In this document: piece by piece, positions 1-64,000 of the stretch
How positions within the stretch are numbered: the stretch's first letter is position 1
How the letters are laid out: every line of letters begins with the position of its first letter
DNA from: Tomocerus qinae
Taxonomy: Eukaryota > Arthropoda > Collembola > Entomobryomorpha > Tomoceridae
Assembly (NCBI GenBank): GCA_020055645.1
Contig: CM034549.1
Span: forward strand, 7,564,001-7,628,000
Direction of reading: 5' to 3'
DNA length: 64,000 nt
The notes under the pieces: generated by a model
What the model was told of the DNA's origin: nothing
The model's input: only the letters and a program-made list of their open reading frames with translations
The model's database searches: none
Translations under genes and position numbers: made by a program

Positions 1-3000
1 TCCTGAGAACTCGGGCCCAAGAAGATGGAAGTGCTTGATGGTGGTGTAAATATAAAATTTAATTTTCTTACATGGAATCTAGAAGGTATTAAAAAACTAA
101 ATTATTTAAATAGTGACGATAAAATTGAATTTTCCCAAACACATGCTATTGGTTTATGTGAATCCTGGGTAACCGACTCGGTAATTTTGCCCAGTTATTT
201 AAGCAAATTTAAATTGATTAGTCAAAAAGCAAAAAAGACTTCAACGAAAGGTAGAGCAATAGGAGGTTTATGTTTGTTACTAAATACAGATTATGTGAAA
301 TTGGTAGAAATAATAGATATGTCGGATGCCTGGATATTATGTAAAGTACAATGTTTAATGTCAAAAATAGCTGTGATTGTAGGGGTTGTATATTTACATC
401 AGGATTTATACCATATTGATAAGTTAAATACGTTAAGTAACATAATTGACAATACTAACATGTGTCATTCTTCTCCTGTAGTTATTGGGGGTGACTTTAA
501 TGCTCGTATTGGTTCGTATGACATCACCACGGAAAATACTCATTGCAAAATTGGAACACAAATCAGAATATCTAGAGATCGGACTAGTAATCGGTATGGT
601 AGTAACTTAATACAATTTATAGAGGATCATAGTTTTGTAATCGCTAACGGTAGATCCCAAAGCGACTCTAAAGGGGATTTCACGTTTATCAACAACAATG
701 GAAAAAGCGTTATCGATTATATGCTATATAATTATAAAGCAGCTGAGGAGTTTATTGATTTTAAAATTTTGAATGTTTTAGAATCCTGTCATTTCCCCAT
801 TAAGATATATTTCGGTAACAACCCCAGCATAAACATATGGAGAGAGAGCAGTCTGAGTTGGAAGCCGGACCGTCGAGAGCAATACGAAAGAGAGTTGCTG
901 GACAAAACACCGGATATTACGGATTACGAGTCACTCAAACAATCAATTATAGTGGCTGCTAATAACTCAAAGATGAAAAATAGGAGAAAACTAATTTCAG
1001 ACGCCCCCTGGTTTGATTCACAGTGCAGAAAATATCTTTGGAAATGTCGCAAGTTAAATGCTAATGCCAAAAAGAATAACTGGGCACATGAAGAGAGGGA
1101 AAAATATGTAAGCGCCAAAATAGAGTACATAAAACTTAGGAAAACAAAGCAAAAGAACTACTGGGACAAAAAAAGGGAGGATCTGGAAAAGATCAACAAA
1201 CCGGAATTTTGGAAAGCGGTAAATGTCTTCAGAAAAACCCCTACCCAACAAAATGTCGTTAAAGAGCAGGAATGGATAGACTTCCATAAGAAAATACTAC
1301 CTAGTAGAACAGAAGACAAGACGGAATTCATCGACGCTGGTCACCCAATTCTCACATCAGAAATAACACTTGAAGAGCTAAATAACACAATAAAGCAACT
1401 ACCTAATAATAAAGCACCTGGACCTGACCAAATTGGAAATGAATTCATTAAAGGGTTGCCGGAACAGTTCATTGGAAAACTACTGACCATCTTTAACAAA
1501 ATTCTGGACTCCGAGGAACCACCTAAAGACTGGTCAGAATCCATCACAGTGATGTTACACAAAAAAGGGGAGCCGGAGGACCCAGTAAACTACAGGCCAA
1601 TAGCCCTTCTTAATTGCTTAGAGAAGCTGTTCACTAAGATAATCTGCAATCGACTAATGGGCTGGGCGGACATCACGGGAGCCCTCCCAGAGGCACAAAG
1701 AGGCTTTAGAAAGGGAAGAAGTTGCGAAGATCAAGTTTTCACCCTTAATAGTGCTATACAACTCGGCACAAAACATTCCAAGAAAGTATACGCTCTATTC
1801 ATAGATTTTGCAAGAGCCTTCCCGAGTATCAGTCATAGCCTGTTATGGCCACGCTTATTTGAGCTTGGAGTATCAGGGAAAATAATACGGATTTTTCAGA
1901 AGATCTACAGTAATGCCACGACTCAAATTCGACTACCGGATAAGCTGTCTGCACACATAGACATGACCGAAGGTCTGATGCAAGGATGTTGCATGTCGCC
2001 CCTATTATTTAGTTTATATGTCTATGACATTGAGGAGAAGCTGAAATCGAAGGGGTGGAGGGGTGTCCCTATCAACAGCAATTTCATGCTGCACATTCTT
2101 CTCTATGCCGACGACACAATTGTGGTCGCGGATAACAAGTTGAGCCTTCAAAGGAAAATTCGCACATTAGAAAAATATTTCGAGGAACTAAAGCTAGAAG
2201 TCAACATTAAAAAAACGAAAATTGTAGTGTTCCGACGGGGTGGAAAAGTAGAGAAAAATCTAAAGTTCACTTTTAATGGCAAGACTCTGGAAATCGTAAA
2301 CGAGTACGTCTACTTAGGAGTCCCTTTTTCCTCTTCTGGTCAATTTGCAAAGGCGTTTCAATACTTTAAGAAGATCTCAGCAATGGCCCAAAACGGAGTC
2401 TGTTCTTTAATCCATAAAGGAAGAATGTCGTCAGTTGCCTCAAAAGTTCGGCTATTTGACTCAATTGCTCTCTCTACATTAATGTATTGCTGTCATATTT
2501 GGGGTCTAGAGTATCTTGATAAGTTAGAAATATGTCAAACAAAATTTTTACGCAAAATTTTGGGTGTTAAATTCACTGTCCCAAAGGCTATCGTAAGACT
2601 AGAAACTGGTAGAAATAAGGTATGGGTATCGGTGGCAAAAAGGATGATCGTATTCCTGTTAAAACTCATTAACATGGATGATTCGCGGTATACGAAAATC
2701 TGCTTTGTTGCTTTAAAAAGAGGGGCTAATGAAGGCTCCGAGAAAAACAGTAGATTTAACTGGGCTTTACAATGTAAATTGTTTTTGAGTAAATTAAACC
2801 TACAGAGTATCTGGGAGGATGACACAGGTTGGCTAATTAATAGTTATTATAACAGTATATGTGATAACCTAGAGTTACTTAGCAGACAAGAAGATTGTAA
2901 TAATATCAAAAACTATCCTGATTATAAATATTACTACTCTTATGATGTTGTGACAAAAGGGGGTCATTTCCAACTTACTGAGGTGAAATTACCATTTTGG

Positions 3001-3434
3001 GACGCTAGATTGCTGAGTCAGTTAAGGCTAAATTGTGATGTATTGAGTTATAAGAACAAGATTTTTTTGTTTAAAAACACTGACATTTGTAATTTATGTA
3101 ACCTGGGGAAAAGCAATACATTTGGTCACCTAATATTGGAATGTAGAATTCATAATCGTCAAAAGATTGAAACATTGGGTATCAAGGACATGGAAACGTT
3201 TTATAAAATATTAGACAGTGCTAACATAAGAGACATAAGAAACATTATTGATTATGTTAAGTCGGCTTTATGTAATATTACATTTATTGACAATTTAGAA
3301 AACAACTAATCCTTTGTAATATAGTAAAACGCTCCTAATTAGAATTATAATTTTGTAAATTACATCAATTCCATATTCTATGGGCCATGGCTCGACGAGA
3401 ATAATAAATAAAACTCAATTCAATTCAATTCAAG
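1..3434 (+). mobile_element. Non-LTR retrotransposon (LINE), 5' end beyond window
   Basis: The ORF2-like frame is followed by about 100 bases of 3' UTR, an AATAAATAAA signal near 3405, and a short simple tail of repeated CAATT (about 3414-3434) in place of poly(A), as several LINE clades have. The 5' end is not seen, so ORF1 could lie outside. No target-site duplication can be tested without the left flank. Confidence 0.85.
25..3309 (+). CDS. LINE ORF2-like polyprotein: AP-type endonuclease + reverse transcriptase
   Basis: Intact 1094-residue frame of a non-LTR retrotransposon. An endonuclease/exonuclease/phosphatase domain fills about residues 10-270 (TWNLEG near the N-terminus, GGDFNARIG near residue 155, IDYML near 235, CHFPI near 255). 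The reverse transcriptase follows at about 455-780: APGPDQIGNEF near 465, LFIDFARAFPSI (motif A) near 590, EGLMQGCCMSPLLF near 650 and the catalytic LLYADDTIV near 692. The C-terminal part has a CNLCN...GHLILEC zinc-knuckle-like pattern near residue 1035, common in LINE ORF2 proteins. Such proteins nick target DNA and copy their RNA at the nick. I see no RNase H domain and no gag-like ORF1, though the window starts only 24 bases upstream. The clade (Jockey, I, CR1/L2-like) is not assigned. No stops or frameshifts, so the copy may be young. Confidence 0.93.
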   Translation: MEVLDGGVNIKFNFLTWNLEGIKKLNYLNSDDKIEFSQTHAIGLCESWVTDSVILPSYLSKFKLISQKAKKTSTKGRAIGGLCLLLNTDYVKLVEIIDMSDAWILCKVQCLMSKIAVIVGVVYLHQDLYHIDKLNTLSNIIDNTNMCHSSPVVIGGDFNARIGSYDITTENTHCKIGTQIRISRDRTSNRYGSNLIQFIEDHSFVIANGRSQSDSKGDFTFINNNGKSVIDYMLYNYKAAEEFIDFKILNVLESCHFPIKIYFGNNPSINIWRESSLSWKPDRREQYERELLDKTPDITDYESLKQSIIVAANNSKMKNRRKLISDAPWFDSQCRKYLWKCRKLNANAKKNNWAHEEREKYVSAKIEYIKLRKTKQKNYWDKKREDLEKINKPEFWKAVNVFRKTPTQQNVVKEQEWIDFHKKILPSRTEDKTEFIDAGHPILTSEITLEELNNTIKQLPNNKAPGPDQIGNEFIKGLPEQFIGKLLTIFNKILDSEEPPKDWSESITVMLHKKGEPEDPVNYRPIALLNCLEKLFTKIICNRLMGWADITGALPEAQRGFRKGRSCEDQVFTLNSAIQLGTKHSKKVYALFIDFARAFPSISHSLLWPRLFELGVSGKIIRIFQKIYSNATTQIRLPDKLSAHIDMTEGLMQGCCMSPLLFSLYVYDIEEKLKSKGWRGVPINSNFMLHILLYADDTIVVADNKLSLQRKIRTLEKYFEELKLEVNIKKTKIVVFRRGGKVEKNLKFTFNGKTLEIVNEYVYLGVPFSSSGQFAKAFQYFKKISAMAQNGVCSLIHKGRMSSVASKVRLFDSIALSTLMYCCHIWGLEYLDKLEICQTKFLRKILGVKFTVPKAIVRLETGRNKVWVSVAKRMIVFLLKLINMDDSRYTKICFVALKRGANEGSEKNSRFNWALQCKLFLSKLNLQSIWEDDTGWLINSYYNSICDNLELLSRQEDCNNIKNYPDYKYYYSYDVVTKGGHFQLTEVKLPFWDARLLSQLRLNCDVLSYKNKIFLFKNTDICNLCNLGKSNTFGHLILECRIHNRQKIETLGIKDMETFYKILDSANIRDIRNIIDYVKSALCNITFIDNLENN

Positions 3435-4043
3435 TAAGTAAATAGGCTGGAAAAATAATACTATAGGACAGATAGTGACAACACGGAACTTATAAACGAC
3501 TGTGCGAAACTGGGTTGTATGTGGTCAAATACATGATAAAGCTTGTCAGCTAGGTAGAAACGGTAGATGCAAGGTGAGGTAAATTTCTATAGCAATACAT
3601 TTATCGTAGATACACAGGTGAGGAAAGGACTCTATATTACCATTGAAATGATAAGGACAAACTCTGGGACGAATCGTCCCTTGTCTAGAGTCTACGAGCC
3701 CGTCCATAAACCCTAGCCGTCACAACAATGTGAAAAAATTCACACAAAGGAATCTAGCTTATTTCGATTGGAGTACAATGATATTGAACCACTAAAAGAT
3801 AATTTTTTGCTAATAAAAGCAGCGTCATAAACATCCCGCATTCCAAAACCTTTTACCTTTCATTTTCTTTTTGACGTACAAAGTGATACCTCATTAGAAA
3901 GTACAGTGAAATACATAGCTGGTTTAAAATCAAGAGAAAAAGAAAGAGACTGTGACCTAAAAACTGGTTGACAGAGCACTTCTACTTTCACAAAGCATTT
4001 TCAGTGTAATATTTCTTCTTTAAGGTATAAATGTCTAATATGC
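3435..4043. other. Unassigned AT-rich stretch
   Basis: No credible gene. Around 3665-3700 a short segment containing GTCTAGAGTCTA resembles, in reverse, the tail of the dispersed hairpin repeat also found near 6210 and 12150. Confidence 0.4.
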
Positions 4044-4400
4044 ACAGTGTACAAAATTTATCACCTTTTGGCCACTAAGTTTTCATGCTCTATTTCCTCT
4101 AAAATAAGATTTATATTTAAAATAACAATTTAAGTATTAAAAAAATGTCATTCAAATGTCATTTATGCGCTAGGTAATGGTAACTTAAATGCTGATTTAA
4201 CTCATAAGTCAATTTGTGACAAAAATCGTCAGATACGACGGCGTTTTATGTATAAGCGGCTAATTTTAGTAAAACTTCTGTACGAAAATTAAATAAAAGT
4301 AATTTTTACAATTTCTTAACAACACTAATATTTAAGTGGTAGAAATAACAGTAAATACTATTAAAAACTACTTGCCACTGGAAATGGTATTTTGTACACT
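4044..4400. repeat. Diverged hAT-type MITE, copy 1
   Basis: Starts CAGTGTACAAAATTTA and ends GGTATTTTGTACACT, the same terminal inverted repeats as the better-preserved copy at 16600-17155. No coding capacity and no clear target duplication here, so it is probably old. Confidence 0.6.
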
Positions 4401-4470
4401 TAAAATACATCTTCAGCATAACACCAAAAGTGCACAATTTTTAGCATGGATTTTCTTTCCAGATTTCATA

Positions 4471-4650
4471 GATGGTCGAATTTATTCGAAGATGGTCGAA
4501 TTTATTCGAAGATGGTCGAATTTATTCGAAGATGGTCGAATTTATTCGAAGATGGTCGAATTTATTCGAAGATGGTCGAATTTATTCGAAGATGGTCGAA
4601 TTTATTCGAAGATGGTCGAATTTATTCGAAGATGGTCGAATTTATTCGAA
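4471..4650 (+). repeat. 20-bp tandem repeat, nine perfect copies
   Basis: Nine head-to-tail copies of GATGGTCGAATTTATTCGAA with no mismatch seen. Because 20 is not a multiple of 3, all three forward frames read the same 20-residue cycle (MVEFIRRW..SNLFEDGR..) and all are open. The resulting overlapping reading frames at 4336-4713 are by-products of the repeat; no start context, splice sites or homology support a gene. Each unit has two TTCGAA palindromes. Confidence 0.97.
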
Positions 4651-4916
4651 TTTCGGACATTCTCGATAGTGGCCGTTGAATGTCAGCTGTTGGTTGTATC
4701 CACTTCCGAGTAATTCGGTAGTGCAATAATAGTATGTCGGGTCTTAGCTTTTGTGGCCGCCGGGTCCAACAGTCACCGACTTAAGAGTGCTTTGGCTCCG
4801 GCTTGTGTGAGTGTGTGAATGAAAGGAAAGCGAAGCAAGCGATGCGATGAGTCATCGACATCGAGCTACACCAGGACAGGACATTGAAAGTCCCAATAGA
4901 AGTAGTAATAATAATA
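4651..4916. other. Unassigned, slightly GC-richer stretch
   Basis: No gene recognised. It borders the left arm of the foldback element. Confidence 0.3.
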
Positions 4917-5134
4917 CCGGTTATTGCTTTCCAGCAATACGGTCTAGTATCGTTGGCTCTACCAAATGCATTCTGTTTGCCACGGAATCCGTGGCAAACA
5001 GAGGTGATGGCCGACAATGAGGCGAGGTGGAAATGAGTGGAGGCGGCCAAAATATCCATGGTTATTATAATAAAAAATAAATCAGAACAGCATTTCATTT
5101 CAAAAGTTATATGACTTTCATAAACATTCTCAGG

Positions 5135-5509
5135 GTTACTGTTTGGAATGAGCAACTGTTGACACAACTATTATTATGTTGACACACAAAATAGACAGAC
5201 ATGGTAGATTTTTGGGTTATAAATCATCAATATTGCAAGTCACTGCATAAAGAATTCCCGAACAAATTACAACATTTCGGAATAAATTACCACATTTTCG
5301 AATTAATTGTAGCATTTTCGAATAAATTATAACATTTTCAAATAAATTATAACATTTTCAAATAAATTATAACAAATTGTAGGTAAATAAATAAAATAAA
5401 TGCTATAATTTTTCGGAAATGTAATTTATTCCAAAGCTATAATTTATACGAAAATGGTATAATTTAGTCGGAAATATTGTGTCAACAGTTGCTCCTTCCA
5501 AACAGTAAC
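5135..5509. mobile_element. Small terminal-inverted-repeat element inside the foldback spacer
   Basis: About 32 bp at 5135-5166 (GTTACTGTTTGGAATGAGCA..) recur as the reverse complement at 5478-5509 with one mismatch. The interior is AT-rich and made of reiterated ACATTTTCGAATAAATTATA-like motifs. Non-coding MITE-like element. Confidence 0.7.
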
Positions 5510-5790
5510 TAATAATTAAGATAATCTAAATCTAGTCTATTATCATGTTTTCATAGTTCAAAAGTTAATCCAGTAAAATATAGCTTGTATTGTATTATGT
5601 ATAGAGTTGGTACGCACTGTAGACAGTGTAGCTTAGGATGGTGATAACAATGGTATATGCTAAAATGTATGTAGTATATCATATCAAACGACTGTTGCAA
5701 TAAATATTTCCCCTGAAAATGTTTATGAAAGTCATTATTATAACTTTTGAAATGAAATGCTGTTCTGATTTATTTTTTATTATAATAACC

Positions 5791-6057
5791 CAAGGCTAGT
5801 AGAAGTAAAATAGGTTTGGAATTCCCAAGCACTTCTGAATTTTTGTGTGTGTAAACCGATTTGTGACGTCACACGGCGACTTTCCTATACATTTGCATGG
5901 GCCATCACCATGGTGAAAGTGCATGTCAAAAAATTTTAAAAAATTTGTCAAAAATATTTTTCTGCCCCATGGAAATGAATAGGAAATGTCGCCGTGTGAC
6001 GTCACAAATCGAATGCATTAGAAAAAAATCGAATGAAGCCTGGAATGCCGCAGGTTG
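5791..6057. mobile_element. 267-bp insertion splitting the right foldback arm, with 9-bp flanking duplication
   Basis: The right arm matches the left arm up to 5790 and resumes at 6058. The interruption is bracketed by ATAATAACC on both sides (5782-5790 and 6058-6066), which occurs once at the matching site of the left arm. This looks like a target-site duplication. The insert contains the palindromic element at 5857-6011. Confidence 0.7.
5857..6011. mobile_element. 155-bp MITE with CRE-like TGACGTCA in each terminal repeat
   Basis: CGATTTGTGACGTCACACGG.. at the left end recurs as its reverse complement at the right end (24 bp perfect, then imperfect). Each arm contains the 8-bp palindrome TGACGTCA, the consensus CREB/ATF site. 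No coding capacity. Confidence 0.7.
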
Positions 6058-6209
6058 ATAATAACCATGGATATTTTGGCCGCCTCCACTCATTTCCACC
6101 TCGCCTCATTGTCGGCCATCACCTCTGTTTGCCACGGATTCCGTGGCAAACAGAATGCATTTGGTAGAGCCAACGATACTAGACCGTATTGCTGGAAAGC
6201 AATAACCGG

Positions 6210-6723
6210 AATAGACTCTAGACAAAATCGTCCCAGCTCATGGTACCAATCCAAATTCAGTTAGGAACTCATTTTCATTTGAATGATCATAGAGATTACC
6301 ATACAAATTGATAGTCATTTAGTTTCCAAATTAATAATTTTAAATACTTAATACCTATGGATCGAGATTAACGTAAAAATTTCAACAAATTAAACTCACG
6401 ATGCAATCTATGCAATGGAACACGTAGCAATTTCAATCATGGTGCAGGTGCTAAATTTTTATCCACAGTTTGACTCATTGGCCCCCTAACCCACAGGTGT
6501 GATTTAAACAAAATTCCTGAGGAATTTCATTCTGAAATCGACACTAATAATCCACTTAATCTACAACATTTCAACCGGCCGGTCATTTTAGTCACTGGTT
6601 ATCAAAGATTTTCAACCGGAGTCCATACTCCAGCCTCAGCTCCGGGGAAATGGGAAGTTGCTTAACGTGAGGGTGCATGGAAACTCAAATCATTTGACTA
6701 TCATATTCCATGTTAAATTTCTT
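6210..6723. other. Unassigned stretch
   Basis: No gene, RNA or obvious repeat seen beyond the TAGACTCTAGACA tail at the foldback edge. Confidence 0.3.
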
Positions 6724-7038
6724 TTAGCAAAAGCGATATAAGTGGAAAAATACTGGACCGAAAATTACAAGATTGGTATCGCCAGAAAGCCCGATTCTTC
6801 ATTGACAACGACATTAAGAGACATTTTCATTTGATAGCCTAGGTTGGAAGTAATTGATGTTTCCCTAAAAAATGGCATTTTTTGGCTATATTTGATGGTT
6901 AAAATATCAATTACTTCTAACATAGACCATCAAATGAAAATGTCTCTTAATGTCGTTGTCAATGAAGAATCGGGCTTTCTGGCGATACCAATCTTGTAAT
7001 TTTCGGTCCAGTATTCTTCCACTTATATCGCTTTTGCC
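6724..7038. mobile_element. Long hairpin (foldback MITE), about 315 bp
   Basis: TAGCAAAAGCGATATAAGTGG at the left is mirrored by the complement at the right end near 7018-7037. The arms are over 130 bp each, nearly identical, and meet in a short loop around 6880. The whole element can fold into one stem. No coding capacity. Confidence 0.8.
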
Positions 7039-7313
7039 AAAAAAAGTGGTCATTTATGCAACTCTCATTCTCGGTCATAGGGCTTATTGAGAAAAGTGTC
7101 TGTCCTTGGTAACAATGTGCTGTTGCGCTAAATTTGAAATAATACATCTCCATCTAATAACTACAAACTACTATGAATGATCAGACTTTCATTGTCATTT
7201 TCATGCAATCCAAATCTGAAATCTGACTGCCTGTGCTGTGCGTATATGGTGTTCTACAAAAAAGGTGAATTTCTTTCTTCTATCTTAGTTAGTCCGACTG
7301 TTTTCAGTATTTT

Positions 7314-7880
7314 TTGAGAAGGGCAATAGGTAGGGCACAAGGGGGTACATGCATAATAAACTATTGTAATGGAATAACTAGCTTGCGAAAAACTCAACAT
7401 TCCACCACCGCACATGCACGCATAGTGCATCTTTGTATATCTTGTCTAATGTCTTGCGGTTACATAGTGTATGGAATCAGTAAAAAAGCAGCCCTGGGGC
7501 AAAATGGGACGGATTTCATTGGCAAAGTTCTTTTAAGTAGGGAACACTGGCTAACCAATTTTTTATCACACATTTATACAAATTTGTCTGTAAATTGGAT
7601 TGCCCACCCGATGATTGCTGATCTTACACATAGCATACTAATTGTTAACAGCAAAAAATGGACTTTTGTCATTTTTGTCTCTTCTGTGTGTATCAGTGTA
7701 TCTTTTGAAGTAGTGGCAGCTGGAGTTTTTTTCAAAATATTCTGCCAAATGTTACCATTTTTAAGCCGAATTAAAATGGTGGGTAGTGGTGGGGTTATAT
7801 ATGGAATTGGGAAAATTTTGTCTACAGTAGGACAGACTGTTAGGGCCGTTCACAATAGCTTACGATATTTAGTAAGCTAA
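7314..7880 (+). other. Unassigned open reading frame without a good start
   Basis: A 188-codon open stretch that begins at TTG; the first in-frame ATG is near 7449. It predicts hydrophobic segments (VIFVSSVCISVSFEVVAAG) but nothing I recognise. There are no convincing splice sites or neighbouring exons. It may be chance, or one exon of an unrecognised gene. Confidence 0.15.
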
Positions 7881-9223
7881 TAAATTTTAGATGATCGTGG
7901 TGATATCGGATTGGTATTTTTATGTGTCATTTATACAGACTGGCTTTCATAAACAGACCCTGGACGGGCTCTGTGAATCTACATTGACTTAGTTTAGTTG
8001 TTTACTTTTTTTGTTAGATACAAAGCAACATCCCCAATTGTGGCATAAACAATCAGAGTATTTTATGTATGCACTATGACCTTAATGTTCATGATCCTCA
8101 TAGTCTCATTCTCAGTTCCTCCAAACTCATTGACCTGACCGCATGTAAACCTATTAAGCGCAGCGAACTTCTTGAGGAAGTTCAATCTGAAATAGGCACT
8201 TTGAAATTATAAATGCGACACCTAAATAAGTAGTCAACGAATCCATTAACTGAAAAGCCTAGATATTTGACTGAGGAAGTTCCACGAAAAAATTGATTTT
8301 TTAGCCGGGAGCCACCGCAAACTCGGAATAATAAAATCATGTAAAGATAAAATGCAATTTACAGACGCCTAAATTATCGATGTTCGCTTTAAAAACTCCG
8401 CAACAAAGCACAAAATCCAACCATGCATTCTTCCTGTACGCTTGTAAAATAAGATACTGTAGCAGAAGGGCTACCTAATACCTTTTAAATTTTTGCAACA
8501 CTTGACAGCACACCGCCTAACCATCGCCAATTCCAGCAATGAGCAATAGACGCCTGTTAATATATGAAATACGCATGCAAGGAATCTAAGATGGGGACGG
8601 GACTGCTGGGACAAAAAATTTTTGTCCCAGAGTTTGTCCACCGATATAAAGGTCCTTTCACCACCTGGTAGATGGCATATTTACTTTGTTTGCTTTGCTA
8701 GCAGAGATGTCTGTTCTTGATAGAAATGCTAGCGGCGGGCGAAGAGGGAATACGGGAGTAGGCGATACATGGTGGCTTTAGTCTCTACCTGATTTCGTAG
8801 TCTCGTGTTATGCTTAAAAGTCTGAGGCGCGTAATGCGTAACGTCATTTTCTTCGCCCGCAGAATATAGAAAGCATATTTTGGCTCTACAGCTTGGAGGG
8901 TTCATATTATTACATGGCTTAGCAGTGGGTTGCTATAGAATATTACTTTAGTTGTTAGTTGGCCAATTTATTCTAAAACGAAGTGGAGGGGAAAATGAGG
9001 GAAAAATGAAAAATGAGGGAAAAGACGCCAGACTAGTAGCTAAGGTGATTTTCCAAAATTTGACTCCGACTCTTGATTCTCTTATTATGAAATGAAATAA
9101 TAAGAATATAATACAGGAAATCTTGATTAGGTCTTTATTACTTTTCTCTGTATGATCTGTGAAGAGTTTTCTGCTCGCCGCAATATTTCATTCAGATTTG
9201 GAAGTCGTTTTTCGTGCATCAAA
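7881..9223. other. Unassigned intergenic DNA upstream of the Ly6 gene
   Basis: No gene seen. Short palindromes occur near 8600 (GGGACAAAAAATTTTTGTCCC) and a GCGGGCGAAGA / CTTCGCCCGC inverted pair lies near 8732 and 8850. Confidence 0.3.
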
Positions 9224-9749
9224 ATGAAATTGTTGGTCGTGTTCCTGTTCACAGTTCTTCCAACTCTTTGTTTTGGTAAGAAACCTTTTTTTGTCATTTT
9301 TCATTGTAAATATCACATCAGATCGAAAACCAGTGTGAGGTAAAAGCTAGGATTGACTCTTGAATTGAACCATTATCATCATTTGATGGGACTAATTTAA
9401 TTAAAAAACAGGAATCAAGTGTTACCAGTGTAGAGGAGAATGCAAGGATGAGGTAAAGGAACATGAATGTGATAAACAAGCGACTGGGTGTTCAACACAG
9501 AGTGGTACTCTTAGTGGGGGGCAGCACTTTGTCGAAAAACTTTGCTATTATGGTCAAGAAGCTAGTAAAGGAGGTTGTAGAGACATCCAAGGCCCAGGTG
9601 GGAAAGGAACAGAGTGCGTGTGCAATACGGATTTGTGCAACACCGGAAATGGCAGTGGAAGTGGAAATGTGAAGTCGGTGTCTCTCGCGTCATGGGTGAT
9701 CACAGGTTTACTGTCACTTTCCTATCTGGTCTCGTCACTTCTTTCTTAA
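9224..9749 (+). CDS. Ly6/uPAR-type three-finger protein, GPI-anchored (two exons)
   Basis: Exon 1, 9224-9275, encodes the signal peptide MKLLVVFLFTVLPTLCFG. The donor GTAAGA and acceptor AACAG give phase-1 joining to exon 2, 9412-9749. The mature part starts IKCYQCR and ends in CVCNTDLCN, the hallmark ends of the Ly6/uPAR (three-finger) domain. Ten cysteines are spaced as in the family, a normal set of five disulphides. A small-residue stretch (TGNGSGSGN) then leads into a hydrophobic tail (SLASWVITGLLSLSYLVSSLL) ending at the stop, as in GPI-anchor signals. Total 129 residues. The protein should sit on the outer cell surface; in insects relatives act in septate junctions, ion-channel modulation and sleep, but the ligand here is unknown. 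An AATAAA signal lies at 9931. No neighbour shares its orientation closely. Confidence 0.88.
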
Positions 9750-9930
9750 GCCAATCCTAATTAATCATGCCTAAATAACTAAATCAAAATCCTATAATAT
9801 TTGAAAGAATGTACATTACATATGCTGGCCAGCACACCGCGACCGGCTAATAGATTACCAATGCTATTGTCTTTAAAAGTTTCAACTGTTATGATCTTAT
9901 GATTAATGATTCTTTTTATAAAAATATATA

Positions 9931-9936
9931 AATAAA
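9931..9936 (+). promoter_or_regulatory. Polyadenylation signal of the Ly6-like gene
   Basis: AATAAA 182 bases after the stop codon, the first such hexamer downstream on the plus strand. Confidence 0.5.
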
Positions 9937-10189
9937 TGCTATTTCAAAGGATTTCTTTAGCAGAGAGAATACTTTATTATACATTTACGATAATCACTTA
10001 GATTTGTCTAGAGCAAGGAACAAAAAAGGACCTTTTTTGCCTAGGAGCTATCCTCTTAAAAAAGCAGTCCTTTTTGGCCTTTTTGATGTAGCAGCTTGCC
10101 CCATTAGCTTCCACTATACATGTAAATAAGGTATTGTTGTCCCAGTAAAAGATCTACGTACAGAGGGCAGAGGGCCATATACGATCCAT

Positions 10190-11667
10190 TGAGTGGTATG
10201 AATAAGGTCTACCTTATGCTTTTAAAGTTTTTGAAGTAAAAGGTTCCTTTGGTATGAATAAAAATATTAGCAATTACTTTTGCTTAATCTAGAAGTAAAA
10301 GTATTTGCTAATTTGCATGAAGTATTTACTACCGTTAGAAGTAAATACTACATTTTGGTATGAAAAACATCTTGAATTTACTTCTACTTTGAGTATTTGA
10401 TTAAAAAATTTGAAGTTTCTCTGATAGCAACTTCACCTTTTAAACTCCAGATAAAGTGTCACTTCCTTTTCACTTCCTCCGCAAAGGATCATGCGTAAAT
10501 AAAACAAATGGGTTGCCCCAGGTGAGGAGATTTTGAATTTTATGCAAAATTAGTAACTGAATGGTCCTCTTTTCCGGAGGAAGTGAAAAGGAAGTGACAC
10601 TTTGAATAGGGTCTTACTTCCCCACGCAAAAGAGTAGGATTCACGATTAATTTTCTAAAGTAACTCCATAGATAACTCTGACCGATTACTTATATATAAC
10701 CATGACCACGAAATTGCATTTGTGAATTAAAGAGCATAGATGTGATTCGTTGCTGGTCTCTGATTGGCTGAGTCATAGTAACCAAATTTTGTTCTGTACA
10801 AAATGAGAAGTAAATACTACATTTGCAAAGTATTTGCTTGACAGTAAAAGTTTTCTTTTATTCATTCGATTTGAAGCAAATGCTTTTGCTTCTACCTTTT
10901 ACTTCAAAATATACAATATTTTAAGCACTTTAACAACTTTATATATTAATAGAATATACGCTATTCAAATGATACCTATACACTTCATATCATGAAGCTA
11001 TTTGCCATAGTTTTAAGTTTTATACCCTTGTCACCTTCAATTCTTTTGTAAAAAATGAATCTGTTGACTAAGTATACTGTGGAAATTTAATGTTCTCTCA
11101 TGGAAATGCTGCAGAATATGCTAAGTAATCGAAAAATGTGCAGAATACATCTTCTCACGATTTTCAAACAATTTAAATGGATCTTAAGTTAAGATTCTTA
11201 ACTGATATCAACTTACAAGGACGAGCTACTCTTCACTCTATCACCACTGTAATAATATTCCAACGAATGCAATTATTCAATGTAATCTGTAACTACAATA
11301 TTTGTCGTCTGATTGTGTTTTAGGTCTGGTCAGCCTATGTAATATATTTATCAATGTGAGATAAGTAACCACAACTCGAGTCATATTAACTGTGCTACAT
11401 TTTACAGCCTTCAATGTCTATGTTTACAATTTCTTCACACTCTTTAATCTGGTTATCGCCTTGTCAGCACTCACTCAGCCCAACTCCAAAGCATTAATTA
11501 AGATATAATATTAATAGTTGCGTTAATTTAACGATGTAAAGACCACTGGTCACATCATCGAGAAATGAATAAATAAATAATAATAATAATAATAATACTT
11601 CAAGTCTAGACCTTTTACTTATACTTTTTACTTTGTAGTAAATACTTATTCTTATTCATACCACTCA
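10190..11667. mobile_element. Non-autonomous terminal-inverted-repeat element, about 1.5 kb
   Basis: TGAGTGGTATGAATAAG at the left end is mirrored by CTTATTCATACCACTCA at the right end. Both subterminal regions carry repeated GGTATGAA and AAGTAAATACTT-like motifs in mirrored orientation. The interior has no long reading frame. It holds a nested 150-bp inverted-repeat element and a short (AAT)n run near 11575. Superfamily not determined. Confidence 0.55.
10453..10603. mobile_element. 150-bp nested inverted-repeat element
   Basis: AAAGTGTCACTTCCTTTTCA.. (10453 onward, 29 bp) is the exact reverse complement of the segment ending at 10603. It lies between arms of the larger element and has no coding capacity. 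Confidence 0.65.
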
Positions 11668-13182
11668 TTGACTTTTGTCGAAGTCAGAGCTGTCCCCCGT
11701 AAGGCCTATGCTACAGTGAAAACAACGTACTGTATATAAACGGAAATTATATATACTCTGACGTCATAATAACGCCGCCTAATGTTATAATAATAAACTA
11801 TTTTGAAGTAAAGTATAGTAACGCAGGCAGCTCGTAAAAGTAACCCTCAAAAATTTGCGCAAAATTCCTAATTAGTCTCTATTTTACGAGCGGATAGTAT
11901 GTGAGGCTGTCACAATGTCCTGCCCTGTGAGAAAGTCATTTTGGATATGATCTCTAGGCTGTTTCCATAGGGCTGTGAAAACATTGTGAAAAACAGATCA
12001 AATTGGTCAATCTCCATTTAAGTTGTCTCAATGGATTAGGCGGCGCGGTGGGGGAGGAGCATGTACAGACAGAGTTCAGAGAATGAATGCATTTGGTAGA
12101 GCCAACGATACTATTTTAGACCCAATTGCTGAGGCAATTGGATATATAGACTCTAGACAGACTGCTGCACGCTAGTAAATATGCTATAATATCTCTAACG
12201 CTCGAAGACTGCAAGGAAATATTACAAACCTTTACTCTTTGGATAGAATTCCTAATGATTTGGAAATTCGGAAACAATTGCTCTCCATTTTTGGCTTAGA
12301 TTGTTCCGGAAGAAAATTTCTTTACAAGCAAGAACTGTGACGGCTTTAGAGATCTTCGTGAAATGTCAGCGGGCGAAATGAGGACTCCCCAATACAGAAA
12401 CAATACAAGATGACCAAAAGGATTTATCAGGCGCAAAAGTTTATTTTTTCTTTCTCAAGATTCCTGTTTCACCACTCCAAGGAAACGAATTCATGTAGAA
12501 CTTCGACAATATTCCTCCATTTATGGCTATTATAGACAATCGAAGAATTCAAACCATACTGCACTAAATAAGATAACCCAATCAGCCTTTAGTTTCCCTA
12601 TAATTTTTATCAAAATTGTTCAATTATTCTTAACTATTTTTAAATTGAAAATCCAAAAAATCTCTACTCATTCACGTTTTCAAAGAAAATCAAAATTATA
12701 TCTTCTTTAAAAATTAACAAAGTATTGTGCCCATATTTCAGAAACAGTAGTATTGCAAACCTTCCTAATTTTACTCAAAATGAAATCAAAATCAAACATA
12801 ATACTCGGATACTCATGATTGTACTGGTATGTGTACTATCGAGGCTAGCGTAATAGGAAGGCTCACTCATTTTGTATCTTACACATGTAAATTTTGATGG
12901 GCAAAAGTTCCTTTCTAGTTACTGTTAGAGGGCGCACATACACCCCCGAAAATTACTTACTTTACATAACGCTTTATTACAGTTTTTTAACTTTTTTGGA
13001 CAAAGACTTGTTATGAAACTTCACTTTATCAATTTTATCCGTCACATTTGTTGTGTAGTTTACAAGATATATCTTAACTACATATCTAAGAATAACATTA
13101 ATTTATTAGTTGTAATGAATGAAAAGCATCAGAGCATCCACATCTGATTTGACTTGCCAGTACATAATTTTCTAAAAAACGA
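11668..13182. other. Unassigned stretch
   Basis: Nothing recognised apart from the dispersed hairpin repeat at 12085-12170. Confidence 0.3.
12085..12170 (+). repeat. Dispersed short hairpin repeat
   Basis: The segment AATGCATTTGGTAGAGCCAA.. followed by a stem (CCAATTGC / GCAATTGG) and TAGACTCTAGACA. The same layout, with a different stem (TATTGCT / AGCAATA), is in the right foldback arm at 6153-6226 and inverted in the left arm near 4917-4975. The flanks are conserved while the stem sequence differs between copies. Confidence 0.6.
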
Positions 13183-13565
13183 ATGATTTTTTATCCACAT
13201 TATCTACGGTTGGTACTTGAGGTCCAAACGCTGAAAGCGTATAAACGATACATCATCGCTACTCTTAATAGTAGCCTGCCGTACTACAATCTAGAGCTTA
13301 GTTCAAATTTCCTTTGTGTTTCCTGTCAAGAGGATATTAGTTCCCCTAGTGCCGCGTGGCGCTGCTATATGGGGCAATGTTAGCTCACATTGTATACAAA
13401 GAGTACTTATTTACATGTTTTTAAAAGCATTTTATTTATGAAATTTAAACAACTTTCTCACAGTTTCAACACTTTTCGGCTGTTTGGCTTGTATTCTACC
13501 TTTGCTTTGCTATCTTCTGCCTCGTTAATCTGATTTGTTTTGTTAATGCAATATATTTTAACTAT

Positions 13566-13904
13566 TTATCTTAATAAAAATACCTGGACACTTTCTGAAT
13601 GTTTTTCGTCACCACATCCACAGACAATAATGCCACAAGTTTTTATGTGCGAAGTTAGTAACGCTTCCAACGATGCCACATAATTCTGCCATTTCTTAAT
13701 GACTGTCCAATGATTGTCCATAAAATTAATTACATAAACCACGAATGAAAACAATTCCTTCGAAGGGTACATTAATCCTCCTCTGTCTTGCAGTTTAATA
13801 AACCGGTGCAAGTCACTTTCCCTGTTTAAATCAATAAGTTTGATCCACGCATACTTACATGTATGCTTATTTTTAATTGCCATTACGCAAAATCCAGCTA
13901 TCAT
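13566..13904 (-). pseudogene. P-element/THAP9-like transposase C-terminal remnant
   Basis: A 112-residue open segment reading IAGFCVMAIKNKHTCKYAW near the start and IKLQDRGGLMYPSKELF in the middle. The pattern of a hydrophobic 'aGfv' stretch, a cysteine pair region and 'lkDrGGLiyPS' is characteristic of the C-terminal part of P-type (THAP9-like) transposases. No start codon context, no upstream catalytic domain and a stop just before it in frame, so this is a fragment. Whether it is related to the THAP remnant at 33 kb cannot be told from sequence. Confidence 0.5.
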
Positions 13905-14696
13905 CGAGGCCCCAGCAGTTTCTACGCTTATTTCTGAAATTACTAAACAAATCGAGTTTTAAGTATGACTTATCACCTATAATTGTAATGTAACATTGTG
14001 ATAATGTAATTTAGGCTTCTTCTTCTAATTAATTACATTAAAATAAGATTGAAACTTCCTAGCTAAATTCTGCAATGCGGTACATCGAACCTTATTCTTT
14101 ACCTAGAATAAAATCTTGACAAGGAAAGGCAAATAATCATTTTTTGTTGCTACTGGAAAATGACGTACTACTTTGTAGTGTATCTTCCCACCTTCGTCTT
14201 TGGCATTTCGAAGTACTCCATCAGACAGTTATGGCTAAATCTCCTGGTTTTACCCATTTACGAACGCGAACTAATAATAAATTATTATTATACACGCACA
14301 GAAAGTTTCAATAATGTTAACTTGACATTTAAAAAATTATTGTAAAAACCACCTTAAAACTACATAAATGAGACGGTGTGGATTTTTGTCGGTTTTTTTT
14401 GTGGGATTTGCTTATTTTATTTTTGTACTTTTATATTTAGTATAATATAATATTCCAGAATAAATAATATTACTTCCTAATATACAGTAGACGTTTTATC
14501 GTTCAATAAGTTATTTCACAGCGTAGGTCAAGATTAAAATATGTAATTAGCTTGCCAGACAATGATATTATAACCAAACTAATTATTCAGTAATAAATAA
14601 CGAACATTCAATAACAGAAGTTTCATATGTAAAATCCCTGCAGTAGATTCTCTACTAAATATAGGTAGGTAGGTAGGTATTTTAATTTTTTGTTAA
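13905..14696. other. AT-rich unassigned DNA
   Basis: No gene seen. A short (GTAG)n run lies at about 14664-14678, next to the MITE. Confidence 0.3.
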
Positions 14697-15529
14697 CCCT
14701 AGACTACATGACATGTCCCAAATGGGATTTTTCTGACTTTACTGTGCCCAAGCTTTAAGCAGGTATACCGTATAACCTCGTGGATTTTTGTATGTGTCAC
14801 AAATGCGTTTCTCTGCTTATATTTTTAAATTCAAGTAATTTGGACCATAAACAAAGTTTAGAAAAAATTAAGAAATGAAAATGGGACCCATTTACTATGT
14901 TAATACATGACATGTCCCAAATGGGATTGTACACTATTTCGTAATCGGACAAATCCCATTTGGGACAAGTCATGTATTACATGAAATGGAGATATAGCCG
15001 GGATGGAAATATGGCAAATTACATTTGGGTCAGCATTTTTATTTGAAATACTATTTATATTTGGATCAGCCTTTACAATTGGATCAGCATTTCCATTTGG
15101 GTCAGGTTTTATATTTATTTGAGGTTTTAAATTTTTGGGTCAGTATTTATATTTGGGTCAGGTTTTAAATTCCTGTTTAGCTCTGCATTTGGATAAGCCC
15201 TTCATTTGAGCCAGCTTTTATATTTGGTAAAAGCTTTAACATAATTGGATCATGTTTTAAATTCTTGTGTCAGCATTTATGTTTGGGTCAGGTTTTAAAA
15301 TTTTGGGTCAACATTCATATTTAGGTCAGAATTAACATGGACTTGAGCAATAGCACAAGTCCAGTGTGACTGGACTTTGTGTATTACATGACATGTCCCA
15401 AACGGGACATGTTATTTCGAAACACTGTGCACTAAGGCCGCGGGAATCAATCCCAAATGGGACTAATGGAAATCCCAATTGGGACATGTCATGTGTTACA
15501 GTTCATTTCGTATGTCATGTAGTCTAGGG
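14697..15529. mobile_element. piggyBac-type MITE in TTAA
   Basis: Flanked by TTAA on both sides (14693-14696 and 15530-15533). The termini are CCCTAGACTACATGACAT and its reverse complement, matching the TTAA-CCCTAGA style of piggyBac ends. The motif ACATGACATGTCCCAAATGG recurs subterminally in both orientations. The interior (about 15020-15330) is an imperfect array of TTTGGGTCAG(G/C)(A/T)TTT-like units. No transposase, so non-autonomous. It lies 74 bp past the P450 stop codon and may fall in that gene's 3' UTR. Confidence 0.88.
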
Positions 15530-15606
15530 TTAAATACATTATCCTTTTTAAAATTAATTATTTTGTCAAGAATGTTAATTTTTAGTTGATTATCCTTCAA
15601 GAATTT

Positions 15607-18600
15607 TTATAGTAGCACAAATCGTACGTGGAATGGTTTAGCACGACTTGTAAACGAAGAATTAATGATCAATCCAAACTCTTCATTTGAATCCGCCTTC
15701 TGTAGTTCATATTTCTGGAGCAATCCAACTAAAAACGTAAACACAGAGATATTGGCAACTGTCTCCCCAATGCAGACATGCTTCCCTGAAAATATATTAC
15801 ATTTTACAACTTTTATCACGTCAGACCATTATTCTAGACTAGAAGCTTTAGTATTTATTCTGTTGATCATTTACCTGCTCCAAAATTGACAAGTCGACGT
15901 AGTTTGGAGCTATCTACCAGACCTTCGTCAGTAAGAAATCTTTCAGGACGAAAATTATAAGGATCCTCCCAAAACTTCTCATCATAGTGGACGCTATAAA
16001 GATTTATAACCGCTGAAGTTCCCTATTCAAACCATAACATTAAGAAATTAAGTACCTACTTATTAAGTAGTTAAGATTTTAATAGTCTATTTATCATTTT
16101 AATTAATAGATAATAATAATAAAAATATAATAAATTAGCGAATTAATTATTTGCACAATAGGTTTCTTAATCACACATGCCGATTTTGGTGAATAAGCAA
16201 ACTACCCTGGGAATCAAAGCAAACAATGCATATCACTGTCAGCCCAACTCATGAATGACGCTTGAAAAAGTGCCCAGGGCCGAGTTACACACAACTAATT
16301 AGGCAATACTTATTGTTACAGCTTAACAATGCCAATGCCTTCTCTAACGCACAAGATATAAACAATTTCCTCAAATTAGCACTTGAAAAGGAACCTGATA
16401 AAACCAAACTTACCTTTTTAATAAAAGTATCATTGATGTAGCAATCTCGGGCAGCCCTTCTGAAATTTAGGGGAACAATACTCGCCATTCGGTGCACTTC
16501 AGATATAACTGCCTGTGTATAGGGCATCCTAAAAATCACATTATTAATAACAAAGGTAATAAAAGACAAATTGAAAAGTATAGTAGTAGTAAATACAGAC
16601 AGTGTACAAAATTTACCACTTTTTAGCCTTTTTTACCATCACAGTGGTAAAAATGCACTTAATAGCGATTGATTAGACAGCTGAGCACAGATACACTAGA
16701 CTTCCTAAAATATAAGTTTTAAAACTTTATTTTCTGTGAAATATTTCCAATTAGCCCCTTCATCAATTAAATTAATCATATTTATTTGATTGTACACCAA
16801 AAGTTATAAAAAAATAGATTGTATTTGGTTGGGATCGCCCATTTAAAATTGATGCTAATTTAATTGCAATTAATTTCGCAATCGGTAAGGGTTGTTAGCG
16901 CCCCCATTGGTTGAATCCTACTCTGATTGATTAACACTTATCATTTTGTGACAACAATGATCATCTGCTAAGCTATTTCATACTTTGGCCCCGAATTTTG
17001 TTAAAAATTCAAACACGAAATTTAAATGAAACTATTTTTTACCATTTTTACCAATTATACCACTTACCACTACTTTGTAGATAGTGGTATTTAACGTTAA
17101 ATACCATTAAAAACCACTTACCACTGGTAAGTGGTAAATGGTATTTTGTACACTGAATACAGATTTGCATTTTATTCATTTTATTTTTTGTCCATGTAAA
17201 TGCGTAGTATCATCTTCAATCAATTCACGATTTCAGGTGAGAGAGCAATCCAGGGTGGCTGACAACATAACCTAATCAAAACAACTATATTTTTTGCCAC
17301 CCTGTACGGGTGTGAGGGAGATGCAGGGGTGAATTTTAATGTGTTCACTGGCAACGTTATCAAATTATCAAATTAGGAAGTAGGAATCGACCAAAAATGC
17401 AGACAAAATCCAACTCATTGCACTTTGGCACTAGAGGAAAAAGGTTTCGAGACTTTATAAACACAGACGTCATCTTCACGCCTAATGATAATGCAATTCA
17501 TTATATTTTACGTTCATTGCACATTGTTTAAAATATAATTATGTGCACACCTACGATAATTGGCACCCATAATAACTTGCTGGAAAATGTTTTCCCCAAT
17601 TCTCACCAAAGCTAATTGTAACTTCAAATAAACAATGACCCAGAAATACATCTAAAGCCAGACTTGACAATTATAACTTCTTAAATTCGTGGTTATGACG
17701 CAGAACGATATTACAATAGTGAGCACTTAACTTGTTACCTTATTAGATTTTTTTCTTCAAAGCATGACTGGCTAAAGAATTTTAAACAAAAGAGTTGTCG
17801 GTTATTAAGATATCTACTACCCATGTTAATTTTCTAAAGACAAATTGCTACTTGTCTCAAGTAAAATACAATTCTGAGGAGTTGACGTGTGACAGTCAAA
17901 ATAAAGGCAAACTAAAAACAAAACTATTACAAATCTATCTATCAGGGCCGCAGCCAGAAAAAAATTTCGGAGGGGGCCCGACAAATGAAAAATTTTTGGG
18001 TTTTAAGGCAAAAATTCCTTTCTTTTTTTCGATTTCGGGGGGGGGCGGGCCCCCCCCCCCCTCGCTGCGGCCCTGCTATCTATGTTGACATGAAATTCTG
18101 CGCGGGAGTAAATGTATCAAAGAACTTACTCGCTTCTATCCGAATAAAACGATGGTTTCTTATTCCCGATTACAGTTATGATTTCGTTCCGAATCTTTTC
18201 TTGTATGTCAGGGTGTTTTGTCAGAAACATGACAGCAAACTCGAGGGTTGAACTCGTGGTATCGACGCCAGCTTCAAAGATGTCGAATAGAGTCACAATT
18301 AAATTTTCAATGTTGAAAATGTGTTCCATTTTGCTGTCTCCATTGTTATTGTTATTACTTTGAATCATTTTCCTTAAAAAATGGTCAGTAAAATTTTCGG
18401 GTTCAACTAATTCGTCTTTATTGTTAAGAATCTCTTGCTGCTTTTGAAGCATTTTCTGCATTTAAAAATTGAAAAATATATTATTTCCCCATTTTAAGTG
18501 TTTTAGCATAAATTGTATTAAGAATTTGAATTCCAATAATTTAGCCCTAATTAAATCCTTCACCCAATACTTGACTAATTACAATAATTACGCAACTGTG

Positions 18601-19667
18601 AAATGTCTTCTCATGGTTTGCTGAGCTTGCATCGGCCTGCCGAATGAGGAAAGTCTCGGTGCCTTTAGGATAATGTCACTTCCTAAGAAATCTGCCAAAA
18701 TGAGTTGGTAAACGCTGACTTCTGCCAATTTGTTAGTGGCTTCAACAATTTCAATGAATTCTGGATCCTCTTCCGAAAACCTAGTTCCTCCAGCAATTCT
18801 CCAAATAACGTTGATAGTGACTAGAGAGAAGAAATCTCGCATCGGAACTTTGTTATTGGTTTTCTGAATTAAATTTTCCGTTTTCTTCAGCAAGCATTTT
18901 AATTCCTCATTTGTAGTGTACACTAAATTGCTTCTTTTCCCCAAACCAAGTTGTGTCAAAGTCTTGACTGTGTATCTTCTAGTTTCCTTCCAGACTCTAC
19001 CACTTGAACCCAAGATTCCTGTAAAAGAAAATTCAATATACAATATTTCATAATATGTAATATTTCACAATTCTATTTACATTTTCTAATAGTTATGCTG
19101 CAACGAGGAAAAGTAAATCGCCGTAGAAAATCGAAAATAATAATAAAACAACGGTACAAACCTCTGTTCTGAACTCCATTAGCTCTAATATCAAACGTTG
19201 GATTTAGTGGTCGGTCAATCCAATCATCGGGAGAATTCAGCATCTGCTTAATTGCTTCATAATTATTAGAAACGACAACTGTAATGTATAAGCAAAAAAT
19301 ATTTAATTACTAAAGACATTCTTATTTAATTTTTTTAAATATTCAATTCTAGTAGTTTAGCAAGGTAATACATACGAAGAAGAGGTAATAAAAACTTACT
19401 CAGTGGTGAGCTGTAGTAAGGAACAGAGAGAATAGATCCCATTTTCATGAACCACTCAAAAATGGGACTCTTGGAGATTCCGAAAACCCAGCGAAAAGTA
19501 AATGGGAAAAACGAAAATAAGGAGAGATGCCGAATTTTATCATGAGATTTTCTGTTTCGGCGCAGTAAAAATGAAAGCCCCGTTAACAGAAGAATGATAA
19601 GACTGCCAGATTCGAAATTAAAACCATTACTGCCATAAATGTTTAAAAGTGCAAAGTAACTCTCCAT
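15607..19667 (-). CDS. Cytochrome P450, microsomal, CYP2-clan-like (seven exons)
   Basis: Exons 19400-19667, 19162-19278, 18597-19018, 18130-18455, 16414-16528, 15875-16022 and 15607-15785; the phases join without conflict to 524 residues, normal for the family. The N-terminus has a membrane anchor (LIILLLTGLSFLL). Landmarks in order: helix C WKETRR; VTINVIWRI; helix I oxygen-binding AGVDTT; helix K EVHR (ExxR); PERF; haem loop FGAGKHVCIG with the cysteine ligand, split by intron 6. It should be an ER haem monooxygenase; the substrate is unknown. CYP2-clan placement rests on general resemblance. Oddities: no clear PPGP hinge after the anchor, an AAT/AAC-coded Asn run in exon 4, and a weak exon 3 donor (GTTGCG), preferred over nearby GTAATT because only it keeps frame. 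Intron 4 holds two MITEs. No AATAAA is evident before the piggyBac MITE. Confidence 0.93.
16600..17155. mobile_element. hAT-type MITE in P450 intron 4
   Basis: Ends CAGTGTACAAAATTTACCAC / GGTATTTTGTACACTG, flanked by the 8-bp duplication AATACAGA (16592-16599 and 17156-17163). CAG-starting inverted ends with 8-bp duplications are the hAT signature. About 556 bp, non-coding; inner TACCACTTACCAC motifs repeat near the right end. A diverged relative is at 4044-4400. Confidence 0.85.
17943..18075. mobile_element. 133-bp hAT-type MITE in P450 intron 4
   Basis: Starts CAGGGCCGCAGCCAG and ends CTGCGGCCCTG, flanked by the perfect 8-bp duplication CTATCTAT (17935-17942 and 18076-18083). Contains long G and C homopolymers. 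It lies only about 50 bases from the exon 4 donor. Confidence 0.9.
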
Positions 19668-21831
19668 TTTGGTTTAATTAAAATTAAGAACTGTAGAAAT
19701 GGAAGAAAGGAATTTGTATTACTTGGGTGAAATTATTTAGTATGAATATCTAAAAATAATTTTAATTTTGAGTTATTTGTAGATTTTTGTAAGATCAAAA
19801 AAGATTTTAGACTAAGACAGTCTATAGTCTATCTTGTCTGGAGAGAAATGTGTACAAGTGGAGAGCCGGGATGACAATGGCTTAGTGATTTACCCTCCCT
19901 CAAATTATATTACTCCTTCAAAACTTTTTTCCCCGTCACGTCATGCAAATACACTTTTACATAAACATAGCAAGTACGATTAAAATTTAATGTCTTCTTG
20001 GGTACATAATCGCGTATAGTGCGTTCTTTATTATAAATGTACCTTACCTTACTTTATTATAAATGTAAATAAATGTTAATGTACCTTACCACGTATCTTA
20101 CGCTTAGCTATTTTGCATTTATCATAGATATAGAAAGGGGATTTAGATAACGCATAACAAAATAACAGGATAAGTAACAGGATTATTGTAAACAGGCAAA
20201 AAGCTTCCATTCTCCACACTTTTTACACACGTTTCCCGGTCCTGTCCTTTCGTACAACAAACGCTTCCATATAAATTAATACATTGTGAGATAGGGAAAT
20301 GTTTCTTCTAGTAGCGTGTGTTAGTGTGTTTCTAATTCTATGGCATTTATTTGAACGGATACATAGGAGAAAGAGGGATATATTTATAGTAGCACAAAAA
20401 ATTTATATTCTTATATTCGCACTTATAATAATTAATACATTGTATCAAAGACTGAAAATAAAGCGTAGGTAGTTTTGTAATTTGATGGGAAATTTTTAAT
20501 CCCACCTGGTAGGAAAATAAGTTATTTCTCATAACAATTGACACTTTGAAGCAATGTTAATGGATCCCAAGTTCATGGTTGGAATAACGTTTAGTTAAGT
20601 GCAAACTTCAAACTTAACCTTGACATTTTGCTGGTAGTATATATTGTTATGTGTTCACTTAATTTTTACAGTTACACGTGCACTTGCTACACCCTCACTG
20701 ATGATTGTGTGGAAAATTCACGATGTAGGGTAATAAATAAATGATTTAATACGATTATTTTTTGTTCTTGAACCTGAATATTATAGTCGCACTAGTAAGC
20801 AGTGTTTTGTTTGTCAGTCAAAACAAAACATCGTCTTATTCCCAAGACCAATGAACTTGGACATATGCAAGGTTTGTACTTTCAGATTCCCACCCAAACG
20901 TCATCAGTCATCGCTGTTATGTAAAAACTAATTACCTCCTTAGGAGCACTGCAAAAAATCACAAATAGGTAAATATGGATTCAATTTTATCTACGGCGTT
21001 TGTCCCAAAATTGTAAAGCTTAGAGTCATTAAACTATTTTTATGCCAATTAGGCTAACCTAATTTTCACAGTTTTCCGTTTTAATCGGCAACTTGGGGAT
21101 AACATCCAAGTTGGGCTAACTGCAGTAGATATCTTATAGGCCACGACTCGAGAAATAAATGTTTTACGAAATAATCAGAGTATTGAATATCACCTGGTGG
21201 AATTGCTATACAGGAAAACTATTTATTTTACTGATAGATAGAACACTATTGATAGAAATTGCACCATGTATGTTCTATGCAAATGGTACTATAACTAAGG
21301 ATGACTGAAAGCTCTTGAATGAAAGTCAATTTAGATAAAGCCTTCCAAAATAGACTATGTTATGCCATTTACTCCAATTAAAATTGAAGGACTTGGCTTT
21401 CATCTTTTATTGTATTGCTATTTCATTGAAATTGAATAATTTCATTTGTTCAATACTATTTTCACTTTACACCATGCTTTTATCGTTAGTCATTAAATGT
21501 TTTCTCGCTGGGTTTACTTCAATTTCTTTCAATTTTCTGAGTCAAACCTACAAATTGCTCTGTAGTACCATTTCTATTCAATTCAAGATGTATCCATTAA
21601 TTATTTTTGTACTCGAAATGTTATATAGGAATGATGCTTCCGGCATCATTGGCATTTTGTCCGGTTATTAGTGATGGCGTTAATAATTTCGTTGCAGATT
21701 GCAGACTGTTGGTAATTAATTTTATTTTCCCAACCGCACTGCCATTTACAAGAAGATCCAATAACATATCTTCTTATAAAATAGTTTATTTTTGTTTATT
21801 GAAGAAATTCCTATAATCATTATTACATACG
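19668..21831. other. Intergenic DNA between the divergent P450 and IR-A genes
   Basis: No gene, RNA or clear repeat recognised in about 2.2 kb. Promoters of both flanking genes should be here, but I cannot point to specific elements. Confidence 0.35.
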
Positions 21832-24791
21832 ATGACCTTGTTTCGATTTCTGTCACTCGTTTTATTTAGCCAAATGTGTTATTGTACTGGGACGATTATT
21901 CTAAGGCGATTGTTGTACTCTGATAGTGACAGTCTTAGTATTGAAGTTATATTCTTTTGCAAAACAGATAGCTGCACTAGTAATGGCTGCAATTCTGTAA
22001 AAGATTTTATAAAAGGTTGGATGCATTTATATTAAATTTAAATACTCTGAATCACACTAAACTTGCTTTGCAAGTTTTATTAATTGCATTGGCAAAACAT
22101 TTTTTATTTCCGTAATGTGAATTCCATTTGGTAATTCCAGTTTCCAGAGGCATTTACCAGATATATCTTTACTGTACCATAACGGAGCTATTGGAAAAAA
22201 TTGAACTTGTTAACAAAGATGTGCGGTCATGGCGGAAAGGAAAAACTGTGCTAATATTTTCTGGAAATAGCATCCTTGAATCATTAGATTTAGTCAAATT
22301 GGTAAGTAATCTCTAGATAATCGTCATACTTTATATTATAATGCGGAATTTGACCGAAATATATCTACATTTATAAATTTTTTAGACTATAAATAATTGG
22401 ATATTACATAACTTTATTTAATTATTTAATCTGAAGTCTCCAATGAATTTAATTTTGTAAATTTAAATTCATTTACGGAGATAAATTATACTTTGATGAT
22501 TTAAAATGTAGATAGCACTGGAATATCCTAACGCGTTTATTCGGAACAGCGGTTTATTATTCATCTTTCCAATAAAGAAAGACAATAGTGCTGGCGACGT
22601 TTGCGGTGTAATTGGCAATAATATATTATCTAGTTCAATTAAGAACATCACTCTTGCAAGTGATGTATATTTCGTTTCTGAAGACAACAATAATGAAATC
22701 ATTGATTTCTGGGAAATATATTCAATCAAAGATTTCCCATTTTGCCACAAACTTGAATATCCTACAAATACGAAAGAAAAGGATCTGCTAACAATAATTC
22801 AAGGAAAACTGTTAAGACGGAATAATTTCAAAAGAGTGGAGATCATTGGAGGGGCAGTTGTAAGTATTTTTTCCATTTCAATTTATTAAGGTACATTTAA
22901 TTACCTTTCGGTTTTTTAACATTTAATTTTAATGATATGACAGCAAGATGAAAAATTTGAGTATGCAGCTAAATTCGGGATTGGCAATATTACAACATTT
23001 AATAGCGGTGTAGAAGTCAGTATGTTTCGACTAATACGAGATTACCTTAATTTTTCGTAAGACTTTTGTGATTCGACCTTAAGATGCTTATGAAGGGCTT
23101 ATGAATTTTAACGAAGGACAAATTGTTATGTATTCTACTAACTATTCAGGGAAAAAGCAACTGTGACCGACACGAGCCGAGATGCTGTTATTGCTGGGAA
23201 GGTTGACATCTCTTTAACAGGATCAGTGGGAACTGCTGAGAGAACGAAAAGTGGAACAATTCTCCAGCCAACGCATACCTACTTCGGGTAGTTCTATTTC
23301 ACAATTAAAATAGTTATATCTATGTTCTCACAATGAAAAATTAAGGAGTGGCTTTATGAATGAGTTACTCAAATCATTTATCTTTTTTTCAGAATTAGAG
23401 CGTTCATCACAAAACCCTCTTTCAACACTTTCAGAGATATTTATGCATCTGCATTTCAGTATTCTGTATGGTTAGCTATGTTTTCAACCTGGGTGGCCAT
23501 CGTTGTTGCTCTCAATCTATTCGTTTTAATTAAAAAGAAAATGGAGGACTTGGATGAAAATGATGACGAAATCTTTAGGGATAGTATTTTGATTGCTGTT
23601 GCTTCAGGTACCCAACAGGTCTGGTCCTACCTTTTACGGGGGGAGGGGGTGCTAGGGTGAAAACACATTCCTCTAAGTAATTTTTATCAAAATACCAAAA
23701 ATCTAGTTTTGGTATTTATATTACTATAATAATAATATTAGCCATTTTTCACTACTTTCGACAAAATTGGCCGTAATGTTTTGTGGTTCTTACGAATATT
23801 ATGCAATAAACAAAATTTGACACCCTCCTGATCAATTTCCTGGATGTGTGCCTGCTCTCCAATCACAGACTTATAATTAGGTTCAAAATTATTTAACGAT
23901 TTTTTTATTTTGAAGGGTTGGTTCACTTCCCCCAGCAGTTTTTCTCTCAAACTGGTATCTATTTGTGCGTATATGTCCGGGATAGTGTGTTTTATAGCAT
24001 TCAGTGCAGCCATCGTATCAACTTTATCGGTGAAAAATGCCCCATTCAGTCGTTTGACGATATTTTGAAAGCCAACTACAAATTGTTCATTGAGACCGTT
24101 TTGCAGACCAGTTATGTAGTAAGCAATATTCTTTTCTGTTAATTTTTTTGATATTTTTCTTGCTACAATTTAGGTAACTGTATGTAATAACTGTGTGACT
24201 TTTTGGATTCTCAGCGTTTAGAAGAGAATATTGTAAACAGGACAAAAATAAAGGCTGTTGGTGATATCATTCCGGAAATAGAGCGTGGAGGTAGTGCTAT
24301 GATCTCTTGGCCTGATGTGTTTTACACATTCGTGAGAAAATCAGAGAAATATCAAGACAAGGACGTGTGCAACAAATTTCTAGATTTTTCTCCCTGTGAT
24401 CAAAACTCAATTGCCAAGATCAATGTTCATGAAGTCTAACTCTCCTTTTACAGAGTCCTTCAACTATGTGTACGTCCAACTTTGTTGTTTTTAATTATGT
24501 AACTGTAAATAATAGAGTGATGTAATTATTATATATATTTCTACATTGTATGTATTCAGTATAATCATAATGAAAGAACGGGGACTCAGCTTTCGTCCAA
24601 TTATCAGATACACGAGGGACTTTAAAGTGACCTGCGTTGATCTAAATGTAGTGAATTTTCAGGATTTGAGTCTAAATGATGTTTTTACATCTTTTGCCAT
24701 TTTATTCCTCGGCTATGTCACAAGCATCTTTATCCTACTTCTTGAAATGAAATGCTTTGTCTATAAAATGAAAAATGCCTACCTGGAATGA
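21832..24791 (+). pseudogene. Ionotropic receptor IR-A (IR75-like), complete exon set with two frame-shifting indels
   Basis: Exons 21832-22015 (signal peptide MTLFRFLSLVLFSQMCYC), 22141-22301, 22512-22859, 22944-23056, 23150-23287, 23393-23618, 23916-24118, 24215-24469 and 24560-24791. The layout is that of an ionotropic glutamate-receptor-like chemoreceptor: S1 lobe (exons 3-5), M1 (SVWLAMFSTWVAIVVALNLF), a GTQQ|GWFTSP pore-proximal segment, M3 (AYMSGIVCFIAFSAAIVSTL, replacing the SYTANLAAF motif of iGluRs), S2 (SPFTESFNYV) and M4 (FAILFLGYVTSIFILLLE). Such receptors gate cations in dendrites of chemosensory neurons. Compared with A' on the other strand, exon 7 lacks one C in the run at 24040-24043 and exon 8 has four extra bases near 24383-24394; each shifts frame. 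It is therefore a pseudogene, unless these are assembly errors. The exon 1 donor (GTTGGA) is weak. AATAAA lies at 24836. Confidence 0.82.
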
Positions 24792-24841
24792 AGTAGAACA
24801 ATATTTATATCACTTTTAGCAATAATATTTACAGCAATAAA

Positions 24842-25778
24842 TACATTTATTTGACAATTTTATGTTATTGTTGATCTTATTGCTAAATGATTTTGATGGG
24901 TTCATTTTCTTCAATTCTTTCTGATTGTGTGATTGTCTGTCAATAATTTTTAAACACGGATATAGTTAACGAGTTCATACCGGTAAAAAACAAGGTCAAT
25001 CATTTCACCTTTCATGACCTTCTATATTGTTACAAAAAAAATAACTGCAAAAATTTTACCTAGAAGTATCTAGTACACTGAATAACAAGACACTTTGCTA
25101 CATTCGCTTAAAATACGTACCGATATTGTAAACGAAGCTGTAATGTAAGTTATAATTCAGCAACACCAATATTAAAATATCATAAATATGGCTTATCTTT
25201 ATTTACCTTAGTTTTCATGTACCTACATAGTACGCGGTCTGCTTCACTCGAAAATGACCATTTTGTACTAAAATGTTAACATTTCTGAATTTCCATATAG
25301 TAAATATTATACCGTAATAAATTGTAGGCACGCATAACATGGATGGCATAATCGTGAAATATATAACTTAAATAAATATTTCGAAAGTAAATATTCCTAT
25401 CGATAACAAACAAATATTTCTCATCTCAGCATGCAAGCTTATCCTAACGTTTAAAATTCCACCTGTCTGTCAATTTCGTTTACATTATTTGCAATGTATT
25501 ATTCTCTCCAAGTCTCCACGGATGAGAATAAAATTGCAAGATAACATTCATGAGGGTAAAATAAATATTTCTTTTCCATAAAGCAAAAATAGTATTTTTT
25601 TCAATGATGATGAATGTGTAGATGAAGAATGGGTAACCTAAATCCGAAATGCATGTTTGTTGACTTTGTTCATATTTTGGCTACATGATGGATAGGAAAT
25701 ATACCATTTTACCCACCCACTCTATTAATTGTACACCTCAACCAAGTTCAATCCTATCAATTTTATATTCTAAAAGTA
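24842..25778 (+). other. Spacer between IR-A and IR-B
   Basis: AT-rich, no gene seen. The same spacer is present inverted at about 45990-46960, showing that the two receptor genes were duplicated as one block. Confidence 0.6.
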
Positions 25779-28109
25779 TGAAAATCGACAAATTTTTAAT
25801 AATTTTCATTTCCAATGCTTTCTCTTGCAAAGCTTTTCCTTTAGAAATATTACAATTAGATGAAAGTGCGAAGAACTTCGATCTTGTTTATTGTCCAGTC
25901 AGAAATTCTTACAATATCCATACTCCTTCGCATTTTGGTAAAGAAGAGCATTAATAATTCTCACCCTTTGTTTTGTATTAACGATTTAGTGATATTTGAA
26001 TTGTCCTATTTTATTTTAGTGTCTCATGGATTTTTCCAGGTCATTTATAGCATTGATAACCTTCTCAATAGCTACAATGATATACAGGATGCTAAAACTG
26101 GAAAAACTATCTTACTATTATCTGTAAATAATATTTCGGAAGTTATTATTATTATCCAAAAGGTACGGCTATCTATATTTTTGCATTTCAAGTAAGTATT
26201 TTTAAGTTATTAAAATTTTTTAAATAGATTTCGGAGAAATGTGCTGCATGTGGTCGAAGAAATAGTGGAATTATCATAGCAATTTTCTATCAGCTTAGTG
26301 AAGATATGGATAATATTACTACGAAGAATGATAGTTGCACTTTTCTAAGAAATCATTCTGTTCCATTGGCACATTTAATTGAGAACTTTTCAGTTTCCAG
26401 TGATGTTTATATTGTAGCAAAATACATTTCAAAAGACACAATTCACATTTGGGAGATTTTTTCCATAAAGAATCGATATTTTTGTAACAAAATCGAAAAT
26501 CAACGGAAGCAACTAAAAATTCAATCCTTAGTTGATCAAAAAGTGATGAGAAGAAGAAACTTTAATGGAGCATCAATTATTGCTATTGGAGTGGTATACC
26601 AAAAATGTCACTTATTTTATCTACAGAGGCCCGAAGGGCAGTAAAATTCAGTATTTTTGACATTATTATGATTATTTTTTGGAACATATGATTGCCCATA
26701 TTTTTGGCCTCTGATTATCAGCATTTTGTTATATTTTATTCGGTGTTGTAAATGAAACTACTACTTTCACTGTTACAGAACTACACCGATTATTACGACT
26801 ATGGTTTAAGTTTTGTTGAGAAAACAGTGAAAAATACTTCTACCGTTGAATTTGGCGATGGTTCAGAAGTTAATCTCATCCATTTTAATCGCGATTTCCT
26901 CAATTTCACGTACAACTAGTATAAACTACTAATTTTGTTGATGCATTTTATGGTTTTTAATTGGGGTCTTGTAAACTGGAATATAGTGAGGAGGTCATTG
27001 CGACGTCATCATGGGATGCTTACATTAATTCTATCAATGATAGAAGCGTGGATATTGGAGTATCTGGAATGTTCGTTTCGTCTTTTGTACAAGTTTCTGG
27101 CACATTTCTGCAGCCAACGTATTTTGTCGGGTAATTTTAATAAGCACTCAGTACTTTTTAATATAACAGGCTGACCATCCCTTCCTTTTGAAGGGAACAG
27201 GTTTAAATTTCCTCCAAATAATTTCCCCGCTTCAAAGACTAATTAATTCAATGCATCAATAAATGACATAATGAAACCTGAATCTGAAACGAAATTCAGA
27301 GTAATTATTTTCTTCTGTTGTTTGTATCAAAGATTTTTCACAAAACAGTTTTTTTAGGACAACCTTAAAAAATTATGTGGCATATTTTTTGGCGCAAAAA
27401 ATTATAATATTATATTCTGGTGGTATATTTTAAGCTTATTTTTGACAAATATAGTCTAAAAATTTAAGCGTTTTGCAAGATTATGTTATCTGATTTCTAA
27501 GAGTAATTTTAGCTTATTTTTCTACAAAATATAGTGTAGCCTAAATTTTTCGCGCGACTGGATATTGACCCCAAAATGAAATAGGTAGTTATTCAAGGTG
27601 GGGTTACCCCTTTTTGACTTGGAAAAATCTGGTCAGCCTAATAATATAAGGTTTAATAGGTTCAAATGTGCATAATTTTTAAATGAACTGAGAATGAGAT
27701 GATCTTATTTCAGGTTGAAAGTATATTTTGTACAACCATCTTCGAATTCCATTAGAGATATATATTCCACTCCTTTTTCTCGCCAAATATGGTTTACCAT
27801 ATTAGGAATCTGGGTGGCTGTTTTACTCGTTTTTAAAGGATCTCAAATTTTGAAATCTCGTATGGATGATTTAGAAGAGGAAGATATTTCAGTCACTAGA
27901 GATGCTTTTCTTTGGGCTATCGCTGCGTCTGTCCAACAGGTATATATTGTTTATTCCCTAGAATTTCATTTATATATATTAAATTGATTAACAAAGACCT
28001 TACCTTAAATATATACACTGGGTGAAATATAAGACCAAAAATACCGGAATGGTTCAATATAATTTTAAAAATTTTGAAACCAACAGGGCTGGCATAGTTC
28101 TCCAAGGAG
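25779..28109 (+). pseudogene. Ionotropic receptor IR-B (IR75-like), truncated in the M3 exon
   Basis: Exons 25779-25937, 26040-26162, 26228-26593, 26779-26909, 26987-27130, 27714-27939 and the first 23 bases of the M3 exon, 28087-28109, where a CAGGGCCGG-ended element begins. The exons correspond one-to-one with IR-A: signal peptide (MKIDKFLIIFISNAFSCKAF), an ectodomain with IHIWEIFSIKN (IR-A has IIDFWEIYSIKD), S1 (DRSVDIGVSGMF...GTFLQPTYF), M1 (IWFTILGIWVAVLLVF) and ASVQQ|GWHSSPR. M3, S2 and M4 are missing from this copy. One extra base near 25925-25930, relative to B', puts exon 1 out of frame with exon 2. Non-functional as read; the paralogue B' keeps the 3' exons. Confidence 0.82.
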
Positions 28110-28819
28110 CAGGGCCGGTAAGGTTTTCATGATGCCCGGGCAAATGCTATTTTGATGCCCCCTTTTACTAACTTTAATGTCATTTAGATTTTAAGAACAG
28201 AATTTTTTGCTGCACAAAATTATGTTAAAATAGGGTAGCAATAGAAAGCCAATTTTTAAGGTGACACAATACGTTTATGTTTAGACTGTTTGGGTTGAGA
28301 CTGTTTGGAAACAGTTTGGATTGACACGTAGAGTTGAGACGGTTTTGATTAAAACGGGTTGGATTGAGACGGATTTGATTATAACGGGTTGGATTGAGAC
28401 AGTTTTGATTAAAACGAATCGGATTGAGACAGGTTTGATTTAACACGGTTTGGGTTTTTTAACAAGGTTTGGATGGAAAAGGTTTGAAAGCGGTTTGGGT
28501 TGAGACGGTATTTTTGAGATATTTAGAAGTCGATTTCAGAGGGGGCAATGACTTCATATACTCACATGAATAATATTTTCGCGCGTAGCGCGAAAAATTT
28601 TGGCTTCTTTTTTCTAAAATCAATCAAAAATAGCCTAAAAATCTCCTAAAAATGCGCGAAGCGCGAATTTTTTTGGTATTTTGAGAAAAAATGTTACTTT
28701 TCCAAGGTTGTATTGAGGGGGGCATGCCAGCAAATTATTTTTTTCGGGCATTTTGCTGCCCCCAAGAGCTTGATGCCCGGTGCGGTCGCCCCTGTTGCCC
28801 CCCCAATTCCCCGGCCCTG
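28110..28819. mobile_element. CAGGG-ended hAT-like non-autonomous element, 710 bp
   Basis: Begins CAGGGCCGGTAAGG and ends CCCCGGCCCTG; both ends carry GATGCCCGGG/GATGCCCGGT-type subterminal motifs. The interior holds an imperfect minisatellite (28288-28505) and two CGCG-rich palindromes (TTCGCGCGTAGCGCGAA near 28578). No 8-bp duplication: the left flank is IR-B exon 7, the right flank a 40-bp satellite, so the insertion junction has been rearranged. Confidence 0.7.
28288..28505 (+). repeat. Imperfect minisatellite inside the hAT-like element
   Basis: About a dozen degenerate 18-20-bp units of the form TTGAGACGGATTTGATTAAAACGGG. The period is loose. Confidence 0.75.
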
Positions 28820-29345
28820 TGAATATCTGTTGATTTTCATAGTCAACATTAATCAATTTTGATTTTCTGTAGATTTTAATACTCATAATCAATCAAGATT
28901 GAATATCTGTTGATTTTCATAGTCAACATTAATCAATTTTTATTTTCTGTTGATTTTCATAGTCAACATTAATCAATTTTTATTTTCTGTTGATTTTCAT
29001 AGTCAACATTAATGAATTTTGATTTTCTGTTGAATTTCATAGTCAATATAAATCAATTTTGATTTTCTGTTGATTTTCATAGTCAACATTAATGAATTTT
29101 AATTTTCTGTTGATTTTCATAGTCAACATTATTCAATTTTGATTTTCTGTTGATTTTCATAGTCAATAATTATCAATTGGATTTCCGGTTGATTTTTATA
29201 GTCAACATTAATCAATTTTTATTTTCTGTTGATTTTCATAGTCAACATCAATTTAGATTTTTTGTTGATTTTCATAGTCAATAATTATCAATTTGATTTC
29301 CGGTTGATTTTCATAGTCAACATTAATCAATTTTGATTTTCGGTT
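28820..29345 (+). repeat. 40-bp tandem repeat array 1
   Basis: About a dozen units of period 40 around TGATTTTCATAGTCAACATT followed by AATCAATTTT(G/T)ATTTTCTGT. Units differ by point changes and small indels. A four-unit array of the same family, inverted, is at 55556-55712. Confidence 0.9.
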
Positions 29346-29380
29346 TTCATATATCCTTACAATATCAATTTCTGAATTTT

Positions 29381-29697
29381 TAATATGTCGTAGATATATA
29401 TATAAAGACTCAATTCTGAAAGTTTTGTAAAAATCCGTACTCTAGGTTTTGTGTTACGTGCGAGTACTTTTCGTCGACCAAAATGTGTACACGGTAATCT
29501 TTTAATCAGGCGAGCTTCTGTTACGGCTTGCTGTAGGTTTTAATATGTCGTAAATATATATAAAGACTCAATTCTGAAAGTTTTGTCAAAATCCGTACGC
29601 TCGGTTTTGTGTTACGTGCGAGTACTTTTCGTCTACCAAAATGTGTACACGATAACCTACACTCAGGCGAGCTTCTGTTATGGCTTGCTGTAGGTTT
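29381..29697 (+). repeat. 160-bp tandem direct duplication
   Basis: 29381-29540 and 29541-29697 are near-identical (TAATATGTCGTA(G/A)ATATATA .. GCTTGCTGTAGGTTT). Copies differ at scattered positions, including the C/T change that creates the ATG at 29680 in copy 2. Confidence 0.9.
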
Positions 29698-30083
29698 TTT
29701 TTACATTCTAGGACCTGTTGCAGTCAATCAGCTCAGAAAAAGAAGCAGGATTTGGAAATTAAAGAGAAAATCCTGACTACAATTGAGCGCAATGAGTTCA
29801 AGCAGGAGGTGCTTGAAGTTAAAATGGAGTTGCTTGATGAAAGAAAGCCAACGGACGGCAAAAAGTTAATTGCATTGAAACTGGGTAACTATATTAATAT
29901 TTAAGATCCATAAACCTTTACATTTATGTTCAAATATATGTATCAAATATATGAATTTATACCCTAATGTTCACTGCAGATTTAATCAAAATTCGGGCTG
30001 AAAATCAAAAATTGAAGGCAACTAATGCAGAGATGCAGAAAATGAAGAAAGATAAGCACTGCTGCAAACACAAAATAGTTTAA
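29680..30083 (+). CDS. Small lysine-rich coiled-coil protein, probably the 3' exons of a gene
   Basis: Exon 29680-29884 joins exon 29980-30083 (AACTGG|GTAACT to CTGCAG|AT, phase 1). The joined frame runs QKKKQDLEIKEKILTTIE ... KLDLIKIRAENQKLKATNAE and stops after HCCKHKIV. Heptad-like hydrophobic spacing and many K/E residues suggest a coiled coil. The ATG at 29680 lies in the second 160-bp repeat. An alternative is that TTTTTTTTACATTCTAG is an acceptor for an exon starting near 29713, making this the 3' end of a longer gene whose 5' part is lost or unseen. I do not recognise the family. Confidence 0.4.
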
Positions 30084-30595
30084 CACGAAGAAAATCTTAG
30101 ATATCATGTCTGTCCTTGACTTTACTCGTTTTGTACCAATGAAAACTATTTCGAAACTTAATTGCTGACTTTACGTTAGAGTTCTGAATATTATGCTTTT
30201 TATATGTATAACAACGAGTACATAATGCTTTTCTGGTAAAAATGAATATGAAATGTATATTTTCATTGCAAGGAAATTCTTAAGAAATATTGAGGATGAA
30301 AACTAATGTGTATCGTACATAACTGAAATATGTATTATCTATAACAATGTTGCATGTCTTAAAAGAACTTTATTGTTTGAATATTTTACTTTCGAAATTA
30401 TACCCGTACTATTTAACGTGTGACTTCGCCACGTATCTGTGCGAACTTGCTAAATATGAGTTATTTTCTGTTATGAACTACCATTGGCATATTATGAAAT
30501 GAAAATTTTTATTACTACATAGATCGGTCAATATTATTATAGAAATATAATATATGTTTATAATTACTCCAGAAGTAGACTTGAGCATTGCAGTG
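30084..30595. other. Unassigned AT-rich stretch
   Basis: Nothing recognised. Confidence 0.3.
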
Positions 30596-31273
30596 TCTAT
30601 GGATGGATTTCCTCTTGCATATAATGAGTATTGTGATTTGAAATTATTTGAATAGCTGGCCAATTTAATCATTTGGCATTCTACATACCGATCCCCATTG
30701 CAGGTTCCATTAAAAATAGAGATAAGAGGATTCCACCTGATCACAACCCTGGCCAGGGCTGCCCAACAGCATAGTGTTTTACTCTTCGACTGTGATGGAG
30801 TAATGAATGGTATTTAGAAATGAGAAATGAATTAATTGGCCAGCTATTCAAATAATTTCAAATCACAATACTCATTATGCAAGAGGAGGCACCGGAGCAT
30901 TTCAGACTTGATGTTAGAGAATGGTTTGATACCCACTTCTCTGACAGATACAGAAGGATTGCTAGGTGAGGACCGGTTTCATGCCCACCAAGATAACCGG
31001 ACACCATGTGATTTCGGTCTTTGAGGAATCGTCGAGGATAATTGCAACGACGCGAATGCATCGTTACGGAAATGGGAAATAATTCAGGAATATTATAAAA
31101 AAACAGGTCGGTCAGTGTTGAAGCGATTACGCCGGTGCCTGGAGATGGAGGGTCTTCAAACTAAAAAACGCATGCTCTTTCACATGGTGTGCATATCATT
31201 GTAATACACCTCCGATCGTCAGTTATAAAGGTCAAAGTTCATGTATGCATCATTTTGGGACACCCTGTACATT
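30596..31273 (+). pseudogene. Tc1/mariner (IS630-type) transposase remnant
   Basis: In one frame from about 30882 the sequence reads EEAPEHFRLDVREWFDTHFSDR and, past stop codons, GPVSCPPR.PD. This matches the 'hf.l.vr.wld..FpdRWIGRrGPi.WPpRSPDLTPlDFfLWG' block of IS630/Tc1/mariner-type transposases in arthropods, here with at least three in-frame stops. Further on, RRCLEMEG resembles the end of the same protein, and GGGACACCCTGTAC at 31258-31272 looks like its terminal repeat. At the left, 30596-30668 is repeated inverted at 30833-30892, so part of the element was rearranged or folded back. Clearly dead. Confidence 0.6.
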
Positions 31274-31830
31274 GTACAATTTACGTATACAATTGTACAA
31301 TATCGTATGCGAGTTTTTCAACATTCCATGTTTTTCTCCATCAAGGGATGTTAAACCCAATGGGAAATATCTTCCCTATACTCAATTTTAGCGGTGCCCG
31401 ATATGTCCAGAATATTATGTATATTTTCCGTGTTTTACATTTATAAGTAATATTTTAAATGCTGGTTTCAATTTAAGTAATAGTAACCCTGCTTCTTCTT
31501 TTCCTTCGACCCCTGGCCCTGAGTTTGGGATATAGTAAAAGGTGACCTCCAGTCAGGTCTAGGTTAGGTAATTAAAACATTGGTGCAATGTGATATTATT
31601 ATGTTTTCATCGGAAAGGTGAATGAATCATTTTCTGATTTCCGGGTAGCATTTCTCTGTGTCAATAACGACTGCACTTGGCAAAGTTCGCATTGGTGCAA
31701 TGCAAATACAATAAAATAAGTAGTAGGAGATAACGGAAACGTGGAACAAGGTTTAACTAAATATCGAGTGTGCAGTTTAGAGACTCTGAGAAAACTTGCA
31801 TTTTAAACGTAAACAAAAAACTTAATTAAA
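31274..31830. other. Unassigned stretch
   Basis: Nothing recognised. Confidence 0.3.
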
Positions 31831-32168
31831 ATGGAAAGCGTTACTAGATCTTGTCTATTTTGTGCCATTGAAATTGTCAAGAGCAGTATTTTCGGGAATC
31901 ACAACAAACTCACGAAAAACGAAAGTGTGGCCTTATGCAGAGCTCTTCGTTTGAAGAAAGCTACATTCTATACTCAATTTTTCACGAATCTTTATTTTGT
32001 GAAGAATGTAAAATATTTATTGAAAGATCTAGCGCCCAATTTATGCCAGCAGTAGAGAACAAGATATCTATAGGGTCCTGAGTTCTGAAGGAAATGCTGA
32101 AAATGATCAAGAGTCTGTTCCTGTGTTGGATGAAAACACAACTAACTCAAGAAAAATATTATTTAAAG
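31831..32168 (+). pseudogene. First-exon remnant of a ZAD-like zinc-finger gene
   Basis: Starts MESVTRSCLFCAIEIVKSSIF, continues NESVALCRALRL and, in another frame, HESLFCEECKIFIERSS. CxxC ... CxxC spacing with a short helical segment between the pairs is the ZAD (zinc-finger-associated domain) pattern found at the N-terminus of many arthropod C2H2 transcription factors. A further frame change leads to SEGNAENDQESVPVLDEN and a good donor (TTTAAAG|GTAAAA) at 32168. Two frameshifts within one exon and no C2H2 fingers downstream make this a pseudogene or dead duplicate. Confidence 0.5.
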
Positions 32169-33006
32169 GTAAAAAATGATAATTTCTGGCCTTTTATAGA
32201 AAATGCAAACAAAAATTTATTTATTTATTGCAAATAAGCAAGTAAGCATCATAGAGTTGAGTACAGTGTATTCAGTTTGCGATTATACTAAAAGTGTTAG
32301 TCTTTATTTTTCTATCACTGTAGTTCAAAGTTCAGTATTAAGGTGCACAACTATACAAACTGAACCAAAGCAATCCAAAATTATATAGATTCGCAAATCA
32401 CAATAAATAAAATTACTTCCAACTATGTTTCAACTATGTATGTATGTCTCTATGTAACTGTATTTTATGCCATGGACTTTGCGGCTTTTTGTTGCAATGT
32501 GCAAGAGCGAAGCGAGTACGCATAACAATAAGTCCATCACGGGTTAACAGTAAACACTTAATACGTTACTGTATTTCGAAATTAACTAATACACATGATT
32601 ATGCTGGATGCCTACCTTTCGAAATGTCACGCATGCTGGGTGCTACTACCTGTATATTATAATCGATCGTAGACTTGATAAAGCAATAAATTTACCTCTG
32701 ACCAAGGTGAGTGAAATTGTCATGGTAATAGGCTTCTGAATAAAGGTGAGGAAAATTTGAAATCCTGTGAAATAGGCCACGGGAACGGGGTCTTATGGGG
32801 CACGGGAACAGGAGAGGAATGAGGGGATGAGTGCCGGAGATATAAGCAAAATAAATGGGATTAAAACGCTTTAAACTTAGATCTGTAGAGTTTTGCACTG
32901 AGGAGGTGTGTAACTGAAATCATTGTGATCCAATTGTTCGACTATTTCTAACTAATAGCTAGCATAATCCCATGTTTAAGCTAAACTCATGACAGTTTCA
33001 ACGATA
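32169..33006. other. Unassigned stretch
   Basis: No gene seen. A GC-richer patch near 32780-32830 has no recognisable content. Confidence 0.3.
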
Positions 33007-33255
33007 ATGGGAAGGAGGTGTGCAGTGCAGGGTTGTAGTAATTCCGGAGCTCTCAAGATACTATTCACTTGATCCCGAAAGAGGACAAAAAGGTGGAAAC
33101 ACGAAAATCATAGATTGAATTCATTTCAGTTGATCAACCTAGCAGAAATTTAATTAACTATGGCATATGTAGTTTGCATTTCAGACATTGATTACAAACA
33201 GACCGGGAATAAAAAGAAGCTACACCAGTTTGTAGTTCCTACAATAAAGAGATAT
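33007..33255 (+). pseudogene. THAP-domain remnant
   Basis: Opens MGRRCAVQGCSNSGA and, in a shifted frame, reads IHLIPKEDKKVETRKS, VDQPSRNLINYGICSLHF and then KQTGNKKKLHQFVVPTIK. This is the C2CH zinc-binding order of a THAP domain (C..C ... C..H with a 'CSlHF' end). At least two frame changes and in-frame stops break it. THAP domains occur in P-type transposases and in host regulators; which this was cannot be told. Confidence 0.65.
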
Positions 33256-33830
33256 TGCGTAGACACCCGAGGTTGCAACATCTGTCGTTATACGGTTGCA
33301 TTTTGGCAGGCATATCAAGAGTTTTTGTGGTGATCTCCTCCATGTTTTATCTGACATTTCTAGCAATATTCACAAGAACAAAATAATTATGGCACGAATG
33401 AAACGTTGCGACAATGAAGAACGCGATCAATTGAAACTATTAAATTCTTCGAACAAGGCGCCCGTAAAGCCCATGGAACTAAAGTATACCATCCGCTAAT
33501 TCGCAACAAAGTCGCTCCCGATCTCGGCCAATCTCGGGTCCAGTTCCGGATCGCACAAGAAATCACACATTATCTGCTGACATGGAAAATGTAGAGTACA
33601 ATTGCGAGGAACAATGCTACATTAAAAATATCGGCAAGAAATCTCATCATAATAAAGGGTCGTTAAAATCCAAAAGTTGTCCGCAGGAAATTGACAAACA
33701 AAACAGTCGTCTGAACACCACGATGAAAAGTGAAAAACGGGAAGCTTTACTTTTACTCTCAACTCGTAGTCTTCCGAAACAAAAACAGCAAATCTCGAAT
33801 TATTTTGTTAACATGTTTTGACCGTTTTTA
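33256..33830 (+). other. Open pieces downstream of the THAP remnant
   Basis: Two short open stretches (33390-33499 and 33582-33821, the latter rich in K, Q and S and ending NYFVNMF). They could be later coding parts of the same dead gene. No domain recognised. Confidence 0.25.
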
Positions 33831-34486
33831 GTCAATTTTTAGGGGATGTTGGGCCTTTTTGGGTGCATTTCAGACTCGTGTTAGCCTATTTTCGAGGCCG
33901 GCCAGACCCCGTGTTGGACCAACCTGACCGGCCTGGTGGAAATGTCTGACTGCATCTGTACGGTCTAACAATGACGGAGAATTTCTAAGTGATTATCGGG
34001 ATAATAGAGAAAATCTGGATTTTCCGTCATTCAAATCATATGAAAATCTATTTCTCAACTTGATCGACGCTATACTATAGCTCTAGAAGAATGAGCAAAT
34101 ATGCTTCTAACACCATACCATCAGTACGGATTTCCAAGAGGTGGTTCTCGTTCCAAGAGTCCTGACTAGAAAATCTAAGCAAGTTTTGTTCGATCCAAAT
34201 TCTAATGTTTACTAGAGACCATGACTTAAGTGATGATGTCAGAGAGAAATTTCAGAGGACTAACAAACGAATTCATCTGAAAATACAACACTTGGTATTC
34301 AACAGTTCAAGTTCACAGAACTGAAGATGATGATGATTGTAATCCAGGCAGGGGATGTGATTGTAAGGCAGCTCTGAACAAATAAGTCGGAAAGTCTTGG
34401 CTTAAATATTGTACATAAATTTCGAAATTTAAAAGTTTACCCTGCATTAAATTTAAACTTTTTTTGAAATTTATTTATTTACATAT
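33831..34486. other. Unassigned stretch
   Basis: No gene recognised. A short open piece near 34320-34385 reads DDDDCNPGRGCDCKAALNK before a stop; origin unknown. Confidence 0.3.
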
Positions 34487-34830
34487 CTTCAGAGCAATCA
34501 CCCACATCTTTCGAATCGAACTCTCTAACCTCCACGCGCGATGCAACTTTTTCGTCAAAAATATCTAGTAATAAATTCTTCGGTGGGTACTTGGTTTCTA
34601 TTTGCCTTTCCAATCATACTCTTCAATGTAATTCATTGTTGTAGTGTCAACCCTGACCATAGGATATCTAAATAGGGAGAACGGCGACCGCTGGCTTAGG
34701 GCAACGAATCGATTGTTGCATGACTTTTAACATCATTTCACCATTTATTGTTGATCTCCCTGATGCCAATGATTCCCAATTAATCCCATACAATATAAAC
34801 TCGTCCATTTGGTGCAGGTTGGAAATCATT
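34487..34830 (-). pseudogene. Decayed coding segment, family unknown
   Basis: On the minus strand, broken frames read NLHQMDEFILYGINWESLAS, then RVDTTTMNYIEEYDWKGK, then (one frame over) IETKYPPKNLLLDIFDEKVA and SKDVGDCSEDM before a stop followed by AAATAAATAAA. Compositional continuity across the breaks suggests the end of a once-coding sequence, possibly a transposase. I do not recognise the family. Confidence 0.35.
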
Positions 34831-34960
34831 GTAGGTAATACAGTATTGTTCTAATAGTTCTAGTCATCTCTCATAATTTCCGAGCCGCGAAAACTAAACC
34901 TAAATTGAGAATTAGATGCACCACACTTAGTAGAACTGGATAAGCCTTCGTTCCCGTAGC

Positions 34961-36491
34961 CTATTTTAAGCTTATACTAGGGAGTATTCAAAATTAACAT
35001 CACCTTTATAGAAGCCAGTCCCCATAACAATTTCACTCACCTTGCCTCTGACACATAGATATCTGTACGTGTGGTAGGTAGGGAGTAGAGAGAACCTAGG
35101 AGACCTGCATATATTACGTTACTCAAAACCCCGTCCCCCATGCACACAGGCCACTATAGTACACTACAAGCGTCATTGACAGATATTGTGGCAAAATGCT
35201 AAGTTGAGCTGCCAGGAGTCCAAATGTCATTCCATCATATCATTAAAATAATTAAAAATAAAGTCCATAGTTCACACAACAGTCACCATAGTAAGTAAGT
35301 AAGTAATTGCTTTATTGTCAAATGATTTCAATTTAAATTAAAAAAAATTGAGCTGTTTTCCAAAAAAGGGACACTTAAAAGGGACACCATGTAAAATAGC
35401 CGACATTTCATAATAAACATCTAGAAAAATAATTCAAAATAGGCTATAATGTAATATATGCAATTTCCCTAAAAACAAAATGCGCAAGCTCAATTCCTCT
35501 AAACCACCGAAATGAGTCGTTTCGTATTATTATTATAATATCAAAATAATAATAGAAATTTACTTAAGAAGGTTGAATGGCGAGTGGTGATCGAATGGAA
35601 ATGATTAGCTAAAGGGGATATTTCGTAATGATCGTACTATTAAATAGCATTTCAGAACTTCTTACCCAAATTCGTTCAACTATATCGACAAACTTATTCA
35701 ACATTTTTTAGTAGAGCTGGGTTTACTTATATCACTACCTTTTTACTACCCTTGATTCCTTTGTGCCAGCTTGCACACCTTTTTGTAGATTAAATGACAG
35801 TACTGGGAGTCACTATTTATTCTTTAAAAATATTTATTCGGTAGTTGTACTCTTGGGATTTGTATGTTTTTCCAAAATCCTACGGGGAATTTAATTTTTT
35901 TGATTTTGTGAGAAAGCTTTTTGGTTACTTTGTGGGAGTTTTTTCGAAAATAGACTTTTATTGTTCCCTGTATCTGATGCTACAATATACAGTTATTATT
36001 TTGGTGTAGGAAATTCTATTTTATCAGGAAGTTGGGGCTGCAGCTAATTTTTCTTATCACTGAAGAAATAAAAATATATTAATTTAAATATACTTTGTAT
36101 TTACAAAGTTACCATAATAATAACCTAATGGGATGTTTTCGAAATTGTTTTGGGTCGCCTAGCGCCTGCTGAATTTCTATTGAGGGCTAGATTTGCCCCT
36201 TAGCTGGGTTTATTAGTAATAAATCTCTATGGATACGTATCACTAAGCCCCTTGATTACCATGTACTTCTTGAAAAAAAGATACTAGTGAAAAAATTGGA
36301 TGACATTTTTAGCAAAGTCCCTAAGGATCTGCACTTACTGGACCTACGAAGAAGTGTAAATACCCAAAAAATTCACAGGAACTTCTTTGACAAAAGACCC
36401 GTTGAAAATTTATTTTCCATTTTTGTAATGAAGATATCGCGATTTCAAAATTACAAAAAAACAATATTTTAGTGTTTCTAACTTTGAAATC
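34961..36491 (+). repeat. 1.5-kb inverted duplication, copy 1
   Basis: Nearly identical to the reverse complement of 62470-64000 (compared by eye at both ends and in the middle). No gene inside. The outer end in this copy is undefined because its partner runs off the window. The inner end lies inside the stem of the palindrome at 36311-36625. Confidence 0.92.
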
Positions 36492-36625
36492 GCGATATCT
36501 TCAATACAATAATGGAAAATGTTAAATTTTCAACCGGTCTTTTGTCAAAGAAGTTCCTGTGAATTTTTTGGGTATTTACACTTCTTCGTAGGTCCAGTAA
36601 GTTCAGATCCTTAGGGACTTTGCTG
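36311..36625. repeat. Palindromic hairpin, arms about 140 bp
   Basis: AGCAAAGTCCCTAAGGATCT .. GAAGATATCGCGATTTCAAA on the left is mirrored on the right (TTTGAAATCGCGATATCTTC .. AGATCCTTAGGGACTTTGCT), around a short loop near 36460-36480. Arms differ at a few positions. Copy 2 of the surrounding duplication (62.47 kb) contains only one arm. Confidence 0.9.
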
Positions 36626-36770
36626 AAAAGAAAAATAACGTTGAATATGATAGTCAAAAGACGTCCTGTTGTGTCATAGCTACGCGTATGTCCCACACTT
36701 AAAATAAATATATTTCCCTTGGGAATGATTTATGAAAATCATATAAAATTTTGCCATGGAATTCTGTGCT

Positions 36771-36810
36771 CTGATTGGTCAATTTCAAAAATGCATCGAC
36801 CAATCAGAAG
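36771..36810. promoter_or_regulatory. Inverted pair of CCAAT boxes upstream of the b561 gene
   Basis: CTGATTGGTC and GACCAATCAG lie 17 bases apart, about 250 bases before the ATG at 37061. CCAAT boxes bind NF-Y in animal promoters; function here is inferred from position only. A single TGATTGGCTGAG near 10758 shows such sites also occur elsewhere. Confidence 0.35.
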
Positions 36811-37060
36811 CGATTTTCACTGCGGTTATTATTTGAAAAAAGTCCCTTACGGATAATTTGTTTATTTTTGGAGAATTTTGAAACCGATTGCAGGCCTTGA
36901 TATCCAGTGCAATCAATCACGTATCACGTATCAATCAATATTGATAGCTCTTATATTGTACGAAAAGTTTGCAATTAATCTTGATTAAGTACTTGTGAAA
37001 CTTATCAAATATCACTGCTACATAACACTTTTCGCAGTCGTAATTTTTTCCTCAAGCAAA

Positions 37061-40000
37061 ATGATCTACAAAAAGAACATTGAAGGATTCATAACACTTT
37101 TCTTCTTTTTATGTGCAATATTCCAGAGTGGTAAATGTCAAAAGTTTTGTGGTACAGATTTTCATAAAACTTGGCGAACGCCAGTTTGGAGTGCACAGAG
37201 TAAGTGCACCTACCATGCAGATCCAAATGCCAGAGAATGGGAAGGATACAGTGGAAATGGAATATGGGACAGTTGCATTCTGTACAAAGGACATGGATTG
37301 AGAACTGGCTCCAGGGACCCAGAGTCGAAGAATTTCGACCTTCTTGAATTACTAGACCTCAGTACCTCGACACCTGGCAATTCTATAAATACAGTCAATA
37401 GACTTGTTGAAAGGGTTAATTCGTACGTCTACAACGATAACTTCCCACAAGCCTTCTACCCTGAGCCCAAATCAGGGCAGGGTTATGAAAATCCAAGATA
37501 CCAGATTGCGAAAGCAAAACCAGGACAGCCCCGACCTCCTGACGTGGGTGCTCCCAACCCATACTTTGTTGAAGTATCTGGCATCTCGATAAAAGGAGAG
37601 CTGTTGCATAACTGGCTCCACTTCCGAGTCTTCATGAACCACAGCGTGGGCGATCCCATCCGAGAAAATCTCCACACAAACAGAGAGAGAAAACATAATG
37701 CCAAAGGGAAAATATCTGCCATGCTGATGATGATCAAAGATCAAGATGGTTTCCCGATTGGGGACTTCACCCAAGAACTGCCATGCAGCAAAACCTGCTT
37801 TAAGTATCCCCACGATGTGTACTACGGAGACCGCCGGAATGCTTATCCCTGTTCTTACACCCCACCAAGGGCCACCTCCGTAAATTAATATTTATAACGA
37901 TTATATTATACGGAACTAACAAAGTAGTAATAACTGAATATGTAGAACAATGTGAGTGAAGAAATAGTCAATGCATGTTTTCTCTTTGGAACAGCACCCT
38001 GGAATGTTTGTTTACGATGCGGACCCGGGATTTTACAAAAAACCAACGGATGATTACTTAAAAAAAGGCGTTTTCAAAAATGAAGTAACTAAAATTTCTA
38101 TTTAAAGTATCCAAAATATATATCCAGAAAAGGTTTATCATTTTATTTCAACAGGATAAAGAAAGATTAAACGAAAAAATGAGAGTAAAGGAGGGCGTCA
38201 GAGAAGTTCATGCTACTTGGAGTTTTAATCAGGACACGTGCAATTTTGTCACAGAAATACATATCTAGTAATAATTTTTTAATTATTATTATTTACTTAG
38301 CGAAACTTATAGTCCGTGCTATTGCAATTTAGCAGAATAACTTTTATTATATAATACAAGAAACTATAATAATAATATACCTGAGTAACAAACTATGCAC
38401 GAAAAAATTGATATTGTAACTAGTATAATAGCAGCGATTACAGTTCTAGATCGTTAATTGTTTGAAATATTCGGATAAACAAGCCAAAATAAAGAGTGCA
38501 AACTCTGTGCAATGGTTTAATTTTTCCCATTCAGCACAATGATCTTTGAAGATCTATATGAAGAAGCGGACATGTTTTGCGGTACAATAGGCAAGTCAAC
38601 AGACCGGCATCACGGAGATTGCAAATACTATGCATGGCCAGCCATCTACAATATTCTGTACCCAAAAGGAAAAGACTCACTTGGAGCAGCTGACTATGTC
38701 AACATCGACTACTGGAAAAAACGCGACAGACAAACAAATGAGATTGATTGTCACGTCCCTTTGTTCGACGCTCCCAAAACTGCAAATGCGCCATTTACAA
38801 AGGGAGTCATTCCGGCCAACAAACTGGACAGCAACGGAAAAATCATTGGGGTGGTCAAGGTTCCCCGTCAGTATCATCATATGGCTTTATTGGACGATAA
38901 TTGTATCTCATAATAATATAAACTATTAATCACTAATGACAAAAATTATTATGATCGTGGTCATAGTTGTAATAGGTCGTAGCTCATTCGATTAACAAAT
39001 GCTTTGGTCTCACAACCTCATTTCGTTTTTTTATCATGCCCATCTTAGTGCTAAGCGGTGTCGACAGTGGTCTAACCAGAGGTGATCCTAATAAAACCTC
39101 CACATTCGATGCCTATTCTTTAGAATACTCGGGACAATACATTGGTACAGAATTCCCCGTGTGCAGAACTCCTAGGTTACTTAACCCGGACCCAGTCGCT
39201 GAAAAAAATCTGAGACCTCTTCTTGATCGAAGCTTGAAGACAGGAACGCCCAGGGCGACAGAATTCATAGCACAAACTGATGGGGTCCAGTGCCCTTGTC
39301 CAGCAGTGGCTTCTCCAGAACCACTCGAACAACGAACTGCGGACCCTGCTCGGGTATCGACACTATCATCTTAAAATATCTCAAACTTCAATAGTTCTAG
39401 ATTCATTATTGAATTTTTGAATACTTCTTGACTGTATTCGGCAGTTACATGGACGATTGATTCACGCGAGTCACATGGCCTTGGCCTACATGTTTCTAGC
39501 TCCCTTGGCGTGTTTCGTCGCTCGGTATTACAAGGAGACGTTCATCACCGTATTCTGTTTCCAAGAGTACTGGTGGTTCATGTGGCACGTCGTTCTTCTG
39601 ATCATTGCGTGTGGCTTCAGCATGGGGGCCATTTTGTCTCTATATCGGGGCGAGAGACAGGAAATCGCCGTCAGCACTAATCTCCTCGTTCACAAAATAT
39701 TGGGCTACTGCTCTATTTGCGTATTCTACGTCGAGATATTCACCGGATTTTTCCGTCGAGCAGATCCCGTCAAAAGAATCCATCAAATATTTTTCCACTG
39801 GCTAGTTGGGAATTTTAATATCTTTTGCGCCGGTATGTTTACATCAGATTACTAAATATTTAAGTAGGAGATATCTATCCTATCATGCCCATATTTAAAA
39901 GGAAATACTCCTCCTCTCAATCTCTAAAAGACGATTTTTTTGTATAAAAAGATTAAAAATGAAGAAAAAAATATTTTTCTCAATATATTGTAGCTATACC

Positions 40001-40894
40001 CTCCTTGGTCAAATTCCTGGTTACGTTCAACGTGCCTGATTTAATTGGCTTGTAAAATAACTAAATCATAAAAATATTGCATTATGATTTTAAATTTTAG
40101 TCGCTTCGATGTTTGCGATGGCATTTGTGAAACAAAGCGGAATGACATGCAATGTTGTATACACTCTTGTGGTGTGGACTGTATTTGTCACTGTGTGGTT
40201 TATTTTGATGGACATCCACATGAAAAGCACTGACAAGAAAATGGACTTACAACCTCCACGGAGCTATTTACCGCCCCCGGTCGTTCGTCTCTTCAACCGG
40301 GATGCTCCTGTAACTTTCTATTTTCATAGACACCGTTAATAAATGGTCCACTGCCTGATTTATTGTATATGTTACAGGAAATTTGTACAGACCGGACATA
40401 TGCAAAATGCCTAGGACATAATTATGTAAAATGGAAAACCAAAATTTTGATTTTTAACGAACCTAACCTAATTTAAAACAACTTTATGACTGTCAAATGT
40501 GCTTTCATGTAATTTTGATTGATTTAGATGAGGTTTGGTTCGTTAAAAATCAAATTTTGGTTTTCCATTTTACATATGTCCTAGGCATTTCCAAATGTCC
40601 GGTCTGTAAAATTTCCTGTAACATATATTTCATACCGTTTTGAATGAAAATGTGTTGTGAATATAGGGCCGAAATTTTCGAATGATGATGCTGGCAATGT
40701 ACATCATCAATTTGGGAATAATCCAATATATGGTGAGTCATTACATCTGGGAGTCTCTAGCTGAGAATGAGAAAGGTGAGAAGGAAGAAAGCTGCTATTT
40801 TGTGTTGTTAAAGAAGTACGGTGGAGGTGGGGCTACGACAATCAATGAAGAGGACCTCACAGGAGACGATGATGACTTGGGCGATTATGCGTAG
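37061..40894 (+). CDS. Secreted/ectodomain-cytochrome b561 fusion, ferric-reductase-like (eight exons)
   Basis: Exons 37061-37879, 37995-38084, 38155-38267, 38535-38902, 39049-39353, 39445-39832, 40101-40309 and 40667-40894; all phases agree, giving 839 residues. The start was chosen at ATG 37061 (CAAAATGA context) because the signal peptide (ITLFFFLCAIFQSGKC) follows directly. Residues about 26-565 form a cysteine-containing ectodomain (KFCGTDFHKTWRTPVWS.., EVHATWSFNQDTCNFVTEIH, CPCPAVASPEPLEQR) that I cannot assign; ATWSFN might be DOMON-like. The C-terminal third is a cytochrome b561 core: LHGRLIHASHMALAYMFLAP..ARYYKE, WWFMWHVVLLIIACGFSMG, LVHKILGYCSICVF, IHQIFFHWLVGNFN and later membrane segments, with the haem-ligand histidines. 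Such proteins move electrons across membranes to ferric or cupric ions. The tail is acidic (DLTGDDDDLGDY). AATAAA lies at 40985. Confidence 0.85.
40367..40626. mobile_element. 260-bp MITE in the last intron of the b561 gene
   Basis: Ends ATATGTTACAGGAAAT / ATTTCCTGTAACATAT; the arms are about 90 bp, imperfect in places, and share GACCGGACAT and AAAACCAAAATTTTGATTTT. It fills most of the intron 40310-40666. The outermost TA may be the target duplication. Confidence 0.8.
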
Positions 40895-40994
40895 TTAATT
40901 AAATGGATTGAATATTTGTTTTGTGTTATTACGTGATATTGACCAATGTCAATGAATAAGATGTATACATTTAAAACAACTGGCAATAAATATA

Positions 40995-42805
40995 TATTAT
41001 AGCAGTGTAGTGCCTTTACTAAATTATATGAAAATTTGTCCAAATTGGATTAATCCACAAAAAAGTGAAAAAATCGACCACCTCCGATTTTGACGAAAAT
41101 AGTGGAATGCGACTAATGCGATTCTAATAATGATTCTGGAAATAATATTCCAATATATAATATAATATATTTTCAAAATTTTTTATCCGGTTTTTCCTAA
41201 CCGATTCGAAAAAAGATAGTATAGATTTTCTAGAAGATGGTATAAAAGGCTTTTTTGATATCTATCCTGTGTTGGGCTGTAATGGGGAGGGGGAGGATTA
41301 TATAAATGATTACCCCGTACCTAAAATTCTACATGTTCCACATTTTCTAACTACGTTAATATTTTTGTTGCATATAACAAATCAATTAAATAAAATTAGT
41401 ACTTACGTTTACAATTTACAATGATGAATGAGTGTAATGTCAGTTGCACTGAACTTGAATTGTTACATTGTCATTCGATCCGATGTCCGAGTGGTGCTTA
41501 TACCAAATAGTAAAAGTCAAAAGTGATGGCAAAGAATTAGCAAGAATTTTCTGCACGTAAAAATACACAAAAGTAAAATATTTGTTACGCTCTTCACTTG
41601 CGATTAATTTCATACTCAAGGTCATAATATTAGGGGTAGTAAAATTTCACTCCTTCCGTCCTTCCCAATATCTCAATGATATCGAATTAAATACTGAATC
41701 CGCAGTCAGGAACAAGAAGAGCCTTTAAGAAGTTCTAGTCAGGTAAATAAGAAATATCAATGCACTTTCAGTTTTCAGTTCAGTATATTTGATACATAAT
41801 AATATGAAATATACTAAACTAAATAATATGTCTTCCCTCAAAATGAATTGAAATTTTTGGAAAGATGTAAATTCCAGTATCAACAAACAATGCTTAGAAC
41901 GAGAATACTCAATGTTCAAATTATAACTGAATGACGGTAACACGACACGAGCAAGGTGGAAAAAAATTATTTCAAGTGCGTATTTATTTTTGCAAAGCGT
42001 TAGATTCCAGGCTTTATCCTTCGAATTTCGTAACAACAGTAAGGCATACGCATACCTACTACTATAGGGTACATCTAATTTCTCTATCACTGACTGTCAG
42101 TAACTCCTTATTCACGTATTCACAACACCTACCCATTACGGGTAAACTATTATATGTATCAAATGCTTCTGGGCAGTCTGTCATGTAAATCAAAACTTAT
42201 TCTTATGTATTCTGTACTGCAGTGTAGTCCAAGAGAAACAGACGGAGAAACAGACGCCAAGTTTGTTATTTGCGAAAACACAATAGTTGGTAATAAATTG
42301 CATCGTGCTTCGCTCAGTTATTTATTATCGATGTGTTATATAATATGGGACATAAAATCGAAAGAGTACGCAGAAATATCAGCTATTCACGTTCCAGCCG
42401 TAATCATCTGCTTCTCTGGGTTTGTATTGCCAGTTTTATTGTCATTTGCTTGCAGTATAAGTTCATGAAGAGTATTAAGGGTTATGCGGAGAATAAAAAG
42501 CAAACTCTACCCTACTTTATGTTATTTTCTGTTTACTTTGATTATTTATCTCTTTCAGACATTCAAAAGGTATGATAAGAATAATACTCACTGTCTCAAT
42601 TTACTGAAATGCTTTTTGTTCGTTGGGCATTCCTACGACTTAGAGAAAATTGCTATTTGGCACAATTCTGCTGGATATGAATGTGCAAAAATTCTAATTA
42701 ATATTTATTATGAACATAGAACAACTTTTTATTGACTTTAATTTTAAAACGTCAACAATTTTTATGCAAATTGAGGATTTTAAAAGTACGCAATGATATA
42801 ATTAA
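40995..42805. other. Unassigned DNA between the b561 gene and IR-B'
   Basis: Some open stretches (42154-42468, with a hydrophobic VPAVIICFSGFVLPVLLSF run, and 42484-42735) were considered as membrane-protein exons, but no splice combination kept frame. No repeats recognised. Confidence 0.3.
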
Positions 42806-45800
42806 TTATTTTTTTCCATAAAAGCAAATGTTTTCAATGAAGAAAAGTGATAAACATAAAATGTATCCAATTCCCATGATGCCAAATCCAGTGGCAGCTT
42901 CGCTTAAGCTTAATGAATGGTCATAGTGTTTAACAGCCATTTCTAAACAGCTGGCGGAAACATTTTGATCGTAATGCTTCATGAAACGATAGTTAAGTCC
43001 CCTTTCTTTCATTGCTATAATTCTGTGATATTATTAAATAATATTTTAATTATTCTTACGACACTTTTCCATTACTAAATAAATAAATAATAAAATAAAA
43101 TGTCTAATAATGAATAAAATAGCATATTATATATTTTTCTGAATAGGACTAACGCATAATTAAAAGACTCGAGGAGAGAAGATTTTTGTTGCATGCACAT
43201 CGCACTGTACAAATAGGTTCGGGTAACTGCGAGGAAGAAAATTTTTGACAGACATCAGTACTCTGGTAATTTGCTGCTTGTCTGGTGTAGGAATAAAAAC
43301 TTTCTGGCCACGTAATAAGTGCAGAGCTTCCTTCTTCAACTTCTGGTAAAGCGTCATCAATATCCTTATTTGTGGCTGTTCTTAGAAAAGGTTCATCTGG
43401 AATCTTTTAAAATTAAGATTTTTATTACCATCAAAAGCGAATAATCACAAAATACCTTTAGACAAGGACAAACTTATTACAGTATGGTCCTCATCCCCAG
43501 AACCTATCCCAACATCATCTTCAATATAAAGTTTGAAATTGTATTTTTAGTAAATCATCCAAACTTTTCATTGGAACGAAACTTATCGAGAGTTGGGATA
43601 CTATTGCTGAACCATAGGCGATGAAACAGACTGATCCCATTAAGTACCCACTCAAGAAAATCAATTTTAAAGAGTAACTCCTTGGAGAACTATGCCAGCC
43701 CTGTTGGTTTCAAAATTTTTAAAATTATATTAGACCATTTCTCTATTATTTTAGTTTTTAAAGTCACATACTTAATTTCGGAAGCGGGAATATACAATAT
43801 ACCTGTTGGACAGACGCAGCGATAGCCCAAAGAAAAGCATCTCTAGTGACTGAAATATCTTCCTCTTCTAAATCATCCATACGAGATTTCAAAATTTGAG
43901 ATCCTTTAAAAACGAGTAAAACAGCCACCCAGATTCCTAATATGGTAAACCATATTTGGCGAGAAAAAGGAGAGTGGAATATATATCTCTAATGGAATTC
44001 GAAGATGGTTGTACAAAATATACTTTCAACCTGAAATAAGATCATCTCATTCTCAGTTCATTTAAAAATTATGCACATTTGAACCTATTAAACCTTATAT
44101 TATTAGGCTGACCAGATTTTTCCAATGCAAAGAGGGGTCACCCCACCTTGAATAACTATCTATTTCATTTTGGGGTCAACATCCCCAGACCGCATACAGT
44201 CGCGCGAAAAATTTAGGCTACACTATATTTTGTAGAAAAATAAGCTAAAATTACTCTTAGAAATCAGATAACATAATCTTGCAAAACGCTTAAATTTTTA
44301 GACTATATTTGTCAAAAATAAGCTTAAAATATACCACCAGAATATAATATTATAATTTTTTGCGCCAAAAAATATGCCACATAATTTTTAAGGTTGTCCT
44401 AAAAAAACTGTTTTATGAAAAATCTTTGATACAAACAACAGAAGAAAATAATTAATTACTCTGAATTTCGTTTCAGATTCAGGTTTCATTATGTCATTTA
44501 TTGATGCATTGAATTAATTAGTCTTTGAAGCGGGGAAATTATTTGGAGGACGTTTAACCTGTCCCCTTCAAAAGGAAGGGATGGTCAGCCTGTTATATTA
44601 AAAAGTACTGAGTGCTAATTAAAATTACCCGACAAAATACGTTGGCTGCAGAAATGTGCCAGAAACTTGTACAAAAGACGAAACGAACATTCCAGATACT
44701 CCAATATCCACGCTTCTATCATTAATAGAATTAATGTAAGCATCCCATGATGACGTCGCAATGACCTCCTCACTATATTCCAGTTTACAAGACCCCAATT
44801 AAAAACCATAAAATGCATCAACAATATTAGTAGTTTATACTAGTTGTACGTGAAATTGAGGAAATCGCGAGTAAAATGGATGAGATTAACTTCTGAACCA
44901 TCGCCAAATTCAACGATAGAAGTATTTTTCAGTGTTTTCTCAACAAAACTTAAACCATAGTCGTAATAATCGGTGTAGTTCTGTAACAGTGAAAGTAGTA
45001 GTTTCATTTACAACACCGAATAAAATATAATAAAATGCTGATAATCATAGGCCAAAAATATGGGCAATCATATGTTCCAAAAAATAATCATAATAATGTC
45101 AAAAATACTGAATTAAACTGCCCTTCGGGCCTCTGTAGATAAAATAAATGACATTTTTGGTATACCACTCCAATGGCAATAATTGATGCTCCATTAAAGT
45201 TTCGTCTTCTCATCACTTTTTGATCAACTAAGGATTGAATTTTTAGTTGCTTCCGTTGATTTTCGATTTTGTTACAAAAATATCGATTCTTTATGGAAAA
45301 AATCTCCCAAATGTGAATTGTGTCTTTTGGAATGTATTTTGCTACAATATAAACATCACTGGAAACTGAAAAGTTCTCAATTAAATCTGCCAATGGAACA
45401 GAATGATTTCTTAGAAAAGTGCAACTATCATTCTTCGTAGTAATATTATCCATATCTTCACTAAGCTGATAGAAAATTGCTATGATAATTCCACTATTTC
45501 TTCGACCACATGCAGCACATTTCTCCGAAATCTATTTAAAAAATTTTAATAACTTAAAAATACTTACTTGAAATGCAAAAATATAGATAGCCGTACCTTT
45601 TGGATAATAATAACAACTTCCGAAATATTATTTACAGATAATAGTAAAAGAGTTTTTCCAGTTTTAGCATCTTGTATATTATTGTAGCTATTGAGAAGGT
45701 TATCAATGCTATAAATGACCTGGAAAAATCCATGAGACACTAAAATAAAATAGGACAATTCAAATATCACTAAATCGTTAATGAAAAACAAAGGGTGAGA

Positions 45801-45985
45801 ATTATTAGTGCTATATTCTTCTTTACCAAAATGCGGGGAGTATGGATATTGTAAGCATTTCTGACTGGACAGTAAACAAGATCGAAGTTCTTGGCACTTT
45901 CGTCTAATTGTAATATTTCTAAAGGAAAAGCTTTGCAAGAGAAAGCATTGGAAATGAAAATTATTAAAAATTTGTCGATTTTCAT
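42806..45985 (-). pseudogene. Ionotropic receptor IR-B' (inverted paralogue of IR-B), full exon set with frame-shifting indels
   Basis: Exons 45827-45985, 45597-45719, 45166-45531, 44850-44980, 44629-44772, 43803-44030, 43456-43700, 43154-43403 and 42806-43022. It carries what IR-B has lost: M3 (SGYLMGSVCFIAYGSAIVSQ), S2 (ALITWPESFYSYTRQ..., MQQKSSLLESFNYA) and M4 (GFGIMGIGYILCLSLFFIE). Exon 1 joins exon 2 in frame here, unlike IR-B. Two extra bases near 43969-43975 (exon 6), one lost base near 43540-43549 (exon 7) and a frame change near 43205-43230 (exon 8) break the frame as read. Two are in short repeats, so sequencing or assembly error is possible. In exon 3 only two of the 112 residues I compared differ from IR-B (AHL/ADL, ISK/IPK). 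Confidence 0.8.
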
Positions 45986-48543
45986 AATTTTAGAATATAA
46001 AATTGGTAAGGATTGAACTTGGTTGAGGTGTACAATTAATAGAGTGGGTGGGTAAAATGGTATATTTCCTATCCATCATGTAGCCAAAATATGAACAAAG
46101 TCAACAAACATGCATTTCGGATTTAGGTTACTTATTCTTCATCTCGCATCCATCATCATTGAAAAAAATACAATTTTTGCTTTGTGGAAAGGAAATATTT
46201 ATTTTACCCTCATGAATGTTATCTTACAATTTTAGTCTCGTCTGTGGAGACTTGGAGAGAATAACATTGCAAATAATGTAAACGGAATTGACAGACAGGT
46301 GGAATTTTAAACAGTTAGAATAAGCTTGCATGCTGAGATGAGAAATATTTGTTTGTTATCAATAGGAATATTTACTTTTGAAATATTTATTTAAGTTATG
46401 TATTTCACGATTGTGCCATGCATGTTATGCGTGCCTACAATTTATTACGGTATAATATTTACTGTATGGAAATTCAGAAATGTTAACATTCTAGTACAAA
46501 ATGGTCATTTTCGAGTGAAGCAAACCGCGTACTATGTATGTGCATAAAAACTAAGGTAAATAAAGATAACGCCTTATGATATTTTAATATATGTGTTGCT
46601 GAACTATAACATACATCTACTACACTTACATTACAGCTTCGTTTACAATATCGATACGTATTTTAAGCGAATGTAGCAAAGTGTCTTGTTATTCAGTGTA
46701 CTAGATACTTCTAGGAAAAATTTTTGCAGTTATTTATTTTGTAACAATGTAGAAGGTCATGAAAGGTGAAAGGATTGACCTTGTTTTTTACCGGTATGAA
46801 CTCGTTAACTATATCCGCGTTTAAAAATTATTGACAGAAAATCACACAATCAGAAAGAATTGAAGAAAATGAACCCATCAAAATCATTTAGCAATAAGAC
46901 CAACAATAACATAAAATTGACAAATATATGTATTTATTGCTGTAAATATTATTGCTGAAAGTGATATAAATATTGTTCTACTTCATTCCAGGTATGCATT
47001 TTTCATTTTGTAGACAAAGCATTTCATTTCAAGAAGTAGAATAAAGATGCTTGTGACATAGCCGAGGAATAAAATGGCAAAAGATGTAAAAACATCCTTT
47101 AGACTCAAATCATGATAATTCACTACATCTAGATCAACGCAGGTGACTTTGAAGTCCCTCGTGTATCTGATAATTGGACGAAAGCTGAGTCCCCGTTCTT
47201 TCATTATGATTATACTGAATACATACAATATAGAAATATATATAATAATTACACCACTCTATTATTTACAGTTACATAATTAAAAACAACAAAGTTGGAC
47301 GTACACATAGTTGAAGGACTCTGTAAAAGGAGAGTTAGACTTCATGAACATTGATCTTGGCAATTGAGTTTTGATCACAGGGAAATCTAGAAATTTGTTG
47401 CACACGTCCTTGTCTTGGTATTTCTCTGATTTTCTCACGAATGTGTAAAACACATCAGGCCAAGAGATCATAGCACTACCTCCACGCTCTATTTCCGGAA
47501 TGATATCAACAACAGCCTTTATTTTTGTCCTGTTTACAATATTTTCTTCTAAACGCTGAGAATCCAAAAAGTCACACAGTAATTACATACAGTTACCTAA
47601 ATTGTAGCAAAAAAAATATCAAAAAAATTAAAAGAAAAGAATATTGCTTACTACATAACTGGTCTGCAAAACGGTCTCAATGAACAATTTGTAATTGGCT
47701 TTCAAAATATCGTCAAACGACTGAATGGGGGCATTTTTCACCGATAAAGTTGATACGATGGCTGCACTGAATGCTATAAAACACACTATCCCCGACATAT
47801 ACGCACAAATAGATACCAGTTTGAGAGAAAAACTGCTGGGGGAAGTGAACCAACCCTTCAAAATAAAAAAAATCAATAAATAATTTTGAACCTAATTATA
47901 AGTCTATGATTGGAGCGCAAGCACACCAGGAAATTGATCAGGAGGGTGTCAAATTTTGTTTAGTGCATAATATTTGTAAGAACCACAAAACATTATGGCC
48001 AATTTTGTCGAAATGAGTGAAAAATGGCTATATTATTATTATAGTGATATAAATACCAAAACTAGATTTTTGGTATTTTGATAAAATTACTTATAGGAAT
48101 GCCTAATGTGTTTTCACCCTAGCTCCCCCTCCCCCCGTAAAAGGTAGGACATTGCTGTCTTAAACGAGATAGGGCAATATGTGTCATATATAAATAGAGC
48201 CCTCTCTACTGGAAGTTAAAGTTTTTAAATGATGAGACAGACCTGTTGGGTACCTGAAGCAACAGCAATCAAAATACTATCCCTAAAGATTTCGTCATCA
48301 TTTTCATCCAAGTCCTCCATTTTCTTTTTAATTAAAACGAATAGATTGAGAGCAACAACGATGGCCACCCAGGTTGAAAACATAGCTAACCATACAGAAT
48401 AGTGAAATGCAGATGCATAAATATCTCTGAAAGTGTTGAAAGAGGGTTTTGTGATGAACGCTCTAATTCTGAAAAAAATGATAAATGATTTGAGTGACAC
48501 ATTCATAAAGCCACTCCTTAATTTTCCATTGTTAGAGCATTGG

Positions 48544-49651
48544 TGTTCGGGCGGGTTTTTAATGTTATATGGGAAAATGTTGATTTGTAGTGTAGTTTAA
48601 GTTATTGACACGCAAACCGCCACTCTTATGTCTAATTGTTGTGTGTTGTATTCTCTTATATGTAAACTGACTAACTTTACTTGTAAAATGTGCTAATTTG
48701 TTTAGGCGACTATTAATAACATGTAAGGCGACAACATTATTCGATATCGTATGACCTATTCTATTATTTAACGTAATGTATAAGCTTAACTAATATGTGT
48801 TATTCTATGTTCAAACCGTATAATGTTTAATGTGAAATCTTGTATTCTCTCATAAATGTGGAGACCATCACATAAATGTGGAGACCATCACTTGAGTGTG
48901 GAGACCATCATATGAGTGTGGAGACCATCATATGAGTGTGGAGACCATCTCATACATAGAGTACGATACAATGAACTCTATCCATGTAATGTAATGTATT
49001 TTATGATGTGTTTCATATTCGTGTACTTTCGTGTCCAGACATTATGTTAATTAATGTAAGAAAATCACTATCTTAATCCCCAATGTCAGGATTTGTACAC
49101 TTTTATTGTATGTATTTGACCTCTTTGTGTTATATGGACTTACTTGTATTAGTTAAGATGTTATATATTGACTCGTGTATACTAATCTCTTACCGAACTT
49201 TCTAGAACTTAATTTTGTATTCATGGCGTCCCTAATTACGCATTCATGTAGCTTTCTGTTGTATCCTTCCAATGTGTTTCAATTGTCTATATATAGGACC
49301 CATGTCAATGTAATTCAATGCGATTTCTTTGAGTCTTGTGTGAGCATTCGGTCAGACTAGTCAGGAACTCTTGTCGTCTTTTACTTGAAATTAAACTATC
49401 CTGACTAGAACTTTCTTGTTTCCGTTTGTTGATTATTTCATTTACTTGTCGTTTTTGATTCTCATTACTCGTTTTACTTAGAGTCAATTGCATTCTATTT
49501 GTAGTCAGTATTTGAGTTCATAGCTTCATTTATCTCACTCAAGCTCATTTCGCCATAACTTACAACATCATTTAATTCAACATTTTGAATCTCATCTAAT
49601 AATTATTAGACCACTAATCCTTTTTCCAATTCTTTGCTACAGCCCAAAACA
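48544..49651 (+). repeat. Left LTR of the Bel/Pao element
   Basis: Starts TGTTCGGGCGGG, ends CAGCCCAAAACA. Contains a five-unit 20-bp tandem repeat (GTGGAGACCATCAxATxAxT, about 48859-48955). I saw no difference from the right LTR. Confidence 0.93.
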
Positions 49652-52613
49652 TTGGTCCTTCGAGCCGGATACTCGGGTTACTTGAGTTATTGTGACCCTG
49701 GTTCCAAAAACTATCGGGAAACTGTTCGAGCGTTGGAAAAGGATTTGGATTATCAGCTTCGTTTCACTGCATCTTATTGAAGATGGATACTCTACTCAAC
49801 AGACGGACAAACCTGAAGGGAAGAATTACATCAATTCAGAAGGTAATTGAAGGCCATACGACTAGAGCTCTGACGGCCTACGAAACCAAGGCTTGCATGG
49901 ATCAAGTGAATAAACTGATGGAACAGAATGATTCTCTGCACGATGAAATTACTTTCATCCTTCCGCCTACTGATGACGTTGCTCCTCATGAAGACGTTCG
50001 TCGAGCCCAAGAGCTGAGACTGATAGGATTAGTAAGTCTACTCAACGAAATCATCAACCCATACTTATCACTCGGAAGCTCATCATCAACAGGAAGCCGT
50101 GCACAGGGAGAGTCTTCAACCACTTCATCTGGTCCTCAGGATACTAAGGTTCGTCTACCTCAATTAAACTTGCCTACCTTTAATGGAAGTCGTCACGATT
50201 GGACTTCGTTTCATGATTTGTTCAAAGCTGCAATTCACAGTAATGACAAACTGAGCGATGCCCAAAAACTTCAATATTTGAAATTATCTTTGACTGGAGA
50301 GCCATCACTTCTTCTCAAGTCATTTCCGATTACTGATACTAATTACACCGAAGCGTGGAAAACTCTCACGAGCAGGTATGAAAACACGCGTGAAATTATT
50401 AGAGCAAATTTTGAGCGATTACTTAGCCAAGGCCACGTCCAGGCCGAAAACCCTACTACTCTGCAGAACTTACTGGATACAACGCAGGAGTGTTCGAGGG
50501 CAATCAGCAACGCTGGAGCTGATGATAAGCAAGCATACGATTTACTGGTGATGCAATTTCTTCTTGGAAAACTGGACAGCGAATCTCGTCTTCAGTGGGA
50601 ACTCACGGTCGACCCTGATACTCTACCTACGATGGAAGGCTTCATAAAGACCTTAGGTACTCGGGCACGAGCTAATGTCGCAGCCAAAGTCCCAGAAGCC
50701 GGAAAACCGAGGATTGAAGGGAAGAAGAAAGATACTGTGGTGAACCATGGAGCAGCTGCGTCCAACTTCAATGACTTTAAGTCACCTTGTTCTGCTTGCG
50801 GAGGAAGTCACTATCTGTTCAGGTGCTCAAGCTTCAGATCGATGTCCGTCGACCAGCGTTGGGACCATGTCCGAAGTAACCCCTGCTGTCATTTTTGTTT
50901 GAAGAAAGATTGCCGGAGTGATTCTTGTCTCTTTGGAGGATGTAGAAGCTGCAAGGAGAACCATAATATTTTACTCCATAAGGAAACACCGAATTCGGAT
51001 CCAGTCTCAGAGCCTGTTCCAGAACCAACTCCGTCTAGTTCGTCGGTAGTTGCTCAACCTGGCAGGGTAGGTCTCTTTTCGTCTATCTTTTCTAATACTC
51101 AAGTTCTATTGTCTACAGCCTTGATTCGAGTGCAAGACAGAAGCGGATGTTTTCAACTCTTCAGAGCACTATTGGACAACGGATCACAGGCTAGCTTCAT
51201 CACTTCCAGCTGCGCCACCAAACTTGGTCTATGTCGTTAGAAGGTGAACGTTCCACTTACTGGATTGGCAACTGTCAGCGCTGGGGCGTCTCAAGAAGCA
51301 GCTGAGGTGACTTTTACTTCATGTCATGGATTTGAACCTTTGTTTCGTGTACAAGCCCTCATCCTCAAGCAAATCACCCGTGATCTCCCAACTGCACCAC
51401 TAGTTCTAGAGGATTGGCCTCATTTGCGTGAGTTGCAGCTTGCGGATCCGCGGTACTACGAGGAAGGCAGCATTGATATTCTCTTGGGAGGCGACATCTT
51501 CTATAGTCTCCTTACGACTGGAATTCGTCCAGGCCCACCTGGGGCACCTTTGGCAGTCAACACTGTGCTTGGCTGGATCGTTGGTGGTAAGGTTGGTAAT
51601 ACCAATACCAATACTTCATCAATTTCTACTTTTTATGTTCAGTGCGATGTGAGCGATCAACTTCGAAAATCTTGGGAACTTGAAGAATTCTCCGATACGA
51701 AGCTGCAACCTCCCGCAAGCGTGGTATGTGCAAACCACTTTGTATCAACTCTTTCACAAGTTGAGGACGGGCGATTCGTCGTTCGTCTGCCCTTTAAGTC
51801 CAGCGTCGGTACACTTGGAGCATCTCGTGACTCTGCCGTATGTTGCTTGGAGGCTGTGAACAGAAGACATTCGGCAATTCCTCTTGAGCAGGAGAAGCAT
51901 AACGAAGTCTTTGAGAAATATTTTGATCTTAACCGAATGGAACTGGTCCCTGAGTGTGTCATGGGTAAGGTAAATTACTTTAAGCCTCATCATGCTGTTT
52001 TTCAGGACTCCAGTACCACGACCAACGTTCCGGTCGTTTTCGATGCATCAACTTCTACTTCGTCTGATGTATCACAACATGATATATTGATGGAGGGACC
52101 GAAATTTCAGGATGATCTGGTTTCAGTTTTTACTCGGTTCCTAAAACGTAAGGCGTGGAGGAAAGACTCAACTGAACCCTTAAGAGTTTGCCGTATGTTA
52201 GCGGCGACATGTGGGACTTCTACATCTTCCTTCATTGCTAAATTCTGTGGCTTTGAGAAATTGTCGAGGATTGCTGTTTGCTTATCGCGGAGTCATCAAT
52301 GTGTTGCCAGCAGTCAACTGAAGTCCTTATCTCCAATCTTGGACTACGAACTTGGGTTGCTTCGGGTTGGCGGCCGCCTTCTGAAAATTGCCATTTACCT
52401 GGATGCCAAACATCAAATTCTTTTGCCAAGGACAAGCAGAGTGACTGGGATGGTCGTTTTGTGGCTACTCATACCGGAAAAGACGGATTGACGAGAGTAG
52501 GAACCATCAAGACGTCAACTGGAAAACTTCAACGTCCGATTACCAAAGTATGTATTTTACCAATTGTTTAAGATATAAATGTGTTGAAATTTGATATTTC
52601 AAGGCGGGCTGTA

Positions 52614-53721
52614 TGTTCGGGCGGGTTTTTAATGTTATATGGGAAAATGTTGATTTGTAGTGTAGTTTAAGTTATTGACACGCAAACCGCCACTCTTATG
52701 TCTAATTGTTGTGTGTTGTATTCTCTTATATGTAAACTGACTAACTTTACTTGTAAAATGTGCTAATTTGTTTAGGCGACTATTAATAACATGTAAGGCG
52801 ACAACATTATTCGATATCGTATGACCTATTCTATTATTTAACGTAATGTATAAGCTTAACTAATATGTGTTATTCTATGTTCAAACCGTATAATGTTTAA
52901 TGTGAAATCTTGTATTCTCTCATAAATGTGGAGACCATCACATAAATGTGGAGACCATCACTTGAGTGTGGAGACCATCATATGAGTGTGGAGACCATCA
53001 TATGAGTGTGGAGACCATCTCATACATAGAGTACGATACAATGAACTCTATCCATGTAATGTAATGTATTTTATGATGTGTTTCATATTCGTGTACTTTC
53101 GTGTCCAGACATTATGTTAATTAATGTAAGAAAATCACTATCTTAATCCCCAATGTCAGGATTTGTACACTTTTATTGTATGTATTTGACCTCTTTGTGT
53201 TATATGGACTTACTTGTATTAGTTAAGATGTTATATATTGACTCGTGTATACTAATCTCTTACCGAACTTTCTAGAACTTAATTTTGTATTCATGGCGTC
53301 CCTAATTACGCATTCATGTAGCTTTCTGTTGTATCCTTCCAATGTGTTTCAATTGTCTATATATAGGACCCATGTCAATGTAATTCAATGCGATTTCTTT
53401 GAGTCTTGTGTGAGCATTCGGTCAGACTAGTCAGGAACTCTTGTCGTCTTTTACTTGAAATTAAACTATCCTGACTAGAACTTTCTTGTTTCCGTTTGTT
53501 GATTATTTCATTTACTTGTCGTTTTTGATTCTCATTACTCGTTTTACTTAGAGTCAATTGCATTCTATTTGTAGTCAGTATTTGAGTTCATAGCTTCATT
53601 TATCTCACTCAAGCTCATTTCGCCATAACTTACAACATCATTTAATTCAACATTTTGAATCTCATCTAATAATTATTAGACCACTAATCCTTTTTCCAAT
53701 TCTTTGCTACAGCCCAAAACA
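52614..53721 (+). repeat. Right LTR of the Bel/Pao element
   Basis: Same 1108-bp sequence as the left LTR, including the five-unit 20-bp tandem repeat (about 52929-53025). Followed at once by the ATTGG target duplication and IR-A' intron sequence. Confidence 0.93.
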
Positions 53722-54675
53722 ATTGGTATTACTATTTTAATTGTGAAATAGAACTACCCGAAGTATGTATGTGTTGGCTGCAAAATTGTTCCACTTTTCA
53801 TTCTCTCAGCTGTTCCTACTGATCCTGTTAAAGAGATATCAACCTTTCCAGCAATAACGGCATCCCGGCTCGTATCGGTCACAGTTGCTTTCTCCCTGAA
53901 TAGTTAATAGAATACATAGCAATTTGCCTTTCGATAAAATTCATAAGCCCTTCATAAGAATCTAAGGTCGATCACAAAAGTCTTACGAAAAGTTAAGGTA
54001 ATCTCGTATTAGTCGAAACATACTGACTTCTACACCGCTATTAAATGTTGTAATGTTACCAATCCCGAATTTAGCTGCATACTCAAATTTTTCATCTTGC
54101 TGTCAAATCATCAAAATTAAATGTTAAAAAACCGAAAGGTAATTAAATGTACCTTAATAAATTGAAATTAGGAAATAAATTGAAATGGAAAAAATACTTA
54201 CAACTGCACCTCCAATGATCTCTACTCTTTTGAAATCATTCCGTCTTAACAGTTTTCCTTGGATTATTGTTAGCAGATCCTTTTCTTTCGTATTTGTAGG
54301 ATATTCAAGTTTGTGGCAAAATGGAAAATCTTTGATTGAATATATTTCCCAGAAATCAATGATTTCATTATTGTTGTCTTCAGAAACGAAATATACATCA
54401 CTTGCAAGAGTGATGTTCTTAATTGAACTAGATAATATATTATTGTTAATTACACCGCAAACATCGCCAGCACTATTGTCTTTCTTTATTGGAAAGATGA
54501 ATAATAAACCGCTGTTCCGAATAAACGCGTTAGGATATTCCAGTGCTATCTACATTTTAAATCATCAAAATATAATTAATTTATCTCCGTAAATGAATTT
54601 AAATTTACAAAATACATTGGAGACTTCAGATGAAAAATAATTAAATTAAGTTATGTAATTTCCAATTTATAGTTG

Positions 54676-55488
54676 TATAATTATAATACCCAATTACAAA
54701 TTGTATATGTAATAGTATAATTTTATTTTTATTGGGGGCTGCCGCCCCCAAACCCCTGTTTGAGGAAGATAAATAGTTGGTATCCTTGTAGTTAGTAAAA
54801 CACGAACCAGTAAAGCGTAAATGTTTGAATTAGTATAGTAGTAATGAGCATTATAGATATGCATGCCCATTACAATTTGACATTTTCGATGCCTGGAATC
54901 GCACTCAATGCTAATAATTTTTATCCATCCCTGAAATTTTCCTCGTTGTTTATTTGTTACAATCCCTGTAAGTACCCTCAAGCCTAATGTATTTTCCATC
55001 CCTGAAATTGTTCACAGTAATCGGTATTTGCATTGAGATGTGAATGTAACTGGGATTATTGGGAATGGGAATACTACGTAGCAGGAATAAATGCATTTTA
55101 AAATCCGACATTATTATCATTATTGAGATGATGCAAGCCAATGAGCCAATTCAGTGCACTCCGTATCTACGGAGATTGAATTAGGAAATGGAATGTGTAT
55201 TTCTAGTTCCATGAGTCTTTCAACTACCCAATGACTATGACTATATGACTATGATGCAGATGCATTGTACCAAGTAGCCAAGGAGATAAATTGGTGACCA
55301 AACAATTTCAAAATTCATTCTTCCGGTTCCTACGGCTAAAGTTGACACCGGACAGCTGATGTTGACCTGGATCGCAACCCACCGACGAATGCTTTATCTT
55401 TTCGGTATCTTGTATTATTTCATAGAAGCTGCTAGTTTTCGAGAAATCGGAGCTGACAAAATTTGAACCAGTAGTTAACTGCAGTATA
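54676..55488. other. Unassigned DNA beyond the IR-A' breakpoint
   Basis: No gene. A segment around 55029-55095 (GCATTGAGATGTGAATGTAA..) recurs in the linkers of macrosatellite units 1 and 2 (near 57930 and 58847). Confidence 0.5.
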
Positions 55489-55542
55489 AGTGGTGAAACC
55501 ACACATTGCCCTTCGGGCAATGCGCTGCCTGCTTTGCAGTTT
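55489..55542 (+). repeat. Hairpin-rich 54-bp repeat, copy 1
   Basis: AGTGGTGAAACCACACATTG.. contains GTGG/CCAC and the stem ATTGCCC-TTCG-GGGCAAT. An identical copy sits at 60902-60955 inside the macrosatellite. The UUCG-capped stem would be stable as RNA; no known RNA family recognised. Confidence 0.7.
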
Positions 55543-55555
55543 CTCCCCGTATAAA

Positions 55556-55712
55556 AATCAACCGGAAATCCAATTGATAATTATTGACTATGAAAATCAA
55601 CAGAAAATCAAAATTGAATAATGTTGACTATGAAAATCAACAGAAAATTAAAATTCATTAATGTTGACTATGAAAATCAACAGAAAATCAAAATTGATTT
55701 ATATTGACTATG
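55556..55712 (-). repeat. 40-bp tandem repeat array 2 (inverted)
   Basis: Four units of the family at 28820-29345, in the opposite orientation, directly before the AT-rich block. Confidence 0.88.
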
Positions 55713-57137
55713 AAATTAATAATTAATAAAAAGATATTAATATTATTAATATTATATTTAAATAATTAAGTAAATTGTATTATATTATTATAATATTAAA
55801 TAGATAATAATAGTTAATTTAATAATTTAATTAATATATAATAATATACTAATATATAATGTAGATTATATATTATAATTATAATTTATAATATAATTAT
55901 AACTTAAATCAATTAATTTATTTAATATTTATTAATAATATTTATTTATAATATTAAATATTTACTAATAATTATATTATAATAATTTATAACTTAAATA
56001 AAATTTATTTAGTTATAATAATTTTATTATAACTAAGATTTTATAATGTTAATATAAATATTATAACTAGTACTCAGTATTTAATTATAATATTAAAAAT
56101 GAGAATATATTTTCCTTAATATAAGTTATAATATATAAAATGGAGTGAGGTGCTGTAGTGAGGTGCTAAATTCCGATTCCGACCCCAGACTAAGTTGCAA
56201 GTGAATTAGCTGTATAAAATATAATAATATACAATGTATATTATATTATTGAATAATATAATTATAAATAATATAATATAATATAATTAAGTAAATTGTA
56301 TTATATTATTATAATATTAAATAGATAATAATAGTTAATTTAATAATTTTATTATAGTAATTTATAATGAAGATAATTTTAAAATATTTTATTTAATAAT
56401 ATATAATAATTTAAATATATAATATATTATAACTAGAATTTATAATGTTAATATAAATATTATAACTAGTACTCAGTATTTAATTACAATATTAAAAAAT
56501 AAAATTATTAAATTTATAAAGATAAAATAGCATATTTTAAAATGGATAAATATTTCGGAAATGACAACTTTACTCGAGTACTGTACATTGTCGTGTGATG
56601 CATTGCTGGTATTGTAACCTACATAAATCATTTTAAAATATTCATAATCTGGTTTAAGCTTTTGTAGTTCGTAGTTATATGATAAATTATAACCAGATAT
56701 ATCAAGAAAAACTAATAATATATTATATTTATAATATATATAATAAAATATAATACTGAGTACTAGTTATAATATTTATTTACATTGGTATTATAATTTA
56801 ATATATTATATTAAAGAGAGTAATCTTATATAATGAGTAAATTATACTTAAAATAATATAAAAAGTCATATGTTATTATATATTATTATATAATAACAAA
56901 TTATTAAATTAGCCGTATAATTACATATTATAGTAAGTCATATATTGTAATAATACCAATTTATACCAAATTATTAATAATTTTGTGAAAATCAAATTTA
57001 TACTAAATAATAATTATATTTATTTAGTAATCTTATATAATGAGTAAATTATACTTAAAATAATATAAAAAGTCATATGTTATTATATATTATCTATAAT
57101 ATGTAATTATACGTAAATTATATATACTCTAATTCAT
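55713..57137. repeat. Very AT-rich low-complexity block
   Basis: About 1.4 kb almost wholly A and T, with internal duplications: TAATTAAGTAAATTGTATTA near 55766 and 56286, and ATAACTAGTACTCAGTATTT near 56062 and 56462. Short non-AT islands at 56140-56210 and 56541-56720. No gene. Confidence 0.85.
56541..56720 (+). repeat. 180-bp repeat bracketing the macrosatellite, left copy
   Basis: ATGGATAAATATTTCGGAAA.. through CCAGATATATCAAGAAAAAC. A diverged copy in the same orientation is at 62088-62265, on the far side of the array. Confidence 0.8.
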
Positions 57138-60100
57138 AGCACCTCACTACAGCACCAGGAAGTTACCCCCGTGAAATTACCCGTCAAAATTCCACCTGCC
57201 GAGCAATTACCCTTCAAAATTCATCCTGCCGTTCACTTACATATCAAACATTAACTTGCCCTTTTATTTCCCATCAAAAATTTAGCTGACGTAATGTTAC
57301 CTGTCAAAATTCTACGTACTTTAAAATTACCCCGTCAAAACTCTACATGCCTTAAAATTACCCTGTCACATTTCTACTAACGCCGTGACATTACCCGTTA
57401 AAATGCTACCTGCCGTGAAATTTCCCGTTAAAATTGTACCTGCCGTGAAATTACCCGTCAAAATTCCACCTTCCCTGAAATTACCCGTCAAAATTCCACC
57501 TTCCCAGAAATTACCCGTCAAAATTAAGCCTGCCGTCGATGAGAGTTCGTACGCGTGCAGTGTGGTCTCGGCTTTCGAATAGTTGGAATTCATCTCCCAG
57601 CTACATGAAATAAATTATTTTATATTATACCCCATTGGTAGATCTAGTTTGATGCTTTCTTCAACAGTAGTTGCCTAATTGATTGCCTTCTTTTACAGCT
57701 TATCTAATTAAATGAGATATTTCATCGCACATTGCATAACTTGTTTGGCAATCGATTAAAATAATTGTAATTTCAATTATTAATACCAAATTATTAACTT
57801 AGTTGTACTACATAATATTACTTAGTATGATAACTCTAATATAAGAGAGTAATCTTATATAATGAGTAAATTATACTTAAAATAATATAAAAATAATACT
57901 AATATAAATATTATAACTAGTACTCAGTATTTGCATTGAGATGTGAATGTAACAGGGATTATTGGGAATGGGAATACTACGTAACAGGAATAAATGTTAT
58001 TATATATTATCTATAATATGTAATTATACGTAAATTATATATACTCTAATTCATAGCACCTCACTACAGCACCAGGAAGTTACCCCCGTGAAATTACCCG
58101 TCAAAATTCCACCTGCCGAGCAATTACCCTTCAAAATTCATCCTGCCGTTCACTTACATATCAAACATTAACTTGCCCTTTTATTTCCCATCAAAAATTT
58201 AGCTGACGTAATGTTACCTGTCAAAATTCTACGTACTTTAAAATTACCCCGTCAAAACTCTACATGCCTTAAAATTACCCTGTCACATTTCTACTAACGC
58301 CGTGACATTACCCGTTAAAATGCTACCTGCCGTGAAATTTCCCGTTAAAATTGTACCTGCCGTGAAATTACCCGTCAAAATTCCACCTTCCCTGAAATTA
58401 CCCGTCAAAATTCCACCTTCCCAGAAATTACCCGTCAAAATTAAGCCTGCCGTCGATGAGAGTTCGTACGCGTGCAGTGTGGTCTCGGCTTTCGAATAGT
58501 TGGAATTCATCTCCCAGCTACATGAAATAAATTATTTTATATTATACCCCATTGGTAGATCTAGTTTGATGCTTTCTTCAACAGTAGTTGCCTAATTGAT
58601 TGCCTTCTTTTACAGCTTATCTAATTAAATGAGATATTTCATCGCACATTGCATAACTTGTTTGGCAATCGATTAAAATAATTGTAATTTCAATTATTAA
58701 TACCAAATTATTAACTTAGTTGTACTACATAATATTACTTAGTATGATAACTCTAATATAAGAGAGTAATCTTATATAATGAGTAAATTATACTTAAAAT
58801 AATATAAAAATAATACTAATATAAATATTATAACTAGTACTCAGTATTTGCATTGAGATGTGAATGTAACAGGGATTATTGGGAATGGGAATACTACGTA
58901 ACAGGAATAAATGTTATTATATATTATCTATAATATGTAATTATACGTAAATTATATATACTCTAATTCATAGCACCTCACTACAGCACCAGGAAGTTAC
59001 CCCCGTGAAATTACCCGTCAAAATTCCACCTGCCGAGCAATTACCCTTCAAAATTCATCCTGCCGTTCACTTACATATCAAACATTAACTTGCCCTTTTA
59101 TTTCCCATCAAAAATTTAGCTGACGTAATGTTACCTGTCAAAATTCTACGTACTTTAAAATTACCCCGTCAAAACTCTACATGCCTTAAAATTACCCTGT
59201 CACATTTCTACTAACGCCGTGACATTACCCGTTAAAATGCTACCTGCCGTGAAATTTCCCGTTAAAATTGTACCTGCCGTGAAATTACCCGTCAAAATTC
59301 CACCTTCCCTGAAATTACCCGTCAAAATTCCACCTTCCCTGAAATTACCCGTCAAAATTCCACCTTCCCAGAAATTACCCGTCAAAATTAAGCCTGCCGT
59401 CGATGAGAGTTCGTACGCGTGCAGTGTGGTCTCGGCTTTCGAATAGTTGGAATTCATCTCCCAGCTACATGAAATAAATTATTTTATATTATACCCCATT
59501 GGTAGATCTAGTTTGATGCTTTCTTCAACAGTAGTTGCCTAATTGATTGCCTTCTTTTACAGCTTATCTAATTAAATGAGATATTTCATCGCACATTGCA
59601 TAACTTGTTTGGCAATCGATTAAAATAATTGTAATTTCAATTATTAATACCAAATTATTAACTTAGTTGTACTACATAATATTACTTAGTATGATAACTC
59701 TAATATAAGAGAGTAATCTTATATAATGAGTAAATTATACTTAAAATAATATAAAAAGTCATATGTTATTATATATTATTATATAATAACAAATTATTAA
59801 ATTAGCCGTATAATTACATATTATAGTAAGTCATATATTGTAATAATACCAATTTATACCAAATTATTAATAATTTTGTGAAAATCAAATTTATAATGAT
59901 AATAATTATATTTATTTAGTAATCTTATATAATGAGTAAATTATACTTAAAATAATATAAAAAGTCATATGTTATTATATATTATCTATAATATGTAATT
60001 ATACGTAAATTATATATACTCTAATTCATAGCACCTCACTACAGCACCAGGAAGTTACCCCCGTGAAATTACCCGTCAAAATTCCACCTGCCGAGCAATT

Positions 60101-62060
60101 ACCCTTCAAAATTCATCCTGCCGTTCACTTACATATCAAACATTAACTTGCCCTTTTATTTCCCATCAAAAATTTAGCTGACGTAATGTTACCTGTCAAA
60201 ATTCTACGTACTTTAAAATTACCCCGTCAAAACTCTACATGCCTTAAAATTACCCTGTCACATTTCTACTAACGCCGTGACATTACCCGTTAAAATGCTA
60301 CCTGCCGTGAAATTTCCCGTTAAAATTGTACCTGCCGTGAAATTACCCGTCAAAATTCCACCTTCCCTGAAATTACCCGTCAAAATTCCACCTTCCCAGA
60401 AATTACCCGTCAAAATTAAGCCTGCCGTCGATGAGAGTTCGTACGCGTGCAGTGTGGTCTCGGCTTTCGAATAGTTGGAATTCATCTCCCAGCTACATGA
60501 AATAAATTATTTTATATTATACCCCATTGGTAGATCTAGTTTGATGCTTTCTTCAACAGTAGTTGCCTAATTGATTGCCTTCTTTTACAGCTTATCTAAT
60601 TAAATGAGATATTTCATCGCACATTGCATAACTTGTTTGGCAATCGATTAAAATAATTGTAATTTCAATTATTAATACCAAATTATTAACTTAGTTGTAC
60701 TACATAATATTACTTAGTATGATAACTCTAATATAAGAGAGTAATCTTATATAATGAGTAAATTATACTTAAAATAATATAAAAAGTCATATGTTATTAT
60801 ATATTATTATATAATAACAAATTATTAAATTAGTACCCATATTAATTAATATATTAAATTTCCATTATAACAAAATTTGAACGAGTACCTAATCGCATAC
60901 TAGTGGTGAAACCACACATTGCCCTTCGGGCAATGCGCTGCCTGCTTTGCAGTTATAGTAAGTCATATATTGTAATAATACCAATTTATACCAAATTATT
61001 AATAATTTTGTGAAAATCAAATTTATACTAAATAATAATTATATTTATTTAGTAATCTTATATAATGAGTAAATTATACTTAAAATAATATAAAAAGTCA
61101 TATGTTATTATATATTATCTATAATATGTAATTATACGTAAATTATATATACTCTAATTCATAGCACCTCACTACAGCACCAGGAAGTTACCCCCGTGAA
61201 ATTACCCGTCAAAATTCCACCTGCCGAGCAATTACCCTTCAAAATTCATCCTGCCGTTCACTTACATATCAAACATTAACTTGCCCTTTTATTTCCCATC
61301 AAAAATTTAGCTGACGTAATGTTACCTGTCAAAATTCTACGTACTTTAAAATTACCCCGTCAAAACTCTACATGCCTTAAAATTACCCTGTCACATTTCT
61401 ACTAACGCCGTGACATTACCCGTTAAAATGCTACCTGCCGTGAAATTTCCCGTTAAAATTGTACCTGCCGTGAAATTACCCGTCAAAATTCCACCTTCCC
61501 TGAAATTACCCGTCAAAATTCCACCTTCCCAGAAATTACCCGTCAAAATTAAGCCTGCCGTCGATGAGAGTTCGTACGCGTGCAGTGTGGTCTCGGCTTT
61601 CGAATAGTTGGAATTCATCTCCCAGCTACATGAAATAAATTATTTTATATTATACCCCATTGGTAGATCTAGTTTGATGCTTTCTTCAACAGTAGTTGCC
61701 TAATTGATTGCCTTCTTTTACAGCTTATCTAATTAAATGAGATATTTCATCGCACATTGCATAACTTGTTTGGCAATCGATTAAAATAATTGTAATTTCA
61801 ATTATTAATACCAAATTATTAACTTAGTTGTACTACATAATATTACTTAGTATGATAACTCTAATATAAGAGAGTAATCTTATATAATGAGTAAATTATA
61901 CTTAAAATAATATAAAAAGTCATATGTTATTATATATTATTATATAATAACAAATTATTAAATTAGCCGTATAATTACATATTATAGTAAGTCATATATT
62001 GTAATAATACCAATTTATACCAAATTATTAATAATTTTGTGAAAATCAAATTTATAATGA
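57138..62060 (+). repeat. Macrosatellite: five tandem units of about 0.92-1.13 kb
   Basis: Near-identical unit cores start near 57138, 58055, 58972, 60030 and 61163 (spacings 917, 917, 1058, 1133). Each core (CACCTCACTACAGCACCAGG onward, about 450 bp) is built of roughly twelve 30-bp subrepeats of the type GAAATTACCCGTCAAAATTC, the last five or so nearly uniform, followed by a common 300-bp flank. Unit 3 has one extra 30-bp subrepeat. The linkers differ between units: 1-2 share one linker, 3-5 another, and unit 4 carries a 120-bp insertion. Because 30 is a multiple of 3, the regular part is open on both strands: plus LPVKIPPSLK-type, minus GGILTGNFRE-type 10-residue repeats, 65-85 codons each. 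I call no gene. Confidence 0.92.
60902..60955 (+). repeat. Hairpin-rich 54-bp repeat, copy 2
   Basis: Same sequence as 55489-55542. It lies at the end of a 120-bp insertion that distinguishes the linker after macrosatellite unit 4. Confidence 0.7.
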
Positions 62061-62087
62061 TCAAATATCAATAAATATCACTTAACA

Positions 62088-62265
62088 ATGGATAAATATT
62101 TCGAAAATGACAACTTTACTAGAGTACTGTACTTGTTGTGCTCTGTATTGCTGGTATTGTAACCTAAATAAATAATTTCGAAATATTCATAATCTGGTAA
62201 AAATTTATGTAGTTGCTAATTATATGATAGTTATAACCAAGATATATCAAGAAAAACAATAAAAT
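62088..62265 (+). repeat. 180-bp repeat bracketing the macrosatellite, right copy
   Basis: Diverged copy of 56541-56720 (ATGGATAAATATTTCGAAAA..), same orientation, just after the last array unit. Confidence 0.8.
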
Positions 62266-62469
62266 TAATATAAGAGAGTTTGAAATTTTATATGGGTGGG
62301 TATTATACCTAATAGGTTACTACATAAGAATTAGGTTTATAATATATAAATATTATATATACTATTTACGCTTTGCTGGCTGGGGTGTACAATATCTAGT
62401 AAATTTACTTAGTTATTATAAATTACTCTACCTTAGCATAACTAATTACTACATAATATCTAGTAATTT
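62266..62469. other. AT-rich junction
   Basis: No gene or recognised repeat. Confidence 0.3.
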
Positions 62470-64000
62470 CGATTTCAAAGTTAGAAACACTAAAATATTG
62501 TTTTTTTGTAATTTTGAAATCGCGATATCTTCATTACAAAAATGGAAAATAAATTTTCAACGGGTCTTTTGTCAAAGAAGTTCCTGTGAATTTTTTGGGT
62601 ATTTACACTTCTTCGTAGGTCCAGTAAGTGCAGATCCTTAGGGACTTTGCTAAAAATGTCATCCAATTTTTTCACTAGTATCTTTTTTTCAAGAAGTACA
62701 TGGTAATCAAGGGGCTTAGTGATACGTATCCATAGAGATTTATTACTAATAAACCCAGCTAAGGGGCAAATCTAGCCCTCAATAGAAATTCAGCAGGCGC
62801 TAGGCGACCCAAAACAATTTCGAAAACATCCCATTAGGTTATTATTATGGTAACTTTGTAAATACAAAGTATATTTAAATTAATATATTTTTATTTCTTC
62901 AGTGATAAGAAAAATTAGCTGCAGCCCCAACTTCCTGATAAAATAGAATTTCCTACACCAAAATAATAACTGTATATTGTAGCATCAGATACAGGGAACA
63001 ATAAAAGTCTATTTTCGAAAAAACTCCCACAAAGTAACCAAAAAGCTTTCTCACAAAATCAAAAAAATTAAATTCCCCGTAGGATTTTGGAAAAACATAC
63101 AAATCCCAAGAGTACAACTACCGAATAAATATTTTTAAAGAATAAATAGTGACTCCCAGTACTGTCATTTAATCTACAAAAAGGTGTGCAAGCTGGCACA
63201 AAGGAATCAAGGGTAGTAAAAAGGTAGTGATATAAGTAAACCCAGCTCTACTAAAAAATGTTGAATAAGTTTGTCGATATAGTTGAACGAATTTGGGTAA
63301 GAAGTTCTGAAATGCTATTTAATAGTACGATCATTACGAAATATCCCCTTTAGCTAATCATTTCCATTCGATCACCACTCGCCATTCAACCTTCTTAAGT
63401 AAATTTCTATTATTATTTTGATATTATAATAATAATACGAAACGACTCATTTCGGTGGTTTAGAGGAATTGAGCTTGCGCATTTTGTTTTTAGGGAAATT
63501 GCATATATTACATTATAGCCTATTTTGAAGTATTTTTCTAAGTGTTTATAATTTAATGTCGGCTATGTTACATGGTGTCTCTTTTTAGTGTCCCTTTTTG
63601 GAAAACAATTCAATTTTTTTAAATTTGAATTGAAATCGTTTGACAATAAAGCAATTACTTGCTTACTATTGTGACTGTTGTGTGAACTATGGACTTTATT
63701 TTTAATTATTTTAATGATATGATGGAATGACATTTGGACTCCTGGCAGCTCAACTTAGCATTTTGCCACAATATCTGTCAATGACGCTTGTAGTGTACTA
63801 TAGTGGCCTGTGTGCATGGGGGACGGGGTTTTGAGTAACGTAATATATGCAGGTCTCCTAGGTTCTCTCTACTCCCTACCTACCACACGTACAGATATCT
63901 ATGTGTCAGAGGCAAGGTGAGTGAAATTGTTATGGGGACTGGCTTCTATAAAGGTGATGTTAATTTTGAATACTCCCTAGTATAAGCTTAAAATAGGCTA
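62470..64000 (-). repeat. 1.5-kb inverted duplication, copy 2, running off the window
   Basis: Reverse complement of 34961-36491, close to identical. A few differences are visible, for example near 63520-63560. It begins inside the hairpin stem (CGATTTCAAAGTTAGAAAC) and continues past the window end. Confidence 0.92.

Follow-up and report, generated by a model that had tools for sequence, protein, structure and literature searches.

The window, by which we mean the whole 64,000-nucleotide stretch of DNA analysed here, contains a two-gene block in inverted duplicate, with the copies about 16 kb apart in a blastn comparison of the window against itself; with its long inverted arms of high identity, this is an inverted segmental duplication. 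Arm 1 lies at 22386-28109 on the plus strand and arm 2 at 54673-43678 on the minus strand, the latter split by an LTR element (48544-53721), and a 15.6-kb spacer (28110-43677) separates the arms. In the history that we favor, and consider probable if far from certain, two neighboring ionotropic-receptor-type genes with many exons, A and B, would have been duplicated as a tandem pair in inverted orientation, kept under selection for a long time (A, and perhaps B in part) with patchy exchange between the copies, and broken late, one copy at a time.

Results

Three matches related the arms in the self-comparison: 22386-23318 to 54673-53727 (92.5%), 23322-23623 to 48540-48238 (97.7%) and 23624-28109 to 48150-43678 on the minus strand (94.6%), with E values of 0 to 4e-145, far beyond chance. 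When arm 1 was aligned to the reverse complement of arm 2 with the LTR element left out, 165 of 5581 aligned sites differed, and the lengths and phases of the exons agreed from arm to arm, lesions aside. What the arms contain is not one mobile element but two genes of many exons, along with the DNA that separates them. The initial annotation had described an inverted duplication of a two-gene block with matching exon lengths and phases, and the self-comparison, the alignment and the exons bear it out; the range that it gave, however, began at 22386 and missed the first exons of A, at 21832-22301.

A and B are two nine-exon genes, apparently of the ionotropic glutamate receptor/IR kind, whose exons were modeled from the homology between A and B and from splice-site rules rather than from transcripts, with the join of exons 7 and 8 uncertain in A and B'. 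On the plus strand in arm 1, A has exons 1 (21832-22015, with a signal-peptide-like start by eye) and 2 (22141-22301), both found in this arm only, followed by open exons 3 (22512-22859), 4 (22944-23056), 5 (23150-23287) and 6 (23393-23618, with the first membrane helix by eye). Exon 7 (23916-24121), which by homology encodes the pore and second helix, carries a 1-nt frameshift, exon 8 (24215-24469, its start uncertain by 7 nt) is frame-shifted by a 4-nt indel relative to A', and exon 9 with the stop (24560-24791) is open. The copy in arm 2, A', has open exons 3 (54202-54549), 4 (53987-54099), 5 (53758-53895), 6 (48243-48468), 7 (47649-47855, again pore and second helix by homology), 8 (47305-47555) and 9 with the stop (46983-47214), all on the minus strand. 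No second copy of A exons 1 and 2 was present in the window, where tblastn gave one strong place for exon 1. We had considered that the pore exon of A was lacking from both arms, and dropped this when tblastn located the exon in each arm, frame-shifted in A but open in A'.

In arm 1, B has open exons 1 (25778-25937), 2 to 5 (26020-26162, 26228-26593, 26779-26909 and 26987-27130) and 6 (27714-27939) on the plus strand, and only the first 23 nt of exon 7 (28087-28109), the gene being cut after 28109. Its copy B', on the minus strand, has a 1-nt frameshift relative to B near the end of exon 1 (45828-45985), exons 2 to 5 (45740-45597, 45531-45166, 44980-44850 and 44772-44629) that are each open in their own phase, and a 2-nt frameshift relative to B in exon 6 (43803-44030). 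Exon 7 (43481-43700), of which only the start is copied in arm 1, appears to change frame internally, judging from its reading frames, and exon 8 (43154-43396) appears to do so by comparison with A' exon 8; arm 1 contains no copy of exon 8 or of the open exon 9 with the stop (42806-43022). With B' also frame-shifted, in exons 1, 6, 7 and 8, neither arm keeps an intact B. The damage had been called complementary, with A frame-shifted where A' is open, A' missing its 5' exons and carrying an LTR insertion, and B missing 3' exons that B' kept. This description is accurate for A and for the cut in B exon 7, but not for the rest of B, since neither arm has a whole exon 7 or exon 8. The missing arm ends are absences within this window.

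A' exons 3-9 matched the Pfam family Lig_chan with an E value of 8e-7 and 29.4 bits, just under the cut-off of 30.8, and matched glutamate receptor 2 in the PDB at an E value of 0.062, or 0.006 when a profile of A and B was used; the QQG of A' aligned to the QQG of that receptor. Hydrophobic stretches, candidates for the three membrane helices of such receptors, were seen by eye in exons 6, 7 and 9. B exons 1-6 had no PDB match, and in Pfam matched only SBP_bac_3, at 0.14; no IR-specific Pfam model matched, and A' matched no family in NCBIfam. Together these matches point to receptor identity at the superfamily level only, and it is to this extent that the earlier assignment to the ionotropic receptors stands. 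In their ligand-gated channel match, just under the cut-off, their putative pore QQG and their nine exons, the genes resemble the many-intron antennal IRs of insects, perhaps those of the IR75 group, to whose motifs theirs bear some resemblance.

The changes between the arms bear the mark of constraint. The changes in A were 28 synonymous and 11 nonsynonymous (dN/dS 0.10, interval 0.05-0.21), those in B 8 and 10 (dN/dS 0.33), and those in all shared exons together 36 and 21 (dN/dS 0.15, interval 0.09-0.27), by a simple count method in which 11 of the 28 synonymous changes of A come from its most diverged exon, exon 5 (2 nonsynonymous), and from which the indel codons and A's own stop were dropped. 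Neutrality of both copies was rejected (p 9e-12, or 7e-9 after rough correction for transitions). A neutral copy paired with one at 0.1 was rejected as well (p 3e-6), also for A alone (8e-7) and for A with exon 5 left out (6e-4). For B alone, one neutral copy was not rejected (p 0.20) and full neutrality was weakly rejected (p 0.02; 0.07 with the transition correction). The shared exons held 4 of the 29 inter-arm indels (Fisher p 1e-4) and no stop codon made by substitution, where the non-exon rate predicts about 3.6 (P(0) 0.03). Both copies of A were probably under selection for most of their divergence and broken late, and the damage to A seems to postdate the separation of the arms by a wide margin; since the mark of long use is still on the copies, their breakage looks recent. 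That both blocks were dead and freely decaying from the duplication onward would agree with the lack of a whole A or B in either block today, and with neutrality being only weakly rejected for B, but the substitution counts reject such decay for A and for all exons together, exon indels are few, and we regard it as extremely improbable.

In the favored history, purifying selection would have acted on both A copies, and perhaps for part of the time on B, while the arms diverged by about 3%, and frame-shifting indels would have come late, in A exons 7 and 8 and B' exons 1, 6, 7 and 8. Each of the four indels in shared exons differs between the arms, as pseudogenization after duplication, already proposed in the initial annotation, would predict. 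These lesions could alternatively be uncorrected sequencing indels, with the arms representing two haplotypes or a repeat that was joined wrongly, or with the spacer misoriented: the lesions within exons are all indels, with no stop arising by substitution, and some of them fall in short runs; constraint is otherwise apparent in the genes; and reads shorter than the 5.7-kb arms could lead an assembler astray. We nevertheless think an artefact distinctly unlikely, and the lesions probably biological. The flanks of the two arms do not match each other, and indel errors cannot account for the end losses or for the element at 28110-28819. Three long mobile-element frames in the window (3300, 1542 and 1248 bp) are also free of indels (P 0.01 if indels arose as often as in the exons, the first alone 0.09), a control biased by the frames having been picked for being open and in which the latter two are one frame split by TAG.

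Constraint on A in spite of two broken copies could also arise if the turned orientation of the spacer persisted in the population. If the arms recombined within A exons 3-6, the spacer would be reversed and A exons 1-6 from arm 1 would come to adjoin exons 7-9 from arm 2, which are open, yielding a whole open A if exons 7 and 8 join as modeled. Such a pair, which we consider very unlikely, would fit the lower dN/dS of A (0.10, with 0.33 in B).

Divergence between the arms was patchy, ranging from 0 to 32 differences per 300 sites. The highest value (32 of 300 aligned sites, at 23065-23366 on the plus strand) was reached in none of 3000 permutations, and the clustering (a variance/mean ratio of 2.1, where permutations averaged 0.95) in none of 5000; clustering held outside exons too (p 0.008), with divergence stepping from 5.0% to 1.8% near 25633. 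Gene conversion could give such a mosaic, which supports the initial suggestion that it might have taken place between the arms, and in the favored history local exchange of this kind would have made the divergence patchy. The hairpin formation that it also raised would, for a hairpin-RNA locus, be expected to show as a single transcript spanning the two arms, with small RNAs derived from it. The clustering may be partly due to unequal constraint or mutation rate, and a third, diverged A-like donor would also produce the tract at 23065-23366; tblastn found no IR-like places in the window beyond the four copies.

The LTR element, which is BEL/Pao-like, lies on the plus strand in intron 5 of A', with its long frames antisense to A'. 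Its LTRs, of 1108 bp each, are identical (TGTTCG...AAAACA) and are flanked on both sides by ATTGG, so that it has the TG-to-CA termini and short target-site duplication of a BEL/Pao element. The first long frame contains DUF1759 (Pfam, E 4e-32), which we take to mark BEL/Pao; the second matched no Pfam family, and neither matched a reverse transcriptase family in Pfam. Because the LTRs are identical over 1108 bp and the tract at 23065-23366 differs at 32 of 300 sites, the insertion appears far younger than the tract, and we dropped the idea that it had shielded the tract, barring LTR-to-LTR exchange that would give the element a falsely young appearance.

At the end of arm 1, a transposon-like element of 710 bp (28110-28819, plus strand) with 9-bp inverted ends (CAGGGCCGG/CCGGCCCTG) begins at the base directly after B exon 7 breaks off. 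It may be hAT-like, as its ends resemble hAT ends; no target-site duplication was found at 28110-28819, where the 8 bases on either side differ from each other, and a right-end deletion would also erase the 8-bp duplication of a hAT element. An array of about 40-bp repeats (28820-29345, plus strand) adjoins the element and has 168 nt identical to a second array at 55550-55744. In the favored history the 3' end of B would have been lost at this breakpoint, flush with the element, which may have played a part in the truncation, the 5' end of A' would have been lost as well, and the young LTR element would have inserted into the A' intron. Had both pairs at one time been complete and in use, each arm must have lost an end in an event of its own, and this counts against that history.

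A single duplication followed by one inversion would account for both missing ends, because each arm keeps one real end: a complete A-B pair would have gained a copy truncated at 22386 and 28109, and recombination between the arms would then have inverted the 15.6-kb spacer. Within the window the A 5' exons are indeed only in arm 1 and the B 3' exons only in arm 2, the unturned order puts both 40-bp arrays in one orientation (an agreement with a half chance of arising anyway), and the breakpoints of the Anopheles inversion 2Rj are described as carrying long inverted repeats (PMC1952172). A copy that was truncated from the start should be neutral, however, and the A counts reject one neutral copy, which leaves this sequence of events doubtful in our view.

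Discussion

The arrangement is an ordinary, known kind of gene duplication and decay. It can be likened to D. sechellia Ir75a, for which the term pseudo-pseudogene is reportedly used, with the difference that Ir75a is one gene, whereas here two blocks have indels and lost ends. The likeness is that of a damaged gene within a mostly conserved IR group, as described in PMC2924276, which also gives 4-15 introns for the antennal IRs of D. melanogaster and reports close IR75 in-paralogues in some species, some of them pseudogenes. For Drosophila chemosensory genes, PMC4122928 reports conversion in eight orthologous groups, possibly altering two IR trees. Long inverted arms are also described for Anopheles 2Rj (5.3-kb arms, 4-kb spacer; PMC1952172), whereas the arms here hold receptor genes, are 3% diverged, and flank at most a hypothetical polymorphic inversion.

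Among chemoreceptors, genes are gained by duplication and lost by death, and freshly broken pairs help to time that death; in this locus each of two genes is present twice, differently damaged, so that shared history can be separated from later damage. If the orientation of the spacer is polymorphic, this would be a natural case of an inversion making or breaking a receptor gene, and otherwise it is an ordinary example. Titles and abstract openings among the matches listed held no earlier account of this locus, which carries little weight. The breakpoint of B, flush with a short inverted-end element, is like those of alternative transposition by hAT Ac/Ds elements, which lie flush with element ends, with the difference that here there is a single, putative hAT element known from its sequence. 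Deletions and inversions caused by Ac/Ds elements are described in PMC8225341.

Four reading frames in the spacer matched no Pfam family above the cut-off. The window also contains a separate inverted pair, 34957-36492 and 62470-64000; we considered whether it belonged to a larger inverted block and rejected this, as its positions break the symmetry of the arms.

Two receptor-like genes in an inverted duplication

The initial annotation had claimed an inverted duplication of a two-gene block, and this was borne out by comparing the window with itself, which returned a single long inverted pair, 22386-28109 on the plus strand (arm 1, genes A and B) against 54673-43678 (arm 2, copies A' and B'), in three pieces with identities of 92-98%; a separate repeat search was concordant. 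Aligned without the LTR element at 48544-53721, the arms differed at 165 of 5581 sites (3.0%), a count that omits the unalignable intron stretch 27946-28055 and becomes 196 of 5646 when that stretch is included. They also differed by 29 indels, the LTR element not counted. The locus is a genuine inverted duplication of receptor-like genes with differently broken copies, of an already known kind. Every lesion inside the exons is an indel, which would suit an assembly artefact as the source of the inverted pair or its lesions; we consider this quite improbable, however, as the flanks of the arms are mutually unmatched and three long mobile-element frames contained zero indels (P = 0.01 if indels were as frequent there as in the exons), in a control biased by the choice of open frames.

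The spacer between the arms (28110-43677, 15.6 kb) is not fully unique, 34957-36492 being duplicated at 62470-64000. This second inverted pair, 98.6% identical across 1536 columns, is perhaps longer, because it reaches the end of the window. The sequence at 36306-36629 is a palindrome in itself (91%). No Pfam family was found in 35000-36492 (one frame, stops read through), or over the cut-off in the four open frames (299, 130, 132 and 144 aa) at 36989-39852 in the spacer.

Both arms contain two genes each, of a common build, and exon phases are the same in arm 1 and arm 2, lesions aside. Phases of A and B match at exons 1-6 and 9, and aligning the A protein with that of B exons 1-6 gave 32% identity across the alignable portion; exon 6 ends with QQ and exon 7 starts with GW. 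Pfam Lig_chan scored 29.4 bits against A' exons 3-9 (all open), slightly below the curated 30.8. A profile built from the pieces matched glutamate receptor 2 (E 0.006), a single-sequence search with A' gave a weaker match (E 0.062), and the same search with B exons 1-6 was empty. These matches suggest, with fair confidence, that A and B are ionotropic-receptor-like, and we take IR75 to be a candidate label for them. In their many introns they are like the antennal IRs of D. melanogaster and unlike its divergent IRs; an excerpt of PMC2924276 assigns high intron number to the former rather than the latter.

Lesions and missing ends

In A, exons 1-6 and 9 are open, exon 7 is shifted by 1 base and exon 8 by 4, while A' has exons 3-9 open and carries the LTR element within intron 5. 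Exons 1-2 of A' were not found in the window, arm 2 ending inside sequence equivalent to A intron 2. In B, exons 1-6 are open and exon 7 is cut after 23 nt; in B', exon 1 is shifted by 1 base and exon 6 by 2 relative to B, the reading frame switches inside exon 7, and exon 9 is open. B' exon 8 shows a frame change when compared with A' exon 8, yet one frame is open across the whole exon. Since A exon 8 has two candidate acceptors, 7 bases apart, the phase of its 7/8 join differs with the choice, and the B' exon 7/8 join is likewise uncertain. This exon-by-exon state upholds the proposed complementary damage for A, but not for B.

B ends at 28109, and the next base, 28110, opens a stretch of 710 bp bounded by inverted ends of 9 bp; the eight bases flanking it on the left and on the right differ. 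Past it lies a 40-bp repeat array (28820-29345), 168 nt of which are repeated exactly at 55550-55717, past the opposite end of arm 2. The two arrays (28820-29345 and 55550-55744) are in opposite orientation, one inside and the other outside the arm pair. As hAT elements produce deletions and inversions, according to passages of PMC8225341, it is plausible that the end of B was lost through a transposon-linked event. Inspection by eye of position 54673, where arm 2 ends on its outer side, showed no comparable element.

Divergence and selection

Differences per 100 sites were over-dispersed (variance/mean 2.1, against a permutation mean of 0.95; reached in 0 of 5000). The tract 23065-23366 held 32 differences in 300 sites. 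No difference fell in 27619-27918 (p = 0.017); at the 200-site scale, the emptiest stretch was unremarkable (p = 0.31). Non-exon divergence was 86 of 1771 sites in the A half and 22 of 1127 in the B half. Gene conversion, raised as a possibility in the initial annotation, fits this patchiness, but so does import from a third copy within the tract: the mosaic would reflect inter-arm exchange or such import equally well. Conversion between Drosophila chemosensory paralogues is recorded in an excerpt of PMC4122928.

Substitutions were counted over 884 codons of the shared exons, a further 5 being dropped (four touched by indels, one being the stop of A); 36 of the changes were synonymous and 21 nonsynonymous, for a dN/dS of 0.15. 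For A these were 28 and 11 (dN/dS 0.10, interval 0.05-0.21; 0.06-0.31 without exon 5), and for B 8 and 10 (0.33, interval 0.13-0.86). A model with one copy free and the other constrained at 0.1 was rejected for A (p = 8e-7; 6e-4 without exon 5) and not for B (p = 0.20), for which full neutrality gave p = 0.02, or 0.07 with a rough transition correction. Only 4 of the 29 indels fell in shared exons, although these make up 2683 of the 5581 sites; 2 of the remaining 25 lie within the stretch excluded from the site count. No substitution-made stop codon was found in the shared exons. With a stop fraction derived from exons 3-6 and 9 of A plus exons 1-6 of B, the non-exon rate predicted 3.6 such codons (P = 0.03). 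On a plain reading of these counts, A and A' would both have been functional during most of the time after the arms separated, and would have been broken recently; for B, the same may or may not hold.

We prefer a history in which two complete gene pairs would each have lost one end. A copy made already truncated at both ends, with the spacer later flipped between the arms, requires fewer events; it ought not, however, to yield the substitution counts of A, and we regard it as rather unlikely. The exon phases predict that a spacer turned by exchange within exons 3-6 of A would link exons 1-6 of that gene to exons 7-9 of A', which are open.

The two LTRs of the element in A' are identical along 1108 bp, and the element is far younger than the presumed functional period of A and A'. 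Its inner part is just ~3 kb, and its two long frames are a single reading frame split by TAG, with DUF1759 in the first and no reverse transcriptase family matched in either.

Elsewhere in the window, a LINE-type element at 7-3306 has an open 1100-aa frame that matches endonuclease at E 2e-7 and also reverse transcriptase, at E 7e-35, and a 20-bp unit forms a perfect tandem array at 4470-4650. A Quiver-family u-PAR/Ly-6-like domain lies at 9405-9746 (E 3e-8), and cytochrome P450 pieces (E 4e-21 and 2e-12) occupy the minus strand at 18129-19064. The big tandem array at 56814-62056 contains 300-nt blocks identical in five copies, at spacings of 917, 917, 1058 and 1133.
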